Made by a program: the position numbers and the translations under genes. A DNA stretch of 64,000 bases, taken from positions 1 through 64,000 of the forward strand of contig DASYQW010000348.1 of assembly GCA_036005065.1 (NCBI GenBank), read 5' to 3'. Positions within the stretch are counted from its first letter, which is position 1. Each line of letters opens with the position of its first letter. Source of the stretch: Candidatus Methylomirabilota bacterium. GTDB taxonomy: Bacteria; Methylomirabilota; Methylomirabilia; Rokubacteriales; DASRDR01. This document shows positions 1-64,000 of the stretch, in pieces. The notes beneath the pieces were generated by a model. That model made no database searches, was not told the origin of the DNA, and worked only from the letters and a program-made list of their open reading frames with translations.

Positions 1-636
1 GTGGTGCTGAACCGCCGGGCGCGGATGCTCGAGGAGGCGATCGCCGACGCAAGGAGCGCCGAGGCGCGCACCCGGCTTGTAGCCAAGTTCGAGGAGGTGC
101 TCTCCCAGCTCGATGTCGCTCGGGCGGCGGTCACGCGCCCGGCCGAGCCTGAGCCGGCCCTGCTCTCGCCCGAGATCCTTCGTCGGCTGGAGGTGCTCAA
201 GCACCCGGCTGCTGCGTGGCAGCGGTTCCGTCAACGGACCCGGAAGGAGATCGTCCGAGCCCTCGCCGAGACGGTCTGGATCTACCCAGACGCCGATGGC
301 TACGTCCTGGTCATGGACTGGCACGGCGAGGGACGCGCCGCGGCAAAGGTCCAGACCGTCCGGCGGAAGAAGGTCTACTACATTCCGGAGGAGATCAGGG
401 CGCTCTTCTCCGAGGGCGATGGGGGACCGGGTACTCGGCTTCCCGATGACTCTGATCCACGCCATCCGGACGGTGAAGACGCAGCTCTTTCGTCGTTGGA
501 ACGCGAGGTTACGGTCCACGCCGACGTCGACGCTGTGATTGGTAGAAAGGCAGTTCGTTCCTGGACGAGCTGCCGGAGTTCCGGGCCCACGTCCTGGAAA
601 CCTTGCGGCAGCCGCTCGAGGACGGATTGGTGGTGA
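1..636 (+). CDS. Probable C-terminal part of a serine site-specific recombinase (partial)
   Basis: The frame is open from the first base, so the true start probably lies upstream. The visible part has a coiled-coil-like segment (about residues 5-45, rich in E, A and R), then a short alpha/beta tail around residues 85-125 with the pattern RALAETVWIYPDADGYVL. A coiled coil followed by a small beta tail is how large serine recombinases end after their zinc-ribbon domain, but the catalytic domain is outside the window, so the assignment is tentative. After about residue 180 the frame reads, out of register, into the comM fragment, so the last 30 or so residues are not native. The position right against a broken comM supports a role as the integrase of an inserted element. 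Confidence 0.45.
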   Translation: MVLNRRARMLEEAIADARSAEARTRLVAKFEEVLSQLDVARAAVTRPAEPEPALLSPEILRRLEVLKHPAAAWQRFRQRTRKEIVRALAETVWIYPDADGYVLVMDWHGEGRAAAKVQTVRRKKVYYIPEEIRALFSEGDGGPGTRLPDDSDPRHPDGEDAALSSLEREVTVHADVDAVIGRKAVRSWTSCRSSGPTSWKPCGSRSRTDWW

Positions 637-1172
637 TCTCACGCGCGAGCGCCAGCCTCACGTTTCCGGCGGAGTTCCAGCTCGTGGGCGCCACGAACTT
701 CTGCCGGCGTGGCTGTCGCGACCTGGGGACGTGCGCGTGCACGCCGGCCGAGCGGGCGGCCTACCTGGGGCGGCTGTCGGGGCCGCTCCTGGACCGGATC
801 GATCTGCACCTCGAGGTACCCCCCGTCCCCTACCGGGATCTGGAGGCGCCGGCAGCGGGCGAGGGGTCGCCGGCGATCCGGAAGCGGGTCATCGCGGCGC
901 GCCAGCGCCAGCGGGAGCGCTGGGGACGGGGCCGCTTCCGGGTGAACGGCCGAATGCTGCCGCGGCAGGTAGCGCGCTACTGCGGCCTCACGCGGGAAGG
1001 CCGGCAGGTCCTCGGCCATGCCGTGGACCGGCTCGGGCTCTCGGCGCGCGCCCACGATCGCGTCCTCAAGGTGGCGCGCACGATCGCGGACCTGGCGGCT
1101 CGGGAGGCGATCGGGCCGGAGCACCTCGCGGAGGCGCTCACCTACCGGGGGATCGAGCGGCGCCTTTCCTGA
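549..1172 (+). pseudogene. comM: 3' fragment of comM/yifB (Mg-chelatase-like AAA+ ATPase)
   Basis: About 207 residues match the C-terminal part of the ComM/YifB family, a hexameric helicase that helps branch migration during natural transformation. The fragment begins exactly at the Walker-B region (FLDELPEF) and continues with the family pattern RQPLEDGLVVISRA, a Cys-rich insert (CRRGCRDLGTC) and the Mg_chelatase C-terminal helices ending in GIERRLS. Family members are about 500 residues, so the N-terminal domain and Walker A are missing. An in-frame stop at 543-545 closes the frame upstream, and the sequence before about 550 is unrelated to comM. The simplest reading is a gene cut by insertion or rearrangement. 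Internal TTG starts such as 603 exist, but a product without Walker A would not hydrolyse ATP. Confidence 0.8.
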
Positions 1173-1280
1173 CTCGGGGCCGGACGCGGCGACGGGTAGT
1201 GGCGATGGGGTCGGCGGGGTGGTGCCACGCGCGGCGCCAGAGAGCCTCACGCTCCCCGGCGCCGCGGGCGCGATCCCTCT

Positions 1281-1820
1281 CTACTTGTAGCCGCGGCGGA
1301 CCTGGCCGCGGATCTCGCCGTCGGGAAACTTTGCGGTCTTCAGGTTGACGTAGGTCAGGCCCTGACGGATGGCACGCAGGGCTTCCTGGAACTCTGCGGC
1401 CGCGATCCCCTGGGCCGCCGGGCCGAGGATCTCGCTCGCATTCAGGGTCCCTTCGACGGTGCCCGGGGACGGCGGGCAGGCCGGGGTCGTCGCGGTGGCC
1501 GGGTTCACGCACAGGACCGCGATGAGCCCGCCGTTGGCGGCCGACTGGGCGAAGTGAAGCTCCGCGGTCGACGGCACGCCCTCGAGGTCCCGATAGGACA
1601 GCTTGTACTCGAGCACCGTGCCGTCCGTGGTGACCCGCGCGGTGAACTCGCCCTTGCCGTTGGTGGAGACTGCCGGCACCTCCTCGTAGCCCCGCAGGTA
1701 CGCCTTGTGCTTGCCCTTCTCGTCGTCCTCGTGAGCAGGACCGGGACCGCCGAACGCAGGCGCGACGAAAGCCGCGAGCAGGGCCGCAGGAGCCGCCAGT
1801 GTCGTGACCATCCGCTTCAT
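1281..1820 (-). CDS. Exported CHRD-domain protein
   Basis: 179 residues. A signal peptide (MKRMVTT followed by an Ala-rich hydrophobic core ending near AFG) precedes a short acidic/basic linker and a CHRD domain. Typical CHRD features are the start (YLRGYEEVPAVSTNGKGEF), the repeated beta-strand pattern (LEYKLSYRDLEGVPSTAELHF) and the end (TYVNLKTAKFPDGEIRGQV). CHRD domains are beta-sandwich modules first described in chordin; bacterial versions are secreted and mostly of unknown function. The ATG at 1818-1820 is chosen because a strong Shine-Dalgarno (GGGAGG) lies just upstream and the signal peptide starts there. The gene is monocistronic and convergent with the comM fragment. Confidence 0.85.
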   Translation of the reverse strand: MKRMVTTLAAPAALLAAFVAPAFGGPGPAHEDDEKGKHKAYLRGYEEVPAVSTNGKGEFTARVTTDGTVLEYKLSYRDLEGVPSTAELHFAQSAANGGLIAVLCVNPATATTPACPPSPGTVEGTLNASEILGPAAQGIAAAEFQEALRAIRQGLTYVNLKTAKFPDGEIRGQVRRGYK

Positions 1821-2202
1821 GTCGCCGCCTCCCTTTCCGTGTTGGGTGCTTCTCGAACGCAGTGGAGAGGGAAGCAAGGTTCGCGCCACGACGCGCCGGA
1901 AGCCGGGGGTGTGTTCCGCAGCCCATTTGCGGGTTTGTTCTTCCCAGCTGGGACGGTCCGCGCGGGGGGATATCCCGCGCCTGACAATTTCTTGCCCTCG
2001 CCCGGACGTGATTCGTCGCTCCACTCTCGGCTGGGACGCGCGCGCGCGCCCGCCCCGTGTCCGACTCAGGAAGCTCCCGCCAGCGGAAACGATTACGTCT
2101 GCTCCCGTCTTTACGCGGCCCCTGCCGATCCCCGAGGATGAGGGCACGCCGGAACCATCGGCGGCCATCCGGCCGCGAACCCGAGGAGAGGAGGATCGAC
2201 TT
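1821..2202. other. Intergenic stretch without recognised gene
   Basis: 382 bases between the CHRD gene and the next plus-strand gene. It should hold the minus-strand promoter for the CHRD gene, but I could not find a convincing -35/-10 pair. No RNA gene or repeat from the families seen elsewhere was recognised. A plus-strand frame is open across it, but composition and the lack of a ribosome-binding site argue against coding. Confidence 0.5.
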
Positions 2203-2511
2203 CTGGGCTACCCCCTGACCACCTACGGGCTTCTCGCCAAGTCGCACTGGCGGGCGCATCGCCCCTCGATGTACCGGGCTCTCGAGGATGCCGGCAAGCT
2301 CGAAGCCGCTCTCTATGCGGCGCAGGAGCGGACGCACGATCAGCTCCTGGCCCTGCTGAGCCGCGGCTGCGGTTTCTACGAGGCCTGGGAGAAGGTTCGG
2401 GGAAAGTGGCTTCTCCTCCCCGATGAGCGCGCGGTCCCGATCCTCCCGTTCGATCCCGCCGATCTGGTCCCGCCGGCGAAGCTCCTCCAGTACCGAAGGC
2501 GCGGTGCCTGA
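2203..2511 (+). CDS. Small hypothetical protein, faintly TnpV-like
   Basis: About 102 residues, cytoplasmic and helical. The block LTTYGLLAKSHWRAHRPSMY, then ALEDAGKLEAAL, recalls the transposon-associated TnpV family pattern (YG..H..YL..HRP..Y..L...G.L), but this is memory-based and weak. The start is unusual: a good Shine-Dalgarno (GGAGAGGAGG at 2185-2194) is followed 8 bases later by an in-frame CTG at 2203, and no ATG, GTG or TTG sits nearby in frame. An upstream start inside the AT-poor leader is the alternative. Its stop lies 80 bases before the isochorismatase-like gene. Confidence 0.55.
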   Translation: MGYPLTTYGLLAKSHWRAHRPSMYRALEDAGKLEAALYAAQERTHDQLLALLSRGCGFYEAWEKVRGKWLLLPDERAVPILPFDPADLVPPAKLLQYRRRGA

Positions 2512-2590
2512 GACCAGCCGGCCGGGTGGCCGACCGGCTTCACGCTCCGCTATACTGGACGCCACCACCGAGGTGGGAGGGAGGTCGGCG

Positions 2591-3151
2591 GTGCGTGAAG
2601 GGGTTCGTCTGGACCGTCAGCACACGGCCCTGCTGATCGTCGATGTCCAGGAGCGCCTGTTCGGAGCGATGGATCCCGAGCAGCGCGAGGCCATGGTCCG
2701 CAACCTCAAGATCCTGGCGACCGGTGCCCGCCGGCTCGCGATGCCCGTCATCGTCACCGAGCAGTACCCGAAGGCACTCGGCCATACCCTGTCGGAGGTG
2801 CGCGACGCCCTGGGCACGGTGGAGCCGATCAGCAAGGTCGCGTTCAGCTGCTGCGCGGTCGACGGGTTCACCGACGGGTTGCGCCGGCTCGGGGCGCAGG
2901 CCGTCGTGGTCTCCGGTCTCGAGACCCACGTCTGCGTCCTGATGACGGCCCTCGATCTCCTGGCCGAGGGCTTCGCGGTCCACGTGCCCGCCGACGCGAC
3001 GGTCTCCCGGATGCGCCCGAACTGGGAGATCGGCCTCGCCCTGCTGCGGGGCGAGGGGGTCGTCGTCACCACCACGGAGACCGTGCTGTTCCAGCTCCTC
3101 CGGCAGGCCGACACCGACGACTTCCGCGCGCTCGCGCCCTTCCTGAAGTAA
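2591..3151 (+). CDS. Isochorismatase-family cysteine hydrolase
   Basis: 186 residues, cytoplasmic. The isochorismatase-like fold is recognisable from [13 protein letters not shown] (catalytic Asp), the middle SKVAFSCC (catalytic Lys, with the preceding Ser) and [19 protein letters not shown] with the conserved nucleophilic Cys. The family hydrolyses isochorismate, nicotinamide, N-carbamoyl amides or related substrates; the sequence most resembles the YcaC-like subgroup, so the substrate is unknown. The GTG at 2591 is preferred because a Shine-Dalgarno (GGGAGGGAGG) sits 6-7 bases upstream. It begins a tight three-gene unit: the next gene starts 5 bases after the stop, and the Nudix gene overlaps that one. 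Confidence 0.85.
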
Positions 3152-3156
3152 CCGCG

Positions 3157-3594
3157 GTGCCGCGCTACTTCGACATCCGCTCGACCGTGCTCGTCGTGGT
3201 CGGCCATGGCCTGCTCGCCGAAGAGGAGGACCGACCGATCGCCTACGAGCTGAAGCGGACCATCAACGAGCGTGGTCGCGGGACGGACTCGCAAGCGGGG
3301 GTCGTGGTCACCGACCTGTGGATGCTGCAGAACGAGATGGCGGAGTTCTTCCCCGCGATCGCGCTCGGGGGCCCCAGCGTCAACGCCTTCACGACGCAGA
3401 TCTACGAGGATCTGCCGGTGGCCTACACCCGGGGCCAGCGGGTGTTCATCCAGATCGACCCGGAGGGAGCCGGCAAGCGGGCCGCCGTGTGGGGCATGGA
3501 CCGCGAGGCCACCCGCGAGGGCAGTCAGGTCTTCGTCGCGGACGGCTTCCTGGATCGGTTCCTGGACCTCGTCTGGCGGCGCGGCGGCCGGTGA
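3157..3594 (+). CDS. Conserved-looking hypothetical protein
   Basis: 145 residues, no signal peptide or membrane segment, GTG start. I do not recognise the family. The sequence alternates hydrophobic strands and helices ([42 protein letters not shown]) and looks like a compact alpha/beta protein. It lies 5 bases after an isochorismatase-family gene and its TGA overlaps the GTG of a Nudix hydrolase gene, so all three are probably co-translated. That suggests a role in small-molecule housekeeping with these hydrolases, but no reaction can be named. Confidence 0.75.
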
Positions 3595-4001
3595 CGGCCC
3601 GACCGCCGTCCCGCGCGATCCGCGTCGCGGTCGACGTGATCATCGAGCTTCCGGAGGGCGCCATCGTGCTGATCGCGCGGCGCAACCCGCCGATCGGCTG
3701 GGCCCTTCCCGGCGGGTTCGTGGAGTTCGGGGAGACGCTGGAGGCGGCGGCCGTGCGGGAGGCGCGCGAGGAGACCGGCCTCGCGATCGAGCTCTCGCGG
3801 CAGTTCCACACCTATTCGGATCCCGCCCGCGATCCGCGCGGCCACACGATCTCGACGGTGTTCATCGCGCGGGGGAGCGGCACGCCGCGCGCGGGAAGCG
3901 ACGCCCGGGAGATCGGAACGTTCCGGCGCGAGACCCTCCCTCAGCCCCTGGTCTTCGACCACGCCCAGATTCTCGACGACTACGACCGCCGCCGCTACTG
4001 A
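3591..4001 (+). CDS. Nudix hydrolase (ADP-ribose pyrophosphatase-like)
   Basis: 136 residues. A full Nudix box is present: [20 protein letters not shown] followed by ETGL, which fits G-x5-E-x7-REUxEExGU, so a Mg-dependent pyrophosphohydrolase of a nucleoside-diphosphate-linked compound is expected. The upstream [15 protein letters not shown] is typical of the ADPR/MutT-like subgroup. The GTG start overlaps the TGA of the preceding gene (GTGA), indicating translational coupling. The exact substrate cannot be read from the sequence. Confidence 0.88.
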
Positions 4002-4030
4002 GCCGCGCGCGCGGTCCGGGTCCCGAGAGG

Positions 4031-4072
4031 TGGGGGAGGTCTCGAAGGGGGCCGTCGAGCCCCCTGCCGATG
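4031..4072 (+). repeat. Family 1 palindromic repeat, partial copy (second hairpin only)
   Basis: This copy has only the second module of the two-hairpin element: TGGGGGAGGTCTCG, then AGGGGGC-CGTCGA-GCCCCCT, then GCCGATG. It lies 12 bases before a complete copy and has decayed at one arm end (a C-to-G change before GATG). Confidence 0.75.
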
Positions 4073-4084
4073 TAACGCTCGCCA

Positions 4085-4161
4085 TTCCGAGCGCGGGCTT
4101 TGCCCGCGCAACCGGGTCCTGGGGGAGGTCTCGGAGGGGGCCGTCGAGGCCCCCTCCGATG
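4085..4161 (+). repeat. Family 1 palindromic repeat, full copy
   Basis: Two hairpins. Module 1 is GCGCGGGC-TTT-GCCCGCGC (4091-4109). Module 2 is GGAGGGGGCC-GTCGA-GGCCCCCTCC (4133-4157), preceded by GGGGGAGGTCTC and ending GATG. It stops 3 bases from the stop codon of the minus-strand transglycosylase gene, so it lies between two convergent genes and could act as a bidirectional transcript end. Confidence 0.85.
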
Positions 4162-4164
4162 CAT

Positions 4165-4914
4165 CTAGGAGCGGGGCTTGAGGCGCGGGGCCGGCCTGGG
4201 CGGCACGTTCGTGTAGAGCACGGTGCCGTCGCCCTCCACCTGTCGATAGATCTCCTGCGGCGCTTGGGTGGCGGTTCCAACCGGCCTCGAGCCGTTGGCG
4301 GCCGAGCCGCTCGCTCCGGACCCGCCGACGCCCTGATACAGCGCGCGCACCTTCCGCACGTAGTCCTGTGTCTCCGGGTAGGGCGGCACCCCCTGATGGG
4401 TGCGCACGGCGACTTCGCCCGCATTGTAGGCGGCGAGGGCGAGCGTCACGTCGCCCGAGAAGCGCTCGAGCAGGTCACGCAGGTGACGGACGCCGCCGTC
4501 CACGTTCTGCTGGGGGTCGAAGGCGTTCCGGACGCCCAGCTCCGCGGAGCGCTGGGGCATGAGCTGCATGAGTCCCTGGGCGCCCTTCCGGGAGACCGCC
4601 CGGGGATTGCCGGCCGACTCCACGACGACCACCGCCTGCACCAGGCGGGGATCGACCCGGTAGCGGCTCGAGGCCAGCTGGATCAACTCGGCAAAGGGTG
4701 TCGGGGCCGCGCTGCGGGTGATGGAGCGCGGCGCGGGCTGCGGTTCGATCCAGCCGGGCAGCCCACGATAGCGCGGATCGGATGGCGCGTTGGTGAAGTG
4801 TACGACTCCGGAGGCATCCTCGAAGCGGAACATCCCGGCCTCGGCCGGCCCGACGAGCACGAGTCCGGCCAGCACGCCCAACCAGCACGCATTCCCGGCG
4901 CCCTTCTTGATCAT
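4165..4914 (-). CDS. Lytic transglycosylase (SLT domain) flanked by DUF4124-like segments
   Basis: 249 residues, exported: signal peptide about 1-26 ending AEA. A short DUF4124-like strand pair (MFRFEDASGVVHFTNAP, about 28-44) precedes a goose-type/Slt transglycosylase domain (about 72-195). Catalytic Glu is about residue 99 (VVVVESAGNP); the other motifs are GLMQLMP and AAYNAGE. The enzyme would cleave the MurNAc-GlcNAc bond of peptidoglycan in the periplasm. The C-terminus carries a second DUF4124-like stretch (IYRQVEGDGTVLYTNVPP), so the catalytic domain is bracketed by two copies, which is uncommon. It is a single gene on the minus strand. Confidence 0.9.
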   Translation of the reverse strand: MIKKGAGNACWLGVLAGLVLVGPAEAGMFRFEDASGVVHFTNAPSDPRYRGLPGWIEPQPAPRSITRSAAPTPFAELIQLASSRYRVDPRLVQAVVVVESAGNPRAVSRKGAQGLMQLMPQRSAELGVRNAFDPQQNVDGGVRHLRDLLERFSGDVTLALAAYNAGEVAVRTHQGVPPYPETQDYVRKVRALYQGVGGSGASGSAANGSRPVGTATQAPQEIYRQVEGDGTVLYTNVPPRPAPRLKPRS

Positions 4915-5060
4915 AGGGCGCTCATTCTAGGGAATGGCCCGCGAGCCTGTCAAGTTTCCGAGCTTCCGTAGTGGCTCTGCCCCACGCCCGATCAATTCCC
5001 AGATGGGACGTCGAGGCAACGAGCTCGGCGTCGGACGGAGACGTCGGAGGAAAGACGGGA

Positions 5061-7070
5061 TCAGTCGCGGTGAAGCGCGAGGCCCAGAAGATGGGCCGGT
5101 CGATCGGCGTCGCTCGCGACGCCGACCTCGATGGCATAGGCGTGGGCCGGCTGAGCATGGAAGCGCAGGCCAGCCGAGCCGAGGGCGACCGGGGTCGACG
5201 AGTCCGCGGGCAGGATCCGGACCGTGACCGCGGCGCCCATGACCGAGGGCTCGACCCTCCAGCGACCCTCCGGGATCTCCAGGTCCGCGAGGCGCCCGGG
5301 CTCTCCGGTCCGGAGGACGGTGCCCAGCCGGCCCTGCGGGTCGAGGCGGGCGACCGTTGTCGGCGCCGTCGCGAAGAGATACCCCGGAATCGTCACCCGC
5401 GAGGGCCCGCGCTGGATCCCGACCGCCCCCTCTCGGCGCACCCACATGTAGAAGCGCGCGGGCTGGGGATCGTCGCCCTCGATCTGCACGCACTGGTACC
5501 ACCGCGGGAAGCGTGGATCGCGCTCCATCTCGATCCCGCTCCGATAGATGAAGGATCGAGAGTCGCCGGCGAGCCCGCCGACGATGAGGTCGGGTGCCCG
5601 CTCGAGGACGTATCCCCCGTCGCCCAGTTCGTGACCTCGGTGCCCTCGGCCGAAGCTCGCGGGACGGTGGGTGGCGAGGTATCGATCGTTGAGTCCCAGC
5701 ATGTCGAGGGCCGGGAGCTGGGAATAGTAGGGCATGATCCCCGCCGAATCGACGGCGAGCAGCGGCCGCTGGGGGCCGAAGGCTTGTCGGAGGACGTTGC
5801 CGATCACGACCCGCCGCCACGTGACCGGGGGGCGGACGATCAGGGCGTTTCGGTTCGAGAGATCCACCTGGCCCGCCACCGTGTGAAGGGCGATCGCCAG
5901 CCCGGCCCCCACCCACGCGGCGACGCGCCAACCGTCGCCCCGCCCGACCGTCCAGGCCAGCGTCTCGACCAGGAGCAGCACCATGAGGATCACGCTCGGG
6001 ACCAGCAGTCGGTGCAGGTGCATGGGGTCTCCGCCGGCCACCACCACGTAGGCCGTCCAGGCCCCGAGGAGGAAGAGGACGAGGCCGATGCGGGCACGCC
6101 GGCGAGGGTCGACGACGGTGACGCCGACGGCGAGCAGGGTGGCGAGCCACAGGATCCCCAGGGGCAGGAGCGCACGCTCGATCGAATCGAGCCCGACCAG
6201 CAGGCGGCGCGAGGTGAGGGCGACCTTGACCCGGGCCGTGTTGGGGATCCAGTCGCCGTAGTAGGCGAGCCGAAACGCGAGCTGACCCAGCACGGCGAGC
6301 GCGGGCACCGCGCCGACGCGCACGAGCGCGCGCCAGCCGTCGCCGCCTCGGGCGCGGAACACCGCGATGCCGGCACCGCCGACGAGCGCGAACAGCGGGC
6401 CGTCAGGTCGCGTCAGGCAGAGGAGACCGAGGGGAATCCCCGGCTTGAGGGCATCGCGCCAGCGGAGGGGCGCCGGGGCCTGGCCTTCCACGAGCCCGAA
6501 GCTCAGCACGGCGGCGCCGGCGAGCAGCGCAGCGACGAGGGGTTGCTCCAGCCCGGCGGTGGCCCAGTAGGCGACCGACGGCGAGAGCGCCAGCGCCAGC
6601 GCCCCGGCGGCCGCTGGCAGGAGAGAGCCCGGGCTGGATGCGCGGGCGGCGATGACCACGATCACCAGCGCCGCGCTCATCGTGGCCAGCCCGAGGCTGC
6701 GGGCGGCGTCCACCAGGCCGACACCCAGCGCGCCGAGCCCGGCGCAGGCCAACAGCCACAGGAGGTTCGAGTAGCCCTCGACGTGTTCCCCGTCGGTCCA
6801 CGTCAGACCGTGGCCCGCCAGGAGGCGCTGCGCGTAGCGGAGCGAGATGTAGGCGTCGTCGACCAGATAGGGCGGGTAGCGCAAGGCGTGGACGACCAGG
6901 ATGATGACGCCGGCCCCGGCAATGGCCGCGACGGCGATCCAGGAGGGGGCCGCGCGCCGGGCGCGGCCCGCCGCGCGAGGCGCCGGTTCCGCGGGGTCCG
7001 GCGAAGTTCCTCGCCGGTCGGACGGTGACGGAGCCGCCTCGATGGCGACCGGACGCAGCACGTGTCCCAC
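5061..7070 (-). CDS. GT-C family membrane glycosyltransferase (AftB/ArnT-like)
   Basis: 669 residues. A proline/arginine-rich cytoplasmic N-terminus (1-40) is followed by about 10 membrane helices and a large C-terminal soluble part (from about residue 400). The first periplasmic loop has the GT-C signature DDAYISLRYAQRLLAGHGLT followed by EGYSNLLWLL, characteristic of polyprenyl-phosphate-sugar-dependent transferases related to mycobacterial AftB. It likely moves a lipid-linked sugar onto a periplasmic acceptor; acceptor and donor are unknown. GTG start at 7068-7070; no clear Shine-Dalgarno is visible and another GTG lies 9 bases inside, so the start could shift slightly. Confidence 0.8.
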   Translation of the reverse strand: MGHVLRPVAIEAAPSPSDRRGTSPDPAEPAPRAAGRARRAAPSWIAVAAIAGAGVIILVVHALRYPPYLVDDAYISLRYAQRLLAGHGLTWTDGEHVEGYSNLLWLLACAGLGALGVGLVDAARSLGLATMSAALVIVVIAARASSPGSLLPAAAGALALALSPSVAYWATAGLEQPLVAALLAGAAVLSFGLVEGQAPAPLRWRDALKPGIPLGLLCLTRPDGPLFALVGGAGIAVFRARGGDGWRALVRVGAVPALAVLGQLAFRLAYYGDWIPNTARVKVALTSRRLLVGLDSIERALLPLGILWLATLLAVGVTVVDPRRRARIGLVLFLLGAWTAYVVVAGGDPMHLHRLLVPSVILMVLLLVETLAWTVGRGDGWRVAAWVGAGLAIALHTVAGQVDLSNRNALIVRPPVTWRRVVIGNVLRQAFGPQRPLLAVDSAGIMPYYSQLPALDMLGLNDRYLATHRPASFGRGHRGHELGDGGYVLERAPDLIVGGLAGDSRSFIYRSGIEMERDPRFPRWYQCVQIEGDDPQPARFYMWVRREGAVGIQRGPSRVTIPGYLFATAPTTVARLDPQGRLGTVLRTGEPGRLADLEIPEGRWRVEPSVMGAAVTVRILPADSSTPVALGSAGLRFHAQPAHAYAIEVGVASDADRPAHLLGLALHRD

Positions 7071-7145
7071 CGGGGTATCTTACGCGGCTCGGCCTCCGAT
7101 CTTCTTCAGTTTTGCGGTCTCAGTCTCACCTGGGACGCGGTGGGG

Positions 7146-9596
7146 TCAGTTCCCTCCGACGCCGACGAGCGCCGCCGCGTCGGGCTCCGGGCGGCGCCGT
7201 GCCCACCCGCCGGGCAGGGCGAGGCGGAGCACCTCGGCCACCGTCGAGACGAGGTGGATGGCGAGGCTGGCCCGTACCTCGGCCGGGACGTCCTCCAGCA
7301 GCGCTTTCTCGTTTTGCCGCGGCAGGATCACCGTCGTGATACCGGCCCGGTGCGCGGCCAGGACCTTCTCCTTGATGCCGCCGACCGGAAGGACGCGACC
7401 GGTCAGGGTGATCTCGCCCGTCATGGCGAGCCGCGGGTGGACGGCCTGGCCGGTGAGGAGCGAGACCAGCGCCGTCGCCAGCGTGATGCCGGCCGAAGGG
7501 CCATCCTTCGGGATGGCGCCGGCGGGCACGTGCAGGTGGACGTCGTACTCGGCCCAGAAGGACGGATCGATGCCGAGCTCGTGCGCGTGCGCGCGCACCC
7601 ACGACACGGCGGCCTGGGCCGACTCCTTCATGACGTCACCCAGCTGGCCGGTGATCGTCAGCGACCTCCCGCCTTTCATCCTGGAGGCCTCGATGAAGAG
7701 GATGTCCCCGCCGGCCGGGGTCCAGGCCAGACCGACCGCCACCCCCGGCACCCGAGTCCGCTCCTCGAGCTCTTCCTCGAGGAGGAAGCGCGGCGCCCCC
7801 AGCAGGGCCGTGACGCGCTCCGGCGTGATCGTGACCGGAGTCGAGTCCCCTTCCGCGCGCCGCCGGGCCACCTTCCGGGAGAGCGAGGCGATCTCGCGCT
7901 CGAGATTCCGGACCCCGGCCTCGCGCGTGTAGCTTCGCACGAGCAGTCGGAGCGTCTCGTCGGTGAAGGCGACGTCCTGGTCCAGCGTCAGGCCGTGTTC
8001 CCGGGCCTGCTTGGGACCGAGGTAGCGACGCGCGATCTCGATCTTTTCGTCCTCGGTGTAGCCCGACAGCTGGATGACCTCCATCCGGTCCCGGAGCGCC
8101 GGAGGGATCGGGTCCAGGAGGTTGGCGGTGGTGATGAACAGGACCCGCGAAAGATCGAAGGGCACGTCGAGATAGTGGTCCCGGAAAGTCGAGTTCTGTT
8201 CGGGGTCCAGCACCTCGAGGAGTGCGGAGGCCGGGTCGCCCCGGAAGTCGTAGCCCAGCTTGTCCACCTCGTCGAGCATGAACACGGGGTTGCGGGACTC
8301 GGTGCGGCATAACCCCTGGATGATCTGGCCGGGAAGGGCCCCGATGTAGGTCCGCCGGTGGCCCCGAATCTCGGCCTCGTCCCGCATCCCGCCGAGCGAG
8401 ATGCGGTGGAACTTCCGGCCCAGCGCGCGGGCGATCGACCGGCCCAGGGACGTCTTGCCGACGCCCGGCGGGCCGACGAAGCAGATGATCGGGTCCTTGC
8501 CCTCGGGGTGGATCTTTCGCACGGCCAGGTACTCGAGGATCCGGTCCTTGATCTTGGGGAGACCCCAGTGGTCCTCGTCGAGCACGGCGCGGGCGCGCCC
8601 GAGGTCGATCTCGTCGCGGGTCTCCTTCTGCCAGGGGAGCGAGACGAGCCATTCGAGGTAGGTCCGAGCCACGGTGTACTCGGCCGCCGCCGGCGGCATC
8701 TTGGCCAGCCGGTCGAGCTCCCGGAGCGCCTCGCGGTTGGCCTCCTCCGACATGCCGGCGGCCTCGATCTTCTTTCGCAGCTCGGCGATCTCCTCCCCCC
8801 GCTCGTCGCCCTCGCCGAGCTCCTTCTGGATCGCCTTCATCTGCTCGCGGAGGTAATACTCACGCTGGGTCTTCGACATCTCGCTCTGGATCTGCGATTG
8901 GATCTTCGAGCCGAGCTCCAGGACCTCCGCTTCCTTGGCGAGGGCTTCGACGAGGTGCCCGAGCCGCGCCTTGACCTCCGAGGTCTCGAGCAGAACCTGC
9001 TTGCGTTCCGACGTGAGCGAGGGCAGGACCGCCGCGATGAGATCGGCCATCTGCCCCGCATCGCCGGCCGACGCCACGAGCGTGGCCAGCTCGTCGGCCA
9101 GCATGGGCGACAACTCCACGATCCGCTGGAACGTGGCCAGCGCCTGGCGCGCCAGGGCCTCGGCTTCGATGTCGTCCGGCGCGGGGTCGACGTCGGGTAG
9201 CGGCTCGATGCGCGCCTTGAAGTACGGCGTCCTCTGGGTGAACGCGACGATGCGGAACCGCTCGAGCCCCTGGATGACCAGCCGGATGGTCCCGTCGGGC
9301 TGCTTGAGCATCTTGTGGACGACGGCGACCGTCCCGACCCCGTGGAGGTCGTCGCCCGTGGGCGCCTCCTGCGAGGCATCCCGCTGGGTCACGACCCCGA
9401 TGAGTCGCGAGCCCAGCACGGCCTCGTCCACGAGCCGGACCGAGGCCGGGCGGGCCACCGCGAGCGGGAGTACCGCCTGCGGGAAGAGTACCGCTTCCCG
9501 GAGGGGGAGGAGGGGAAGCTCGTCCGGGGTGGCCGGCCGCTTGGCCCGCTCGCCCTCTGCCGCCTTGGTCTCGACCGCGACCGTTGGCTCGCTCAT
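7146..9596 (-). CDS. lon: ATP-dependent protease Lon
   Basis: 816 residues, the usual LonA length. The N-terminal substrate-binding domain (LPLLPLREAVLFPQ onward, to about 230) and coiled coil are followed by an AAA+ module with Walker A GPPGVGKTS and Walker B VFMLDEVDK. The C-terminal serine protease domain has PKDGPSAGI (Ser about 701) and GGIKEK (Lys about 744). It degrades misfolded and regulatory proteins in the cytoplasm. ATG at 9594-9596 with an AGGTGA ribosome-binding site 4 bases upstream. It is the last gene of the minus-strand stress cluster, 43 bases after the dksA-like gene, so co-regulation with dnaK/hsp20 is likely. Confidence 0.96.
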   Translation of the reverse strand: MSEPTVAVETKAAEGERAKRPATPDELPLLPLREAVLFPQAVLPLAVARPASVRLVDEAVLGSRLIGVVTQRDASQEAPTGDDLHGVGTVAVVHKMLKQPDGTIRLVIQGLERFRIVAFTQRTPYFKARIEPLPDVDPAPDDIEAEALARQALATFQRIVELSPMLADELATLVASAGDAGQMADLIAAVLPSLTSERKQVLLETSEVKARLGHLVEALAKEAEVLELGSKIQSQIQSEMSKTQREYYLREQMKAIQKELGEGDERGEEIAELRKKIEAAGMSEEANREALRELDRLAKMPPAAAEYTVARTYLEWLVSLPWQKETRDEIDLGRARAVLDEDHWGLPKIKDRILEYLAVRKIHPEGKDPIICFVGPPGVGKTSLGRSIARALGRKFHRISLGGMRDEAEIRGHRRTYIGALPGQIIQGLCRTESRNPVFMLDEVDKLGYDFRGDPASALLEVLDPEQNSTFRDHYLDVPFDLSRVLFITTANLLDPIPPALRDRMEVIQLSGYTEDEKIEIARRYLGPKQAREHGLTLDQDVAFTDETLRLLVRSYTREAGVRNLEREIASLSRKVARRRAEGDSTPVTITPERVTALLGAPRFLLEEELEERTRVPGVAVGLAWTPAGGDILFIEASRMKGGRSLTITGQLGDVMKESAQAAVSWVRAHAHELGIDPSFWAEYDVHLHVPAGAIPKDGPSAGITLATALVSLLTGQAVHPRLAMTGEITLTGRVLPVGGIKEKVLAAHRAGITTVILPRQNEKALLEDVPAEVRASLAIHLVSTVAEVLRLALPGGWARRRPEPDAAALVGVGGN

Positions 9597-9639
9597 CCGA
9601 TCACCTGTCACTCGCCTGTCGGTGACCCGGGCCGATCGA

Positions 9640-10188
9640 TCAGGCCGTCTCTTCCGGTACGGCTCGAGCGCGCACCGGTGCCGCGTCCACGCGGAGCTGT
9701 TCCCGCTCCCAGGCCTCCTGGCAGCGGGTGCAGCGGACCGCGAACGGATGCGCGCGCAGCCGGATCCCGTTGATCGGTTCCTCGCACACCTCGCACCGGC
9801 CGTAGCTCCCTTCCTCCATCTTCTTGAGCGCGAGGTCGATCTGGGCCAGCATCCCGGCCCGGCGATCGGCCACGGCGAAGCCCATCTCGTCGTCGGGGCT
9901 GAGCCCCGGGCGGTCGCCGAAGGGTGTTCCCTCGATCTTCTCCCGCTCGGTCGCCTCGCGACGGCCTTCACGCTCCTCGCGCAGCTTGGCCACGAGCTCG
10001 GCCCGCTTGGCGAGCAGGAGGGCCTTGAGCTCCGCCTGGACCACGGCGGGGTTCGTTTTTTCGACGGCCGCGGGCTTTCTGGCCGGCGGTCCCTTGACGG
10101 GCGCCGGGCGCTTCACGGCGGCGGGGCCCTTCACGGCCGCCGCGCGCTTGACGGCCGCCGAGCTCTTGCCGGGTCGTGTTCGTGCCAT
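9640..10188 (-). CDS. DksA/TraR-type zinc-finger protein with basic repeat tail
   Basis: 182 residues. The C-terminal half is a TraR/DksA C4 zinc finger: a helical hairpin (LKALLLAKRAELVAKLREER), then GRCEVCEEPI and VRCTRCQE supplying four Cys. Proteins of this type enter the RNA polymerase secondary channel and modulate initiation. The N-terminal 45 residues are a lysine/alanine/proline repeat (AAVKR/AAVKG units about 8-10 apart) resembling histone-H1-like tails, which is unusual for DksA and may add DNA or RNA binding. Strong Shine-Dalgarno (GAGGAGGAGG) before the ATG at 10186-10188. Its place between hspR and lon suggests stress control. Confidence 0.85.
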   Translation of the reverse strand: MARTRPGKSSAAVKRAAAVKGPAAVKRPAPVKGPPARKPAAVEKTNPAVVQAELKALLLAKRAELVAKLREEREGRREATEREKIEGTPFGDRPGLSPDDEMGFAVADRRAGMLAQIDLALKKMEEGSYGRCEVCEEPINGIRLRAHPFAVRCTRCQEAWEREQLRVDAAPVRARAVPEETA

Positions 10189-10228
10189 TCCCTCCTCCTC
10201 GGGTGCCTCCGTGGACCGGAGCGCAGGT

Positions 10229-10612
10229 CTAGAGGACATCGAGCTTCTGTAGGTGCCGGTCGGCGACGCGCACGAGGGCCGACGCCTCGGCCCCCTCCGG
10301 GTATCGGTCGGCGCCACCCTCCTGGCGCCCGTGGGACGCCAGCTCCTCGAGCTCCTTCTGCATCTGAAGCATCTGCCGCCTCATCCTTAAGATGATCTCG
10401 ACCCCTGCCAGATTCACGCCCAGGTCGCGCGTCAGGCGCAGGATGCGCCGGACGTCGTCGACGTCCTCGGCCGAGTAGAGCCGGGTGCGACCCACCGTCC
10501 GGCTCGGCCGGACCAGCCCTTTCCGCTCGTAGAGGCGGAGAGTCTGGGGGTGGACGTGCAGCATGTCCGCCACCACCCCGATGAGGTAGAGGGGCCGACC
10601 GGGGTCGCTCAC
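10229..10612 (-). CDS. hspR: MerR-family heat-shock regulator (HspR-like)
   Basis: 127 residues from the GTG at 10612. The MerR-type winged helix is clear: HVHPQTLRLYERKGLVRPSR, then TRLYSAEDVDDVRRI, followed by a C-terminal coiled coil (about 75-105, MRRQMLQMQKELEEL). HspR proteins repress dnaK operons and use DnaK as co-repressor; position after dnaJ matches hspR in actinobacteria. A longer form from ATG 10687 would overlap dnaJ by 32 bases and add a low-complexity RS-rich leader, so the shorter start is preferred. No classical HAIR operator (CTTGAGT-N7-ACTCAAG) was found upstream of hsp20, so the operator may differ. Confidence 0.85.
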   Translation of the reverse strand: MSDPGRPLYLIGVVADMLHVHPQTLRLYERKGLVRPSRTVGRTRLYSAEDVDDVRRILRLTRDLGVNLAGVEIILRMRRQMLQMQKELEELASHGRQEGGADRYPEGAEASALVRVADRHLQKLDVL

Positions 10613-10655
10613 CGCGGCCCCCGCATCGGCGCTGGAACTGGAACCGAGCCGTGCC

Positions 10656-11687
10656 TCATCGCGCCTCCTTCGGCATTCCTCGGCCATGGCCCCACAACCC
10701 TGCCCGCGGGTCCTCGGGCAGGAGCCGCTGGAGAGCCCGGAGGACTTCCTCCAGCGTGGAATCCGTCTGCTTCGGGATCACCACCCGCACCACCACGAAC
10801 AGTTCGCCGCGGCCTTCTCGATCGAGCCGCTGGCAGCCCTTTCCGCGGAGCCGGAAGGTCTGCCCACTCTGCGTTCCCGCCGGCACCGTGATGACGGCCG
10901 GACCGTCGAGGGTGGGGACCGGGATCCGCGACCCCAGCGCCGCCTCGGGGACCGTCAGCGGCACCTCGCAGTAGAGGTTGTCCCCCTTCCGAGTGAAGAA
11001 CGGATGGGGCCGGACCCGCGTGATCACCACCAGGTCTCCTCGCGCCCCGGGCGCCCGGACGGCATGCCCCTCTCCGGGAACGCGGATCTGGGCGCCCGTA
11101 TCGACGCCCGGCGGGATCTCCACCCGAACCCGGGCGCGCCGGGACGCGGTCCCCCGCCCCGCGCAGGCGGCACACGGCTCGGGCAGCCGCCACCCGGTGG
11201 CGCCGCAGGCTTCACAGCGGGTCGCCACGGCGGTGGCCCGTTCGATCACGAGGCGGACCGGGTGCCCCTCGCACGCCAGGCAGCGCATGGCGTGTCCACC
11301 GCCGGCCCCCCCGGTGCCCTGGCACGCCGCGCACGGCTCCTGCCGCGTGACGTCGAGAACGGCCGAGACGCCATGGAGCGCCTCCTCGAACTCGATCTCG
11401 ATCGGGTAGTGGAGATCGTCTCCCCTGAGCGCCGGCTCCTCCCGCTCGGCGGGGCCCGGGTCGAAGGCCCGGTGCCCGAGACGGTCGTACAGCGCCCGCG
11501 CCCGGGAATCGTTCAGGACCCGATAGGCCTCGGTGATCTCCTCGAACAGTCCGGCAGCGCGCTCGTCCCAGACGTTGACGTCGGGGGAATGCTGGCGGGC
11601 CAGCCGTCGGTAGGCCCGGCGGATCTCCAGGGGCGTCGCCTGCCGGGACACCCCGAGGACGTCGTAGTAGTCTCGCTTGCGCATCAC
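10656..11687 (-). CDS. dnaJ: Chaperone protein DnaJ with altered HPD motif
   Basis: 343 residues, shorter than typical DnaJ (about 375). J-domain about 5-70, but the tripeptide HPD that triggers DnaK ATPase reads SPD: RRLARQHSPDVN aligned with the usual RRLARKYHPDVN, codons CAT TCC CCC GAC. The Gly/Phe-rich linker is almost absent. A zinc-binding region has four CxxC units (CAAC, CLAC, CEAC, CAAC; one lacks the trailing GxG), followed by the substrate-binding beta domains and dimerisation end. The start is GTG at 11687 or the ATG directly after it. The gene is 30 bases downstream of dnaK. No grpE lies between them, unlike most dnaK operons. Loss of the HPD His would normally abolish DnaK stimulation. 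Confidence 0.9.
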   Translation of the reverse strand: MMRKRDYYDVLGVSRQATPLEIRRAYRRLARQHSPDVNVWDERAAGLFEEITEAYRVLNDSRARALYDRLGHRAFDPGPAEREEPALRGDDLHYPIEIEFEEALHGVSAVLDVTRQEPCAACQGTGGAGGGHAMRCLACEGHPVRLVIERATAVATRCEACGATGWRLPEPCAACAGRGTASRRARVRVEIPPGVDTGAQIRVPGEGHAVRAPGARGDLVVITRVRPHPFFTRKGDNLYCEVPLTVPEAALGSRIPVPTLDGPAVITVPAGTQSGQTFRLRGKGCQRLDREGRGELFVVVRVVIPKQTDSTLEEVLRALQRLLPEDPRAGLWGHGRGMPKEAR

Positions 11688-11717
11688 GACGCCCTCGGGG
11701 CTCCCCGGGCGGGGCCC

Positions 11718-13634
<1,917 letters not shown>

Positions 13635-13730
13635 ATGTCCCTTCTCCTTCGTTCTGATCTCGTGCCGCTACGTTGGCCGAGCGCGCCGGGCGAGGTCCCG
13701 CCGATGCGACGGGCCTCGGCCCTCGGGGAC

Positions 13731-14198
13731 TCAGCCCACGTCGATCTTGATCTCCCGGGGCTTCACCTCTTCGACCTTCGGAAGCCGGATCTCGAGGACG
13801 CCGTCACGATACGTGGCCCGGACCCTGTCAGCCTGGACCCGAATGGGGAGCTGGATGTGCCGCTCGAAGCTTCCGGTCCACCGCTCGATGCGGTGGTAGT
13901 TCTCCTCCTTGACCTGATTGTCGAGTACCCGCTGGCCCCGCAGGGACAGGACGTCTCCGACAATGGAAAGATGGACGTCCTTCTCCTTCACCCCCGGCAG
14001 CTCCGCCGTCACGACGAGGTCGTCCTTGGTCTCGTAGATGTCGACCGCCGGAGCCCACACTTGGTCCATGGCACCCGGCCGGGCCTGTCGGCCGAAGTAG
14101 GCGTCAAAGGCCCGGTTTACCTCGGACTGGATGTCCAGAAGATCTCGGAAAGGATCCAGCCTTTCAAACCGCAGCGGCCGCCAACGCTCCACCCCCAT
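13731..14198 (-). CDS. Small heat-shock protein (Hsp20/alpha-crystallin family)
   Basis: 155 residues. The N-terminal arm (PFRDLLDIQSEVNRAFD) precedes an alpha-crystallin domain, about 45-140, recognisable from DLVVTAELPGVKEKDVHLSI, RGQR, GSFERHIQLP and ATYRDGVLEIRLPK, then a short tail that keeps the IKIDV I-x-I-like motif. It would hold unfolding proteins for DnaK. It is the first gene of the stress cluster, with a Shine-Dalgarno (AAGGAGGAA) and the sigma70-type promoter described below. Confidence 0.94.
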   Translation of the reverse strand: MGVERWRPLRFERLDPFRDLLDIQSEVNRAFDAYFGRQARPGAMDQVWAPAVDIYETKDDLVVTAELPGVKEKDVHLSIVGDVLSLRGQRVLDNQVKEENYHRIERWTGSFERHIQLPIRVQADRVRATYRDGVLEIRLPKVEEVKPREIKIDVG

Positions 14199-14231
14199 GA
14201 GATTCCTCCTTAGGTAGTTGAGTCACTGAGA

Positions 14232-14260
14232 GTTATATCAGGTGATAGCTCCATTGTCAA
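14232..14260 (-). promoter_or_regulatory. Sigma70 promoter of the hsp20-dnaK cluster with inverted repeat in the spacer
   Basis: Reading the minus strand: -35 TTGACA (14255-14260), 17-base spacer, -10 TATAAC (14232-14237). An inverted repeat TATCA-CC-TGATA (14236-14247) overlaps the -10 edge and lies in the spacer, a position where a bound repressor would block RNA polymerase. HspR is the obvious candidate, although this is not the known HAIR sequence. The start of transcription would be about 14225, giving a leader of about 27 bases. Confidence 0.75.
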
Positions 14261-14319
14261 GTCTTCGGGGGCGTCCTCATTTGTCTTGATTCGATACGGA
14301 GATTGGCTTAGGGTGAGCT

Positions 14320-14949
14320 ATGCGTCCCCGGCGCTTCCGCCTGGCGCTCCTGGCAGCTGCCGGGTTGGCCGCCCTGGCCGGGTTCGTCCTGGCGGGTCGG
14401 TTGCTCGGTCGGCCTGACGCGGCCGTCCTCCCAGCCCACGACCCCGTCGCGGGAGTTCGAGCCCAGCAGCGGGTGGCCGAGGTCCTCTTGCGGGGCGGAG
14501 GGGTCGCCGTCGGGGACGACCCGATCATCCTGACACTGGCCGAGCTGAACGCTCTCCTCGCCCGGTATGTCGACAGCCGCCGCCTCGGTGTGCAGTCGCT
14601 CGCCGCGCGGTCTCAGGCTGGATGGCTCGAAGTGGCAGGACGGACGACCCCGCGCTCCCTGCTGACCGGGTCCGCCCTGTCGAGCCTCGTCTCCGTGTTG
14701 CCGGACGCGCTCCTCGACCTCGACCTGTGGGTCGGAGCACGAGGCCGGCTCGAGGTGCGGGAAGGGGAAGGGGAGTTCGTCGTGAGCCGGACGACCCTGG
14801 GACGGCAGCCGGTCCCCCCACGCTGGATCTGGCGGATGCTGCGCGTCGATCCCCGCCGCCAGCTCACGTGGCGCCTGCCCCGGGTCGTCGAGCGAATCGA
14901 CGTCGAGCCCGACCGGCTGGTGATCCACACGCGCGCCCGCGGCAGTTAG
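14320..14949 (+). CDS. Membrane-anchored or exported protein of unknown function
   Basis: 209 residues. The N-terminus has a basic patch and one hydrophobic helix (about 7-27, LALLAAAGLAALAGFVLAG), either a signal anchor or a signal peptide without an obvious cleavage box. The rest is soluble and strand-rich (ILTLAELNALLARYV, WLEVAGRTT, LDLDLWVGARGRLEV, ERIDVEPDRLVIHT), suggesting a periplasmic beta-domain. I do not recognise the family. It is divergent from hsp20, with ribosome-binding site AGGGTGA just before the ATG, and convergent with the DUF1844 gene. Confidence 0.75.
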   Translation: MRPRRFRLALLAAAGLAALAGFVLAGRLLGRPDAAVLPAHDPVAGVRAQQRVAEVLLRGGGVAVGDDPIILTLAELNALLARYVDSRRLGVQSLAARSQAGWLEVAGRTTPRSLLTGSALSSLVSVLPDALLDLDLWVGARGRLEVREGEGEFVVSRTTLGRQPVPPRWIWRMLRVDPRRQLTWRLPRVVERIDVEPDRLVIHTRARGS

Positions 14950-15010
14950 GCGCCTGTCGGAGTAATCCGACCCGGCGCCGACCAGCGGGCGTGTCGCGGC
15001 ACGAGGAGGG

Positions 15011-15064
15011 CTCCGAGCGGCGGCTTCGCCGCCGCCACGACGGGGGGGCTTCCGAGACCCCCCC
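15011..15064 (+). repeat. Family 1 palindromic repeat between convergent genes
   Basis: Module 1 GCGGCGGC-TTC-GCCGCCGC (15017-15035), module 2 GGGGGGG-CTTCCGAGA-CCCCCCC (15042-15064). Both hairpins keep perfect arms although the bases differ from other copies. It lies between two converging genes and could end transcription from both sides. Confidence 0.8.
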
Positions 15065-15072
15065 GAAATGAC

Positions 15073-15474
15073 CTACCGCCCGCGTGCCCGGACGAACCCC
15101 ATCCGCAGTGTGGCGAGTATCTCGTCCAGAACCGCGGTCTCCTCGGAGGTCCGGTTCCCCTCCGTCTTCTCCTTGAGCATGGCGAGCAAGTCGATCGTGA
15201 ACTGGGCCTGCTCGAGGTCCACGTGCGGCTGCCCGCTCATCGGATCGGGAACCTGGCCGAGGTGGACCAGGGCCTCGCTGTAGAGCATCACGCAGAACGA
15301 GGGGAGATCGGCGCGCAGACGGCCCTGGGGCGGGACCATCGTCTCCGGGCGCGGGGGCGGCGGAGCCGGCCGGGACGCGGCCGGGCGTGAGGCGGCCGGG
15401 GCCTCGGCCTCGTCCTCTCCGCGCCGGCGGCGGTCGACGACGGTGAATCCCGGATCGGCCTCTTTTTCGGGCAC
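15073..15474 (-). CDS. DUF1844 domain protein
   Basis: 133 residues, cytoplasmic. A charged and Pro/Ala-rich N-terminal half (about 1-55) is followed by the DUF1844 helix set: PSFCVMLYSEALVHLGQV, then QAQFTIDLLAMLKEKTEGN and ILATLRMGFV. DUF1844 proteins are short and of unknown function. GTG at 15472-15474 was selected because AGGAGG sits 8 bases upstream. It is encoded alone on the minus strand, divergent from mazG. Confidence 0.85.
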   Translation of the reverse strand: MPEKEADPGFTVVDRRRRGEDEAEAPAASRPAASRPAPPPPRPETMVPPQGRLRADLPSFCVMLYSEALVHLGQVPDPMSGQPHVDLEQAQFTIDLLAMLKEKTEGNRTSEETAVLDEILATLRMGFVRARGR

Positions 15475-15616
15475 GCTCGTACCTCCTGGGAAGGCGGCGC
15501 TCCACATGCAGGAAACAGCGCTCTCACCGTAACATACGGGCCCGGGGACGGCAAGGAAGCGGGAGGCGGTCGGGCTGTCGCGGCGCCACGCGATTGCCTA
15601 TCGCCTACGGGTGGTG

Positions 15617-15681
15617 TTCCGCTTCGGGGGCCGGCTTTGCCGGCGCAATTTTCCGGTCTGGGAGGGGCCCGTCGAGGCCGT
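15617..15681 (+). repeat. Family 1 palindromic repeat, degenerate copy upstream of mazG
   Basis: Module 1 GCCGGC-TTT-GCCGGC (15630-15644) is intact. Module 2 (GGAGGGGCCCGTCGAGGCCGT region) has lost its left and right arm ends. It lies 24 bases before the -10 element of mazG. Confidence 0.65.
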
Positions 15682-15704
15682 AGAGGGTGCCCGAGCGCTT
15701 TCTG

Positions 15705-15710
15705 TATAAT
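15705..15710 (+). promoter_or_regulatory. Consensus -10 element (TATAAT) of mazG
   Basis: A perfect TATAAT sits 11 bases before the mazG ATG, so transcription would start at about 15717 and the message would be nearly leaderless. No good -35 is present at 17-18 bases. Confidence 0.5.
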
Positions 15711-15720
15711 GGGGCCATCC

Positions 15721-16509
15721 ATGCAGGGCTCCGACCCTGGCCAGCGATTCGTCGAACTACTCGCGGTGATGGCCCGACTCCGAGACGAAGGGGGATGCCC
15801 CTGGGACCGCGAACAGACCCGGGAGAGTCTGCGTCCGTTCCTCGTCGAGGAGGCGTACGAGGTGCTCGAAGCCCTCGAGTCGGACGAGGCGCCGCGCATC
15901 ATGGAGGAACTGGGCGACCTCCTGTTCCAGGTCGTGTTCCACACCAAGATCGCCCGGGAGCGGGGCGAGTTCACGATGGCCGATCTCCTGGCGGCGCTGA
16001 CGGAGAAAATGGTGCGGCGGCATCCTCACGTCTTCGGTGATCGCGTGATCGGCACGGCCGCCGAGGCCCTCACCCAGTGGGAAGCGATCAAGCAGGGGGA
16101 AGGCGCCACGCGCCGCTCCGCACTCCACGGTATTCCCCGGAGCCTGCCGGGACTTCTCCGGGCCCAGCGCATCCAGCATCGTGCCTCCCGCGTCGGCTTC
16201 GACTGGCCGGACCCGCAGGGCGCGCTCGAAAAGGTCCGGGAAGAGGTGGCCGAACTCGGTACCGCGCTCGAGGCGCGGGCGCCGGAGCGCATTCGGGCCG
16301 AGATCGGGGACCTCCTCTTTTCCGTGGTAAACGTGGCGCGTCTTGCCGGGACCGACCCCGAGGCGGCGCTCCAAGACACCGCCGAGCGATTCTCTACCCG
16401 GTTCCGGCACATGGAAGACGCCGCCGACGCGGAGGGTCGCGAGCTGCGCTCGCTCACGCTGAGCGAGATGGAACGGTTGTGGCTCGAAGCCAAGGCTCGG
16501 GAGAGCTGA
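15721..16509 (+). CDS. mazG: Nucleoside triphosphate pyrophosphohydrolase MazG
   Basis: 262 residues with two MazG halves. The first carries GGCPWDREQTRESLRPFLVE, EEAYEVLEAL and EELGDLLFQVVFH (the EExxE and ExxD metal-binding pattern). The second has ALEKVREEVAEL and EIGDLLFSVVNVARL. It hydrolyses NTPs or dNTPs to monophosphates and pyrophosphate, clearing aberrant nucleotides and affecting (p)ppGpp levels. The ATG at 15721 gives the usual family N-terminus; an in-frame ATG at 15709 overlaps the -10 box and is unlikely. The macrodomain gene follows 61 bases later. Confidence 0.95.
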   Translation: MQGSDPGQRFVELLAVMARLRDEGGCPWDREQTRESLRPFLVEEAYEVLEALESDEAPRIMEELGDLLFQVVFHTKIARERGEFTMADLLAALTEKMVRRHPHVFGDRVIGTAAEALTQWEAIKQGEGATRRSALHGIPRSLPGLLRAQRIQHRASRVGFDWPDPQGALEKVREEVAELGTALEARAPERIRAEIGDLLFSVVNVARLAGTDPEAALQDTAERFSTRFRHMEDAADAEGRELRSLTLSEMERLWLEAKARES

Positions 16510-16570
16510 GGGTGCCCCCGCGGATCGATTCCGGAGCCGGAAACAGAAGCGCCCCCGAGGAGAGCGCGCG

Positions 16571-17116
16571 ATGAAGGTCAAGGTCGGGCGGGCGGACGTC
16601 GTCCTCGAACGTGGGGACATTACCGAGTACGAGGTGGACGCGATCGTCAACGCCGCCAACAACCACCTCTGGATGGGGGCGGGAGTCGCCGGGGCCATCA
16701 AGCGGAAGGGCGGGACCATCATCGAGGAGGACGCGGTCCGGCAGGGTCCGATCGAGGTCGGCGACGTCGTCGTGACCACCGCCGGCAACCTGCCGGCCGG
16801 CTACGTGATCCATGCCGCGGTGATGGGCCAGGACCTCAGGTCCGGTTCCGAGGTGGTGCAGCGGGCGACGCTCGCCACGCTGCGCCGCGCCGAGGAGATG
16901 CGGCTGCACAGCCTGGCGTTTCCCGCGTTCGGCACCGGCGTGGGACGGATGGCGCCGAAAGAATCGGCCGAGGCCATGGTCGGCGCGCTGCGGACGCACT
17001 TCAGCGAAGTGCCGGAGTCGACGATCCGGCGCATCCACCTCGTCCTGTTCCAGGACGACACCTACCAGGCGTTCGGCGCGGCGCTGGGAGGAAGCGGCGC
17101 CCGGCGCGTGGGCTGA
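16571..17116 (+). CDS. Macrodomain protein (ADP-ribose binding)
   Basis: 181 residues, a single macrodomain: GDITEYEVDAIVNAANNHLW with the adenine/ribose-binding Asp and NAANN, then MGAGVAGAIKRKGG and the phosphate-loop region AFPAFGTGVGRM. Proteins of this kind bind ADP-ribose or deacetylate O-acetyl-ADP-ribose; some remove ADP-ribose from proteins. The GGAGAGCGCG ribosome-binding site precedes the ATG. Downstream of mazG it fits a nucleotide-metabolite cleaning theme. Confidence 0.9.
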   Translation: MKVKVGRADVVLERGDITEYEVDAIVNAANNHLWMGAGVAGAIKRKGGTIIEEDAVRQGPIEVGDVVVTTAGNLPAGYVIHAAVMGQDLRSGSEVVQRATLATLRRAEEMRLHSLAFPAFGTGVGRMAPKESAEAMVGALRTHFSEVPESTIRRIHLVLFQDDTYQAFGAALGGSGARRVG

Positions 17117-17223
17117 GCTCCTTAGTGGCACGACCGTTGCATCCGGGGCGACCTCCCGGCGAGCGCGAAAAAGGTTGCGTTCTCGGCGCGCGTGGCGGAG
17201 AAGATTAGGCCACGCGAGTTGCC

Positions 17224-17601
17224 ATGGCCAGGATCCTCGTCGCCGACGATGCCCCCGCTGTGCTGGACGTTCTTCAAGATGCCCTGACGCTGGCCGGTCA
17301 CGAGGTCATCCGGGCGACCTCCGGGACCGAGGCCCTCCGGAAGTTCCAGGAGACCCGGCCCGCCCTCGCCGTCCTCGACGTGATGATGCCCGACCTGGAC
17401 GGCCTGCTCGTCCTGGAGTCGATTCGCCAGGTCGATGCGCAGGTCCCGGTGATTCTCATTACGGGAGTCGTCGGGGAAGCATTAGGTCGCAAAGTCGAGC
17501 ATTATCGCTCGGTGGCCTTCTTCGAGAAGGGCTCCGGGCTGGACCGCTTCATCGAGCTGGTCAACAAAACGCTTGGCGTTCCCGGCAAAGCCGGGCCATA
17601 A
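17224..17601 (+). CDS. Stand-alone response regulator receiver protein
   Basis: 125 residues, receiver domain only. Acidic pair at 8-9 (VADDAP), phospho-acceptor Asp about 52 (VLDVMMPD), Thr in LITG and the conserved Lys in FFEKG. There is no output domain, so it should act by protein contact, as CheY-like or PilG/PilH-like proteins do. It lies 48 bases upstream of pilB, which makes a role in controlling the pilus motor plausible but unproven. Confidence 0.9.
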   Translation: MARILVADDAPAVLDVLQDALTLAGHEVIRATSGTEALRKFQETRPALAVLDVMMPDLDGLLVLESIRQVDAQVPVILITGVVGEALGRKVEHYRSVAFFEKGSGLDRFIELVNKTLGVPGKAGP

Positions 17602-17649
17602 TACTCCACTTTTCTCTTAAGCTCTCGCCGGCCGCACGGGCCGGACGGG

Positions 17650-19371
17650 ATGGAGCGGCTTGCTGTCATGAACCCGCGTCTGCTCGAGCTTCTCGTCAAG
17701 GAAAACCTGCTGACCGCCGAGCAGGCCCAAAAGGCCACGGCGGAGCAGCGGAAGTCCGGCGATCGCCTCGCCAGCATCCTCAAGCGGCTGGGGTTCCTCA
17801 GCGACGAAGACCTCCTCGACTTCCTGAGCCGCAAGTACGGCATCCCGGTGATCAACCTCCAGCGCGTCGAGGTGACGGAGGAGATCATCCGGCTGGTCAA
17901 GAAGGAGGTCGTCCAGAAGTACCAGGTGTTCCCGGTCCGGAAGGTGGGCAACACCCTCACCCTGGCCCTCTCCGACCCCACCGTCGTCCTCGCCATCGAC
18001 GACGTGCAGTTCGCCACCGGGCTCCACGTGATCCCGGTGCTCGCTTCCGAGACGGCCATCAAGGAGGCGATCGACAAGAACTACGTCGACAGCGCGGCCA
18101 AGCTCGACGAGATCCTCAAGACGGAGCAGCAGGTCGGGGGCGACAAGATCGAGCTGGTCGACAAGGCGGCGAAGGTCGACATCAGCGAGATGGGCGAGGA
18201 GGCCGGCGAGGCGCCGGTCATCCGCTTCGTCAACCTGATCCTGGCCGACGCGATCCGCAAGCGGGCCTCCGACATCCACCTCGAGCCGTACGAGAAGGTC
18301 TTCCGGGTGCGGTACCGGATCGACGGCGTGCTCCACGACGTCATGGCGCCGCCGAAACAGATGGAGGCCGCCATCCTCTCGCGCGTGAAGATCATGGCCA
18401 ACATGGACATCGCGGAGCGCCGGCTACCCCAGGACGGGCGCATCTCCGTGAAGTTCTCCAGCAAGGAGGTCGACCTCCGCGTCTCCTCCCTGCCCACGAT
18501 CTTCGGCGAGAAGATCGTCATGCGGATCCTGGACAAGTCCGGGGTCGTGCTCGACCTCCAGAAGCTCGGGTTCGAGGAAGACGACCTGGAGCGGTTCCGG
18601 CGGGTCATCCAGACCCCCTACGGGATGATCCTGGTGACGGGGCCGACCGGGAGCGGCAAGTCCACCACGCTCTACGCCGCCGTCTCCACCATCAACTCGG
18701 CCGATATCAACATCATGACGGCCGAGGACCCCGTCGAGTACAACCTGCCGGGCGTCAACCAGGTCCACGTCCGCGAGGACATCGGGATGACGTTCCAGCT
18801 GGCCCTGCGCTCGTTCCTTCGCCAGGATCCGGACGTGATCCTGGTCGGGGAGATGCGCGACACCGAGACGGCGTCGATCGCCATCCGGGCGGCGCTGACC
18901 GGCCACCTGGTCTTCTCCACCCTCCACACGAACGACGCCCCCAGCACGGTGACCCGGCTCCTGGACATGGGGATCGTGCCATTCCTCGTCTCCTCGTCGC
19001 TGCTGATGGTGGTGGCCCAGCGCCTCTGCCGCCGGATCTGCGTGGAGTGCCGGGAGCCGATCGAGCTGCCCTTGTCGGTCCTGCTCGACGTCGGCTTCAA
19101 GCCGGAGGAGGCCGAGGGGGTCAAGGTCTACAAGGGGACCGGATGCTCGGCCTGCGCGAACACGGGGTACCGGGGACGCATGGCGATTCACGAGATCCTG
19201 TACATCAACGCGGAACTCCAGGAAGCCATCGTCAAGCAGCGGCCGGCTAACGAGCTGAAAGAGGTGGCCACGAAGCACGGCATGCGGACCCTCCGCCAGT
19301 CGGGGCTGCGCAAGGTGTCGATGGGCATGACCACGCTGGACGAGATCATCCGCGTGACATTCGCCGATTGA
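17650..19371 (+). CDS. pilB: Type IV pilus assembly ATPase PilB
   Basis: 573 residues. The N-terminal MshEN/T2SSE_N domain (about 8-150, LLVKENLLTAEQAQKA) is followed by the hexameric ATPase. Walker A is GPTGSGKST at 331-339 and the Asp box/Walker B region is DPDVILVGEMRD at 393-404. A tetracysteine zinc site (CRRICVEC, then GCSACANTGY) is near the C-terminus. It drives pilin polymerisation on the cytoplasmic side. MshEN domains often bind c-di-GMP, and a GGDEF protein is encoded in this locus. An internal ATG at 17668 is an alternative start. Next gene: pilT. Confidence 0.96.
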   Translation: MERLAVMNPRLLELLVKENLLTAEQAQKATAEQRKSGDRLASILKRLGFLSDEDLLDFLSRKYGIPVINLQRVEVTEEIIRLVKKEVVQKYQVFPVRKVGNTLTLALSDPTVVLAIDDVQFATGLHVIPVLASETAIKEAIDKNYVDSAAKLDEILKTEQQVGGDKIELVDKAAKVDISEMGEEAGEAPVIRFVNLILADAIRKRASDIHLEPYEKVFRVRYRIDGVLHDVMAPPKQMEAAILSRVKIMANMDIAERRLPQDGRISVKFSSKEVDLRVSSLPTIFGEKIVMRILDKSGVVLDLQKLGFEEDDLERFRRVIQTPYGMILVTGPTGSGKSTTLYAAVSTINSADINIMTAEDPVEYNLPGVNQVHVREDIGMTFQLALRSFLRQDPDVILVGEMRDTETASIAIRAALTGHLVFSTLHTNDAPSTVTRLLDMGIVPFLVSSSLLMVVAQRLCRRICVECREPIELPLSVLLDVGFKPEEAEGVKVYKGTGCSACANTGYRGRMAIHEILYINAELQEAIVKQRPANELKEVATKHGMRTLRQSGLRKVSMGMTTLDEIIRVTFAD

Positions 19372-19471
19372 GTGACACGGGCGCGACGGCCCCGGCGCGG
19401 GTTCCCACGGTAGCAGGCCGTGAGCGGGTCGCGGGCGTCGCGACCCGGTCGGGAGAGGGAGGAGCAAGCAC

Positions 19472-20551
19472 GTGACAATGCGGGACCTGCTGATCGCGAT
19501 GGCCGAGCGCAACGCGTCCGACCTCCACATCACGTCGGGCGCGCCGCCGACCCTCCGGGTGCACGGCCATCTGGTGCCGCTCGAGTATCCTCCGCTCACG
19601 CCCGACCAGACCAAAGCCCTGGCCTACAGCCTGATCACGACGGAGCAGCGGGAGCGGTTCGAGGCCAATCACGAGCTCGACTTCTCCTACGGGATCACCG
19701 GGCTCTCCCGGTACCGCGTCAACATCTACCAGCAGAAGAACGCCGTCGGCATCGCCATCCGCTCGATCCCGCATCAGCCGAAGGTGTTCGAGGAACTGGG
19801 GCTGCCGGCCGACATCTGCAACACGCTCATCTCGAAGCACAAGGGGATGATCCTGATCACCGGCCCCACCGGTCACGGGAAGACGACGACGATGGCGGCG
19901 ATGATCGACAAGATCAACAAGACCCGTGACGTCCACATCGTCACCGTGGAAGACCCCCTCGAGTACCTGTACGACCACAACAAGGCGCTGGTGAACCAGC
20001 GCGAGGTGGGTCAGGACACCCATTCCTTCCCGGCGGCGCTGAAGTACGTCCTCCGTCAGGACCCGGACGTCGTGCTGATCGGCGAGATGCGGGACCTCGA
20101 GACGATCCAGGCGGCGCTGACCATCGCCGAGACGGGCCACCTCACCTTCGCCACCTTGCACACCAACTCCTGCGCGCAATCGATCGACCGCGTGATCGAC
20201 GTGTTCCCGCCCCACCAGCAGTCTCAGGTGCGGGCCCAGCTGGCTCTCGTGCTGGAGGCGGTGTTCAACCAGCTCCTGATCCCCCGGAAGGACGGCCGCG
20301 GCCGGATGCTGGCCATGGAGATCCTGGTCGCCACGCCGGCCATCCGCAACATGATCCGGGAAGAGAAGGTGCACCAGATCTATTCGGCGATGCAGGCCGG
20401 CCAAAAGTTCGGGATGCAGACCATGAACCAGGCGCTGGCCAATCTGTACCTGCGGGGGCAGATCAGCCGGCAGGAAGCGATCTCGCGAAGCCTCTACCCG
20501 GAGGAGTTCTTGCGCCTGATCGAGCAGCCCGCCCAGGTAGGCTCGCGGTAA
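19472..20551 (+). CDS. pilT: Type IV pilus retraction ATPase PilT
   Basis: 359 residues. PilT signatures are MRDLLIAMAERNASDLHITS, Walker A GPTGHGKTT (131-139; His and Thr replace the usual Ser of GPTGSGKST), DPDVVLIGEMRDLET and the C-terminal MNQALANLYLRGQIS with the AIRNMIRE retraction motif just before. It depolymerises the pilus for twitching. GTG 19472 or ATG 19478 can start; a GGAGG box lies 8 bases before the GTG. It lies between pilB and pilC. Confidence 0.95.
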   Translation: MTMRDLLIAMAERNASDLHITSGAPPTLRVHGHLVPLEYPPLTPDQTKALAYSLITTEQRERFEANHELDFSYGITGLSRYRVNIYQQKNAVGIAIRSIPHQPKVFEELGLPADICNTLISKHKGMILITGPTGHGKTTTMAAMIDKINKTRDVHIVTVEDPLEYLYDHNKALVNQREVGQDTHSFPAALKYVLRQDPDVVLIGEMRDLETIQAALTIAETGHLTFATLHTNSCAQSIDRVIDVFPPHQQSQVRAQLALVLEAVFNQLLIPRKDGRGRMLAMEILVATPAIRNMIREEKVHQIYSAMQAGQKFGMQTMNQALANLYLRGQISRQEAISRSLYPEEFLRLIEQPAQVGSR

Positions 20552-20572
20552 AGGACGTCAGAGGAGGCTCAC

Positions 20573-21802
20573 ATGCCCACGTTTACGTACAAGGGGGTGA
20601 ACGCCGGCGGGGGGGCGGTGAACGCCGAGATCACCGCCGCCGACGAGCGGACGGCGGCTCGCCAGCTCCGCTCCCAGGGGATCACCGTCCAGAGCATCGC
20701 CGCCAAGCGCGCCGCGGCCGCCGGGATCGACCTCTCGTCGATCCCGGTGCTCGGCAGCTTCTTCGGCGGGGTCCGCTCCAAGGACGTCTCGGTCTTCACC
20801 CGGCAGTTCGCCACGATGATCAGCGCCGGCCTGCCCCTCGTCCAGTGTCTCCAGGCCCTCGGCCAGCAGGCCGAGCGGAAGCGCTTCCAGGACATCATCG
20901 CCAAGGTCTCGGCCGACGTCGAGGGCGGCGCCACGCTGTCGGAGGCGATGGCCCGCCACCCGAAGGTCTTCGACGAGCTCTACGTCAACCTGGTCCACGT
21001 CGGGGAAATCGGCGGTGTCCTCGACAGCATGCTGGCGCGGCTGGCCGTCTACATGGAGAAGGCCGACGCCCTCAAGCACCGGGTCAAGATGGCCACGGTG
21101 TACCCCGTCCTGGTCGTCACCGTGGCCATCGGCGTGGTCACCTTCCTGCTGATCTTCATCATCCCGATCTTCTCGAGCTTCTACGAGAAGGCCGGGGTGC
21201 CCCTCCCGGCGCCGACCGCCTTCGTCGTCGGCGCGTCCAACTTCATCCGCAACTACTGGTACGGGATCATCGGCGTGGCGGCCGGGATGTTCTTCGCCTT
21301 CCGCGCGTGGTACGGGACCGACCAGGGCAAGACCACGGTCGACCGGTTCCTCCTCCGGGCGCCGATCTTCGGCGTCCTGCTCCGGAAGATCGCCGTCGCC
21401 CGGTTCACCCGCACGCTGTCGGCGCTCATCAGCGGTGGCGTGCCGATCCTGGACGCCCTCAAGATCACGGCCAAGACCGCGGGCAACCGGATCGTGGAGA
21501 ACGCCGTCATGGAGGCGCGGGAGCGCGTGACCGCCGGCCAGACCCTGGCCGAGCCCCTCCGGCAGAGCAAGGTGTTCCCGGCCATGGTCGTGCAGATGGT
21601 CTCGGTCGGCGAGCAGACCGGCGCCCTCGACAACATGCTCGCCAAGGTCGCCGACTACTACGAGGACGAGGTCGACGTGGCGGTCTCGGGGCTGACCGCC
21701 CTGCTCGAGCCGATCATGATCGTCTTCCTCGGCATCGTGGTCGGCGGCATCGTCATCTCGATGTACCTGCCCATCTTCCAGGTCATCACCCTCGTGAAGT
21801 GA
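20573..21802 (+). CDS. pilC: Type IV pilus inner-membrane platform protein PilC
   Basis: 409 residues with two T2SSF domains. The first cytoplasmic domain (about 65-185) contains VFTRQFATMISAGLPLVQCL; the second contains FTRTLSALISGGVPILDALK. Three membrane helices are visible, at about 170-205, 220-245 and the C-terminal SGLTALLEPIMIVFLGIVVG. It couples PilB/PilT rotation to pilin insertion. A GAGGAGG ribosome-binding site precedes the ATG. 108 bases separate it from pilS. Confidence 0.96.
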   Translation: MPTFTYKGVNAGGGAVNAEITAADERTAARQLRSQGITVQSIAAKRAAAAGIDLSSIPVLGSFFGGVRSKDVSVFTRQFATMISAGLPLVQCLQALGQQAERKRFQDIIAKVSADVEGGATLSEAMARHPKVFDELYVNLVHVGEIGGVLDSMLARLAVYMEKADALKHRVKMATVYPVLVVTVAIGVVTFLLIFIIPIFSSFYEKAGVPLPAPTAFVVGASNFIRNYWYGIIGVAAGMFFAFRAWYGTDQGKTTVDRFLLRAPIFGVLLRKIAVARFTRTLSALISGGVPILDALKITAKTAGNRIVENAVMEARERVTAGQTLAEPLRQSKVFPAMVVQMVSVGEQTGALDNMLAKVADYYEDEVDVAVSGLTALLEPIMIVFLGIVVGGIVISMYLPIFQVITLVK

Positions 21803-21910
21803 CGGGCCGCCAACCCATGGCCCTCACCGACCAGAGCTAGCGGAGCCCGCCTGACGCCGGCGCTCCCCCCCAGGGTGACCTGAGCGCGCCGGGCGACCGG
21901 CGACCTCACG

Positions 21911-23569
21911 ATGGCGCAGCGTAGCGAGACGCAGAACGCCGTCCGCTGGCTCATCATCATGCGGGCGGGCGTGACGACGCTGCTGTTCGTCTCGGTGGCG
22001 GGCGTCTACCTGTGGGGCTATCTCGCCTTTCCCTTCGGACCCTTCGCGGCCGTGGTGGGGGCCAGCTGCGCGCTGTCCGTCGTCTCCTGGATCCTGGCCC
22101 GCTGGATCGGTGGCTCCACCCGGTTCGCCGAGATCCAGATCTACCTCGACATCCTGCTCGAGACGGCACTGATCTATGTCACCGGCGGGACGTTCAGCCT
22201 GTTCACGTTCATCTATCTCTTCTCCATCCTGGCCACCAGCATCGTGGTGACCCCGCGCCGGAGCTTCGTGACCGCGGCGGTCAGCGTCCTCTGCCACGGT
22301 CTCCTCCTGGACCTGCAGTTCTACCGGGTGATTCCGCCCGTCGGGCAGTTCGCGGCGCGGCAGGACGTGGTCGCCGAAGGGAGCTTCACGATCCTCCTGA
22401 TCTCGGCCAACGTGTGCGCCTCCTTCACGGTGGCGTATCTGGCGACCTACCTGGCCGAGCAGCTGCGGCAGGTGCGCTGGCAGGCGCGCCGGACGGAGGC
22501 CAGCCTGGCCGAGCTCCAGGTGCAGCACGAGGACATCGTCCAGAGCGTGTCGAGCGGGCTGGTGACCTTCGACCGGGATGGGCGGACGCTGACCGCGAAC
22601 CGCACGGTGGAGACGCTGAGCGGTCGCGCCCAGCGCGAGCTCCAGCGACACCCCTTCGACCGCATCTTCCAGCAGGCCCCCGCGTTCTCCCAGCTCTGGG
22701 ATGACCTCCGCACGTGGATGCGCCAGCCCTGCCGGTTCCCGGCCAACCTCGTCCGAGCCGACGGGTCCGTGATCCCGATCGGGGTCAGCGCCTCCCTGCT
22801 GCGGCACGGGTCCGGTGAGCCCATGGGCGTCATCTGCTCCTTTCAGGACCTGTCGGACATCAAGCGTATGGAAGCGCAGGTGCGGCACGCCGATCGGCTA
22901 GCCGCCATCGGGCGGCTGGCGGCCGGGCTCGCCCACGAGATCCGAAACCCGATCGCATCGATCCGGGGCTCCGTCGAGGTCCTCCGCCAGAATCTCAAGC
23001 CCCAGGGCGCGGACCGCCGGCTCATGGACATCGTCCTCCGGGAGTCGGACCGCCTGGACGGCACCATCACCGAGTTCCTGGAGTTCTCGCGCCCGCGGCG
23101 CCGGGAGCCCGTGCTGACGGATGTGACCGCGATCATGGACGAGATCCTGCTGCTCCTCGGCCAGCAGGCCGGCCACGCGCTGCGGACGGTCAAGGAGTAT
23201 CCCGACGGAACCGTCAAGGCGTACGTCGATCCGGCGCAGGTCCGCCAGGCCCTCTGGAACCTCTGCCGCAACGCCGTCGACGCGATGCCGCAAGGCGGAA
23301 CGCTGCGGGTGGCGGCCCGCCTGAACCGGGCGGCCTGGAATGGTCGAGGCGTGGTCGAGATCGTGGTCGAGGATACCGGGCCGGGGGTGGCGCCCGAGCA
23401 CCTCCCGCACATCTTCGAGCCTTTTTACACGACCAAGCCGGACGGGACCGGGCTGGGTCTCGCCATCGTGCACCGCATCATCGAGGAGCACGAAGGGGAG
23501 ATCCGCGTGGAGACCCGGGAGGGCGGCGGCGCGCGATTTGTGGTGGCCGTCCCCGGCGTGGAGCTCTAG
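21911..23569 (+). CDS. pilS: Sensor histidine kinase PilS
   Basis: 552 residues. Six membrane helices (about 14-185) as in PilS, a PAS domain (about 205-315), then HisKA with His about 342 (GLAHEIRNPIASIRGS). The HATPase follows: LWNLCRNAVDAM (N box), DTGPGV (G1), FEPFYTTK (F box) and GTGLGL (G2). In Pseudomonas, PilS senses pilin in the membrane and controls PilR phosphorylation. It lies immediately upstream of pilR, separated by a palindromic repeat. Confidence 0.94.
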   Translation: MAQRSETQNAVRWLIIMRAGVTTLLFVSVAGVYLWGYLAFPFGPFAAVVGASCALSVVSWILARWIGGSTRFAEIQIYLDILLETALIYVTGGTFSLFTFIYLFSILATSIVVTPRRSFVTAAVSVLCHGLLLDLQFYRVIPPVGQFAARQDVVAEGSFTILLISANVCASFTVAYLATYLAEQLRQVRWQARRTEASLAELQVQHEDIVQSVSSGLVTFDRDGRTLTANRTVETLSGRAQRELQRHPFDRIFQQAPAFSQLWDDLRTWMRQPCRFPANLVRADGSVIPIGVSASLLRHGSGEPMGVICSFQDLSDIKRMEAQVRHADRLAAIGRLAAGLAHEIRNPIASIRGSVEVLRQNLKPQGADRRLMDIVLRESDRLDGTITEFLEFSRPRRREPVLTDVTAIMDEILLLLGQQAGHALRTVKEYPDGTVKAYVDPAQVRQALWNLCRNAVDAMPQGGTLRVAARLNRAAWNGRGVVEIVVEDTGPGVAPEHLPHIFEPFYTTKPDGTGLGLAIVHRIIEEHEGEIRVETREGGGARFVVAVPGVEL

Positions 23570-23655
23570 CCAACGCGATGCGGAGAAACGCCATAGCTCG
23601 TGAGTCGTACCCCGGGGGGGTCCCCAGAACGCTCGGAGGAATGCGTCGAGGAGCG

Positions 23656-23731
23656 TCCGAGCGGCGGCTTTGCCGCCGCAACCCCTCTTGGGGGGAGGCT
23701 TCGGAGGGGGCCGTGGAGGCCCCCTCCGATG
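23656..23731 (+). repeat. Family 1 palindromic repeat forming the pilR translation start
   Basis: Module 1 GCGGCGGC-TTT-GCCGCCGC (23661-23679). Module 2 GGAGGGGGCC-GTGGA-GGCCCCCTCC (23703-23727), ending GATG at 23728-23731. The ATG of pilR is the last three bases of the repeat, and the only good Shine-Dalgarno (GGAGG, 23715-23719) lies in the loop and 3' arm of hairpin 2, so folding would hide it. Confidence 0.85.
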
Positions 23732-25114
23732 AACGAGCCCGTGGCTGAACGGCTGCTGATCGTCGACGACGAACAGAGCATGCGGGAGTGGCTCACCATC
23801 GCCCTCTCGCAGGACGGGTTCGAAGTCGAGAGCGCGGGCACGGGCGAAGAGGCCCTGAAGGTGCTCGAGCAGACGGCGGTGGATCTCGCGCTGGTAGACC
23901 TCCGCATGCCCGGCCTGGACGGCCTGGAAACGCTGCGTCGCGTCAGGCAACTGGACGAGTCCGTGTCGGTCGTCATCATGACGGCCTACGCGACCGCCGA
24001 GACCGCCGTGCAGGCCCTCAAGGAAGGGGCCTACGACTACATCATCAAGCCGTTCAAGGTGGACGAGCTTCGCCACCTCGTCCAGAAAGCGCTCGAGGAG
24101 CGGCGCCTCCGGGGCGAGAACCTCCGGCTCCGACGGGAGGTCGAGCTCCGGTACCACTTCGGCAACCTGATCGGCAAGAGCCCCTCGATGCAGGAGATCT
24201 TCTCCACCATCGGCCGGCTCGGCGACAGCAAGGCGACCGTGCTGGTGACGGGCGAGAGCGGCACGGGCAAGGAGCTGGTGGCCAAGGCCATCCACTTCAA
24301 TTCCAGCCGCAAGCTCAAGCCTTTCGTGACGGTGAACTGCGGCGCCATCCCCCACGAGCTGATGGAGTCCGAGTTGTTCGGCCACGTGAAGGGGGCGTTC
24401 ACGGGCGCGGTGGCGGCCAAGCAAGGCCTCTTCGAGGTCGCTGACGAGGGGACGCTCTTCCTGGACGAGGTGAGCGAGCTCCCCCTGCATCTCCAGGTGA
24501 AGCTGCTCCGCGTGCTCGAGGATCCCGAGATCCGGCCGGTGGGCGGCGTGAAGCCGGTCCGGGTGGACGTCCGCATCGTCGCCGCGACCAACCGCGACCT
24601 GCCTCAGGCGGTCGCCGGCAAAGCGTTTCGAGAGGACCTCTTCTACCGTTTGAACGTGATCTCGGTGCGGGTTCCGCCGCTTCGGGAGCGTCGCGAGGAC
24701 ATCCCCCTCCTGGCCAGCCACTTCCTCGAGAAGTTCGCCGGGGTGGCCGGCGCCGCGCCCAAGCTGATCTCGCCGGAGGCGCTGTCCGCGCTGGAGCGCT
24801 ACGCCTGGCCGGGGAACGTCCGGGAGCTCGAGAACGTGATCGAACGCGCAGTCACCCTCGAGCCGGACAGCGTGATCCGGGTGGAAAGCCTCCCGGAGCT
24901 CTTGCGGGTCGGGTCTGGACCGGAAGTCACCCGCATCGAGCTGCCCCCCGACGGGCTCGATCTGGACGCCCTGATGGCCGGGATCGAGCGCGACCTCCTG
25001 AGCCAGGCCCTCCGCCGGGCCGACGGCGTCCAGAGCCGGGCGGCCCAGCTCCTCCACACCAGCTTCCGCTCCTTCCGCTACCGTCTTCAGAAGTACGGTC
25101 TCGACCGGGAGTGA
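23729..25114 (+). CDS. pilR: Sigma54-dependent response regulator PilR
   Basis: 461 residues, NtrC type. Receiver domain with phospho-Asp about 57 (LVDLRMPG) and Lys in IIKPF; AAA+ domain with Walker A GESGTGKE (175-182), the sigma54-contact loop GAFTGA (222-227) and FLDEVSELP; C-terminal Fis-type helix-turn-helix (SQALRRADGVQSRAAQLL). It activates pilin transcription from sigma54 promoters. The ATG is inside a palindromic repeat; the frame stays open upstream through that repeat, but those residues do not belong to the family. A palindrome overlaps the stop codon and a sigma54 promoter follows before the pilins. Confidence 0.95.
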   Translation: MNEPVAERLLIVDDEQSMREWLTIALSQDGFEVESAGTGEEALKVLEQTAVDLALVDLRMPGLDGLETLRRVRQLDESVSVVIMTAYATAETAVQALKEGAYDYIIKPFKVDELRHLVQKALEERRLRGENLRLRREVELRYHFGNLIGKSPSMQEIFSTIGRLGDSKATVLVTGESGTGKELVAKAIHFNSSRKLKPFVTVNCGAIPHELMESELFGHVKGAFTGAVAAKQGLFEVADEGTLFLDEVSELPLHLQVKLLRVLEDPEIRPVGGVKPVRVDVRIVAATNRDLPQAVAGKAFREDLFYRLNVISVRVPPLRERREDIPLLASHFLEKFAGVAGAAPKLISPEALSALERYAWPGNVRELENVIERAVTLEPDSVIRVESLPELLRVGSGPEVTRIELPPDGLDLDALMAGIERDLLSQALRRADGVQSRAAQLLHTSFRSFRYRLQKYGLDRE

Positions 25115-25133
25115 CTGACAAATTTTGTCAGTC
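25113..25133. promoter_or_regulatory. Perfect 10-bp inverted repeat, candidate PilR enhancer site
   Basis: GACTGACAAA-T-TTTGTCAGTC overlaps the last bases of pilR. The half site TTTTGTC resembles the T-rich/TGTC pattern reported for PilR. A further TGACA (25156-25160) lies downstream. The site is about 190 bp upstream of the predicted pilin transcription start, a normal enhancer distance for a sigma54 activator. Confidence 0.6.
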
Positions 25134-25287
25134 GCTGCTGGTTTTCCGCGGCTCTGACAATCGGTCAATCGAGACGAGGGGTTGGTAGCCAGACCCCGGC
25201 CCGGAGGGGAGGTGGCGGACTGGCCCATTTCGCGCCAGGTCTCGTCCGACTGAGCTATAAGTGCCTTAAAAATCAGGCGTCTCTCGA

Positions 25288-25303
25288 GGGCACAGGAATT
25301 GCT
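25288..25303 (+). promoter_or_regulatory. Sigma54 (-24/-12) promoter of the pilin genes
   Basis: GGGCACAGGAATTGCT matches the sigma54 consensus TGGCACR-N4-TTGCW at every position but the first. GG (25289-25290) and GC (25301-25302) are separated by exactly 10 bases. Transcription would start near 25314, giving a leader of about 59 bases before the first pilin. Confidence 0.85.
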
Positions 25304-25372
25304 CTACCCCCGGTGGCTTCGGCGCTGTGCCGGGGTTTGGGGCCCAGTAACCCTCACGCGAGGAGGATCTTC

Positions 25373-25702
25373 ATGTTCTGTCGCTTCAGGGACCAGCGCG
25401 GTGTGACGCTGGTCGAGCTGATGGTCGTGGTCGCGATCATTGCCATCATCGCGGCCATCGCCATTACGCTCTACCAGGACGTCCAGAAGAAGGCCAAGCT
25501 GGCCGCCGACCAGGGCGTCATCGCCGCCATGCGGTCGGCCATCGCGATCTATTACGGCCAGCACAACGGGAACTTCCCGGGCGCGCCTGGGAAGTACGTG
25601 ACGCCGAGTCCGCCGGTCTTCCAGTGCGCGGGCTTCGGTTACACGTATGACAGCGCGACCGGGTTGGTCACCGTCTCCGGGAACCTGGCGTCGGGCTGCT
25701 AA
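25373..25702 (+). CDS. pilA: Type IV major pilin, copy 1
   Basis: 109 residues. A class III prepilin signal of 10 residues (MFCRFRDQRG) is cut by PilD before VTLVELMVVVAIIAIIAAIA. Val rather than Phe/Met is at +1; Glu at +5 is present. The globular part is short (about 75 residues) with a Cys pair (FQC and GC at the end) and GQHNGNFPGAPG, like short pilins of deltaproteobacteria and relatives. ATG with AGGAGG 7 bases upstream. It differs from copy 2 at only four mature residues. Transcription from the sigma54 promoter upstream is expected. Confidence 0.93.
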   Translation: MFCRFRDQRGVTLVELMVVVAIIAIIAAIAITLYQDVQKKAKLAADQGVIAAMRSAIAIYYGQHNGNFPGAPGKYVTPSPPVFQCAGFGYTYDSATGLVTVSGNLASGC

Positions 25703-25718
25703 GCCCAGCCACGGCGGG

Positions 25719-25773
25719 CCCAGGCGTCTCGCGAGGGGCGCCTGGGGCCTGTCGCGCCGCCCCAGGAGGCGGC
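25719..25773. other. Two consecutive hairpins between pilin genes 1 and 2
   Basis: CCCAGGCG (25719-25726) pairs with CGCCTGGG (25739-25746), and GCCGCC-CCAGGA-GGCGGC follows (25756-25773). There is no T-run, so these are more likely 3'-end stabilisers or partial attenuators that favour the first pilin. Confidence 0.55.
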
Positions 25774-25887
25774 GACGTTCGAGCTGAGATCGCGGGCCAC
25801 AGGGTAGTGGTGGCGGTCGGGCGAAGAGAATCCCGGGCGTCCCCGCGAGGCGGCCTGGACAACAACCAGCAGGCGAGGAGGGGAACG

Positions 25888-26217
25888 GTGTTCAGAACGG
25901 TACGGAACCAGCGCGGTGTGACGCTGGTCGAGCTGATGGTCGTGGTGGCGATCATCGCCATCATCGCGGCCATCGCCATCACGCTCTACCAGGACGTCCA
26001 GAAGAAGGCGAAGCTGGCCGCCGACCAGGGCGTCATCGCCGCCATGCGCTCGGCCATCGCGATCTATTACGGCCAGCACAACGGGAACTTCCCGGGGGCG
26101 CCCGGGAACTACGTGACGCCGAGTCCGCCGGCTTTCCAGTGCGTAGGCTTCGGCTACACGTACGACAGCGCGACCGGTTTGATTACCGTGTCGGGCAACC
26201 TGGCGTCAGGCTGCTAG
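25888..26217 (+). CDS. pilA: Type IV major pilin, copy 2
   Basis: 109 residues from GTG 25888 (GGCGAGGAGG ribosome-binding site upstream). Leader MFRTVRNQRG, then the same hydrophobic N-terminus as copy 1, VTLVELMVVVAIIAIIAA. The mature region is nearly identical to copy 1, with K/N, V/A, A/V and V/I exchanges near the C-terminus. This is a recent tandem duplication. No separate sigma54 site was found in the 185-base gap, so it is probably read through from the copy 1 promoter. Confidence 0.92.
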   Translation: MFRTVRNQRGVTLVELMVVVAIIAIIAAIAITLYQDVQKKAKLAADQGVIAAMRSAIAIYYGQHNGNFPGAPGNYVTPSPPAFQCVGFGYTYDSATGLITVSGNLASGC

Positions 26218-26300
26218 GTGAATCACGAGGCGATCCTCCGGCGCGCCTGTACGGGCGCCGGGGGCTCCTCATGCGCGGGTCGGGTCGACGGGAGGTCACA

Positions 26301-26636
26301 GTGGGCGCGGGCGTCAGAGATCAGCGCGGGATCACGTTGGTGGAGCTGATGGTCGTGGTCGCGATCATCGCCATCATCGCGGCCATCGCCATCACGATGT
26401 ACCAGAACGCGGTGGCGAAATCCCGGTACGCTGCGGATCAAGGGCTCCTGGGCGCCATGCGGTCGGCGATCGCCATCTACTATGGCCAGCACAACGGGAA
26501 CTTTCCGGGAGCCCCCGGGGCCTACGTCAACCCGAGTCCCCCGATCTTCCAGTGCACGGCCCTGACCTATTCCTACGATTCCGCTACGGGTGCGCTGTTG
26601 GTGACCTCGGGTAACACCGTGGCCGACTGTCCGTAG
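26301..26636 (+). CDS. Type IV pilin-like protein, copy 3 (diverged)
   Basis: 111 residues from GTG 26301, chosen because GGGAGG lies 5 bases upstream and it gives a 10-residue leader ending QRG, exactly as in copies 1 and 2. An ATG at 26271 would give a longer leader. The mature protein starts ITLVELMVVVAIIAIIAAIA and keeps GQHNGNFPGAPG, but the middle (YQNAVAKSRYAADQGLLGAM) and the end (TSGNTVADCP) differ. It could be a minor or alternative pilin. Confidence 0.9.
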   Translation: MGAGVRDQRGITLVELMVVVAIIAIIAAIAITMYQNAVAKSRYAADQGLLGAMRSAIAIYYGQHNGNFPGAPGAYVNPSPPIFQCTALTYSYDSATGALLVTSGNTVADCP

Positions 26637-26653
26637 CGGCTGGAGTCTTCGCG

Positions 26654-27619
26654 ATGTCGCAGGTCGGGATGCCAAGGATCACGCCGGGAGTCGAGCTGTC
26701 GATCGTCATCCCCGTGCTCGACGAGGCGCCGAGCCTTCCTCTGCTCTATCGGGAGCTCACGGACGTCCTGGAGGGCATGCGGCGGTCCTACGAGCTGATC
26801 TTCGTCGACGACGGCAGCCGGGACGAGTCCTTCCCCATCCTCGAGAAGCTCTACCGGCAGGACGACCGCGTCCGGGTGTTCCAGCTCCGGCGGAACTTCG
26901 GGAAGGCGGCGGCCCTCTCGGTCGGCTTCGCGCACGCTCGCGGCGAGGTCATCGCCACGCTGGACGCCGACCTCCAGGACGATCCGGCCGAGCTGCCGCG
27001 GCTCCTGTCCGCGCTGGAAGAGGGGCGCGACCTCGTCTCCGGCTGGAAGCTACGGCGGCAGGACCCCGCCTCGAAGCGCTGGCCGTCCCGGCTGTTCAAC
27101 GCGGTGACCGGCCGGTTGACCGGGCTCCGGCTCCACGACTTCAACTCCGGCTTCAAGGTCTATCGGCGCGCGGTCGTGGAGGAGCTGCGGCTCTACGGCG
27201 AGCTCCATCGTTTCATCCCGGTGCTCGCGGCTCGGCGGGGCTTCGTGGTCGGCGAGGTGCCGGTCAATCATCGCTCGCGGCGGTTCGGCACCTCGAAGTA
27301 CGGGGCGGCCCGGTTCGTCCGGGGCTGCCTGGACCTCCTGACCGTGCTCTTCCTGACCCGCTACACGCGGCGGCCGCTCCACCTGTTCGGGGGGCTCGGA
27401 CTTCTGAGCCTCGGCGTCGGCCTGGTGGCGAACCTCTACCTGAGCGCGCTGTGGGTGGCCGGGGTCCGCCCGATCGGGAATCGTCCGCTCCTGGCCTTCG
27501 GTGTCCTCGCCATCCTGGTCGGGATCCAGTTCCTGTCGCTGGGGCTCCTGAGCGAGCTCGTCCTGAGCTTTCAGGCCCGCAGCAGCGAAGACGTCTCCAT
27601 TCGCTCCCGGCTCGGCTGA
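26654..27619 (+). CDS. GT2 family glycosyltransferase (polyprenyl-phosphate sugar synthase-like)
   Basis: 321 residues. Catalytic GT-A domain: ELSIVIPVLDEAPSLPLLYR, FVDDGSRDESF, TLDADLQDDP (DxD-type) and the later HRSRRFGTSKYG. Two C-terminal membrane helices (about 240-265 and 275-305) place it with the GtrB/ArnC/DPM-like group, which makes undecaprenyl-phosphate-linked sugars. These are donors for GT-C enzymes such as those encoded next. It starts 17 bases after the third pilin gene, so it may be in the pilin transcript. Confidence 0.9.
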   Translation: MSQVGMPRITPGVELSIVIPVLDEAPSLPLLYRELTDVLEGMRRSYELIFVDDGSRDESFPILEKLYRQDDRVRVFQLRRNFGKAAALSVGFAHARGEVIATLDADLQDDPAELPRLLSALEEGRDLVSGWKLRRQDPASKRWPSRLFNAVTGRLTGLRLHDFNSGFKVYRRAVVEELRLYGELHRFIPVLAARRGFVVGEVPVNHRSRRFGTSKYGAARFVRGCLDLLTVLFLTRYTRRPLHLFGGLGLLSLGVGLVANLYLSALWVAGVRPIGNRPLLAFGVLAILVGIQFLSLGLLSELVLSFQARSSEDVSIRSRLG

Positions 27620-27628
27620 GCCGGGCCG

Positions 27629-28228
27629 ATGCCCGCGGCATGCGCTCGCAGCGACAACGAGGCGAAGTACCGCTCGCGGAACCCGGTCGTCCGGCATCTG
27701 GTCGGCCGGTTCCTGACCGGCATCGGTCGGCTGGTGGCCGAACGCGCGCCGGCGCGCGTGCTGGAGGTGGGGTGCGGCGAAGGCGTCGTCATGCGGTATC
27801 TCCGGGACGGCCGTCCGGACCTGCGGATCGACGGGGTCGAGCTGGACCCCGAGGCGGCCGGGCGGGCGCGCGCCCGGAACCCGGGCAGCCTCGTGCTGCA
27901 GGGCGACCTCTATGCCCTCGGCGTGGCGAGTCGCGCCTACGACCTCGTGCTGTGCCTGGAGGTGCTGGAGCACCTGCAGGACCCCGCGCGGGCGCTCCTG
28001 GAGATCCGACGCGTCGCGCGGCGTCACCTGATCCTGAGCGTGCCGCATGAGCCGTTCTTCCGACTCGGCAACGTTCTCCGTGGAAAGAACCTCGTCCGAC
28101 TCGGCGACCCGAGCGACCACGTCCAGCACTGGGGCAAACGGGAATTCGAGGCCTTCTGCCGCCGACACCTCCACGTCGACCGAACGATCCTCGCCTTCCC
28201 CTGGCTCATCGTCGCGGCCTCCGTCTGA
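27629..28228 (+). CDS. Class I SAM-dependent methyltransferase
   Basis: 199 residues. Rossmann-like fold with motif I VLEVGCGEG, an acidic residue ending strand 2 (VELDPEAA), motif post-I around LQGDLYAL and the methyltransferase-11 pattern LVLCLEVLEHLQDP. The substrate cannot be told; with neighbouring glycosyltransferases it could methylate a sugar or a lipid-linked intermediate. Its 3' end overlaps the start region of the next gene. Confidence 0.87.
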   Translation: MPAACARSDNEAKYRSRNPVVRHLVGRFLTGIGRLVAERAPARVLEVGCGEGVVMRYLRDGRPDLRIDGVELDPEAAGRARARNPGSLVLQGDLYALGVASRAYDLVLCLEVLEHLQDPARALLEIRRVARRHLILSVPHEPFFRLGNVLRGKNLVRLGDPSDHVQHWGKREFEAFCRRHLHVDRTILAFPWLIVAASV

Positions 28229-29894
28229 TCGGCGGGTCCGGCCGGCGCTGATCCTCGTCCTCGCCCTGGCGGCGGCGGTCCGCGTGGGGGGCCTGTCCTA
28301 CGGCCTCCCCTACTTCGTCCACCCGGACGAGAGCCTCCTGGTCCCGATCGCGATGGGGGTGCTGGCCGGCGACCCCAACCCGCACTTCTTCAACTGGCCG
28401 AGCCTCTACATGTACGTGCTGGCCGGGGTGTTCGCGGCCTACGGGCTGGTCCTCCGGCTGACCGAGGGCGTCTCCGTGGTGGCCGCGTTCGTGCGAGACC
28501 CCGTCCCCTTCTACCTGCTCGGTCGGGTCGTGACGGCGACCCTGGGTACCCTGACCGTGGGGTTGTGCTATCGGCTCGGCGCGCGGCTGTACGGCCCGGG
28601 GGTCGGGATCGCGGCGGGCCTCTTCCTGGCCGTCAATCTCCAGCACGTGGTGGACTCCCACTTCGCCACCGCGGATGTGCCGGTGACGTGCCTCGTGCTG
28701 GCCGCGATGCTGGCGACGGTCGGGTACTGGGAGCGGGGGCGGCTCTCGACCGCGTTCCTGGCGGGGGTCCTCGGCGGGCTGGCGGCCTCGGCCAAGTACA
28801 ACGGGGCCCTGGTGGGAGCGGCCTTCCTGGTGGCCCACGCCCTCCGGTGGCGGACGAGCGGGGCGTCCTGGCCCGGCCTGATCACCGGACGGGTGCTCCC
28901 GGTGTGGCTCGGAGGCGCCGTCGTCGGTTTCCTCGTGGGGACGCCGTTCGCGGCGCTGGCGCCCGGAGAGTTCCTGCGCGGCCTCTTCGGCGAGGTCCGC
29001 GCCATCGGCACGGTGCAGTTCGGCAACGAGGGCGACCTGCCCGGCCTGGCCTTCCACCTCTTCCACTCGTTGCCCCAGGCGATGGGGGCGGCATCGCTCC
29101 TCTGCGCCGGGGCCGGGTTGGCCGTGGCGCTCTGGCGCCGGGGCCCGGCGGATCTGATCCTGCTCGCTTTTCCGCTGCCCTATCTCGGCATCATCGCGAC
29201 CTGGGACTCCCGGTTCGAGCGCTACACGGTTCCGTTGCTTCCCCTCGTGAGCATCCTGGCCGCGGTGGGTGTGGCCACGGTGGCCTCCCGGGTCGGGCGT
29301 CGGCGCGGCCTGGTCTTCGCCACCCTCGCCGTTCTGGTGGCGGCGCCGGCGGCGGCTCGCGTGCTCTATTTCGAGATCCTGTTGGCCCGCCCGGACAGTC
29401 GGGAAGTCGCCGGCCAGTGGATGGAGAGGAGCCTCCCGGCCAGCAGCCGCGTCGCCATGGAGCCCTACTCGCCCCCGGTGTCCTGGACAGACGCGGCCGG
29501 CCGCGTGCAGCGGGTGACCAGCCCGCCCCTGGGGAGCCCACCCACCGGGCTCGCGCCGAAGCTGCCGCGGCCGCGTCCCGCGCCATGGGTGTCGGGGTTG
29601 CGCATCGCGCCCCTGGTCGAGTACGACTTCGAGGCCCTGCGGGCTCGCGGAATGACGTACGTCGTCCTCTCGAGCTTCATGTACAAGCGCCACACGGGCG
29701 CCTGCGCGTCGTTCCCGGCGGCCTGCCGCTTCTATCGTGATCTCGATGCGCGAGCGACGCTCGTCTACGCGATCGAGCCGATCCCGGAGGACCGGCGGCT
29801 GTGGATGGGCGACATCTACGCGCCGGTCAGCGACGTCTTCGCCCGGACGCGGCCGGGGCCCATCATCAAGATCTACCGCCTGCCGGGAGCTTGA
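28080..29894 (+). CDS. GT39-like (GT-C) membrane glycosyltransferase
   Basis: About 560-600 residues. The first membrane helix (LILVLALAAAVRVGGLSYGL) leads into YFVHPDESLLVPIAMGVLAG, the acidic GT-C loop, and about 10 more helices; a soluble C-terminal part follows (from about residue 390). It likely transfers a sugar from a polyprenyl phosphate in the periplasm. The start is unclear: family similarity begins near base 28229, yet no ATG/GTG/TTG lies just upstream. In-frame starts are GTG 28080 and ATG 28047, both inside the methyltransferase gene and giving a Ser/Thr-rich leader; GTG 28284 would cut helix 1. A non-standard start or a sequencing frameshift is possible. Confidence 0.78.
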   Translation: MERTSSDSATRATTSSTGANGNSRPSAADTSTSTERSSPSPGSSSRPPSDRRVRPALILVLALAAAVRVGGLSYGLPYFVHPDESLLVPIAMGVLAGDPNPHFFNWPSLYMYVLAGVFAAYGLVLRLTEGVSVVAAFVRDPVPFYLLGRVVTATLGTLTVGLCYRLGARLYGPGVGIAAGLFLAVNLQHVVDSHFATADVPVTCLVLAAMLATVGYWERGRLSTAFLAGVLGGLAASAKYNGALVGAAFLVAHALRWRTSGASWPGLITGRVLPVWLGGAVVGFLVGTPFAALAPGEFLRGLFGEVRAIGTVQFGNEGDLPGLAFHLFHSLPQAMGAASLLCAGAGLAVALWRRGPADLILLAFPLPYLGIIATWDSRFERYTVPLLPLVSILAAVGVATVASRVGRRRGLVFATLAVLVAAPAAARVLYFEILLARPDSREVAGQWMERSLPASSRVAMEPYSPPVSWTDAAGRVQRVTSPPLGSPPTGLAPKLPRPRPAPWVSGLRIAPLVEYDFEALRARGMTYVVLSSFMYKRHTGACASFPAACRFYRDLDARATLVYAIEPIPEDRRLWMGDIYAPVSDVFARTRPGPIIKIYRLPGA

Positions 29895-29895
29895 C

Positions 29896-31371
29896 GTGCG
29901 CACCCCCGGGATGTGGACCCTCGGCGCCGCGCTCGCCGTCGGCCTCGCCACGCTGGTCCAGATCATGCCCATCACCGACACCGATCTCTGGTGGCTCCTC
30001 AAGGCGGGGGAGCACATGGTGGCGACGCGATCGCTGGTGGCCACCGATCCGTTCTCGTGGACGGCCCCCGGCGCCTTCTGGCTCAACCACGCGTGGGGGT
30101 TCGAGCTGCTCCTGTATGGGGTCTATGCGCTGGCGGGATTCTCCGGGCTGATCGCCCTCCAGGCGGGGTTCGCGCTCGCCACGTTCGCGGTCATGTGCTG
30201 GACCCTCCGCCGCGAAGCGGTCCCCTTCGCCTGGGCGTCGATCCTCATCGGGGTCGCCGCGCTGGCGACGCGGGGGTTCTGGTCCCCGCGTCCCCAGGTC
30301 GTCACCTATCTCGGCCTGGCCATCCTGTGGGCGATCGTGTGGGAATACCGGGAGGGCCGCCGCGACTGGCTCGCCTGGCTGCCCCTGCTGATGCTCGTCT
30401 GGGTCAATCTCCACGGCGGGTTCCTCATCGGGCTGGTGGTGCTCGGGCTGGCGACGGTCGGACTGGCGGTGGACCGGTTGTTCGATGCCGGAGACGAGGC
30501 GCTGGCCCGGCCCCGGCTCGGCCGGATGGCCACGGTGTGGCTGGGGTGCCTCGCCGCCACTTTCGTGAATCCCTTCCACGTGCACGCGCTCGTCTTCCCG
30601 TTCCTGGTGGCCGCCGACCATACCGCGAAAGAGATGATCATCGAGTGGTTCTCGCCGGCGTTCCAGTACCCCCAGCTCCGGCTCTTCGAGGGCCTGCTGC
30701 TCTTCTTCCTCGCGGCCCAGCCGGCCGCCCGCCGCCGGCCGCGCCTCGTCGATGTCGGCACGCTCGTCGTGTTCGTCTATCTCACCCTCGACGCCACCCG
30801 GAACATCCCGCTCTTCGTCATCGTGCTCACGCCGCTCGCCGGCCGGCTCGGCCTGGAGGCCTGGACCCGCCTCCTGCCGGCCATCACGGGTCTCGACGCG
30901 GAGCGGCGCCGGCGGGCCTGGGCGGCCGTCGGGCTCGGCCTCCTGGTCCTCCTGGTCGGCGTGCGGGATCTCGGGCGGGTGCCGCTCCGGTCGCTCAGGC
31001 CCGAATGGGGCGTGGCGGACGTCTTTCCCGCCGGGGCGGCGGACTTCCTCCTCGCCCACCGGTTGCCCGGCCGCGTCTACAACGACTACGGGTGGGGCGG
31101 ATACCTGACCTGGCGCCTGTTCCCGCACTATCGGATGTTCATCGACGGCCGCGTCGCCGTGTTCCCCCCGGACATCCGGGAGGACTTCATCACGATCAAC
31201 AACGCGCGGCCGGGATGGCGGGAAGCGCTGGAGCGCCGGGACATCGGGATCATGCTGGTTCGGCGCGGGACCGCGCTGGCCTCGCTCATGCGCGAGGCCC
31301 CGGGCTGGACCGTCGCCTACGAGGATCGGCACATGGTGGTGTTCCAGCGGCCCCCGAGGCACTCCGCGTGA
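29896..31371 (+). CDS. Polytopic membrane protein, GT-C-like, paralogue of the next gene
   Basis: 491 residues with about 10 membrane helices. After helix 1 comes the conserved TDTDLWWLLKAGEHMVATRS, then DPFSWTAPGAFWLNHAWGFE. The next protein has matching blocks (FDFWWYLKSGEYILQTRSIP and DPFSFTAQGRPWINHMWLTQ), so the two are tandem paralogues. The C-terminal soluble segment carries YNDYGWGGYLTWRL and MFIDGRVAVF. GT-C-type glycosyltransferase activity is the best guess from topology, but catalytic residues are not certain. GTG start 2 bases after the preceding stop. Confidence 0.8.
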   Translation: MRTPGMWTLGAALAVGLATLVQIMPITDTDLWWLLKAGEHMVATRSLVATDPFSWTAPGAFWLNHAWGFELLLYGVYALAGFSGLIALQAGFALATFAVMCWTLRREAVPFAWASILIGVAALATRGFWSPRPQVVTYLGLAILWAIVWEYREGRRDWLAWLPLLMLVWVNLHGGFLIGLVVLGLATVGLAVDRLFDAGDEALARPRLGRMATVWLGCLAATFVNPFHVHALVFPFLVAADHTAKEMIIEWFSPAFQYPQLRLFEGLLLFFLAAQPAARRRPRLVDVGTLVVFVYLTLDATRNIPLFVIVLTPLAGRLGLEAWTRLLPAITGLDAERRRRAWAAVGLGLLVLLVGVRDLGRVPLRSLRPEWGVADVFPAGAADFLLAHRLPGRVYNDYGWGGYLTWRLFPHYRMFIDGRVAVFPPDIREDFITINNARPGWREALERRDIGIMLVRRGTALASLMREAPGWTVAYEDRHMVVFQRPPRHSA

Positions 31372-31542
31372 GTCCCCGGGCCGATACCCGTCGCCCCGGG
31401 TCGTCCTCGGTCGTCGGCGGGCCTCAACGTATGCGGCATACGCCTCGGCCCGTCTCCTCCCTGCGTCCTACCGGGGCTCGGGTCTCGCCCCGGGGGCTGC
31501 GATGCGCGACTCGCGGCGCGAACAACAGGCACTCCGCGTGAG
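31357..31542 (+). repeat. Family 2 element: stop-codon-duplicating direct repeats around a long palindrome
   Basis: An exact 16-bp direct repeat AGGCACTCCGCGTGAG (31357-31372 and 31527-31542) contains the TGA of the upstream gene. Between the repeats lies GGCGGGCC-TCAA-CGTATGC-G-GCATACG-CCTC-GGCCCGTC (31416-31454). The core CCTCAACGTATGCGGCATACG recurs at 60597-60617. Confidence 0.8.
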
Positions 31543-31551
31543 CTTCCGGGC

Positions 31552-33426
31552 GTGGCCGTGCTAGCGGGGACGGCGTCGAGCCTGCGCGCGGAACCCGGGC
31601 GTGGCGGGAGGCTCCCGCGCGCGGTCGCCTGGCTCCTCTACGGCCTGACCCTGGGTGTCGTCTTCCTGGTCGCGCTCTCCTCGCTGACGCGCTTCGACTT
31701 CTGGTGGTACCTGAAGTCCGGCGAGTACATCCTCCAGACCCGGAGCATCCCGGGCGGCGACCCCTTCTCGTTCACCGCCCAGGGGCGTCCCTGGATCAAC
31801 CACATGTGGCTGACCCAGGTGATCCTCTACTGGCTCTACGAGAGCGTGGGGCGCATCCCGATCATCATCGGCAAGAGCCTCCTGGTGGCGGCCACCTTCG
31901 GCATCGTGCTGGCGACGTGCCTGCGCCGCGGCGCCCACCCCGTACTCGCGGTGCTGCTGGTCACCCTGGCGGCCCTGGCCGGGAAGGGATACTGGCACGT
32001 CCGGCCTCAGATCATCACCTATCTCCTGATGGCCAGCTATCTCTACCTCTTGCGGGAAGGCTGGGAAGGCCGACTCCGCACGCTGATCTGGCTCCCGCTC
32101 CTCATGGTGGCCTGGGCGAACCTCCACGCGGGGTTCGTCACCGGCCTCGGGCTCCTGGGGGTCATCACGGTCGGAGCGGTGCTCGAGCGGCTCCTCGCCC
32201 CCGAGCGCCCCGACTGGCGCCCGGTGGGCGTCCTGGTGCTCGTCTCCGCCGTCACGGCGGTCGCCACCCTGTTGAACCCGTTCGGGCTCCGGGCGGTCCT
32301 CTTCCCCTTCGAGGTGGTGTCGACCCGGGAGTTCATGCGGACCACGATCGAGTGGTTCTCGCCGAACTTCCACGATCCCCAGTACCGGCCGTTCGAGGCG
32401 ATGATCCTCCTCTCGTTCGCCTCGCTGGGGCTCGGGAGCGCCCGCCTGCGGGTCACCGATGTCCTCCTGGTGCTGACCTTCACCCATCTCGGCGTGTCGT
32501 CCATCCGCCACATCCCGCTGTACGCGGTGGCGGTGACTCCGGCCCTGGCCGACGCTCTCCACGGCGCCGTCGAGCGCGTGTGGTCCTGGCGGGGCGCGTG
32601 GCTGCGCGGTCTCGTCCAGGCCGGGGAGGCGCGGCTCCCCTCGATCTGGCCCCTGTTGCGCGCGCCCCTCGCCCACGCGGCCGCGGCCGGGGTCATACTG
32701 GTGGCCCTGCTCGCCGGGTACGGCGCCCTGGCCCGCGAGCCCTGGACGAGCCCCTTCGTCCAGGACCTGAACGAGTTCGCGTACCCGAAGCGGACCGTGG
32801 AGTTCATGAAGCGCGAGCACGTGCCGGCGCCGCTCTTCAACGTCTACGTGTGGGGGGGATACGAGCTCTGGCGGCTCTATCCCGACTATCAGGTATTCTT
32901 CGACGGCCGCACTCACGTCTACGGCGAACGGATCGTGGAGGACTACCTGGAGGTCGCCTCGCTCAAGCCCGGCTGGAGGGCCGTGCTGGACCGCTGGAAG
33001 ATCCAGTCGGTCCTCACCCATCCGGGCTACGCGCTGAGCGAGGCGCTCTATGCCAGCCCCGAGTGGCGGCTCGTCTTCGTCGATCGGGAGGCGCTCCTGT
33101 TCGTCCGGAACGTCCCGACGCACCAGGCCTTGTTCGATCGGATCGGGCCGGTGGACCGCCCGGCGTCGACGGCGCTGATCCGCCCCGCCCTCGACTCGGC
33201 CTTGCAGGCGGCGGAGCGGGGCGACGACGACGGCGCGATCCGGCGCTTCCGGGACGTCCTTTCCCTGGATCCGGAGAACCCGGTGGCGCTCTACAGCCTC
33301 GGTCTCCTGCTCGACCGTCGGGGAGATCGGCCCGGGGCCGAGCGCCTGTGGCAGGAGCTCCAGCGCTCGTCGGCGGGCACCGAGCTGGCGGCCAAGGCCG
33401 CCCGCGAGCTCGCCCGTCGCCCGTGA
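31552..33426 (+). CDS. Polytopic GT-C-like membrane protein with C-terminal TPR
   Basis: 624 residues, GTG start (31552; another GTG at 31558). Paralogous to the preceding gene through about residue 510: the FWWYLKSGEY block, NHMWLTQ, TIEWFSPNFHDPQYRPFEA and NVYVWGGYELWRLYP. About 10-11 membrane helices. An extra C-terminal segment (about 540-620, DGAIRRFRDVLSLDPENPVA) contains one or two TPR-like repeats not present in the paralogue. Function is likely transfer of lipid-linked sugars; substrate unknown. The gene is separated from its paralogue by the family 2 element. Confidence 0.82.
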   Translation: MAVLAGTASSLRAEPGRGGRLPRAVAWLLYGLTLGVVFLVALSSLTRFDFWWYLKSGEYILQTRSIPGGDPFSFTAQGRPWINHMWLTQVILYWLYESVGRIPIIIGKSLLVAATFGIVLATCLRRGAHPVLAVLLVTLAALAGKGYWHVRPQIITYLLMASYLYLLREGWEGRLRTLIWLPLLMVAWANLHAGFVTGLGLLGVITVGAVLERLLAPERPDWRPVGVLVLVSAVTAVATLLNPFGLRAVLFPFEVVSTREFMRTTIEWFSPNFHDPQYRPFEAMILLSFASLGLGSARLRVTDVLLVLTFTHLGVSSIRHIPLYAVAVTPALADALHGAVERVWSWRGAWLRGLVQAGEARLPSIWPLLRAPLAHAAAAGVILVALLAGYGALAREPWTSPFVQDLNEFAYPKRTVEFMKREHVPAPLFNVYVWGGYELWRLYPDYQVFFDGRTHVYGERIVEDYLEVASLKPGWRAVLDRWKIQSVLTHPGYALSEALYASPEWRLVFVDREALLFVRNVPTHQALFDRIGPVDRPASTALIRPALDSALQAAERGDDDGAIRRFRDVLSLDPENPVALYSLGLLLDRRGDRPGAERLWQELQRSSAGTELAAKAARELARRP

Positions 33427-33447
33427 GCTGACCGGCGCCTGGCGGCC

Positions 33448-34758
33448 ATGCGGCCCAACCGGATCGGACTCTGGCTCTTCCTGGGGAGCCTGCTCCTCTA
33501 CAACGTCAACATGCGCGAGATCAGCTCGGCCGACACGATGGGCACCCGGCTCCTTCCGCTGGCTCTGATTCAGGAGCTTCGCCTCGACCTCGACAGCTTC
33601 TTCCGCGATTACCCGGCCGGGCGCCCGCTGCCGTACTGGGTGCAGCACGTGCGCGGCCACTACCTCTCGAGCTACCCGATCCTTCCGGCCTTGATGGCGG
33701 CGCCCGTGTATCTCGTCCCGCTGAGCCTGTTCACCGGCGGCTCGCTCGCGCTGGTCAATGTCCTGGCCAAGCTGAGCGCGACGGTCTTCGCGGCGCTCTC
33801 GGTCCTCGTCGTCTATCTCGCGCTGCGGCAGCTGGCCCGCCCGCCGGTGGCGGCGGCCATCGCATTCGTGTACGCGGTCGGGACGTCGACCTGGTCGGTC
33901 TCCAGCCAGGGGCTGTGGGGGCACGGCCCGGCCCAGCTCTTCATGGCCGCCGGCCTGTACGGCGTGCTCCGCGCAGAGGCGGATCGGCGCGCCGCGATCT
34001 GGACCGGGATCGCCGCCGGCCTCATGGTGGCGAGCCGGCCGACCACCGGGCTTCCGGCCCTGGCCTTCATGGCGTACCTCGGGCACCGCGACTGGCGGCA
34101 GGGGGCCGTGAGCCTCCTCGGCTTTCTGGCCGTCACGGTGCCCGTGACGGCGCACAACCTCTGGTACTTCGGCTCGGTGCAAGGCGGCTACGCCCAGCTC
34201 CACGCCACCCACGCGCTCTTCCACGGCGTGGGCGGGGCCTGGACGCCGTCGGTCGGTGCCGGCCTGCTCGGAATCCTGGTCAGCCCGAGCCGGGGGCTCC
34301 TCGTCTATTCGCCGGTGCTCGCCTTTGCGCTGGCCGGGCTCATCCTGTCGCTCCGGGACGCGGGCCCGCGGCGGCCGTTCTTCGCGTACATGGCCGCCGC
34401 CACCGGAGGCAGCGTGGTGATGCTCGGCACCTTCGCCGTCTGGTGGGGCGGGCACTCGTTCGGCCCCCGGCTCCTCACCGACGTGCTGCCGCTGCTCGCC
34501 CTCTTCCTGGTGCCGGTGTGGCCGCGGCTCGAGACGTCCCGGCTCCTGACCGCCGCCTTTCTGCTCGCGTTCGTCCTGTCGATCGGCGTCCAGGTCGTCG
34601 GCGTCTTCTATTACCCCTCGCCCCGACGGGTCGACTGGAACTGGACCCCGCAGAACGTGGATTTCGCGCACGAGCGTCTGTGGGACTGGCAGGATACGCA
34701 GATCCTGAGGCTCCTGCGGAATGGCCCCCGCTCGCCGGGGTTCGAATCCGTGGGTTGA
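33448..34758 (+). CDS. Polytopic membrane protein, GT-C-like
   Basis: 436 residues, about 10 membrane helices. The N-terminal loop NVNMREISSADTMGTRLLPL, then PYWVQHVRGHYLSSYPILPAL, looks like the first periplasmic loop of GT-C proteins. A later loop GGHSFGPRLLTDVLPLL resembles the second conserved region of dolichyl-phosphate-mannose-dependent enzymes. The last 50 residues are soluble. It ends the glycosyltransferase cassette; 138 bases follow before the small gene upstream of pilD. Confidence 0.8.
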   Translation: MRPNRIGLWLFLGSLLLYNVNMREISSADTMGTRLLPLALIQELRLDLDSFFRDYPAGRPLPYWVQHVRGHYLSSYPILPALMAAPVYLVPLSLFTGGSLALVNVLAKLSATVFAALSVLVVYLALRQLARPPVAAAIAFVYAVGTSTWSVSSQGLWGHGPAQLFMAAGLYGVLRAEADRRAAIWTGIAAGLMVASRPTTGLPALAFMAYLGHRDWRQGAVSLLGFLAVTVPVTAHNLWYFGSVQGGYAQLHATHALFHGVGGAWTPSVGAGLLGILVSPSRGLLVYSPVLAFALAGLILSLRDAGPRRPFFAYMAAATGGSVVMLGTFAVWWGGHSFGPRLLTDVLPLLALFLVPVWPRLETSRLLTAAFLLAFVLSIGVQVVGVFYYPSPRRVDWNWTPQNVDFAHERLWDWQDTQILRLLRNGPRSPGFESVG

Positions 34759-34844
34759 CTCGAACCGTAGAGGGTGTCGGAAACCGAGCGGCGGGAGGGT
34801 CCACGTGGAGCCGAATTTGTCTCGCGGGCGAGCGCGGCTCGCTC

Positions 34845-34853
34845 TGTTAAAAT
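34845..34853 (+). promoter_or_regulatory. Extended -10 promoter (CTGTTAAAAT region)
   Basis: TG-T-TAAAAT (extended -10 form TGnTATAAT), 43 bases before the start of the small gene upstream of pilD. There is no -35 at normal spacing. A hairpin GCGAGC-GCG-GCTCGC (34829-34843) lies just upstream. Confidence 0.45.
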
Positions 34854-34896
34854 ATCGGGTCACATCCGTGTGTGAGGCGACCGGCAAGGCGGCCGC

Positions 34897-35196
34897 ATGA
34901 GAGATCTGATACAGGCCGTGGTGCTCGAAGGCCAGCAGGTGCGCGTGACCGCCCGTGACCCCCTGCCCATCGAGGCGAAGGCACTGGCCGTGGCGGCCGC
35001 CATTCGCGTGTTCGACCGGTACCCCGTCGTCGATCGGCTCCTCCTGACCGTCGGGGAGGACGAAGTCCGCCTCTCACGGGAGGAGGTCGAGCGGCTCGTC
35101 GGCCCGGAGGGGTTTGCCCGGCTCAAGGACCGGGAGGGGGCTCGCGAAGTCCTCACGCGCGCCATCCAGGCCTATGCCGCGGAGGGGACGCCGTGA
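34897..35196 (+). CDS. Small hypothetical protein co-translated with pilD
   Basis: 99 residues, cytoplasmic, alpha/beta composition: MRDLIQAVVLEGQQVRVTAR, then AAIRVFDRYPVVDRLLLTVG and EVRLSREEVERLVG, with a helical end. I do not recognise a family. The last codons overlap the GTG of pilD (GTGA), so translation is coupled, which makes a T4P accessory role worth considering. It is probably transcribed from the extended -10 promoter just upstream. Confidence 0.75.
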   Translation: MRDLIQAVVLEGQQVRVTARDPLPIEAKALAVAAAIRVFDRYPVVDRLLLTVGEDEVRLSREEVERLVGPEGFARLKDREGAREVLTRAIQAYAAEGTP

Positions 35197-35981
35197 CCGT
35201 GGCGCTTCCGGGCGGGCTTCCCCCCCTGTTCGCCTGGTCCGTGGTGGTCGCGCTGGCGGCGGTGCTGGGCAGCTTCCTGAACGTCTGCATCTCCCGCCTT
35301 CCCCGTGGCGAGAGCATCGTGTCGCCTCCGTCCCACTGCCCGCGCTGCCAGACGCCCATCCGGTACTACGACAACATCCCGCTCGTCTCCTTCGCGCTCC
35401 TCGGGGGTCGCTGCCGGGCGTGCCGGGAGCCGATCCCGTGGCGGTACCCGGTGGTGGAGGCGTTGGCGATCGGGATCGGGCTCCTGGCGCTGTGGCACTT
35501 CGGACCCACCTGGGCGGGCCTCCGCGTGTTCGTCCTGGGCCTCGCCCTGGTCGCAGTGACGTTCATCGACCTCGAGACGCGTCTCATTCCCGACCTGATC
35601 ACGCTGCCGGGCATCGTGGTCGGGCTCCTCTTCCACCTCGCCTGGGGGCCCTGGCGCGTCGTGGACGGACTCCTGGGGTGCGTCGTCGCGGGCGGGCTCT
35701 TCTATCTGATCGCCTGGCTGAGCGAGCTGAGTTTCGGTCGGGAAGGGATGGGCGGCGGTGACATCAAGCTGGCGGCGATGATGGGCGCGTTCCTGGGGCT
35801 CGGGGGCGTGCTCGTCGCGATCTTCCTCGGGGTCATGGCCGGAGGGATCATGGCCCTGGGGCTCCTGGGCTTCGGTCTCAAGCGCTTCGGGCAATACCTG
35901 GCCTTCGGACCGTTTCTCGCGGTGGGCGGCCTCATCGCCGCGTTCTGGGCCGGGCCCATCCTCGACTGGTACCTGGGGTAG
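35193..35981 (+). CDS. pilD: Prepilin peptidase / N-methyltransferase PilD
   Basis: 262 residues. An N-terminal methylase-type region begins FLNVCISRLPRGESIV and has two CxxC pairs (CPRC and CRAC) that hold zinc. The aspartyl peptidase part has the two catalytic Asp motifs FIDLETRLIPD and GMGGGDIK. Eight membrane helices are predictable. It cuts the short basic leader of the pilins and methylates the new N-terminus. The GTG start overlaps the stop of the upstream small gene. Confidence 0.95.
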   Translation: MTVALPGGLPPLFAWSVVVALAAVLGSFLNVCISRLPRGESIVSPPSHCPRCQTPIRYYDNIPLVSFALLGGRCRACREPIPWRYPVVEALAIGIGLLALWHFGPTWAGLRVFVLGLALVAVTFIDLETRLIPDLITLPGIVVGLLFHLAWGPWRVVDGLLGCVVAGGLFYLIAWLSELSFGREGMGGGDIKLAAMMGAFLGLGGVLVAIFLGVMAGGIMALGLLGFGLKRFGQYLAFGPFLAVGGLIAAFWAGPILDWYLG

Positions 35982-35987
35982 CCGACC

Positions 35988-36956
35988 ATGGCAGACCCCT
36001 CGGCGGCCGTCCAGAACCCGGGGCCGGCGTCGGCCCCCCGCTCGGCCGCAAGCGACACCCGGCGGGCGCTTTTGCTCGCCGTGGGTCTCTGCGTGGCGTT
36101 GCTGCTGGCCGTGGTGAGCTACCTGGTGCTGCCCTATCCGGCGCTGATCGCGGCCGTCTTCCTCCTGGGCGCCCTGCTCCTCGGCGCGCTATACCGCTCG
36201 TTTTCCCTGGCCCGGCCGCCCGAGCCCGCGGGTCCTCTCTCGCAGCCGGCAGCGGCGACCGCCAGCCCGGGCGACGTCGGCCCGGAGCTCGAGGCCATGA
36301 TCGCGGCGGCCCGCACGGACGAGGTCGATACGTTGATGCGGGAGTTCACCCGCATCCTCGGCGTCCTCCAGCAGCAGGCCTCGCAGGTCCAGGACTATGC
36401 GGGGCGCTTCGAGGCCATGAACGAGGAGCTCCGGAACGCGAACCTCCGGCTGCGCGAGCTCTCGCTGACCGACGAGCTGACCGAGGTGGGAAACCGGCGG
36501 AACTTCGACGTGCGCATGCGGGAAGAGATCAACCGGTCGACCCGGTTCGGCCACGCCTTCAGCCTCCTGCTCCTCGACATCGACCTCTTCAAGAAGTTCA
36601 ACGACGAGTACGGGCATCCCCAGGGCAACGTGGTGCTGCGCGGGCTGGGGTCGCTCATGCGGTCGATGTCGCGGGAGGGCGATGTGCCGTGCCGGATCGG
36701 CGGCGAGGAGTTCGCGTTCATCCTGCCCGAGACGGTCAAGCCCGACGCGACGCTGTTCGCCGAGCGCATGCGCCGCGGCGTCGAGGCCACCATCAAGACG
36801 CCGGAGGGCGAGCACTCGGTGACGGTGAGCATCGGGCTGGCGGCCTTCCCCGAGGACGGCAAGTCCCCCGAGGACCTCGAGCGGGCGGCCGACGAGGCGC
36901 TCTACGAATCCAAGCACGCGGGGCGAAACCGGGTCACCGCGTATCACCGTAAGTGA
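35988..36956 (+). CDS. Membrane diguanylate cyclase (GGDEF domain)
   Basis: 322 residues. Two hydrophobic helices (about 25-70), a coiled-coil-like linker (about 100-155, RFEAMNEELRNANLRLREL), then a GGDEF domain beginning LTDELTEVGNRRNFD. The active loop is RIGGEEF (about 236-242). Five residues before it lies REGD, an RxxD inhibitory site, so the enzyme should make c-di-GMP with product inhibition. It lies 6 bases downstream of pilD and upstream of the minor pilins, linking c-di-GMP to pilus control. Confidence 0.93.
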   Translation: MADPSAAVQNPGPASAPRSAASDTRRALLLAVGLCVALLLAVVSYLVLPYPALIAAVFLLGALLLGALYRSFSLARPPEPAGPLSQPAAATASPGDVGPELEAMIAAARTDEVDTLMREFTRILGVLQQQASQVQDYAGRFEAMNEELRNANLRLRELSLTDELTEVGNRRNFDVRMREEINRSTRFGHAFSLLLLDIDLFKKFNDEYGHPQGNVVLRGLGSLMRSMSREGDVPCRIGGEEFAFILPETVKPDATLFAERMRRGVEATIKTPEGEHSVTVSIGLAAFPEDGKSPEDLERAADEALYESKHAGRNRVTAYHRK

Positions 36957-36968
36957 CCATGCCTAAAG

Positions 36969-37020
36969 GCTAAAAATTAGCATATATAAGTTGACAATCG
37001 ACGGGCATGTGAGCGATTCT
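36969..37020 (+). promoter_or_regulatory. AT-rich promoter region of the minor pilin operon
   Basis: A short AT-rich island in GC-rich DNA. It has a palindrome GCTAA-AAA-TTAGC (36969-36981), TATATAAG (36983-36990) and TTGACA (36991-36996). TTGACA with an 18-base spacer to GATTCT gives only a weak -10; TATATA could be a -10 of its own. The exact start is undecided. Confidence 0.45.
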
Positions 37021-37065
37021 GATTGGTCGCCTGAGAACCCGGTCGGTCGGGAGAGGGAGCGGTCG

Positions 37066-37557
37066 ATGAAGAAGAGATGGAGCGAGGCGGGAATGACCCT
37101 CGTCGAGCTTGCCGTCATCCTGGTGATCCTGTCGATCCTGGCGGTCGCGCTGTATCCCAGCCTGGGGAACGTGCTCAAGGTCACGGCGTCCAAGGGCGCG
37201 GCCGAAGAGGTCGCCGGGGCGGTCCGCCTGGCCCGGCAGTATGCGATCACGCGGGGCTCGAACCACTGCATCGCGTTCTCGGGGTCGCCGAACACCACGT
37301 TCACGATCAAGACGGCCTCCACCGACAGCGCGTGCGACGGGGGTGCGATCCAGCCCGCGCAGGCGATCGGTCACGGCCTGGCGGTCGTCTCGCCCACCAA
37401 CCTGTCGATCATCTTCAACGGGGTGGGCAACGTGAGGAACTTCGCCCCCGGGAACCCGACCGTGACCCTGACCGTCGACACGACCCCGTCGACCTGCGCG
37501 AACAACGTCCTGGTCACGCTGTACGGTGGTGTTCGCGTGAGCCAGGGCACCTGCTGA
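37066..37557 (+). CDS. fimT: Minor pilin FimT/GspH family
   Basis: 163 residues. Prepilin leader MKKRWSEAG, cut before MTLVELAVILVILSILAVAL (Glu +5 present). The body shows the GspH pattern AAEEVAGAVRLARQYAITRG and a beta-rich end with Cys residues (STCANNVLVTLYGGVRV). It should help start pilus assembly. ATG at 37066 with GAGAGGGAGC upstream. An upstream in-frame start at 36991 would put about 25 residues before the leader and is rejected. Confidence 0.88.
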   Translation: MKKRWSEAGMTLVELAVILVILSILAVALYPSLGNVLKVTASKGAAEEVAGAVRLARQYAITRGSNHCIAFSGSPNTTFTIKTASTDSACDGGAIQPAQAIGHGLAVVSPTNLSIIFNGVGNVRNFAPGNPTVTLTVDTTPSTCANNVLVTLYGGVRVSQGTC

Positions 37558-37567
37558 GGAGGGCGCC

Positions 37568-37972
37568 ATGACACGGAACGAGCGGGGCGTCACCCTCCTC
37601 GAGCTTCTGGTCGCGATGATGCTGCTCATGGTCGCCCTCCTGGGCCTGGCCGCGTCCTTCCCCCTGGCGATGTTCGGCGTCACGACGGGAGGCTACCAGA
37701 CGACGGCGACCCTCCTGGCCCAGGCGGCGGTCGAGCAGGCCAAGGCCACCCCCTACGCCGGGCTCAATGGGATGGCGGGCGTGAGCACGGGCGCCCCGCC
37801 GTGCTCGAGCGGCGACTACTACGTGGTCACCGGCTACTCGGGCTTCAAGCGGTGCATCAAGGTGCAGGTCGGGGCCCCCACGGCCACCAGCACCACGGTG
37901 ACCGTCGTGGTGCGCTTCACCGGGGGCCAGGGGCTCAACGACACCACCCTGGCCACCATCTTCGCGCAGTAA
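37568..37972 (+). CDS. pilV: Minor pilin PilV/GspI family
   Basis: 134 residues. Leader MTRNERG, mature N-terminus VTLLELLVAMMLLMVALLGL (Glu +5), then ASFPLAMFGVTTGGYQTTAT, which is typical of PilV. Lies 10 bases after fimT with a GGAGGGCGCC ribosome-binding site. Part of the priming complex with fimT, pilW and pilX. Confidence 0.87.
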   Translation: MTRNERGVTLLELLVAMMLLMVALLGLAASFPLAMFGVTTGGYQTTATLLAQAAVEQAKATPYAGLNGMAGVSTGAPPCSSGDYYVVTGYSGFKRCIKVQVGAPTATSTTVTVVVRFTGGQGLNDTTLATIFAQ

Positions 37973-37983
37973 AGGGGGGGACC

Positions 37984-38820
37984 ATGCGCCACCACGTCGG
38001 ATCTCCGCTCCGCGACCAGCGCGGCGTCACGCTGACCGAGCTGGCGGTCACCCTCGCGCTGTTCGGCATGATCATGGTGGGCGTCCTCGGGACCTGGCAG
38101 AAGACCCAGGAGGCCTACTTCGTCGGCTCGGACGCCGCCGAGGTCCAGCAGAACACGCGGGCCGCCATCGACTTCATGGTCCGCGAGCTGCGGGCGACCG
38201 GCCGCGACGTCACCGTCTGCGCGTTCGACTACGAGGGCCCCGGCACCCTCGACTGCACGGCCACCAAGGTCGACGCGTGCCGCAACGCGCCCAAGAACCT
38301 GGGGGCCGGGGGGTACACGGCCAACGGCTGCCAGAGCATCTTCGCGATCCCGTTCGCGGACGCCACGGCGACGACCATCCGGGTCCGCTCCGACCGGAAC
38401 GACAACGGAACCATCGCCGGCACGGCCAACTCGGGCGGGACGGACCTCGGCGAGGAGAACGTCCTCTACCAGCGGGAGACGGGGGGGAACTGCCCGACCG
38501 GCGTCGCCGCCTGCATCACCCGGGACGACGGGACGGGGCCGGTGGCGATGGTCGCGATCGACATCACCGGGCTCACCTTCACCTACTACCCGCGGTCGGG
38601 CTTTCCGTCGAGTGCCTCGGACACGACGTGCCTCGACGTCACGATCCTGTGCAACGTGCCCTTCCCGCTGCCGTTCTCGGCCGACGCCACCCACACGGCG
38701 CAGGAGAAGGCGGACAACATCGGCCGGATCCACATCCAGGTCGTGGCCCAGACCACGATCGCCGGCCAGCTGGTCAACCGATCGCTCGAGACGGACGTCG
38801 TGCTCAAGAACCGTTTCTAA
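37984..38820 (+). CDS. pilW: Minor pilin PilW/GspJ family
   Basis: 278 residues. Leader MRHHVGSPLRDQRG, mature VTLTELAVTLALFGMIMVGV, then the GspJ/PilW pattern NTRAAIDFMVRELRATGRDV. The globular part is large with four Cys, and ends QLVNRSLETDVVLKNRF, as in PilW (rsle..v.lrNr). ATG at 37984, immediately after a GGGGGG tract. Confidence 0.87.
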   Translation: MRHHVGSPLRDQRGVTLTELAVTLALFGMIMVGVLGTWQKTQEAYFVGSDAAEVQQNTRAAIDFMVRELRATGRDVTVCAFDYEGPGTLDCTATKVDACRNAPKNLGAGGYTANGCQSIFAIPFADATATTIRVRSDRNDNGTIAGTANSGGTDLGEENVLYQRETGGNCPTGVAACITRDDGTGPVAMVAIDITGLTFTYYPRSGFPSSASDTTCLDVTILCNVPFPLPFSADATHTAQEKADNIGRIHIQVVAQTTIAGQLVNRSLETDVVLKNRF

Positions 38821-38852
38821 CCGAAGCTGCAGGTCGGGACTGGAGGGCGTTG

Positions 38853-40697
38853 ATGGGTGCCGTCGTGAGGAACGAACAGGGGTCGGTCCTGATCATGGCC
38901 GTGATCGCCATGCTGATCATGGGCGTGCTCAGCGTCTCGTTCGCGCTGCTGGCGGACGTGGAGACGCGGATCGGCGTCAACTACAAGCAGCAGGGGCAGG
39001 CCGAGGCCCTGGCCGAGGCCGGGCTCGAGGTCGCGCGGGACACGATCCGGGACGCCGCCACCGTGGCGGGCGGATTCACCCGGTGGATGGACGGGACGCT
39101 GGCGAGCCACGGCCTGGCCACGAACGTGGGGCTGGGGGCGGGCGCCTACTCGGCCTGGATCGACAACGACTGCTCGCCGCTGGTCCCGACCGCCATCCAG
39201 CAGGCGGGGTGCCCCACCGACACCGACGACAACGAGGCCGCCGTCATCACGGCCACGGCCACCGCCGGGACCGCCAAGGCCATCGTCCGGGCGGTCGTCG
39301 GCGTGGACAACCCGTGGAAGCACGTCTGCTCGAACGCCAAGCCCGACAACAACGGGTACTGCAACGAGCCCGGAAACCGGAACGGGAACCCGAGCATCAC
39401 CCCGGCCGATCCGAACGACCCGAACGGTCCGGCCGCCTACAACGACCTGCCGCGGCCGACGCTGGGCTGCTCGCGGATCGATCCGACCATGCACGGGACG
39501 ACGGCCGTCACCTGTCCCCCGGGTTACATCACCAGCTACACTGCCGGTACTTATACGGCGCCCGCCGGCGGGACGGCGACCCACATGGTCCTGATGGGCG
39601 AGGACGCCAACGTGGTCGGCACCGCGAAATACTGCTACAACAGCGAGGTTCCGGGCCCGGTCGGGCCCGGCAAGTACTGGGGCTACTTCGACTGCGCGCT
39701 CCAGACGCCCTGTGACCCCGCCGTCGACACCTGCCCCAACGGCCCCAAGAAGGGCTGCGTGATGGCCAACGACCCTCGGCCGGCCCTCCTGCCGGCCTGG
39801 TACGAGACGGTCGGGGTCAACGGCTGCTCGATCAACGCGACCGGGATGGTCTTCAACTGGTACGGGACGGCCGGGCGCGCCGCGGGGGGCGGGGTGAACG
39901 AGAAGAGCCCGACCTTCGACGGCCAGTACGGGACCTGCGCGGTCGCCGTGTCGGGGGCGACCCGGGACTGCGCGCCGACCGGCGTCGTGGACAATACCAA
40001 CGGCCGGAACTACTACATCCTCAACCGCCTCAACGACGGGAGCGACCAGGGCCGCGCGAGCATCCAGAAGACCGGCGGGACTCCCGCCCCACCGGCCCCG
40101 AACGCCGGGCAGGACTTCACCTTCGTCTACGGCACCATGGTCGTCGAGGGCGACGGCGGCACGGTGCCGGCCTCGCTCGACAACTGCCCCTCGAGCAACA
40201 ACGACCTCGAGCTGGGCAACAAGGGGGTCATGACCGCGGCCCTGCGGAACACGACCGAGCAGGGCCGTCTGAATCCCTTCGGGGTGCTGACCGCCGTCCA
40301 GAAAGAGGTCTACGTCTACGGCTACCCCACGGTGATCGTCATCTTCGACCCGCGGGAAATATTCGCGGCGCCGCCGCGCCCGACGGTCTCGCCGTACAAC
40401 CCCCAGTTCGTCTGCGCCAACATGGCCAGCAGCAACAGCTTCGTCAACGGCATGGTCTACTCGGGCGGCCACGTCCAGTTCAACCCGATCCTGATCAACG
40501 GCACCCTCGTGGCCTTCGAGATCCAGACCCAGGGCAGCACCGGCTCGGGGGTCGGCTACAACAACCGCTTCGGCAACGCGACGCCCCCCCCCGGCTTCCC
40601 GTTCGGCGCCGGGAACCAGGTCGTGATCATCCGGAAGTCCTTCATCGTGTGCTCGAACTATCAGGACCAGAGCGGGGGCCGGACCGCCTGCCAGTAG
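38853..40697 (+). CDS. pilX: PilX-N-domain pilus assembly protein, very long
   Basis: 614 residues. The start MGAVVRNEQGSVLIMAVIAM continues into a hydrophobic segment and ETRIGVNYKQQGQAEALAEA, the PilX N-terminal domain pattern. The rest is a large secreted beta-rich region, rich in Gly, Asn, Pro and paired Cys (about 16 Cys), with no match I recognise. PilX is usually 160-200 residues, so this has an extra domain of about 400 residues. It could sit at the pilus tip and replace the missing PilY1-type adhesin, which is not encoded here. GGAGGGCG ribosome-binding site upstream. Confidence 0.82.
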   Translation: MGAVVRNEQGSVLIMAVIAMLIMGVLSVSFALLADVETRIGVNYKQQGQAEALAEAGLEVARDTIRDAATVAGGFTRWMDGTLASHGLATNVGLGAGAYSAWIDNDCSPLVPTAIQQAGCPTDTDDNEAAVITATATAGTAKAIVRAVVGVDNPWKHVCSNAKPDNNGYCNEPGNRNGNPSITPADPNDPNGPAAYNDLPRPTLGCSRIDPTMHGTTAVTCPPGYITSYTAGTYTAPAGGTATHMVLMGEDANVVGTAKYCYNSEVPGPVGPGKYWGYFDCALQTPCDPAVDTCPNGPKKGCVMANDPRPALLPAWYETVGVNGCSINATGMVFNWYGTAGRAAGGGVNEKSPTFDGQYGTCAVAVSGATRDCAPTGVVDNTNGRNYYILNRLNDGSDQGRASIQKTGGTPAPPAPNAGQDFTFVYGTMVVEGDGGTVPASLDNCPSSNNDLELGNKGVMTAALRNTTEQGRLNPFGVLTAVQKEVYVYGYPTVIVIFDPREIFAAPPRPTVSPYNPQFVCANMASSNSFVNGMVYSGGHVQFNPILINGTLVAFEIQTQGSTGSGVGYNNRFGNATPPPGFPFGAGNQVVIIRKSFIVCSNYQDQSGGRTACQ

Positions 40698-40733
40698 CCC
40701 TCGCCTCGCTCGCTCAGCCGCTTCGCGGTCGGC

Positions 40734-40772
40734 GCCGCCCCCCGGGGAGAGCCCTCTTCCCGCGGGGGCGGC
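40734..40772. terminator. Long GC hairpin after the minor pilin operon
   Basis: GCCGCCCCC (40734-40742) pairs with GGGGGCGGC (40764-40772), enclosing an inner stem CGGGGAGAG/CTCTTCCCG. There is no T-run, so this is a transcript-end or stabilising hairpin rather than a classical terminator. A TATACA follows 6 bases downstream, just before the next gene. Confidence 0.5.
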
Positions 40773-40793
40773 CCCCGTATACACTAGGAGGCC

Positions 40794-42995
40794 ATGGCGG
40801 CGCCGACGGACACTGCCATCAAGCTCGGGCTGGTCGGGACCGGGGCTGAACTGGTCAAGGCCATCGACGCCCTCACGGGCATCCCCTCCGTCGAGATCGC
40901 GGTCGTCGCCGACGCCAGCGACCGGTCCGAGGGCACCAAGCGTGCCCAGAGCCTCAAGCTCCCCCTCGTCAAGAATGCCATGGAGGTCTTCCGGACCAAG
41001 GCGAACATCGTCCTCGAGGTGAACGGGGACGAGCGCCAGTACGAGCGCCTGCTGTCGATCAAGCCGCCGGGGACGGAGGTCATGAGCGTCCGCGGCGCGC
41101 GCCTCCTCATCAACCTCCTCAAGCAGAGCTCCGGCGGTGGGCCGGCGGCCGAAGCCGCGCCCAAGGAGGTCGTGAAGGAGGTCATCAAGGAGGTCCCGGT
41201 CGAGGTCGTCCGGGAAGTCATCAAAGAGGTCATCAAGGAGGTCCCGGTCGAGGTCCCGGTGGAAGTGGTCCGGGAGGTCGAGGTCATCCGGGAGGTCATC
41301 AAGGAGGTTCCGGTCGAGGTCATCAAGGAGGTTCCGGTCGAGGTGATCCGGGAAGTCGAGAAGGAAGTGATCAAGGAGGTCATCGTCGAGGTCCCGGTCG
41401 AGGTGATCCGGGAGGTGATCAAGGAAGTCCCGGTGGAGGTCATCCGCGAGGTCGAGAAGGAGGTCTTCCGGGACGTGCCGGTCGAGGTGATCCGGGAAGT
41501 CGAGAAGGAAGTGATCAAGGAGGTCATCGTCGAGGTCCCGGTCGAGGTGATCCGGGAAGTGATCAAGGAGGTCCCGGTCGAAGTCCCGGTCGAGGTCATC
41601 CGCCAGCTCGACACCGTCAAGGTGGAGAAGGTGGAGGTGCCGGTCGAGGTCATCAAGGAGGTCGAGGTCATCAAGGAGGTCATCCGGGAAGTCCCGGTCG
41701 AGATCATCAAGGAAGTCGTCCGGGAGGTCCCGGTCGAGGTCATCAAGGAGGTCGTCCGGGAGGTCCCGGTCGAGGTGGTGCGTGAGCTCACCCAGGTGGA
41801 CACCGAGGAGCTCCAGCGGCTCCGCCGGCGGCTGGAAGAGCTCCAGACGTCGCACGACCAGCTGGTGACCATGTCCGGCCGGGTGCCGCTCGACGAGAAG
41901 ATGCAGGCCCTCCTCACCATGGCGAGCGGCGTCGGCCACATCTTCAACAACGTCCTGGCGGGCATCCTCGGCCGGACCCAGTTGCTCCTGAAGAAGGCCG
42001 AGCGCGACAAGGCCAAGGACCTGGTGGCCGGGCTCAGCGAGATCGAATCCGCCACCCGGACCGGCATCGACGCCCTGAGCCGGATCCAGGAGTTCAGCCG
42101 ATCGCGTCCCTCCGAGGCGCTGGCCCGGGTCGACCTCAACGACGTCGTCCAGCGGGCGATCGAGCTGTCGCGACCCAGGTGGCGGGACGCGCCCTCGACC
42201 AAGGGCGTGCGGATCGAGCTCATCACCCACTTCGGGGCCCATGCGCCCGTGATGGGCGTCGAGACCGAGCTCCTGGAGGCGCTCCTTCAGCTCATCACCA
42301 ATGCCGTCGACGCGATGCCCCGCGGCGGGACCATCACCGTCCGGACCGGGAACGAGCCGGGGCGCGGGTTCATGTCCGTTTCCGACACCGGGGTGGGAAT
42401 GCCGGAACAGGTCAAGCGCCGGGCCCTCGAGCCGTTCTTCTCGTCCAAGGGGGAAACGGGACTCGGCCTCGGGCTGTCGGTGGTCTACGGGATCATGGTC
42501 CGCCACGGGGGCGAGGTGCTCATCGAGAGCGAGACCGGCAAGGGGACGACGCTGACCCTCCGGGTGCCGACGGCCCCGGAAGGCGCGCCGCCCCCGACCA
42601 CGGCGGTCGACGCCGACCAGGCCCAGATTCTCGTCGTGGACGACGACGAGACCGTCCGCACGGCGCTCGGCGACATGCTCCGGGGCGCGGGCTACGCCGT
42701 CACGCTCGCCGCGTCGGGGCTCGAAGGGATTGCCAAGGTGCGAGAGCGGGAGAATCCGTTCCACCTGGTCGTCACCGACCTCGGGATGCCCGACGTCCCG
42801 GGCTGGGAAGTCGTGGAGGCGGTCAAGCAGGTCGAGACCATCACACCCGTGGTAATCATGTCAGGGTTTGACCGGGCCCGCGCGACCCGCCGGGCCAAGG
42901 AGCTCGGCGTGGACCTCGTCATCTCCAAGCCCTTCGACCTCCAGGACTTCCTCAACGCCGTCCGCGGCCTCTTGCTCGGCCGCAAGCGCTCGTAG
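40794..42995 (+). CDS. Hybrid histidine kinase with Rossmann-like N-terminus and Val-Glu-Val repeats
   Basis: 733 residues, no membrane helices. N-terminus (about 8-110): KLGLVGTGAELVKAIDAL and EIAVVADASDRS, like the NAD-binding start of dehydrogenases such as homoserine dehydrogenase. Residues about 123-331 consist of near-continuous units such as KEVPVEVIREVEKEVI. Then a histidine kinase (phospho-His about 382, GVGHIFNNVLAGILG; NAVDAM; DTGVGM; ETGLGLGL) and a C-terminal receiver (Asp about 662, VVTDLGMPD). AGGAGG lies before the ATG. Between the minor pilin operon and pilM it is probably a pilus or motility regulator; the signal is unknown. The stretch could be a stalk or protein-binding platform. 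Confidence 0.85.
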   Translation: MAAPTDTAIKLGLVGTGAELVKAIDALTGIPSVEIAVVADASDRSEGTKRAQSLKLPLVKNAMEVFRTKANIVLEVNGDERQYERLLSIKPPGTEVMSVRGARLLINLLKQSSGGGPAAEAAPKEVVKEVIKEVPVEVVREVIKEVIKEVPVEVPVEVVREVEVIREVIKEVPVEVIKEVPVEVIREVEKEVIKEVIVEVPVEVIREVIKEVPVEVIREVEKEVFRDVPVEVIREVEKEVIKEVIVEVPVEVIREVIKEVPVEVPVEVIRQLDTVKVEKVEVPVEVIKEVEVIKEVIREVPVEIIKEVVREVPVEVIKEVVREVPVEVVRELTQVDTEELQRLRRRLEELQTSHDQLVTMSGRVPLDEKMQALLTMASGVGHIFNNVLAGILGRTQLLLKKAERDKAKDLVAGLSEIESATRTGIDALSRIQEFSRSRPSEALARVDLNDVVQRAIELSRPRWRDAPSTKGVRIELITHFGAHAPVMGVETELLEALLQLITNAVDAMPRGGTITVRTGNEPGRGFMSVSDTGVGMPEQVKRRALEPFFSSKGETGLGLGLSVVYGIMVRHGGEVLIESETGKGTTLTLRVPTAPEGAPPPTTAVDADQAQILVVDDDETVRTALGDMLRGAGYAVTLAASGLEGIAKVRERENPFHLVVTDLGMPDVPGWEVVEAVKQVETITPVVIMSGFDRARATRRAKELGVDLVISKPFDLQDFLNAVRGLLLGRKRS
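41160..41786 (+). repeat. In-gene tandem repeat coding Val-Glu-rich units
   Basis: About 630 bases of imperfect repeats built from gaggtcatcaaggaggtccc-like units, encoding EVIKEVPV / EVIREVEK variants. The same units recur at about 15-30 base spacing with silent changes, which suggests expansion by slippage or unequal recombination under coding selection. Confidence 0.85.
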
Positions 42996-43029
42996 CCCCG
43001 CGTCCTCGCCCCGCTAGCGCTGGTATTGG

Positions 43030-43070
43030 CTCGGCGTGGGCCCGTCCACGCCTCCGAGGACCCTTTTTTT
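43030..43070 (+). terminator. Rho-independent terminator after the hybrid kinase gene
   Basis: Stem CTCGGCGTGG / CCACGCC-T-CCGAG (43030-43058) with a 6-base loop, then GACCC and seven T (43064-43070). It separates the kinase gene from the pilM operon. Confidence 0.82.
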
Positions 43071-43071
43071 C

Positions 43072-43101
43072 TTGACTCATCGCGAGGGGGACCCCTATAC
43101 T
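43072..43101 (+). promoter_or_regulatory. Sigma70 promoter of pilMNOPQ
   Basis: TTGACT (43072-43077), 18-base spacer, TATACT (43096-43101), directly after the terminator. Transcription would begin near 43108, leaving a leader of about 120 bases before pilM. Confidence 0.8.
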
Positions 43102-43107
43102 GCCGCT

Positions 43108-43230
43108 TCACAAAATACTACAAAGACCTGCAAACACCGGAGGGTAAGCCTGTAGGGGCCTTCCGGTCGAAATTTCTTGGGTTTGAGGGGGCGTCTGCAC
43201 GAGACTGGCCGCAATGCGAGGGGACCAACG
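43108..43230 (+). other. Long 5' leader of pilM, possible structured RNA
   Basis: The leader contains CTACA (about 43117) pairing with TGTAG (about 43151) around GCAAAC, ACC-GGAG-GGT and TAAGCC. Some of this recalls pieces of c-di-GMP riboswitches, which often precede T4P genes, but the match is incomplete and unproven. Confidence 0.3.
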
Positions 43231-44286
43231 ATGATGTCACTGTTCAAACGACGCAAGCGTCCGCAGATGGTGGGACTGGACATCGGCTCGAGTTTTGTCA
43301 AGGCCGTCGAGCTTCGTCCGGTCGGAAATGATTACGAGCTGGTCGGGTTCGGGATGGCTCCGGTCCCGCCCGGCGCGCTCGAGGGCGGAGAGATCAAGCA
43401 GGCCGCCGCCGTCCAGCAGGCGATCCGCCAGGCGATCGACCAAGGACGGATCCAGGCGACCGACGCCGCGATCGGCATGTCGGGCGGCTCGGTCATCGCC
43501 AAGCGGGTGACGCTGCCGAAGATGTCGGAGGCGGAGCTGGCCGAGTCCATCCGCTGGGAAGCCGAGCAGCACATCCCGTTCGACATCGAGGACGTGGAGC
43601 TCGACTTCCAGGTCCTGCGGCAGGACGGTCCCCAGCAGGAAGTGATGCTGGTCGCCGTCAAGAAGGGCAAGGTCCGGAGCTACGCCGACGTGGTCGCCGA
43701 GGCCGGGCTCAACGTCGCGGTGGTGGATGTGGACGTCTTCGCCCTGGAGACACAATACGAGCACAATTTCCAGGGCGAGAACGAGGTCGTCGCCCTCGTG
43801 AACATCGGGCACGAGACGACCAACACGAACATCCTGCAAGGGGGCGTCAACGTGTACGCCCGCGACGTCTTCGTGGGCGGCAAGCAGTACTCGGCGACCC
43901 TGGCCCAGCGGTTCGACCTGGCCCCTCAAGACGCCGACGCCCTGGTCCGGGGCAAGCAAGGGCAGGTGAGCTGGGCGGAGATCGAGCCCGTGCTCGATCT
44001 CGTCTCCCAGGAGCTCGGCCAGGAGATCCAGCGGACCCTGGATTACTTCGGCACGACCGCCGAGCACGAGCGGATCCAGCGCATCTTCCTCTCGGGAGGC
44101 TGCGCCCTGGTCCCCGGGCTCAAGGACTTCCTCTCGTCGCAGTGGGGAATCGAGGTGGCGTCCGCCGACCCGTTCAAGCGGGTCAAGATCGGGTCGGGCC
44201 TCAACGCGGACGTGGTTCAAAAGCTGGCGCCGCTGGCCGCCGTCTCGACCGGGCTGGCGATGCGCTATCCGGATGACCGGAAGTAA
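43231..44286 (+). CDS. pilM: Type IV pilus assembly protein PilM
   Basis: 351 residues, actin-like ATPase fold, cytoplasmic. VGLDIGSSFVKAVEL is the first phosphate loop; AIGMSGGSVIAKRVTLPKMS and LVNIGHETTNTNILQGG are family hallmarks; FLSGGCALVPGLKDFL is the adenosine loop. It binds the N-terminus of PilN. ATG 43231 (a second ATG follows directly), with GAGGGG upstream. First gene of the pilMNOPQ operon. Confidence 0.95.
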   Translation: MMSLFKRRKRPQMVGLDIGSSFVKAVELRPVGNDYELVGFGMAPVPPGALEGGEIKQAAAVQQAIRQAIDQGRIQATDAAIGMSGGSVIAKRVTLPKMSEAELAESIRWEAEQHIPFDIEDVELDFQVLRQDGPQQEVMLVAVKKGKVRSYADVVAEAGLNVAVVDVDVFALETQYEHNFQGENEVVALVNIGHETTNTNILQGGVNVYARDVFVGGKQYSATLAQRFDLAPQDADALVRGKQGQVSWAEIEPVLDLVSQELGQEIQRTLDYFGTTAEHERIQRIFLSGGCALVPGLKDFLSSQWGIEVASADPFKRVKIGSGLNADVVQKLAPLAAVSTGLAMRYPDDRK

Positions 44287-44298
44287 GGACGTAGAGCC

Positions 44299-45027
44299 GT
44301 GGCCATCAAAGTCAACTTGCTCCATCGCGAAGACCGTCCCAAGCGCGCCGGGGCCGGCCTCTCCGGCATCTCCATGCCGAAGATCGCCATCGGCGGCGGC
44401 CGCGTCATGCAGATCGCCGGGGTCCTGGTCATCGTGGTCATCGTCGGGCTCGGCTGGATGGGGTACTCGGCGTGGCGCGAGAAGAACGAGCACGAGCGGG
44501 AGATCACGCGGCTCAAGGCTCAGGACGCCCAGCTCCAGCGCCAGCTGACGGAGCTGCGGGTGGCGGACGCGGCCAAGCGCGAGATCCAGCGGCGCCTCGA
44601 CATCATCGGGCGGGTGGCGAAGAGCCAGGGCGTCCCGGTCCAGATGATGACCGGCGTCCTCAAGTCGGTCCCCCAGGGCGTCTGGCTCACCTCCGTCGAC
44701 ATGAAGCCCCAGGAAGTGAAGGTCAAGGTCGACGCGACCCGTCCCGCCATCTCCTACTCGAGCGAGACGCTGGCCAAGCTCGAGCAGAAAAAGGAGGAGT
44801 CCGGCACCGCCAAGGGCCCGGTCCAGACCAGGGAGGTCACGGAGATCCAGGGCTTCTCCGTCGTGATCAAGGGCATGGCCTTCAACAACTTCCAGGTGGC
44901 CGAGTTCATGGAGAACCTGAGGAAGGCGGGGGTGTTCTCGGACGTGGATTTCACCGTGACCCAGGCCGCCAACGTCGAGCAGGTCCGCGTCATGGATTTT
45001 GAAGTGACCGCGAGCGTGAAGCTCTAG
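44299..45027 (+). CDS. pilN: Type IV pilus assembly protein PilN
   Basis: 242 residues. The start IKVNLLHREDRPKR is the PilM-binding peptide (usual INLLP). One membrane helix (about 35-57), then a coiled coil (HEREITRLKAQDAQLQRQLT) and a PilN ferredoxin-like periplasmic domain including VWLTSVDMKPQEV and GMAFNNFQVAEFMENLRKAG. Partner of PilO. GTG start, 12 bases after pilM. Confidence 0.94.
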   Translation: MAIKVNLLHREDRPKRAGAGLSGISMPKIAIGGGRVMQIAGVLVIVVIVGLGWMGYSAWREKNEHEREITRLKAQDAQLQRQLTELRVADAAKREIQRRLDIIGRVAKSQGVPVQMMTGVLKSVPQGVWLTSVDMKPQEVKVKVDATRPAISYSSETLAKLEQKKEESGTAKGPVQTREVTEIQGFSVVIKGMAFNNFQVAEFMENLRKAGVFSDVDFTVTQAANVEQVRVMDFEVTASVKL

Positions 45028-45046
45028 GTCGGATAGGTAGCAGACA

Positions 45047-45694
45047 ATGGACAGCGCAGAGCTCAAGAAACTGGTTCTGATCGGCCTTCTGATCCTGGCC
45101 GTGGCCTACGTCGGGTACAACGGCTTCTCCGCGATCGGGTACGCGGGTGTGGCGGGCTGGCGAGCCGACGCGGCCAAGCTTCTCGTCGAGCGGCAGAAGC
45201 TCGACGCCAACGTGAAGAGCGCCACCGCGATGGTGGCCAACCTCGACAAGATCAAGCGGGAGCGCGAGGCGCTGGAGGCCCAGCTCAAGGAGCTGAGCCG
45301 CCGTCTCCCGGGCGAGCGCGAATCCGCCGAGGTGCTCCGCAGCGTGGAGAGCCTGGCCGGCAAGTCCGGGCTGACCATCGGCCAGGTCAAGCGGCGCCCG
45401 CTGCGGACCCAGGAGCTCTACGTGGAGATCCCGATGGAGGTGTCGGTCGGCGGCGGGTATCACGACCTCGTCAAGTTCGCCGACCAGCTCGCCCACCTCG
45501 AGCGGATCGTCACCCTCAACGAGATTCAGGTCCAGCGGCCGGGACCCACGACGGGAAGCCAGGCGCCGGCGGTCAACTCGGCCCCGGGGAGCGTCAAGGC
45601 ACAGATGGTGGCCGTGGTCTTCCAGGCCTTGCCCGAGCCCTCGCCGGCGACGCCCGGTGCGCCGGCTCCGGGTGCCCCGGCGCCGCCACGGTAG
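45047..45694 (+). CDS. pilO: Type IV pilus assembly protein PilO
   Basis: 215 residues. One N-terminal membrane helix (about 9-29), a coiled coil (about 40-85) and a ferredoxin-like domain: ESLAGKSGLTIGQVKRRPLR, YVEIPMEVSVGGGYHDLVKF and ERIVTLNEIQVQRP. The C-terminus is Pro/Ala-rich. It forms heterodimers with PilN and carries PilP. Ends 12 bases before pilP. Confidence 0.94.
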   Translation: MDSAELKKLVLIGLLILAVAYVGYNGFSAIGYAGVAGWRADAAKLLVERQKLDANVKSATAMVANLDKIKREREALEAQLKELSRRLPGERESAEVLRSVESLAGKSGLTIGQVKRRPLRTQELYVEIPMEVSVGGGYHDLVKFADQLAHLERIVTLNEIQVQRPGPTTGSQAPAVNSAPGSVKAQMVAVVFQALPEPSPATPGAPAPGAPAPPR

Positions 45695-45706
45695 GAGAGC
45701 CCCATC

Positions 45707-46267
45707 ATGCCACGCCGGTCGCCTCGAACGCAGTGGGTCAGCCGGGCCACCCTCGGAGTGTGTCTGGCGATTCCGATGACCGTCTTCGCGCAGGCCCAGC
45801 CGCAATACCCGACGCAGCTCCCCGTCCCCAAGACCGCCCCCGCGCCGGCGCCCGGGCAGGCCGAGTCCCCTCCGAGGGCCGCGGGACAGGCCCAGCCCGC
45901 TCAGCCGGCCGCCCCGGCCACGCCGCCGGCCGCCCCGGCCGCGCCGGCCGGGCCGGTGAGCCCCGGGGGCCGCGACCCCTTCGACCCGCTGGTGACCAAG
46001 GCCCCGCCGGGCGAAGAAGGGCGCGCGCAGACGCTCAGCGGTCTCAAGCTGGTGGGGGTCGTCTGGGACCCCGCGAACCGTGACCAGATCCGGGCCCTGG
46101 TGGAGACACCGGACGGGCTCGGTTACTACGTGCGGCTCAACGAGGAGAAGTTCGGCGGGAAGGTGATCGCCATCGACCGAGACCGGGTCAGGTTCTCCGT
46201 CCGCGAACGGGATCCGGGTGGCCAGACTCGGACGCGGACGGTCGAGCTGAAACTGAGTGGTCAATAG
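45707..46267 (+). CDS. pilP: Pilus assembly protein PilP
   Basis: 186 residues. Signal peptide about 1-25 without a lipobox Cys (unlike the usual PilP lipoprotein); then a Pro/Ala linker of about 50 residues (PAAPATPPAAPAAPAG), and a beta-sandwich PilP domain starting GRDPFDPLV, with LSGLKLVGVVWDPANRDQIR and GYYVRLNEEKFGGKVIAIDR. Links PilN/PilO to the secretin. ATG at 45707. Confidence 0.92.
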   Translation: MPRRSPRTQWVSRATLGVCLAIPMTVFAQAQPQYPTQLPVPKTAPAPAPGQAESPPRAAGQAQPAQPAAPATPPAAPAAPAGPVSPGGRDPFDPLVTKAPPGEEGRAQTLSGLKLVGVVWDPANRDQIRALVETPDGLGYYVRLNEEKFGGKVIAIDRDRVRFSVRERDPGGQTRTRTVELKLSGQ

Positions 46268-46284
46268 CCAGAGGGGGGAGCGGC

Positions 46285-48069
46285 GTGGCTAGACAAGGAG
46301 TCGTGATGCTCCTGGGCTGTGCCTGGACCCTGGCTGTCGGCGTGGCGGCGCCCGTGTGGGCAGCCGACCTCGAGCCCGGCGGCCAGCCCATCCTGTTGGC
46401 TCAAGCGACGAGGGTGCCGGTTCTCGCGCAGGTACAGCCGCCGCGACAGCAGCCGCGCCTCATCTCGCTCGACTTCAAGGACGCAGACATCAACAACGTC
46501 CTCCGCATCCTGGCCGAGTTCAGCGGCCTCAACATCGTCACCAGCGAGGACGTGAAGGGCAAGGTGACGGTGAAGCTCCAGAACGTGCCCTGGCAGCAGG
46601 CCCTCGACTCCGTCGTGCGGGCGGCCAAGCTCGGGTACGTGCAGGAAGGCAACATCATCCGGGTCGACAAGCTCGAGAACCTCACCAAGGAGGCCGAGGC
46701 CCAGTTCAAGGCCGAGCAGCGCGAGGTCGAGATCCAGCAGCGGCGGGCGGAAGCCCGGATCCGGCTGGAGGAGCAGGAGCGGGCGAAGAAGTCCGCGGAG
46801 CAGAAGGCCGAGTTCGAGCTCTCCCCGCTCGTCGAGGAGGTCATCCCCCTCAAGTACGCCCACGTCGGGATCCGCCGCGTCCAGGTCCTCAATTTCCTGA
46901 CCGACGGGGTGACGACCGAGGAGCGCCGGGGCATCGAGGAGGCGATCACCGGCGGCGTCAAGAAGGAAGAGGGGAAGTCGGCCGGGCTGCTCTCCCCGCG
47001 CGGCCAGCTCACGATCGACATGCGGACGAACTCGCTGATCGTTCGCGACGTCCCCGACAACGTCGCCAAGATCCGGGAGTTCGTGGCCCGGCTCGACCGG
47101 CCGACCCCCGCGGTCCAGATCGAGGCGCGCATCGTCGAGATCAGGCGGGACGACGCCCGGCGGCTCGGCATCATCTGGGGCGGCGCCTTCACGCCGAAGG
47201 CGGGCGCCAATTCCCCCGTCATCGACGTCCGGGGCGGCGCCGGGCCCCGGCAGACCGGGCCCGTCGGCGGGACGGCGCCGTCCACCGCCGCCAATTTCCC
47301 CGCGACGCCGTTCCAGGCGCCCTTCAGCTCCGGGAACCTGTTCGGCCTGACGCTCGGGTGGCTCGCCTCCAACCTGGCCCTGGACATCTCTCTGCAAGCC
47401 CTCGAGGGCGAAAACCGCGCGCGTATCATCTCGAGTCCGAGTCTCATGGTGCTCGAGAGCGAGCCGGCCACGATCGCCAGCGGCCAGAAGATCCCCATCA
47501 TCAGCGTCCTCAGCATCGGCGGCGCCCCCCAGGCGTCCGTGACCTACTCGGACGTCACCACCCGCCTCCAGGTCGTCCCGAAGGTGGCGGCCGAGGATGG
47601 CCGGCTCGTCCTGACCATCGGGGTGAAGCGGGACACGCTCGACGGCACGGTCACGGCGGCGGGCCTGACCGCCCCCATCATCGGCACCAAGCAGACGATC
47701 ACCCAGGTGCGGATCCCCGACGGCGGCACCGTCGTCCTGAGCGGTCTCCGGGAGGACACCCAGCGGAACCAGCAGGAGGGTCTGCCCTGGCTGAAGAGCA
47801 TCCCGGTCCTCGGGTGGCTCTTCAAGAACGACCTGACCGACGCCGGCCGCACCGAGATGATGGTGTTCCTGACCGCGAAGGTCGTCGAGAACCCCGGACA
47901 AGCGGCCGTGACGCCGGATGTGCTGCCGGCGGCCCCGGGCGCGCCGGCCCCGCCCGGCCGGACCGGCCAGGCCCCGGCCCCGGCGATCCCGGTCGCGGAC
48001 GCTTCGCCTCCGCCGGCGGCCGCCGCCCGCGCCGCCCCCGTGTTCCCGGCCGAGGGCCAGAGCCGATGA
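46285..48069 (+). CDS. pilQ: Type IV pilus secretin PilQ
   Basis: 594 residues. Signal peptide about 1-25. STN/N0 domain: LISLDFKDADINNVLRILAE, then GLNIVTSEDVKGKVTVKL. A charged helical insert lies about 135-175 (EAEAQFKAEQREVEIQQRRA). The N1 region has VEEVIPLKYAHVGI, and the secretin core (about 280-545) has LALDISLQALEGENRARIIS, SPSLMVLESEPATIASGQKI and VRIPDGGTVVLSGL. The tail is Ala/Pro-rich. Forms the outer-membrane gate. GTG start at 46285; its last codon overlaps the ATG of the next gene. Confidence 0.95.
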   Translation: MARQGVVMLLGCAWTLAVGVAAPVWAADLEPGGQPILLAQATRVPVLAQVQPPRQQPRLISLDFKDADINNVLRILAEFSGLNIVTSEDVKGKVTVKLQNVPWQQALDSVVRAAKLGYVQEGNIIRVDKLENLTKEAEAQFKAEQREVEIQQRRAEARIRLEEQERAKKSAEQKAEFELSPLVEEVIPLKYAHVGIRRVQVLNFLTDGVTTEERRGIEEAITGGVKKEEGKSAGLLSPRGQLTIDMRTNSLIVRDVPDNVAKIREFVARLDRPTPAVQIEARIVEIRRDDARRLGIIWGGAFTPKAGANSPVIDVRGGAGPRQTGPVGGTAPSTAANFPATPFQAPFSSGNLFGLTLGWLASNLALDISLQALEGENRARIISSPSLMVLESEPATIASGQKIPIISVLSIGGAPQASVTYSDVTTRLQVVPKVAAEDGRLVLTIGVKRDTLDGTVTAAGLTAPIIGTKQTITQVRIPDGGTVVLSGLREDTQRNQQEGLPWLKSIPVLGWLFKNDLTDAGRTEMMVFLTAKVVENPGQAAVTPDVLPAAPGAPAPPGRTGQAPAPAIPVADASPPPAAAARAAPVFPAEGQSR

Positions 48070-48674
48070 GCGCCCCCGGCGGACGGCTCCTGACGATCGC
48101 GATCGTGGCCGGCGTCCTGGCGCTCGCGGCACCCGTCGGCGCGCAGGAGTGGAAGATCTATCTCGTCGGGAAGGCTGACCCAATCGTGGCCACGTACTAC
48201 GCGGAGGAAGCCCCCTGGGTCTTCTACCGCGACGACGACAGCATGTACCTCTTCACCCTCGGGTGTAACCGGATCTCGAAGGTCGAGCGGGGCGGCGCCC
48301 TCATCCCGCCGCCGCCCTGCCCGGTGGACCGGCTGGCGACCACCGCCTCGCGTGTCTACGTGAACGTGCTCGAGCTCGAGGCCAAGCGCCTCGACGACGG
48401 GCTCGCCAAGCTTCGCGAGCTGACCACCGCGTACAACGCCGCCGTGGCCAACGCGAGCATCGCCGCCGTCAACACGCGGGCGGGCGGGGCCCCCATCTCG
48501 ATCGAGGGGCTGAACGAGTCCCTCCAGCTCTTGCGGCTGCAGCTGGGCGACGCGCGCAGCGACGTCGACCTCAGCCTCCAGCGTACCGACGCCCTGACCC
48601 AGGCGATCGGCGCCTATCGCGAGATCGAGCGTCGCGAGCTGGGCCGGCAGCGCTACTTCTTCGCGCCCCGGTAA
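48066..48674 (+). CDS. Exported hypothetical protein coupled to pilQ
   Basis: 202 residues. Signal peptide about 1-26 (LAAPVGAQ). A short N-terminal strand region (WKIYLVGKADPIVATYYAEE, VFYRDDDSMYLFTLGCNRIS) is followed by a long helical section (about 90-195, coiled-coil-prone) ending in YREIERRELGRQRYFFAP. The ATG overlaps the pilQ stop (ATGA), so it is translated with the secretin. It may be a secretin accessory, but no family is recognised. Confidence 0.75.
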   Translation: MSAPGGRLLTIAIVAGVLALAAPVGAQEWKIYLVGKADPIVATYYAEEAPWVFYRDDDSMYLFTLGCNRISKVERGGALIPPPPCPVDRLATTASRVYVNVLELEAKRLDDGLAKLRELTTAYNAAVANASIAAVNTRAGGAPISIEGLNESLQLLRLQLGDARSDVDLSLQRTDALTQAIGAYREIERRELGRQRYFFAPR

Positions 48675-48687
48675 GAGGAGAAGAGAC

Positions 48688-49797
48688 GTGCGGCAGATCA
48701 CCGTCCACCTCGGCACCCGGACCTACCCGGTCCTGGTGGGCCCCGGCCTTCTGGCCGGAGCCGGGCGCGAGTGCGCCCGCCTGGGCGTGGGCCGGAAGAT
48801 CGCCGTGGTGACCCAGCGGCACGTGGCCCTGCACGCCCAGGCGGTGACGGAGAGCCTGCGGGAGGCCGGGTTCGCCCCGGTCGTCGTCGAGGTCCCGGAG
48901 GGCGAGCCCGCCAAGTCGCTCGACGAGGCCCGGGGGCTCTGGGACGCGTTCGTCGGCCACGGGCTCGACCGGGGCTCGGCGGTCGTCGCGGTGGGGGGCG
49001 GCGTGGTCGGCGACCTGGCCGGGTTCGCCGCGGCGACCTACATGCGCGGCGTGGCCTACGTGCAGATCCCGACGACCCTGCTGGCCCAGGTCGACGCGTC
49101 GGTCGGCGGCAAGGTGGCGGTGAACCATCCGCGGGCCAAGAACCTGATCGGCGCCTTCCACCAACCCCGCCTCGTGCTCATCGACCCCGACACCCTCGGG
49201 ACGTTGCCCGAACGGGAGTACCGCTCGGGCCTGGCCGAGGTGATCAAGACCGGCGCGGCCCTGAACGCCGAGCTCTTCGCCACGCTGGAGGGGAACATCC
49301 CGGCCATCCGGCAGCGGGACCCTGGGCTGCTCGAAGGCGTGATCGCGACCTGTTGCGCGGAGAAGGCCACCATCGTCGAGCAGGACGAGCGCGAGGAGAG
49401 CGGGCTCCGGATGATCCTGAACTACGGCCACACCGTCGGACATGCGCTGGAGGTGCTCGGCGGATACCAGGAGTGGCTCCACGGCGAGGCGGTGGCCGTC
49501 GGCATGGTGGCGGCGGCGCGGCTCGCGGCCCGGCTCGGCCTCACGGATCACCGCACGGCGGAGCGGCAGATCGCCCTCCTCCAGGCGGTGGAATTGCCGG
49601 CCCGCTTCGAGCGGCCCGGCCCGGCCGAGCTCGGGCAGGCTTTGCGCCACGACAAGAAGGCGCGGGAGGGGCGCGTGCCGTTCGTGCTCCTCAAGGCTTT
49701 GGGACACGCTGACGTCTGCTTCGACGTGCCGTCGGAGTTGGTGCTGGAGGTGCTGCAGGAGATCCACGGAGGTCCCATGCCCCGCCGCGGGGAATAA
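48688..49797 (+). CDS. aroB: 3-dehydroquinate synthase
   Basis: 369 residues. AroB motifs: NAD-binding GGGVVGDLAGFAAATYMRG, PTTLLAQVDASVGGKVAVNH, the metal-binding Glu in GLAEVIKTGA, and HGEAVAVGM with HTVGHALE. Converts DAHP to 3-dehydroquinate in the shikimate pathway. aroB next to pilQ is a common arrangement in bacteria. GTG start 13 bases after the preceding gene; AAGAGGAG upstream. Confidence 0.96.
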   Translation: MRQITVHLGTRTYPVLVGPGLLAGAGRECARLGVGRKIAVVTQRHVALHAQAVTESLREAGFAPVVVEVPEGEPAKSLDEARGLWDAFVGHGLDRGSAVVAVGGGVVGDLAGFAAATYMRGVAYVQIPTTLLAQVDASVGGKVAVNHPRAKNLIGAFHQPRLVLIDPDTLGTLPEREYRSGLAEVIKTGAALNAELFATLEGNIPAIRQRDPGLLEGVIATCCAEKATIVEQDEREESGLRMILNYGHTVGHALEVLGGYQEWLHGEAVAVGMVAAARLAARLGLTDHRTAERQIALLQAVELPARFERPGPAELGQALRHDKKAREGRVPFVLLKALGHADVCFDVPSELVLEVLQEIHGGPMPRRGE

Positions 49798-49807
49798 GGG
49801 GAAGCCG

Positions 49808-50239
49808 ATGCGAAGGACGTCCTGGCGAGCCGTCTCGTTGGTGATGGCCCTTGGCCTGGCCCTGGCAAGCTGCAGTGGGCCGAACCGGAGCGACGATCCC
49901 AGCAGCCCGTCGGGCTTCCGCATCGTCCTCACGGCGAACCCCAACGCCCTGCGAGGCGCGACGCCGGGGAGCGGCGAGGCCCAGGGAAGCTGCGCCATCA
50001 TCACGGCCAAGGTCTTCGATGTCAACGGGGAGCTGGTCGACGGCGCGGTGGTCACGATGACCACCAACCTCGGGCGGTTCCCGGGCGCGGCGCCGGGTCA
50101 GGAGTTCATCGCGGTCGGAGGCGTCACCAACCGCGGGATCCTGACCGAGGTCCTGTGCGCCAAGTCCGAGCGCGGCACGGCCATCGTCACGGCGGTCGTC
50201 CAGGACGCCGCGGCCAGAGTCCTCATCACCATCTTCTAG
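49808..50239 (+). CDS. Lipoprotein with Big-1/Ig-like domain
   Basis: 143 residues. Lipobox LASC at about 18-21 of a signal peptide, so it is lipidated. One Ig-like (Big-1/invasin-type) beta domain follows: AIITAKVFDVNGELVDGAVV, TMTTNLGRF and AIVTAVVQDAAARVLITIF. Pairs with the next, larger lipoprotein, which has the same type of domain; both may be surface-exposed. Follows aroB by 10 bases. Confidence 0.85.
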   Translation: MRRTSWRAVSLVMALGLALASCSGPNRSDDPSSPSGFRIVLTANPNALRGATPGSGEAQGSCAIITAKVFDVNGELVDGAVVTMTTNLGRFPGAAPGQEFIAVGGVTNRGILTEVLCAKSERGTAIVTAVVQDAAARVLITIF

Positions 50240-50253
50240 GGGGCCCCAGAATC

Positions 50254-51318
50254 ATGAATGCCACAGCGAAGCGCCGAGCGAAGGGCAGGACGCGGTTGGC
50301 ACGACCGGCCGGCTGGATTCTGGTGAGCTTGCTGTTGATGGGGGCGCTGGCCCAGGCCTGCTCGAAGCAGAGTGACCAGAAGGGCCCGACCTTCCCGACG
50401 ACCACGTCCGGCCATTCCGACACGCCCGCGAGCACCCGGGTATCGGTCAACATCAATCCCAACACCATCGAGCCCGGCCAGCGGGCCGGGATCACGGTCC
50501 TGGTCCAGAACGCCGGCGGGTTCCCGCTCAAGGGCAAGACCGTTCAGCTCAGCACCACCGCCGGCCGCCTGGATTCGGTCTTCGGCACGACCGACGCCGC
50601 CGGCAAATTCGTCACGTTCCTCAAGATCGAGGCGTCCGACGTCACCGCCGGCGTGAGCGCGGCCATCATCACCGCCATCGTCGAGGGCGCGGTGGGGACG
50701 GCGACGGTGGCCTTCAGCGGGGCGCAGGATCTGTTCCTCTCGCCCGGCAGCGTGAGCCAGACGGTCCAGGGCGTCGGCGACGACCCCGGGACGTGCACGC
50801 TGGGCGGCTTCACCACGCAGTTCACGGTGTCGGGCGGCGTGCCGCCGTACACCTTCACGGTGGCCGGGCTCAAGGGGTCGCGCATCAGCGGCGGCGGCCT
50901 CTACAAGATCGATCCGTTCACGGCCGCTGGCGGCACCAAGCTGGGGGACGTGGTGACGGTGACCGACTCGCAGGGTCGCAGCAAGTCGGCGTCGGTCAGC
51001 CTGGAGTGCCTCAAGTCGACGCCGCCACCGCCTCCGCCGGCGGTCACCATCTCGCCGAGCTCGGTGGCGCGGACGTTCGTGGCCAACGCCGCCGGAATCT
51101 GCGCGGCGACCTTCACCGTGCAGTTCACGGCCTCCGGCGGCACCCCGCCGTACACGTTCTCGGCGGCGGGCCCCGGCACCGTCACTTCGGGGGGCTTCTA
51201 CACGTTCAGCCGGTCGATGGTGACAGGCGAGAAGATCTCGGACACCGTCACCGTCAAGGACTCGCTGGGGAGCGCCAAGGACGCGACGATCTCGGTCGAC
51301 TGCGTCAAGGCGCCGTAA
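50254..51318 (+). CDS. Lipoprotein with several Ig-like domains
   Basis: 354 residues. Signal peptide with lipobox Cys at about 36 (ALAQAC). First a Big-1-type domain (about 60-160, VLVQNAGGFPLKGKTVQLST), then two similar modules that repeat ITAxxG patterns: GFTTQFTVSGGVPPYTFTVA and TFTVQFTASGGTPPYTFSAA, separated by a Pro-rich linker (STPPPPPPAV). Repeated modules of this kind are found in adhesins and cell-surface scaffolds. A strong terminator follows. Confidence 0.87.
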   Translation: MNATAKRRAKGRTRLARPAGWILVSLLLMGALAQACSKQSDQKGPTFPTTTSGHSDTPASTRVSVNINPNTIEPGQRAGITVLVQNAGGFPLKGKTVQLSTTAGRLDSVFGTTDAAGKFVTFLKIEASDVTAGVSAAIITAIVEGAVGTATVAFSGAQDLFLSPGSVSQTVQGVGDDPGTCTLGGFTTQFTVSGGVPPYTFTVAGLKGSRISGGGLYKIDPFTAAGGTKLGDVVTVTDSQGRSKSASVSLECLKSTPPPPPPAVTISPSSVARTFVANAAGICAATFTVQFTASGGTPPYTFSAAGPGTVTSGGFYTFSRSMVTGEKISDTVTVKDSLGSAKDATISVDCVKAP

Positions 51319-51399
51319 GGGGCTGACCGTCCGCGGGAGACCGCGGGTCTGACCGACCGGCCCGGCTGCCCATCGGGTGGCCGGGCCTGAAGGCCCGTA

Positions 51400-51438
51400 C
51401 CGCCCGGGGGAGCGTGACTCCCCCGGGCGGTTTGCTTT
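51400..51438 (+). terminator. Strong rho-independent terminator
   Basis: CCGCCCGGGGGAG-CGTGA-CTCCCCCGGGCGG (51400-51430; 13-bp perfect stem), then TTTGCTTT. It ends the aroB-lipoprotein transcript. A weaker GGCCCGGC stem precedes it. Confidence 0.88.
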
Positions 51439-51469
51439 CAGGGACGCCTCGCGGCCCGGCCCAGGAGTT

Positions 51470-51552
51470 CCGTTGCGAGCGCGGCCTGCGGCCGCGGCAT
51501 TCCGCCTGGGGAAGGCTCCAGAGAGGCCGTTGGGGCCCCCCGGCTGAGCTCA
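51470..51552 (+). repeat. Family 1 palindromic repeat, degenerate copy
   Basis: Module 1 GCGGCC-TGC-GGCCGC (51481-51495) and a decayed module 2 (GAGAGGCCGTTGGGGCCCCCCGG). This copy sits between the terminator and a complete copy. Confidence 0.6.
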
Positions 51553-51623
51553 GAGCCCGTGAAAAAGTGCGCGGGGCACGGCCCTCGCGCTGATACCCGA
51601 CCCCACGCCACTGGATGTTCCAC

Positions 51624-51693
51624 TTCGAGCGCGGGCTTTGCCCGCGCAACCCCCGGGGGGAGGGATCGGAGGGGGGCGTAGCCCCCCTCCGAG
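51624..51693 (+). repeat. Family 1 palindromic repeat, full copy
   Basis: Module 1 GCGCGGGC-TTT-GCCCGCGC (51629-51647), module 2 GGAGGGGGGC-GTA-GCCCCCCTCC (51668-51690). It ends 7 bases from the stop codon of the next minus-strand gene. With the preceding copy and the terminator it fills the gap 51319-51699, in which no gene is seen. Confidence 0.85.
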
Positions 51694-51699
51694 TTCAAC

Positions 51700-52965
51700 T
51701 CAGTCGGAGGGAGCGGCCTCGGTGCCGGGCGCCGGAGCGCCGGCGTCGGACATCTCGTGCAGAAGATCGAGGTAGCGGACGTTCCACCCGTCGGCGCGGA
51801 GCCGCGCCAGGCCGAACCGGACGAGCTCGGCGTTCAGCATGCGCCCGTTCGGCAGGAAGACGTAGGCGAGCCAGTTCCCCTCGGCGTCGTAGCGCTGGCG
51901 GTCGAACTCGAGATACACGATCAGGCCGCGCTCGAGCGGCGCCCACGGATCCTCGCCGGTCCACGTCCCGCCCGCCGGCTCGACGCCGGCCAGGCGGACC
52001 CGATGGTAGCCGCTCCGGACGCGCACCTCGAGAAGGTCCGGGGCGAGCCGTCGGGCGAATCGCACCGGGGTCCGCCCGCGCACGGGCGCGATCTCTTCGG
52101 GGAACAGCCGCGCGACCTCGTTCAGCGCGATCCCGACGATCCCACCGAGGCGGCGGAACCGGAACTCGCCCTCCTCGACCCAGAACCCCTCGACGCGCAT
52201 CAGCTGCCCGCTCTGGAGCCGGAGGAAATGGGGACGGTCGGAGCTCTGATAGGGAAGCCGCGGCGCGGGGGCCGGCGGCACGGGCCCCGACGGCCGGGTT
52301 TCCAGTCCCTCGGCCCCTTCGGTGGCTCGGATGGACAGCCAGGCCTCGGGGGCGTCCGAGTTCGGCGCCATCCGCACCACGCCGAGGATCTCGGAGCGCG
52401 CCACGGTGAAGGACCCATTGGCCACCGCAACCCGCACCCGATCCCCTTCGGGCTTGAGGCTGGCGACCCGGAGGTTCCCCCCCCCGCGCATCGTGAGGTA
52501 GAGGTCTGGCTCGGGCGCGAGCGGGGCGCCGCCCGTCTGGGCCTGGAGAGCTGGCGCGGGCAGGTTGGCGTAGCGGTCCGGCTGGTCCGGGACGATCTTG
52601 AGAATCTCGAAGGTCGGGATGCGGATCCACCCGCCGTACTTCTGGAAGACGATGTGCCCGCCCTCCTCGCGGTAGCGTGTGACGACGATGGGCTCGCCCC
52701 CATCGAGGAGATAGATCAGGAAGGCCGGCGGCTGGGGCTCGTTCGGTGCGGTCTGTCCCGGGGCATCGCGGGTGAGCGGCGTCGCGCGCGGGGCCGGAGA
52801 CGGAAGGAGCCGGGGGGTTCGGACGCGCTCGGCCGGCCCGAGCCGGCGTCTCGCCACGGCCTGGGAAAGCCCCGCCGCGGCCGCGCCGTCGGCAAGCCCG
52901 GCCGTGAGGAGCGCGAGCGCGAGCCCGGTCCGAAGCGCCCTCCCGCGCCTCGGTCGCGCGTTCAT
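51700..52965 (-). CDS. Exported protein with C-terminal SNase-fold-like domain
   Basis: 421 residues. Signal peptide about 1-30 (ALRTGLALALLTAGLADGAA). The middle part has beta-rich repeats. The C-terminal part (about 325-400) reads like a staphylococcal-nuclease OB fold: GYHRVRLAGVEPAGG, GLIVYLEFDRQRYDAEGNWL and AYVFLPNGRMLNAELVRFGL. The catalytic Arg/Glu residues of active SNases (for example the EDR/RYGR set) are not evident, so it may be a binding domain. ATG at 52963-52965; a predicted promoter (TATAGT) starts almost at the ATG, i.e. a nearly leaderless message. Divergent from the TPR gene. Confidence 0.75.
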   Translation of the reverse strand: MNARPRRGRALRTGLALALLTAGLADGAAAAGLSQAVARRRLGPAERVRTPRLLPSPAPRATPLTRDAPGQTAPNEPQPPAFLIYLLDGGEPIVVTRYREEGGHIVFQKYGGWIRIPTFEILKIVPDQPDRYANLPAPALQAQTGGAPLAPEPDLYLTMRGGGNLRVASLKPEGDRVRVAVANGSFTVARSEILGVVRMAPNSDAPEAWLSIRATEGAEGLETRPSGPVPPAPAPRLPYQSSDRPHFLRLQSGQLMRVEGFWVEEGEFRFRRLGGIVGIALNEVARLFPEEIAPVRGRTPVRFARRLAPDLLEVRVRSGYHRVRLAGVEPAGGTWTGEDPWAPLERGLIVYLEFDRQRYDAEGNWLAYVFLPNGRMLNAELVRFGLARLRADGWNVRYLDLLHEMSDAGAPAPGTEAAPSD

Positions 52966-52971
52966 GGCGGT

Positions 52972-53000
52972 ACTATAGCGGGGGAGCGAGCGGTCGTCCA
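52972..53000 (-). promoter_or_regulatory. Sigma70 promoter for the SNase-fold-like gene
   Basis: On the minus strand: TGGACG (52995-53000), 17-base spacer, TATAGT (52972-52977), only 6 bases before the ATG, implying a leaderless transcript. Confidence 0.6.
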
Positions 53001-53036
53001 AACAAATGGCGGCCGGCCCGCAAATTCCCGCCAGCA

Positions 53037-53066
53037 TTGACAGCCTCGCGACCGGGCCCGTATAGT
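53037..53066 (+). promoter_or_regulatory. Sigma70 promoter for the TPR-efp-acc unit
   Basis: TTGACA (53037-53042), 18-base spacer, TATAGT (53061-53066). Transcription would start near 53073, 33 bases before the GTG of the TPR gene. Confidence 0.75.
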
Positions 53067-53105
53067 AAGCGAGATCCGGCGGCTCTGACCTGGCCGGGAG
53101 CGCAC

Positions 53106-53738
53106 GTGCCGACCGCCGACGAGATCCGCCACCAGGAAGCGCGCCTCCGCCGGGAGCCCAGCTCCCAGGCGTATGCCGCGCTCGCGGAGGCGTACCGGCG
53201 GGCCGGCCGGGTCGATGAAGCGATCGCGGTCTCCCGCCAGGGTCTCGAGCGGCACCCGGCGTACTCGACCGCCCGCTTCATCCTGGCCAAGGCGCTGCTG
53301 GACCGCGAGGAGGTGGCCGAGGCGCGGGCCGAGGCCGAGCGCTTCCTCAAGAGCGAGCCGGACCACGAGCCGGCCCTTCGACTGGCGGCGGAATGCGCGT
53401 TGCGGCTGGCGGACCCGGCGGGGACGCTGGCCCATCTTCGCCGCCTCGCCGTGCTCGACCCCGACGACCGCGCGCTCCAGGGGCAGCTCCGAGCCCTGGA
53501 GGTGGCGCTGGGTCGGGTGCGCCCGGGTCAGGAGGCCGGCGGCCTCTGGCCGCTCCTCGCGGACGATACGTTCGCCACGGTGACGTTCGGCGATCTGTGT
53601 CTCGGCCAGGGTCTCCTGGACGAGGCCACGGCCGTCTTCAGTCGCATCGTGCTCCGGGCTCCCGGTCACGCGATTGCCCGCGAGCGCCTGGCCGAGCTCG
53701 GTCGGCCGAGAGGTCAGGCGCGGCGGCTCAGGGGATAG
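53106..53738 (+). CDS. TPR-repeat protein
   Basis: 210 residues, cytoplasmic (no signal peptide), with about four TPR-type helical pairs: SSQAYAALAEAYRRAGRVDE, SRQGLERHPAYSTARFILAK, EPDHEPALRLAAECALRLAD and DLCLGQGLLDEATAVFSRIV. A scaffold role is expected. GTG 53106 with GGGAG upstream is used because the promoter ends at 53066; an upstream in-frame start at 53037 lies inside the promoter. Lies 12 bases before efp. Confidence 0.82.
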   Translation: MPTADEIRHQEARLRREPSSQAYAALAEAYRRAGRVDEAIAVSRQGLERHPAYSTARFILAKALLDREEVAEARAEAERFLKSEPDHEPALRLAAECALRLADPAGTLAHLRRLAVLDPDDRALQGQLRALEVALGRVRPGQEAGGLWPLLADDTFATVTFGDLCLGQGLLDEATAVFSRIVLRAPGHAIARERLAELGRPRGQARRLRG

Positions 53739-53750
53739 AGGCGTCAGGGA

Positions 53751-54311
53751 ATGCAGGTATCGACGGCAGAGTTCCGCAGGGGTCTCAAGATCGAGCTCGA
53801 CGGCAACCCGTACACCATCGTCGACTTTCAGCACGTCAAGCCGGGCAAGGGGGGGGCCTTCGTTCGCACCAAGCTCAAGCACCTCCGGCTCGGCACCGTC
53901 GTGGACCGGACGTTCCGCTCAGGTGAGAAGTTCGAGCTGGTGGACTTCGAGCAGAAGCCGATGCAGTTCCTCTACCGGGACGACGGCTTCCACTTCATGA
54001 GCCTGGAGACGTACGAGCAGGTGTCTCTCTCCGAGGAGGAGGTCGGGGAAGCCGCCGACTACCTCAAGGAAAACATGGAAGTGGAGCTACTCTACATCAA
54101 CGGATCCCCGGCCGGCGTGGACCTCCCGACCTTCGCCGAGCTTCGGGTCACGAAGACCGACCCCGGCCTGCGCGGAGACACCGCCTCGGGAGGCTCGAAG
54201 CCCGCCACCCTCGAGACGGGCGCGGTCGTGTCGGTCCCCCTCTTCATCAACGAGGGGGACATCCTCAAGGTCGATACGCGGACGGGCGCCTACATCGAGC
54301 GGGCAGGATAG
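53751..54311 (+). CDS. efp: Translation elongation factor P
   Basis: 186 residues, three beta domains. KOW-like start, then VKPGKGGAFVRTKLK with the modifiable Lys at about 33 and a Pro before it; later EVGEAADYLKENMEVELLYI and the C-terminal FINEGDILKVDTRTGAYIER. It rescues ribosomes stalled at polyproline; the many Pro-rich proteins encoded nearby (PilP, PilQ, lipoproteins) would need it. No modification enzyme is seen in this window. Confidence 0.96.
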   Translation: MQVSTAEFRRGLKIELDGNPYTIVDFQHVKPGKGGAFVRTKLKHLRLGTVVDRTFRSGEKFELVDFEQKPMQFLYRDDGFHFMSLETYEQVSLSEEEVGEAADYLKENMEVELLYINGSPAGVDLPTFAELRVTKTDPGLRGDTASGGSKPATLETGAVVSVPLFINEGDILKVDTRTGAYIERAG

Positions 54312-54374
54312 CGCGGTGCCGCCCACCGGGGTGGTCCGGCTCGAGTCGCCGCCCGGCGCCGAGGGGAATCACCG

Positions 54375-54821
<447 letters not shown>

Positions 54822-54848
54822 GTCCACCCATGCTGAGCCGGAGTTGAC

Positions 54849-56183
54849 GTGTTCGGCAAGATCCTGATCGCCAACCGGGGCGAGATCGCGCTCCGCATCC
54901 TCCGGACCTGCCGGGAGATGGGGATCCGCACGGTGGTCGCCCACTCGAAGGCCGATGCCAACTCCCTGCCCGTCCTCCTCGCCGACGAGAGCGTGTGCAT
55001 CGGGCCCGAGGACAGCGCCCAGAGTTACCTGAACATCCCGAGCCTCATCTCGGCCGCCGAGGTGACCGACGCCGAGGCGATCCACCCCGGCTACGGCTTC
55101 CTGGCCGAGAATGCCACGTTCGCCGAGATCTGCCGGGCCTGCTCGATCCGCTTCATCGGACCGAGCCCGGACGCGATCCGGCTGCTCGGGGACAAGGTCC
55201 GCGCCCGCGACCTGGCGCGGAAGGCCGAGGTGCCGCTGCTCCCGGGCAGCGAGGGAGCCCTCCGCGACGAGACCGAGGCTCGCGCGTGGGCGGACGAGAT
55301 CGGGTACCCGATCGTGCTCAAGGCGGCCATGGGCGGCGGCGGGCGCGGGATGCGGGTCGTCCGCGGTCCGGAGAGCCTGACGGCCGCGGTCCAGACGTGT
55401 CAGACGGAGGCGGCCGCCGCCTTCGGATCGTCCGAGATCTACATCGAGCGGTACGTCGAGAGCGCCCGGCACGTCGAGGTGCAGGTCCTGGCCGACGGCA
55501 GCGGGGACCTGATCCACCTCGGGGAGCGCGAATGCTCCATCCAGCGGCGCCACCAGAAGCTCCTCGAGGAGACCCCGTCGCCGGCGGTGACCGCGGCCCT
55601 TCGCCGGGAGCTGACCGCCGCCGCCCTGCGACTCTGCCGGGCCGCCGGCTACGAGAGCGCGGGGACCGTGGAGTTCATCCTCGACGGGAAGGGCCGCTTC
55701 TACTTCCTCGAGGTGAACACGCGGATCCAGGTGGAGCATCCGGTCACCGAGATGGTGACCGGCATCGATCTCGTCCGCGAGCAGATCCGGATCGCGGCCG
55801 GCGAGCCGCTGGGCCTGACGCAGGACGCCGTGCCTTCCGAGGGCCACGCGATCGAGTGCCGCATCACCGCGGAAGACCCGGTGACCTTCGTCCCCAATCC
55901 CGGCCGCATCACCACCTACCTGCCGCCCGGGGGCTTCGGGGTGCGGGTGGACAGCCACTGCTTCGGCGGCTACACGGTGCCGCCCCACTACGACTCGCTG
56001 GTGGCCAAGGTCATCACCCACGGGGCGGATCGCCCGGCGGCGATCGCCCGAATGCGGCGCGCGCTGGCCGAGTTCCTCCTCGAAGGGATCAAGACCACGA
56101 TCCCGTTCCACACGCGCCTGCTCACCGATCCCCGGTTCGTCGAAGGGGCGTACTCGACGGCGTTCATCGAGACCCAGCTCTGA
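54849..56183 (+). CDS. accC: Biotin carboxylase subunit of acetyl-CoA carboxylase
   Basis: 444 residues. ATP-grasp: KILIANRGEIALRILRTCRE at the start, the glycine-rich loop KAAMGGGGRGMRVV, HVEVQVLADGSG, ERECSIQRRHQKLLEE and FLEVNTRIQVEHPVTEM with metal and bicarbonate-binding residues. Transfers carboxyl from bicarbonate to biotin of AccB. GTG start at 54849. Confidence 0.97.
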   Translation: MFGKILIANRGEIALRILRTCREMGIRTVVAHSKADANSLPVLLADESVCIGPEDSAQSYLNIPSLISAAEVTDAEAIHPGYGFLAENATFAEICRACSIRFIGPSPDAIRLLGDKVRARDLARKAEVPLLPGSEGALRDETEARAWADEIGYPIVLKAAMGGGGRGMRVVRGPESLTAAVQTCQTEAAAAFGSSEIYIERYVESARHVEVQVLADGSGDLIHLGERECSIQRRHQKLLEETPSPAVTAALRRELTAAALRLCRAAGYESAGTVEFILDGKGRFYFLEVNTRIQVEHPVTEMVTGIDLVREQIRIAAGEPLGLTQDAVPSEGHAIECRITAEDPVTFVPNPGRITTYLPPGGFGVRVDSHCFGGYTVPPHYDSLVAKVITHGADRPAAIARMRRALAEFLLEGIKTTIPFHTRLLTDPRFVEGAYSTAFIETQL

Positions 56184-56195
56184 TACCCTCCGGGC

Positions 56196-56876
56196 ATGGC
56201 TGCGCCCCCGACGTCCCGGCCGCCCCTCGACCTCTACGTGATCCTGGATCCGGCGGCCTCGGGAGACGCCGACCTCGCCACCCTCGCCGACCAGGTCCTG
56301 GCGGCCGGCGGGCGCTGGATCCAGCTCCGGGCCAAAGAGGCGACGACGCGCGAGCTCGCCGGGCTGGCCCGGCGCGTCGGCGAGCGGGTGCGGGCGGCCG
56401 GCGGCGTGTTCCTCGTGAACGATCGGTTGGACGTCGCGCTGGCCATCGGAGCGGACGGCGTCCATCTGGGCCAGGACGACCTGGCGGTGCAGGACGCCCG
56501 GCGTCTGGCTCCGGGCCTGGTCGTGGGCGCCTCCACGCACAGCCTGGATCAAGCCCGCCGCGCTCAAGCCGAGGGCGCCGACTACGTCGCCCTGGGCTCG
56601 ATCTTCCCGACCGGATCCAAGCCGAGCTTCCAGCTGGTCGGGCTCGAGATGCTCCGGCTCTGCCGTCCCCACGTCACGGTGCCGCTGGTCGCCATCGGGG
56701 GCATCACCCCGGAGCGCGTGCCGGCGGTGCTCGCCGCCGGCGCCGACGGGGTGGCGGTCATCTCCGCGATCGGCATGGCGCCCGACCCGGGCGGGGCCAC
56801 CCGGGCGTTTCTGGCGGCCTTCCGCCAGGCCCGACCGGCTCGTCACCTTGACAGCTCTTGGCGCGGCGCCCCATAA
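56196..56876 (+). CDS. thiE: Thiamine-phosphate synthase
   Basis: 226 residues, TIM barrel. Family motifs: LAAGGRWIQLRAKEATTREL, FLVNDRLDVALAIGADGVHL, GQDDL and VGASTHSLDQARRAQAEGAD, with GSIFPTGSKP and VAIGGI. Joins HMP-PP and thiazole phosphate to thiamine phosphate. 12 bases after accC. No TPP riboswitch was seen in front of the transcription unit. The promoter of the next transporter operon overlaps its 3' end. Confidence 0.92.
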   Translation: MAAPPTSRPPLDLYVILDPAASGDADLATLADQVLAAGGRWIQLRAKEATTRELAGLARRVGERVRAAGGVFLVNDRLDVALAIGADGVHLGQDDLAVQDARRLAPGLVVGASTHSLDQARRAQAEGADYVALGSIFPTGSKPSFQLVGLEMLRLCRPHVTVPLVAIGGITPERVPAVLAAGADGVAVISAIGMAPDPGGATRAFLAAFRQARPARHLDSSWRGAP

Positions 56877-56877
56877 T
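56848..56877 (+). promoter_or_regulatory. Sigma70 promoter of the liv operon
   Basis: TTGACA (56848-56853), 18-base spacer, CATAAT (56872-56877), inside the end of thiE. The leader of about 109 bases carries a GGCCC-GAAA-GGGTC hairpin. The same GTCACCTTGACA string precedes the second substrate-binding gene at 63623-63634. Confidence 0.75.
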
Positions 56878-56992
56878 ACTCACCACTCGCGTCCATGCCG
56901 CCATGCTCTCGCCCTGGGAGGTGAGGGTGTCGCCGGCCCGAAAGGGTCGACTTGGTTCCCGGGTTCACTCACGCCAGAAAAGGAGGATGCCT

Positions 56993-58177
56993 ATGCGCTT
57001 CCGCCTGACCCGCCTCGTGATTCTCCTCGCGGTGCTCGCGCTCGCGGTTCCGCTGACCGCGGAGGCTCAGGGCAAGGGGACGATCAAGATCGCCACCCAG
57101 AGCCCGCTGTCCGGCGAGCTGGCGGCGCTGGGTGAGGGCATCAAGCTCGGCACCCAGCTGGCCGTCGAGAAGTTCAAGGCCGCCGTCGAGAAGGCCGGCT
57201 TCAAGGTCGAGCTGGTGCCCTTCGACGATCAGGCCAAGCCCGACGTGGGTGTCGCCAACGCGAAGAACATCATCAACGACAAGGACATCCTGGCGGTCAT
57301 CGGCCACCTCAACTCGGGAGTCGCCATCCCGTCGTCGGAGGTCTACAAGGAAGTCAACCTCGTGATGATCTCGCCCGCCAACACGAACCCGCTCATCACC
57401 GACCGCGGCCTGCCCAACGTGAACCGGGTCTGCGGCCGCGACGACGTGCAGGGAGAGGTGGGGGCGCGGTTCGCCAAGGACGAGCTGAAGGTCAAGAGCG
57501 TGTACATCGTCCACAACAAGAACCAGTACGGGCAGGGGATCGCCGAGTATTTCCAGGACACCTCGAAGAAGCTCGGTGTCCAGGTCCTCGGCTTCGAGGG
57601 CACGGAAGAGCGCGCCAACTTCGACCCGATCCTGACCCCGATCAAGGCCAAGAACCCGGACGTGATCTATTTCGGAGGGGAGTACCCGCAGGCCGCGCCG
57701 ATGTTCCGCCAGGCCCGGGAAAAGGGCATCAAGGCCAAGTTCATGGGGCCGGACGGGCTGGACTCGTCGGAGCTTGTGAAGCTCGGCGGTGACGCGGTGG
57801 CGGGGATGCACTTCACCACGGTCGCGGGAGGCGTGAAGGAATACCCCAAGGCCAAGGAGTTCGCCGACGAGTACAAGAAGAAGTTCGGGAAGGACCCGGA
57901 GCCGTTCGCGGCCCAGGCCTATGACGCCACCGCCGTCGCCCTGAAGGGCCTGGAGGCCGCCATCAAGGAGGCCGGAGGGAAGGTGCCGACCCGCGAGGCC
58001 GTGTCGAAGGCCACGCGGAAGGTCAAGTACAGCGGCATCACCGGCAGCATCGAGTTCGACGACAAGGGAGATCCGAAGAAGGCCACCTACCTGATCTACC
58101 AGGTCGGCAAGGACTGGAAGGACAACAAGCTGGTCAAGCGCCTGGAGATCGCCGCCCCCGCGGCCAAGAAGCAGTAG
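56993..58177 (+). CDS. livK: Branched-chain amino-acid ABC transporter, substrate-binding protein
   Basis: 394 residues. Signal peptide about 1-23 (VPLTAEAQ), then the Liv-type periplasmic binding fold: TIKIATQSPLSGELAALGEG, AVIGHLNSGVAIPSSEVYKE, SPANTNPLITDRGLPNVNRV and SVYIVHNKNQYGQGIAEYFQ. ATG 56993 with AAAGGAGG 6 bases upstream. It delivers a Leu/Ile/Val-type or other polar solute to LivH/LivM; true ligand unknown, since such systems are widely diversified. Confidence 0.93.
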   Translation: MRFRLTRLVILLAVLALAVPLTAEAQGKGTIKIATQSPLSGELAALGEGIKLGTQLAVEKFKAAVEKAGFKVELVPFDDQAKPDVGVANAKNIINDKDILAVIGHLNSGVAIPSSEVYKEVNLVMISPANTNPLITDRGLPNVNRVCGRDDVQGEVGARFAKDELKVKSVYIVHNKNQYGQGIAEYFQDTSKKLGVQVLGFEGTEERANFDPILTPIKAKNPDVIYFGGEYPQAAPMFRQAREKGIKAKFMGPDGLDSSELVKLGGDAVAGMHFTTVAGGVKEYPKAKEFADEYKKKFGKDPEPFAAQAYDATAVALKGLEAAIKEAGGKVPTREAVSKATRKVKYSGITGSIEFDDKGDPKKATYLIYQVGKDWKDNKLVKRLEIAAPAAKKQ

Positions 58178-58198
58178 CCGGACGCGCCTGGAACGCCG

Positions 58199-58229
58199 CC
58201 GGGGAGGGGCCGGCTCGGCCTCTCCCCGG
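58199..58229 (+). other. Hairpin between livK and livH
   Basis: CCGGGGAG / CTCCCCGG with a GGCC inner stem (58199-58229), followed by TTT. It probably protects the abundant livK message or lowers readthrough into the permease genes. Confidence 0.6.
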
Positions 58230-58261
58230 TTTCGGGGGGGACGTAGTCCCCTGCGAGGCGT

Positions 58262-59233
58262 ATGGACTGGCCGCTCGTCCTCGGCATCCTGCCCCAGGTC
58301 GTCATGGACGGCCTGGTCCTCGGCTTCATGTACGCCCTGATCGCCCTCGGCTACACCATGGTCTACGGGGTCCTCGAGCTGATCAACTTCGCCCACAGCG
58401 AGATCTTCATGGTGGGCGCCTTCGTCGGCGTGGAGATCCTGCTCGTGCTCCGGGCCGGCGGCTTGCTCGATCCCCTCAACCCCTTCCTGGTCCTGCTTCT
58501 GATCGTGCTGACGGGAATGCTGGTCTCCGGGCTCCTGGCGGTGGCGATCGAGCGCGTGGCCTACCGCCCGCTTCGGAGCGCGCCGCGCCTCATCCCGCTC
58601 ATCTCCGCGATCGGGGTGTCGTTCTTTCTCCAGGACGCGGTGCGGCTGGTCGAGAGCCTGTGGCGGAACGCCTTTTACCTCACCTATCCGTCCTTCCCGG
58701 TCTTCAACAAGCGCATCGAGCTCGGCGAGACCGTGGACTTCTCGGTCAAGTCGCTCCTCGTCATCGCCGCGTCGCTGATGGTGCTGGTCGCGCTCCAGTT
58801 CCTGGTCAACCGCACCAGGCTCGGCAAGGCGATCCGGGCCGTCGCCGAGGATCAGCCGACCGCGAGCCTCATGGGCATCAACGTGAACCGGATCATCTCG
58901 GTGACCTTCCTGATCGGGGGGGCCATGGGTGGGGCGGCCGGGGTGCTCTTCGGGGTCCAATACAACACCGTCAACCCGTTCACCGGCTTCATCCCCGGCA
59001 TCAAGGCCTTCACCGCCGCGGTCCTGGGCGGCATCGGCAACATTCCGGGAGCGATGGTGGGGGGCCTCGTGCTGGGGCTGCTCGAGGCCTTCGCCGCGTC
59101 CTACCTTTCGTTGTTCACCGGCGGCGCGTTCGGCGCGGAGTACAAGGACATCTTCGCGTTCTCGATCCTGATTCTGATCCTGATCTTCCGGCCCCGAGGA
59201 TTGCTGGGCGAGGTGGTCCGTGAGCGGGCGTAG
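58262..59233 (+). CDS. livH: Branched-chain amino-acid ABC permease LivH
   Basis: 323 residues, about 8 membrane helices. YALIALGYTMVYGVLELINF matches the LivH start, and GGIGNIPGAMVGGLVLGLLE the conserved EAA-like loop region facing the ATPase; FLVNRTRLGKAIRAVAEDQP precedes it. Forms the pore with LivM. ATG 58262. Confidence 0.93.
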   Translation: MDWPLVLGILPQVVMDGLVLGFMYALIALGYTMVYGVLELINFAHSEIFMVGAFVGVEILLVLRAGGLLDPLNPFLVLLLIVLTGMLVSGLLAVAIERVAYRPLRSAPRLIPLISAIGVSFFLQDAVRLVESLWRNAFYLTYPSFPVFNKRIELGETVDFSVKSLLVIAASLMVLVALQFLVNRTRLGKAIRAVAEDQPTASLMGINVNRIISVTFLIGGAMGGAAGVLFGVQYNTVNPFTGFIPGIKAFTAAVLGGIGNIPGAMVGGLVLGLLEAFAASYLSLFTGGAFGAEYKDIFAFSILILILIFRPRGLLGEVVRERA

Positions 59234-59251
59234 GCCGGCCAGGACGGGGGG

Positions 59252-60544
59252 ATGAGCTTCACGTTTCGGCTGCGGCGCAGCGCCCTGGCCGTCAACGTGC
59301 TGGTGCTCGCCCTCATCGCCGGGTCGGCGTTCCTGGTCTACGCCGTCCCCCGCTCGATCCTGGCCTTCATGGCCTTCCAGGCCTCGCTCCTCGTCGTCTA
59401 CTACGCGCCGCTCGCCCACCGGGTCAAGATGGGCTACGCCGTGCTCGCGCTCGGCGTGCTCATGCCCGTGCTCGGCACCATCAACGGCTACTACATGGAG
59501 ATCGCCATCCAGGTCGGCATCTTCGTGGCGCTGGCCCTCGGGCTCAACATCGTGGTGGGCCTGGCCGGACTGCTCGATCTCGGCTACGTGGCCTTCTATG
59601 CCGTCGGGGCGTACCTGTGGGCCATCTTCGGCTCGCCCCAGGCCGGGAAGTTCATCAGCGCCGCCCTGGTGAGCTTCCCGCTCGCCCCCGGCTGGTTCTT
59701 CGTGTTCCTGATCCTGGGGGTGGCGGTGGCCGGGGTGACCGGCGTGCTCCTGGGCCTCCCGGTGCTCCGGCTGCGCGGCGACTATCTGGCCATCGTGACC
59801 CTGGGGTTCGGCGAGGTCATCCGGGTCCTGGCCAACAACCTCGACAAGCCCTGGAACATCACCAACGGGCCGAAGGGCATCACGCCGATCCAGCGGCCCC
59901 CCCTCTTCTTCGACCCTCTGCTGCGGGTGGCCGGGATCGAGGTGTCTCCCTTCACGCTCTACCCGCTGTATTTCTACTTCCTCGTCCTGGCGGTGGTCGT
60001 GGTCGTCATCCTGGTGAACCAGCGGCTCGAGCACTCCCACGTCGGACGGGCGTGGGAGGCGATCCGGGAGGACGAGGTGGCGGCCCAGGCGATGGGAGTG
60101 CCGCTCGTCCGCATGAAGCTCCTCGCCTTCGCGGCGGGGGCCTCGTTCGCGGGGATCATGGGCGTCATCTTCAGCGCCAAGCAGCTCTTCATCAACCCCG
60201 AGTCCTTCACCTTTCTCGAGTCGATCGGGGTGCTGGCCATGGTCATCCTGGGCGGGATGGGCTCGATCCCGGGGGCGATCATCGGAGCCAGCGTGGTCAC
60301 CATCCTGAACCTCCAGGTCCTCAAGGGCATCTCGCTCTGGCTGAACGAGCTGCGGAACTCCGGGCTGGAGTTCCTGGGCTTCAACCTGGCCAACCTGCCG
60401 TCGCAGTTCGAGCCGGCCAAGTACGAGCGCATGGTCTTCGGGATCATCCTCGTGCTCATGATGATCTATCGCCCGGAAGGGATCATTCCCGCCCGGCGGC
60501 GGCGGCTGGAGACGTATCACCGGGGCGAGGAGCCCCCGCCGTGA
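59252..60544 (+). CDS. livM: Branched-chain amino-acid ABC permease LivM
   Basis: 430 residues, about 10 helices. GLNIVVGLAGLLDLGYVAFY is the LivM signature; GFGEVIRVLANNLDKPWNIT and the ATPase-contact GRAWEAIREDEVAAQAMGVP follow, then GGMGSIPGAIIGASVVTILN. The C-terminal extension of about 40 residues is basic. The stop codon lies inside a family 2 repeat unit. Confidence 0.93.
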   Translation: MSFTFRLRRSALAVNVLVLALIAGSAFLVYAVPRSILAFMAFQASLLVVYYAPLAHRVKMGYAVLALGVLMPVLGTINGYYMEIAIQVGIFVALALGLNIVVGLAGLLDLGYVAFYAVGAYLWAIFGSPQAGKFISAALVSFPLAPGWFFVFLILGVAVAGVTGVLLGLPVLRLRGDYLAIVTLGFGEVIRVLANNLDKPWNITNGPKGITPIQRPPLFFDPLLRVAGIEVSPFTLYPLYFYFLVLAVVVVVILVNQRLEHSHVGRAWEAIREDEVAAQAMGVPLVRMKLLAFAAGASFAGIMGVIFSAKQLFINPESFTFLESIGVLAMVILGGMGSIPGAIIGASVVTILNLQVLKGISLWLNELRNSGLEFLGFNLANLPSQFEPAKYERMVFGIILVLMMIYRPEGIIPARRRRLETYHRGEEPPP

Positions 60545-60728
60545 GGCGGCCCGGGCCGGGGCCCGTCGCATCTCTGCGTCCTCGGCGCTCGGCGCGCCTC
60601 AACGTATGCGGCATACGTCTCGGCGCGCCTCGCGCCTGCGTCCTTGATCTGCTCGGGCCGCGGCCCGGTTCCATCGCCCGGAGCCGACCACGCCGCTGCT
60701 CCGAAGGTAACGCCGTGAGGCGGCCCGG
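60537..60728 (+). repeat. Family 2 element: stop-codon-duplicating direct repeats around a long palindrome
   Basis: Exact 18-bp direct repeat CGCCGTGAGGCGGCCCGG (60537-60554 and 60711-60728), spanning the livM TGA. The centre is GGCGCGCC-TCAA-CGTATGC-G-GCATACG-TCTC-GGCGCGCC (60591-60629). Outer arms differ from the other copy but still pair. Confidence 0.8.
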
Positions 60729-60779
60729 TTCCATCGCCGGACCCGATCACGCCGCTATACCGAAGGGACCGCCGTGAGC
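60661..60779 (+). repeat. Tandem repeat (about 59 bp, two units) before livG
   Basis: 60661-60720 and 60721-60779 are about 85% alike; each begins CGGCCCGGTTCCATCGCC and ends in a ribosome-binding site plus GCCGTGAG. Unit 2's GTG is the livG start; unit 1's GTG (60715) opens a 20-codon frame that stops at 60775-60777, overlapping the livG start. Confidence 0.75.
60715..60777 (+). CDS. Possible 20-codon leader ORF overlapping livG
   Basis: GTG with CCGAAGG upstream, ending at a TGA that overlaps the livG GTG (GTGA). It arises from the tandem repeat. If translated, it would couple ribosomes into livG. Coding status is unproven; it may only be a by-product of the duplication. Confidence 0.25.
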   Translation: MRRPGSIAGPDHAAIPKGPP

Positions 60780-61565
60780 GCGGTCCTGCTGGAGGCCCGG
60801 CAAGTCACGAAACGCTTCGGCGGCCTGGTGGCCGTCAACACGGTGGACTTCACCCTCGAAGAGGGCGTCATCGCCAGCATCATCGGCCCGAACGGGGCGG
60901 GGAAGACCACGCTCTTCAACGTGTTCACCGGGATCTACGCCCCCGAGGACGGAGACGTCGCGATCCGCGGCCAGTCCATCGTCGGCCTCCGCCCGGACCA
61001 GATCACGGCCCTCGGCGTCTGCCGGACCTTCCAGAACATCCGGCTCTTCAAGAACATGACCGTCCTGGAAAATACGCTGGTCGGAATGCACGCCCGACTG
61101 CCGCTCCGGTTCTGGGACGTCCTGGCGCGCACCCCGGCGTTCGGCCGGGAAGAAGGCCAGGCCGTGCGGCGCGCCCTGGAACTGCTGGGCGTGGTGGGCC
61201 TCCGGGGCCAGGAGGACGCGCTGGCGCGGAACCTGCCGTACGGGGATCAGCGCCGGCTGGAGATCGCCCGCGCGCTGGCCGCCTCACCCGCGATCCTGTT
61301 GCTGGACGAGCCGACGGCCGGCATGACCCAGGGCGAGGCGCAGAGCCTCATGGCCTTCCTGCGCCGGCTCATCCGCGAGTTCGGTCTGACGATCCTCCTG
61401 ATCGAGCACAACATGCGGGTCGTGATGGGCGTCTCCGACCGCGTGACCGTGCTCGACTACGGCGAGAAGATCGCCGAGGGGCAGCCGGCCGAGGTCCAGC
61501 GGAATCCCCGGGTGATCGAGGCGTATCTCGGGCGGGGCCGCGCGGCCGGCCACGTCGCTCCTTGA
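60774..61565 (+). CDS. livG: Branched-chain amino-acid ABC ATPase LivG
   Basis: 263 residues. Walker A GPNGAGKTT, signature-region NLPYGDQRRLEIARALA (divergent LSGGQ as is usual in LivG), Walker B LLLDEPTAGM, H-loop LIEHNM. The long Q-loop region CRTFQNIRLFKNMTVLENTL is typical. GTG start 60774. Next gene livF begins 7 bases after the stop. Confidence 0.94.
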   Translation: MSAVLLEARQVTKRFGGLVAVNTVDFTLEEGVIASIIGPNGAGKTTLFNVFTGIYAPEDGDVAIRGQSIVGLRPDQITALGVCRTFQNIRLFKNMTVLENTLVGMHARLPLRFWDVLARTPAFGREEGQAVRRALELLGVVGLRGQEDALARNLPYGDQRRLEIARALAASPAILLLDEPTAGMTQGEAQSLMAFLRRLIREFGLTILLIEHNMRVVMGVSDRVTVLDYGEKIAEGQPAEVQRNPRVIEAYLGRGRAAGHVAP

Positions 61566-61572
61566 GGGTCAC

Positions 61573-62280
61573 GTGCTCCAGGTCAGCGACCTCCACGTAT
61601 ACTACGGCGAGATCCACGCCCTGAAGGGCGTGTCGCTGGGGGTCGCCACGGGCGAGATCGTCGCCCTCCTCGGGCCCAACGGGGCCGGCAAGACGACCAC
61701 GCTCAAGACGGTCTCCGGCCTCCTGGCGCCTCGGACCGGCGCCGTCCTGCTGGAGGGGGGGAGCCTGGTCGGCGTCCCCCCGCACTCGATCGTCCGGCGG
61801 GGGATCGCCCACGTGCCCGAAGGCCGCAAGATCTTCAACCGGCTCACCGTGGCGGACAACCTGGAGATGGGCGCCTACATCCGGTCGGACGGGGCGATCC
61901 GCGAGGACATGGAGCGGGTGTTCGTGCTCTTTCCGCGCCTCCGGGAGCGCCGCACGCAGGTCGCGGGCACGCTGTCGGGCGGAGAACAGCAGATGCTGGC
62001 CATCGGGCGGGCGCTGATGGGGCGCCCCCGGCTCCTGCTCCTCGATGAGCCGTCCATGGGTCTCGCCCCGGTGCTCGTGGAGCAGATCTTCGAGACCATC
62101 CAGGACATCAACCGGCAGGGGACGACGATCCTCCTGGTCGAGCAGAACGCCGCCATGGCCCTCACCATCGCCCGGCGCGGGTACGTGCTGGAGACCGGGG
62201 CCATCGTCCTCGAAGGGGCCGCCCGCGACCTGAGCGAGAACGTCGAGATCCGGCGGGCGTACCTGGGCGAAGGCGCCTGA
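61573..62280 (+). CDS. livF: Branched-chain amino-acid ABC ATPase LivF
   Basis: 235 residues. Walker A GPNGAGKTTTL, IAHVPEGRKIFNRLTVADNL, signature LSGGEQQMLAIGRALM, Walker B LLLDEPSMGL, then LVEQNAAMAL. Forms the ATPase dimer with LivG. GTG start. An inverted copy of the family 1 repeat follows 3 bases after its stop. Confidence 0.95.
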   Translation: MLQVSDLHVYYGEIHALKGVSLGVATGEIVALLGPNGAGKTTTLKTVSGLLAPRTGAVLLEGGSLVGVPPHSIVRRGIAHVPEGRKIFNRLTVADNLEMGAYIRSDGAIREDMERVFVLFPRLRERRTQVAGTLSGGEQQMLAIGRALMGRPRLLLLDEPSMGLAPVLVEQIFETIQDINRQGTTILLVEQNAAMALTIARRGYVLETGAIVLEGAARDLSENVEIRRAYLGEGA

Positions 62281-62283
62281 GTT

Positions 62284-62361
62284 GGATCGGAGGGGGTGTC
62301 GGAACACCCCCTCCGAGACCTCCCCCGAGAATCGGTGCGGCGGCAAAGCCGCCGCTCGGAA
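62284..62361 (-). repeat. Family 1 palindromic repeat, inverted copy
   Basis: Module 2 GGAGGGGGTGT-CGGA-ACACCCCCTCC (62289-62314) and module 1 GCGGCGGC-AAA-GCCGCCGC (62337-62355), in the opposite orientation to the other seven. TGT/ACA here replaces CC/GG, preserving pairing. Placed straight after livF, it may act as the end of the operon. Confidence 0.85.
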
Positions 62362-62479
62362 CATCCGGCGCCGGGGTGACATCCCGAGCCAACCTGGTCG
62401 GGTCACGGGCCGCTGTGCTAGACTGCCGTCGGACCACGGGCCGGCACGCCGAGCCTCTCGCGCTCCCCGAGGGAGGACC

Positions 62480-63550
62480 ATGAAGAGTCCCGTCTTCGAC
62501 TACCTCGTGCGCTACGGCTACAAGAAGGTGGTCCTCTGCCAGAACAACGACGTGGGGCTCCGCGCGGTGATCGCCATCCACTCCACCGACCTCGGTCCCG
62601 CGACCGGCGGCCTTCGCATGTGGACGTACGACTCCGAGGAAGACGCCATCATGGACGCCCTTCGGCTCGCCCGCGGCATGACCTACAAGTACGCCGCGGC
62701 CGACCTGAACCTGGGCGGCGGGAAGGCCGTCATCATCGGGGATCCCCGGACGCAGAAGACCGAGGGGCTCTTGCGGGCCGTGGGGCGCTTCATCCAGAGC
62801 CTCCATGGCGAGTACCAGACGGGCGAGGACGTCGGCATCACGCTGGACGACCTCGAGGTGATCCACGGCGAGTGCGATTACGTGGTCACCCTCCCGGAGC
62901 ACGCCGGGGGCGCCGGCCCCATCGGTCCGGCCACCGCCGTCGGCGTCCTCCAGGCGATGCAGGCGTGCTGCGAGGAGGCCTTCGGCCGCGCCTCCCTCAA
63001 AGGCCGGCGGGTGGCGCTCCAGGGCCTCGGCGCGGTCGGCTGGCCGGCCCTCGAGCTCCTGGTCAAGGAAGACGCCAAGGTGGTGGTGGCCGACATCGAC
63101 CGCGCGAAGGTCGACCGGGCCCGGCGGCAGCTCGGCGTCAAGGCGGTGGCGGCCGAGGCGATCACCGCTCAGCCGTGCGACGTCTTCGCCCCGTTCGCGC
63201 TGGGCGCCGTCCTCAACGACCGGACGGTGCCGCACCTCCGCTGCAAGATCGTCTGCGGCAGCGCCAACAACCAGTTGGCCGAAGAGCGACACGGGGACAT
63301 CCTGGACAAGCGGGGGATCCTGTACGCTCCCGACTACATCGCCAATGCGGGGGGAACAATCTTCGATACCGACCGGTTACTCAAGGGAGGCTTCAATCGG
63401 GAGCGAGCGATGCGGAACGTCCTCCGCATCGGCGACCGGATGCGGGAGGTGATCGCCCTCGCCAAGCGGGAGCGCATCCCGACGTACCGGGCGGCAGACC
63501 GCCTGGCCGAGCAGCGGCTGCAGATGGCGCGCTCCCTCCGGCTGATCTGA
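62480..63550 (+). CDS. Glu/Leu/Phe/Val dehydrogenase (leucine dehydrogenase-like)
   Basis: 356 residues. Substrate domain MTYKYAAADLNLGGGKAVII (catalytic Lys in the family), Asp in EDVGIT; NAD(P)-binding domain VALQGLGAVGWPALELLVKE with GxGxxG and an acidic residue (VADID), then ANNQLAEERHGDILDKRGI and PDYIANAGGTI. Reversible oxidative deamination of an amino acid, most likely branched-chain, as it sits behind a Liv transporter. ATG with GGGAGG upstream at 62480. Confidence 0.92.
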   Translation: MKSPVFDYLVRYGYKKVVLCQNNDVGLRAVIAIHSTDLGPATGGLRMWTYDSEEDAIMDALRLARGMTYKYAAADLNLGGGKAVIIGDPRTQKTEGLLRAVGRFIQSLHGEYQTGEDVGITLDDLEVIHGECDYVVTLPEHAGGAGPIGPATAVGVLQAMQACCEEAFGRASLKGRRVALQGLGAVGWPALELLVKEDAKVVVADIDRAKVDRARRQLGVKAVAAEAITAQPCDVFAPFALGAVLNDRTVPHLRCKIVCGSANNQLAEERHGDILDKRGILYAPDYIANAGGTIFDTDRLLKGGFNRERAMRNVLRIGDRMREVIALAKRERIPTYRAADRLAEQRLQMARSLRLI

Positions 63551-63628
63551 TTTCGCGGCCACCGGTCGGGCTCACGCGGGTGGGCGCGGGGCCATCCGGC
63601 CGGCGCGAGCGGCCGGGCGGGGGTCACC

Positions 63629-63655
63629 TTGACACTGCGAGGAGGGGCATAGTAC
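63629..63655 (+). promoter_or_regulatory. Possible promoter of the second substrate-binding gene
   Basis: TTGACA (63629-63634) preceded by GTCACC exactly as in the liv promoter. The -10 is poor (TAGTAC with a 15-base spacer). The 150-base leader has two hairpins, one at 63751-63775 (AACCCCCCGGT/ACCGGGGGTT). Confidence 0.4.
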
Positions 63656-63750
63656 GGTACCAGGCACTCTGTTTCTAGGCCGTTTCCGCGCGCTTCGAGG
63701 TCGTGCGCGCGCTTCGCTCGAGAGGGGGGTGATTCTACCCCGAAGGAACC

Positions 63751-63775
63751 CCCCGGTCTGCTCGACCGGGGGTTC
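63751..63775 (+). other. Leader hairpin before the second substrate-binding gene
   Basis: AACCCCC(C)GGT pairs with ACCGGGGGTT around TCTGCTCG. No T-run follows, so it is a leader structure rather than a terminator. Nothing else is recognised between 63656 and 63811. Confidence 0.4.
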
Positions 63776-63811
63776 GAACCCATCCTGAATTCGCCGAGGA
63801 GGAGAGGAACC

Positions 63812-64000
63812 ATGCGAGGCTGGAAGTGGCTCGGAATCGCCTGTCTGGCCCTGGTGGTGCTGGCGCTGGCCGGTCCGTCGGATGCGCAGCAGTGCCCGAA
63901 GGGCAAGCTCCGCATCTACACGTCCTGGCCGATGCAGGGCGCGATGATCCCCGAGGGCACGGGGATGAAGAACGGCGTGGACATGGCCGTCGCCGAGGCC
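63812..64000 (+). CDS. ABC transporter substrate-binding protein (Liv-type), N-terminal part
   Basis: 63 codons visible; the gene runs off the window. Signal peptide MRGWKWLGIACLALVVLALA ending near SDAQ, then KLRIYTSWPMQGAMIPEGTG and MKNGVDMAVAEA, the start of a Liv-type periplasmic binding fold. A strong ribosome-binding site (GGAGGAGAGG) precedes the ATG. A second binding protein behind the liv genes could feed the same permease or begin another operon. Confidence 0.85.
   Translation, partial: MRGWKWLGIACLALVVLALAGPSDAQQCPKGKLRIYTSWPMQGAMIPEGTGMKNGVDMAVAEA

Follow-up and report, generated by a model that had tools for sequence, protein, structure and literature searches.

The comM homologue, annotated as 'magnesium chelatase/ATP-dependent protease' (comM/YifB), is targeted by 12.4% of predicted site-specific large serine recombinases (LSRs) (Durrant et al. 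2022, PMC10083194). The sr1 element of Wolbachia prophage WO has its serine recombinase in a magnesium chelatase gene, and the halves of this gene are found at both ends (PMC9203015). The comM gene of Acinetobacter is inactivated by the large AbaR islands, which are built of transposons Tn6019/Tn6018 (PMC7508600). The suicidal (SSV-type) integrases of archaea carry attP within the integrase gene, and integration interrupts the gene; this type was called exclusive to archaea in a 2021 review (PMC8371274). LSR insertion in comM is already known, and the basic event described here is ordinary.

The DNA analysed here, a stretch of 64,000 nucleotides called the window, comprises bases 1-64000 of contig C348 (104,035 bp) in the Rokubacteria assembly G000 (419 contigs, 97.9% complete, 4.4% contamination). 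We are highly confident that its left edge holds one end of an integrative LSR element inserted in comM at Walker B, with attP in the LSR frame, an exchanged recombinase tail and an orientation opposite to that of the related copies. The features are collected in Table 1.

Table 1. Features of the insertion in the window and in relative G004, with the junctions of all copies (comM strand; the slash separates the two sides of a junction).
Feature	Position	Strand	Basis
Large serine recombinase (LSR), C-terminal ~180-185 codons	1-557	+	Homology to the complete G004 and G057 LSRs
LSR-side attP half-site GTA-N10-TCG, GTAGAAAGGCAGTTCG, read as ..GRKAVR by the LSR frame	542-557	+	Four further element ends with identical spacing; same reading frame as the relatives' half-sites
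Crossover region TTCCTGGA	558-565	+	G004/G057 junction comparison
comM 3' remnant, C-terminal 204 codons from Walker B	558-1172	+	Pfam profiles, relatives' comM, synteny
Window junction, GTAGAAAGGCAGTTCG / TTCCTGGACGAGCTGCC			
G004 far-end junction, GTATCGAGGTAACTCG / CTCCTCGACGAGATGCC			
G057 far-end junction, GTAGCCTCGTGGGTCG / TTCCTGGACGAGCTACC			
G004 LSR-end junction, CTCTTCCTCGA / CGAGTTGCCACCCTAC			
G057 LSR-end junction, CTCTTCCTAGA / CGACCCGCCACCCTAC			
G004 comM 3' half	C39:91266-91895	minus	
G004 element	C39:91860-169666 (~91.86-169.67 kb)		
G004 comM 5' half, adjoined by the LSR	C39:169633-170577	minus	

The first-pass annotation had placed a sharp start of comM similarity near base 550 at FLDELPEF, and this was confirmed with a slightly sharper boundary at 557/558. 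From base 558 the codons TTC CTG GAC GAG CTG CCG GAG TTC encode FLDELPEF (Walker B), and the stop codon of the remnant lies at 1170-1172. The frame 603-1172 matched the Pfam profile Mg_chelatase_C (2.5e-32), so that the C-terminal domain is retained, and also the 3' part of Mg_chelatase (1.3e-23, profile positions 126-205 of 207). The claim that all upstream comM sequence is gone held as well: the Walker A half is absent from the window, and a search for the 5' half across the G000 assembly found none. Because the Walker A half is lost, the window comM is presumably non-functional. The gene order 3' of it, at 3.1-12.9 kb, is the same as in the relatives, and therefore this comM stands at its ancestral locus. 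The gene is unbroken across the insertion bases in most of 40 relatives of the order, which represent empty sites. The 5' side of the locus varies within the order.

Two other contigs of the assembly were considered for the missing flank. A 5.7-kb contig (G000:C343:4377-5678) carries a second comM which crosses the site unbroken. It shares ~53% identity with the window remnant and lies at about the same distance from every member of the order. This separate, divergent gene was rejected as the missing 5' half, and the contig is probably a contaminant or holds a divergent extra comM copy. Homologues of the genes that flank comM on the 5' side in some relatives lie at G000:C398:6478-10014, beside cytochrome oxidase genes and without comM. 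C398 was rejected as the left flank: it has a homologue of the comM-neighbour gene of G004, but no comM half. As no more than 15 of the 29 loci in relatives have that neighbour, the homologue predicts little.

The neighbour of comM had been read as the C-terminal end of a serine recombinase. The product of bases 1-557 shares 57-63% identity with the C-terminal region of complete LSRs in two genomes, G004 and G057, both of which show Resolvase, Recombinase and Zn_ribbon_recom domains above the Pfam cut-offs, and this identity supports the reading. The search of the 1-540 product against recombinase models, which the first-pass annotation had proposed, gave no Pfam and no NCBIfam match for this product by itself; the domains were recovered through the full-length homologues, and the window holds only the C-terminal ~180 residues. 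Base 1 of the window is base 1 of the contig, and therefore the assembly offers no leftward extension. The N-terminal ~475 residues of the LSR fall beyond this end, and neither they nor any other remaining part of the element was found in the G000 assembly. Bases 1-557 have a GC content of 0.67. Since 21% of the stretches in the window are equally low, this value is unexceptional and was not used as evidence.

Among 95 genomes of the phylum, three had the LSR, namely G000, G004 and G057. No relatives were found among viral contigs, and the matches in plasmids and phages were distant (24-32% identity, catalytic part only). By these searches, the LSR belongs to a narrow lineage of Rokubacteria. 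The nearest solved structure by sequence is YokA, the SPbeta serine integrase (PDB 9dxh, 9dxd; E ~1e-12 over the Resolvase domain), whose likeness to the LSR is confined to ~157 residues. G057 also has a second, distant LSR (32%), whose open frame has 727 codons and lies at the end of a contig (G057:C37:8-1270).

The complete arrangement was seen in the relatives. G004 (an order-level relative of G000) and G057 carry the same LSR, inserted at the same comM base as in the window; one comM base is thus targeted in three genomes of different genera. The element of G004 is 77.8 kb long with both junctions on one contig and a comM half at each end, and its GC content is ~0.61 against 0.70-0.72 outside. 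The comM halves of G057 lie on separate contigs, each joined to an element end. The shared LSR and comM base, together with the two G004 junctions, support the earlier proposal that the window begins at the edge of an integrated element, of which the window shows one comM half.

The cargo of the G004 island was surveyed by scanning 40 proteins within the element and at its edges with Pfam. Genes for mobilization comprise a Replic_Relax protein and two TrwB/TraG-like coupling proteins, together with a DnaG-type primase. Homologues of DndB, DndC, DndD and PbeA/PbeC (Dnd/Pbe system) represent defence, and further cargo includes an AIPR/AbiU-like protein, a TIR-APAZ-type protein (short Argonaute partner), nucleases of the Mrr and GmrSD types, a reverse transcriptase and DNA methylases. 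None of the 40 proteins was a phage structural protein. This gene content makes a mobilizable defence island the best reading of the G004 element. A Mutator transposase and two additional serine recombinase genes (L067:8724-10322 and L066:16071-16865) are also present, the latter possibly from nested elements.

The junctions define the att sites. GTA-N10-TCG stands beside the crossover at all five element ends seen in the three genomes, and the chance of this pattern falling exactly at the window junction is ~2e-4. The sites are short, with imperfect dyad half-sites and the common core TCCT. The far-end junction of G004 departs from comM already before TCC and the two junctions of G057 diverge right after CCT; therefore, the exchange took place within TCCT (559-562). 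The symmetry of the half-sites would place the central dinucleotide at CT (561-562), and none of TC, CC and CT is palindromic. The far-end junction motif was found in 3 of 95 phylum genomes, precisely the LSR carriers, and its reversed control matched none of the 95. Chance is thereby excluded. The opposite junction motif occurred among the same 95 in G004 and G057 only. A search of viral contigs with the attP pattern gave two matches without a recombinase, which were rejected as chance.

The orientation of the window copy is different, although the core TCCT is not palindromic. In G004 and G057 the LSR points towards the comM 5' half, whereas the window LSR points towards the 3' half. The orientation of serine integrase recombination is fixed by the central dinucleotide according to Ghosh et al. 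2003, as cited in PMC4111918. If the dinucleotide sets the orientation, the core of the window element should be inverted relative to its own LSR gene. The one junction of this copy that is present points to such an inverted attP core.

The attP site also overlaps the LSR reading frame. None of the three copies has a stop codon in its LSR frame ahead of the crossover. The window frame continues through the junction and ends at 636, after 79 bases of comM, and the frames of G004 and G057 likewise run past the junction. The half-site is read in one frame throughout, as GRKAVR in the window and as RRVATR or RRVAGR in the relatives. It follows that attP is part of the LSR coding sequence and that the final ~25-30 codons of the gene are exchanged upon integration. 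When the element ends were joined in silico, an in-frame tail closed by a stop was obtained for G004 (..RRVATRRGASYLDTVQRLASVALEFAVADARSGR*) and for G057 (..RRVAGRLGTTHEATVNRLAALELEFADEVIT*). The similarity of the two tails scored 40 against -16 +/- 10 for shuffled residues, part of it being shared DNA. Beyond the att arm 9 of 17 residues are identical, and 6% of neutral-divergence simulations score as high. These values do no more than suggest selection on the swapped tail and its functional importance. The C-terminus of a single Mesorhizobium homologue appears different by eye.

In the most likely reading, the element entered comM at the Walker B codons (TTC CTS GAC) by attP x attB exchange, splitting the gene. 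Bases 1-557 are the recombinase end of the element and bases 558-1172 the comM remnant, as both the sequence and the relatives show. Integration puts comM-derived sequence in place of the C-terminal tail, an exchange visible in the frame and with a presumed functional role, and excision would restore the original tail. The reversed lie of the window copy would be expected from an attP core inverted relative to the LSR gene. It is possible, if somewhat doubtful, that these enzymes are bacterial serine recombinases in which attP within the coding sequence makes integration swap the C-terminal tail and excision restore it. Such a swap could serve as a built-in switch for directionality or as a lock, and with the core inverted either orientation in comM would be open to the element.

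What stands against an integrated element is that the catalytic domain, the second junction and the comM 5' half of the window copy are all absent from the assembly. The unbroken second comM on C343 is a further point against, tempered by its low identity to the window remnant. The element end is real, and the element itself is not seen in the assembly of the window genome. A decayed remnant, in which deletion or rearrangement subsequently removed most of the inserted element and the comM 5' half and left one end, would account for the absence of a comM 5' half and of an LSR N-terminal part from an assembly that is 97.9% complete. We consider it unlikely, because the LSR frame is conserved and open right up to where the contig stops, and a stop within the LSR is also expected if coverage of a mobile element is lacking or varies between strains. 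The same gaps bear on an assembly chimera, that is, an unrelated recombinase fragment that the assembler fused with a piece of comM at the end of a contig: the junction lies 557 bases from the end of a contig in a 419-contig assembly, and the bin holds no other element part. But the join falls at the exact comM base and with the half-site spacing that the same LSR family shows in two other genomes, which a chimera would not reproduce, and this explanation is very improbable.

The first-pass annotation had cited the AbaR islands as a parallel. The parallel extends to the target gene, comM, and no further; AbaR islands, large and comM-inactivating, are built of transposons and are not LSR elements. 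The better parallel is given by LSRs that use comM or 'magnesium chelatase' as attB (PMC10083194, PMC9203015). An AbaR-like transposition island with the recombinase fragment as a passenger could appeal to comM being the usual target of such islands (PMC7508600). However, the boundary shows no transposon ends with transposition genes. The recombinase ends exactly at the crossover in three genomes, half-sites stand at every end and a core is common to both junctions, and such anatomy is that of serine integrase recombination. We therefore give a passenger origin practically no weight, and an LSR element integrated in comM remains the preferred reading.

Compared with the described systems, this element shares with the LSR elements of Durrant et al. 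(PMC10083194) a large serine recombinase and a comM homologue as the target. The Rokubacteria copies differ in the narrow LSR lineage, attP in the LSR frame and the reversed window copy, although the Durrant set may hold such cases. Wolbachia sr1WO is likewise a serine recombinase element splitting a comM homologue (PMC9203015), but it is a prophage, whereas the G004 element has mobilization and defence genes. With the SSV-type integrases the LSR shares an attP located in the integrase gene (PMC8371274). Those are tyrosine recombinases whose gene is split in two, in contrast to a bacterial serine enzyme that loses only ~25-30 C-terminal codons. Since the homologues carry serine recombinase domains, they are not members of the SSV type, and the resemblance is in gene layout only. 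A serine-recombinase example of attP within the integrase gene was not found in the literature covered, which was incomplete. The attP-in-gene layout and the reversed orientation go beyond the first-pass annotation, and they make a variant worth testing.

A comM-targeting serine-recombinase element is now placed in Rokubacteria, and the relative G004 was shown to carry a large anti-phage defence island. The copies lying at the same site in opposite orientations provide a naturally occurring test of the rule under which orientation depends on the central dinucleotide alone (Ghosh et al. 2003, as cited in PMC4111918). If the tail swap is functional, the LSR would be a bacterial serine counterpart of the archaeal suicidal integrases (PMC8371274), and integration state and enzyme form would be directly coupled.

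What the first reader, a model, noticed from the sequence alone, without database searches (positions are those of the whole stretch)
31357..60728. Second element type that duplicates a gene's stop codon and inserts a long covarying palindrome
At 31357-31542 and 60537-60728 an exact 16- or 18-bp direct repeat that spans the upstream stop codon flanks about 155 bp of DNA. Both have the same centre CCTCAACGTATGCGGCATACG, embedded in larger arms that differ but pair (GGCGGGCC/GGCCCGTC and GGCGCGCC/GGCGCGCC). The repeat period is almost the same (170 and 174 bp). The direct repeats have different sequences at the two sites, as expected for target duplications. No transposase is present. It resembles a non-autonomous mobile element or structured RNA aimed at gene ends inside operons.
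Basis: seen in the sequence. Interest (0 to 1): 0.72.

Follow-up and report, generated by a model that had tools for sequence, protein, structure and literature searches.

The report
Mobile palindromes wedged into overlapping genes
This genome carries about 60 copies of a small hairpin-shaped DNA element that sits right at gene ends; many have split pairs of overlapping genes, duplicating the shared stop/start signal and carrying a short open frame and ribosome-binding motif, so that both neighbours can probably still be made.

Summary
The core has 53 copies in the genome (reversed control 0); a covariance model finds about 60. Of 37 stem pairs, 21 show double compensatory change. The direct repeats are genuine: 13 of 51 copies score 13 or more, 0 of 2,550 mismatched flank pairs do. 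In 47 of 58 copies a sense stop codon lies just upstream (control 3.8%).

Decisive test: the purN-purH junction, occupied here, is a bare stop/start overlap in 25 relatives of the order. The element was inserted and duplicated that overlap.

New: most junction copies are bridged. The start codon overlapping gene 1's stop opens a frame through the element that ends on gene 2's start (18 of 28 exact; three frames used, so no conserved peptide). A 3' tail found only in this genome puts GAAGG seven nt before gene 2's start. Hairpin-less copies keep the tail and mostly the phase.

G.U pairs are no commoner than A.C mismatches, so nothing requires an RNA function. No Y1 transposase was found. Best reading: a non-autonomous palindromic element tolerated inside translationally coupled operons; its mobiliser is unknown, and translation of the bridge is inferred.

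The parts
31357..31372 (+). direct repeat, copy 1 (AGGCACTCCGCGTGAG); contains the TGA stop of gene 29737-31371 inside GTGA
31375..31495 (+). imperfect palindrome (hairpin), core at 31425-31442
   Evidence: covariance model R1, 125.8 bits; fold z -4.3
31496..31526 (+). tail between hairpin and second repeat; not the standard ribosome-binding tail
31527..31542 (+). direct repeat, copy 2
31368..31541 (+). bridging open frame, 57 codons, from the GTG overlapping gene 1's stop to the TGA in repeat copy 2; next gene probably starts at 31552
60537..60554 (+). direct repeat, copy 1; contains GTGA at 60541-60544, with the stop of the LivM-type permease gene 59252-60544
60550..60670 (+). imperfect palindrome (hairpin), core at 60600-60617
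   Evidence: covariance model R1, 117.2 bits; fold z -6.7
60662..60707 (+). 3' tail ending in GAAGG, seven nt before GTGA at 60715
   Evidence: model R3; alignment A4
60711..60728 (+). direct repeat, copy 2; GTGA at 60715-60718, continuing into a second unit
60715..60773 (+). second, hairpin-less unit (59 nt between GTGA copies); tail 60722-60766 ends in GAAGG, seven nt before the start of the LivG-type ATPase gene at 60774
60541..60777 (+). bridging open frame, 78 codons, from the GTG overlapping the LivM-type stop to the TGA overlapping the LivG-type start

Best explanation
It is a non-autonomous palindromic mobile element that lives at gene ends and, in this lineage, inside translationally coupled gene pairs. 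Shown: about 60 dispersed copies; flanking genes mostly unrelated to each other; target repeats; a bare overlap at the same junction in relatives. Shown: at overlapping junctions the insertion duplicates the stop/start overlap (NTGA), so gene 1 keeps its stop and gene 2 its start; the overlapping start usually opens a frame through the element that ends on gene 2's start; a tail found only in this genome places GAAGG seven nt before that start. Inferred: ribosomes ending gene 1 restart, read through the palindrome and hand over to gene 2, which avoids polarity and makes the insertion nearly harmless. Inferred: insertions elsewhere are lost by selection. Inferred: the stem is kept by a DNA-level process (hairpin-templated correction, or recognition of single-stranded DNA by an enzyme acting in trans), and the GGCCCGG repeats flanking the palindrome let it be deleted, leaving hairpin-less units. 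The mobilising enzyme is not known.
For: Copies: 53 core matches, reversed control 0; about 60 by covariance model. Covariation: 21 of 37 pairs with double changes, 93.7% of cells paired vs 82.1% shuffled and at most 45% when slid. Target repeats. Gene ends: 47 of 58 vs 3.8% control. Unrelated flanks: 38 of 46 upstream and 36 of 46 downstream genes have no homologue in the set, the rest share 25-46% identity. Empty site: purN-purH has the element in G000 and a bare NTGA or TGATG overlap in 25 relatives. Bridge: 18 of 28 evaluable copies end exactly on gene 2's start; spacing is 2 mod 3 in 19 of 28 (p 0.0002) and in 11 of 19 distinct spacings (p 0.024). The frame used differs between copies (frames 0, 1, 2), so openness rather than a peptide is kept. 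Tail: all 8 evaluable hairpin-less units put gene 2's start exactly 52 nt from the tail start; the tail model has no match in 58 order relatives. DNA level: G.U 11, A.C 12.
Against: Some junction copies are not bridged (L018, L024, L011), and about 17 copies sit after a stop without any overlapping start (type A), so bridging is not a property of the whole family. Copies are related by descent, so the phase test is not fully independent (p 0.024 on distinct spacings). Open frames are easy in DNA this rich in G+C: other frames are also often open. Repeat length varies (about 11 to 38 bp), which no common transposase class gives. No RNA or protein data exist; translation of the bridge is not shown. 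No relative of the same genus or family was available, so the empty-site test rests on order-level relatives and on one junction outside the window.
Confidence: 0.7

Rival explanations
1. The hairpin is a functional RNA, such as an mRNA 3'-end stabiliser, RNase III site or attenuator, retained at gene ends for regulation, and its mobility is secondary.
For: Copies are predominantly in sense orientation directly after a stop codon, fold very stably, and cousins occupy the rpsJ-rplC junction in several genera.
Against: G.U pairs are no commoner than A.C mismatches (11 vs 12); cousins at rpsJ-rplC are inverted in G029, G022 and G017 and absent in others; no Rfam match; hairpin-less units keep the tail and mostly the phase.
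Confidence: 0.15
2. The bridge is a real small-protein gene family inserted between operon genes.
For: Open frames of about 57 codons with start and stop overlapping both neighbours and a ribosome-binding motif.
Against: Copies use three different frames of the same DNA, so the peptides differ completely; no Pfam match for the 57-residue frame; strong nucleic-acid covariation; hairpin-less units lack most of the frame yet mostly keep phase.
Confidence: 0.05
3. The repeats arose by local tandem duplication at gene junctions rather than by transposition.
For: Tandem units occur (L249, L241/L243, L057), and in several copies the second repeat runs on into element sequence (L001, L034, L036, L040).
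Against: The same internal sequence is found between dozens of mostly unrelated gene pairs with different direct repeats, and purN-purH is empty in 25 relatives.
Confidence: 0.08

Closest known systems
Rickettsia palindromic elements (RPE), reviewed in PMC10969869
   Same: Short palindromic repeats, dispersed, kept as open frame and translated with host genes.
   Different: RPEs lie inside one gene as an in-frame fusion. Here the element lies between two overlapping genes, duplicates their stop/start overlap, makes a separate bridging frame and often carries a ribosome-binding tail; direct repeats are seen.
REP elements (GTAG and CGTC superfamilies, PMC3733652)
   Same: Palindromic, close to the 3' end of the upstream gene; GTAG REPs often supply a TAG stop, as the order cousins seem to do.
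   Different: REPs are 20-40 bp with an unpaired terminal tag and, for GTAG, RAYT partners. This hairpin is about 120 bp with internal loops and target repeats, has no such terminal tag, and no Y1 transposase is found in the genome.
QMITE2 of Coxiella burnetii (PMC5896051)
   Same: 150-190 bp, contains a palindrome, copy-specific direct repeats, mainly in 3' untranslated regions, one in-frame extension at a gene's 3' end.
   Different: Direct repeats 7-11 nt, terminal inverted repeats, a GTAG REP inside; no stop/start bridge is mentioned in the passages read.
Chunjie MITE of Geobacter uraniireducens (cited in PMC10969869; original paper not held)
   Same: Non-autonomous element whose paper title reports insertion into an operon without disturbing its structure.
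   Different: 178-235 bp with conserved terminal inverted repeats; details of the junction could not be checked here.

Membership tests
MITE | short, dispersed, non-autonomous, no transposase gene | tested here: met
   about 120-170 bp, about 60 copies
MITE | target-site duplication of fixed length | tested here: not met
   repeats are real but vary from about 11 to 38 bp
MITE | terminal inverted repeats shared with an autonomous element | tested here: inconclusive
   palindromic arms are present and many cousins end in CTAGCAGG...CCTGCTAG; no autonomous partner was searched for beyond Y1 transposases and reverse transcriptases
REP/RAYT | Y1 (HUH) transposase in the genome, flanked by the repeats | tested here: not met
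   no PF01797 match in G000 while control genomes ring (the genome is 97.9% complete); 16 Y1 loci in order relatives carry no cousin hairpin
REP (GTAG/CGTC) | 20-40 bp palindrome with unpaired terminal GTAG or CGTC tag | tested here: not met
   hairpin about 120 bp; CGTC occurs only inside it; definition from PMC3733652
Rickettsia palindromic elements | insertion inside a protein-coding gene as in-frame fusion | tested here: not met
   copies lie between genes; only a few (L013, L117, L248) are in phase with gene 2
known RNA family | match to an Rfam model at its gathering score | tested here: not met
   none in window; only one sub-threshold hit, away from the hairpins, in eight related loci

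The most novel reading that the evidence does not exclude
A transposable unit specialised for translational coupling: it recognises, or survives mainly at, NTGA stop/start overlaps, duplicates the overlap, and brings its own mini-cistron and ribosome-binding site at a fixed seven-nt distance, so that operons are split without losing coupled translation.
Probability: 0.4. Interest if true: 0.78.

Novelty: new variant of a known kind. Interest (0 to 1): 0.66.

Why it matters
Bacterial operons are thought to resist insertions because of polarity. An element whose duplicated target restores both the stop and the start, and whose length keeps a frame open from one to the other, shows a way for mobile DNA to live inside tightly coupled operons. 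It also suggests how new small frames and new ribosome-binding sites can enter operons, and gives dozens of natural junctions on which coupling can be tested directly.

Tried and rejected
RNA family searches (no match). RAYT-driven REP (no Y1 transposase in the genome; none flanked by cousins in relatives). A conserved small protein (three frames used). Spread by operon duplication (flanking genes mostly unrelated). The one reverse transcriptase found is a group II intron maturase on another contig with no copy of the hairpin in the 3.6 kb held around it: a possible but untested partner. The genome-contig scan for the 18-bp core gave two hits in unrelated organisms, no more than chance would give in a collection of 257 billion bases. 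Papers: no description found of insertion at NTGA overlaps; most subscription papers are not held.

Full report
What was checked. Both sites are as described: exact 16- and 18-bp direct repeats, periods 170 and 174, the same centre, differing but pairing arms. The centre occurs 53 times in the genome of origin (28 forward, 25 reverse; reversed control 0), and a covariance model of the hairpin matches 60 places (one of these is the same palindrome read on the other strand, and only 150 candidates were scored, so the true number may be higher).

Structure. In 39 full copies, 21 of 37 pairs show changes on both sides, 93.7% of cells pair (82.1% when shuffled, at most 45% when slid), covariation score 0.268 against 0.071. 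Changes are mostly exchanges of Watson-Crick pairs. G.T/T.G cells number 11 and A.C/C.A cells 12. An RNA stem would tolerate the first and not the second, so the pairing looks kept at the DNA level. This is an inference from one alignment.

Placement. A coding-scored sense stop codon lies 35-75 nt upstream of the core in 47 of 58 copies, against 3.8% of control positions in the window, most often at 52-63 nt, that is within about 10 nt of the foot of the hairpin. A few copies (L019, L025, L044) face a gene on the other strand and seem inverted.

Two classes. Type A copies follow a TAG, TGA or TAA stop and have no conserved tail. Type B copies sit at overlaps written ATGA, GTGA or TGATG. After the hairpin they often have a 45-nt tail, consensus GGCCCGGTNCCATCGCCGGACCCGATCACGCTGCTGNTCCGAAGG, then seven nt, then the start codon of the next gene. 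A sequence-only model of the tail gives 40 matches in this genome at E 0.1, 25 of them at E 1e-5, and none in 58 order relatives at E 1e-5. About a dozen of these lack the hairpin. Several keep varying amounts of the hairpin's first bases (L252, L254, L255, L256), and the hairpin is flanked by GGCCCGG on both sides, so they look like deletion derivatives. That direction is inferred.

Direct repeats. Own flanks give 13 of 51 scores of at least 13; 2,550 mismatched flank pairs give none. Lengths run mostly from about 11 to 18 bp, with about 24 (L113) and 38 (L007) as outliers lying in the 5' coding part of the next gene.

Empty sites. No same-genus or same-family genome was available. At the purN-purH junction of contig C197 (L047/L273) this genome has the element between two GTGA copies. 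Of the 29 relatives whose junction was fetched, 25 have purN and purH joined by a bare NTGA or TGATG overlap, one has a short gap (L293), and three are not informative. So the ancestral state was very probably a coupled overlap, and the element was inserted there. In cousins of the order, the rpsJ-rplC junction is empty (9-29 bp) in G032, G058, G004, G045, G041, G047 and G049 and filled by various palindromes in others, inverted in G029, G022 and G017; G050 lacks the element that its congener G012 carries.

The bridge. In type B copies the start codon overlapping gene 1's stop opens a frame that passes through the element. In 18 of 28 evaluable copies this frame ends exactly on the stop overlapping gene 2's start. 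NTGA-to-NTGA spacing is 2 mod 3 in 19 of 28 (p 0.0002), and in 11 of 19 distinct spacings (p 0.024). The frame used is 0, 1 or 2 depending on the copy, and the two window copies give unrelated peptides. What is kept is an open, in-phase path, not a peptide. At 31357 the bridge ends at 31541 and the next gene probably starts at 31552; at 60537 it ends on the LivG-type start (genes).

Order-wide family. Cousin hairpins occur in 37 of 60 order genomes, up to 50 scored per genome. In 43 of 56 examined copies a gene ends at one or both edges, typically at TAG in CTAG-CAGG...CCTG-CTAG. That a palindrome's end supplies TAG to its neighbours is described for GTAG REPs (PMC3733652).

How it likely works. 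Shown: dispersal, insertion, duplication of the overlap, phase, tail spacing. Inferred: translation of the bridge, protection from polarity, DNA-level stem maintenance. Unknown: the enzyme. No Y1 transposase is found, and order relatives' Y1 genes are not flanked by cousin hairpins. The only reverse transcriptase found is a group II intron maturase elsewhere. Variable repeat length fits neither a usual DDE transposase nor a Y1 enzyme (established knowledge of those families). Whether the seven-nt spacing reflects the insertion mechanism or selection for ribosome binding cannot be decided here.

Verdict. The family is a new variant of known palindromic repeats; its fit to coupled gene junctions is undescribed in the literature that could be searched here.

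Noticed in passing
L009, L013, L018, L029, L038, L041, L113: A second palindrome (around GGACGGCGGGGCCCCAGCCCCGCGACGTCC, flanked by GGCGCGCC-like arms) is nested inside the hairpin's 3' arm, or near its apex in L113, in seven copies.
   Followed up: partly
L007 (copy 1501) and L113 (copy 1806): Copies with 38- and about 24-bp direct repeats lie in the 5' coding part of the next gene; new sequence before the second repeat supplies a ribosome-binding motif and start codon.
   Followed up: partly
L057 1449-1861: Three cousin hairpins in tandem at 145-146 bp spacing in G015.
   Followed up: no
L197-L226 (rpsJ-rplC junction): The ribosomal-protein junction rpsJ-rplC is filled by different palindromes, in both orientations, in many genera of the order and is empty in others: a hot spot.
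   Followed up: partly
L049 (copy 7606), L074, L151, L162: Gene ends of similar sequence (apparently branched-chain amino acid permease genes) carry the hairpin in four genomes of two families; shared ancestry or repeated insertion is undecided.
   Followed up: no
L111, L112: Variants with a different apical loop (CGTACAAAGGCGTACG) show that the core search misses some copies.
   Followed up: no
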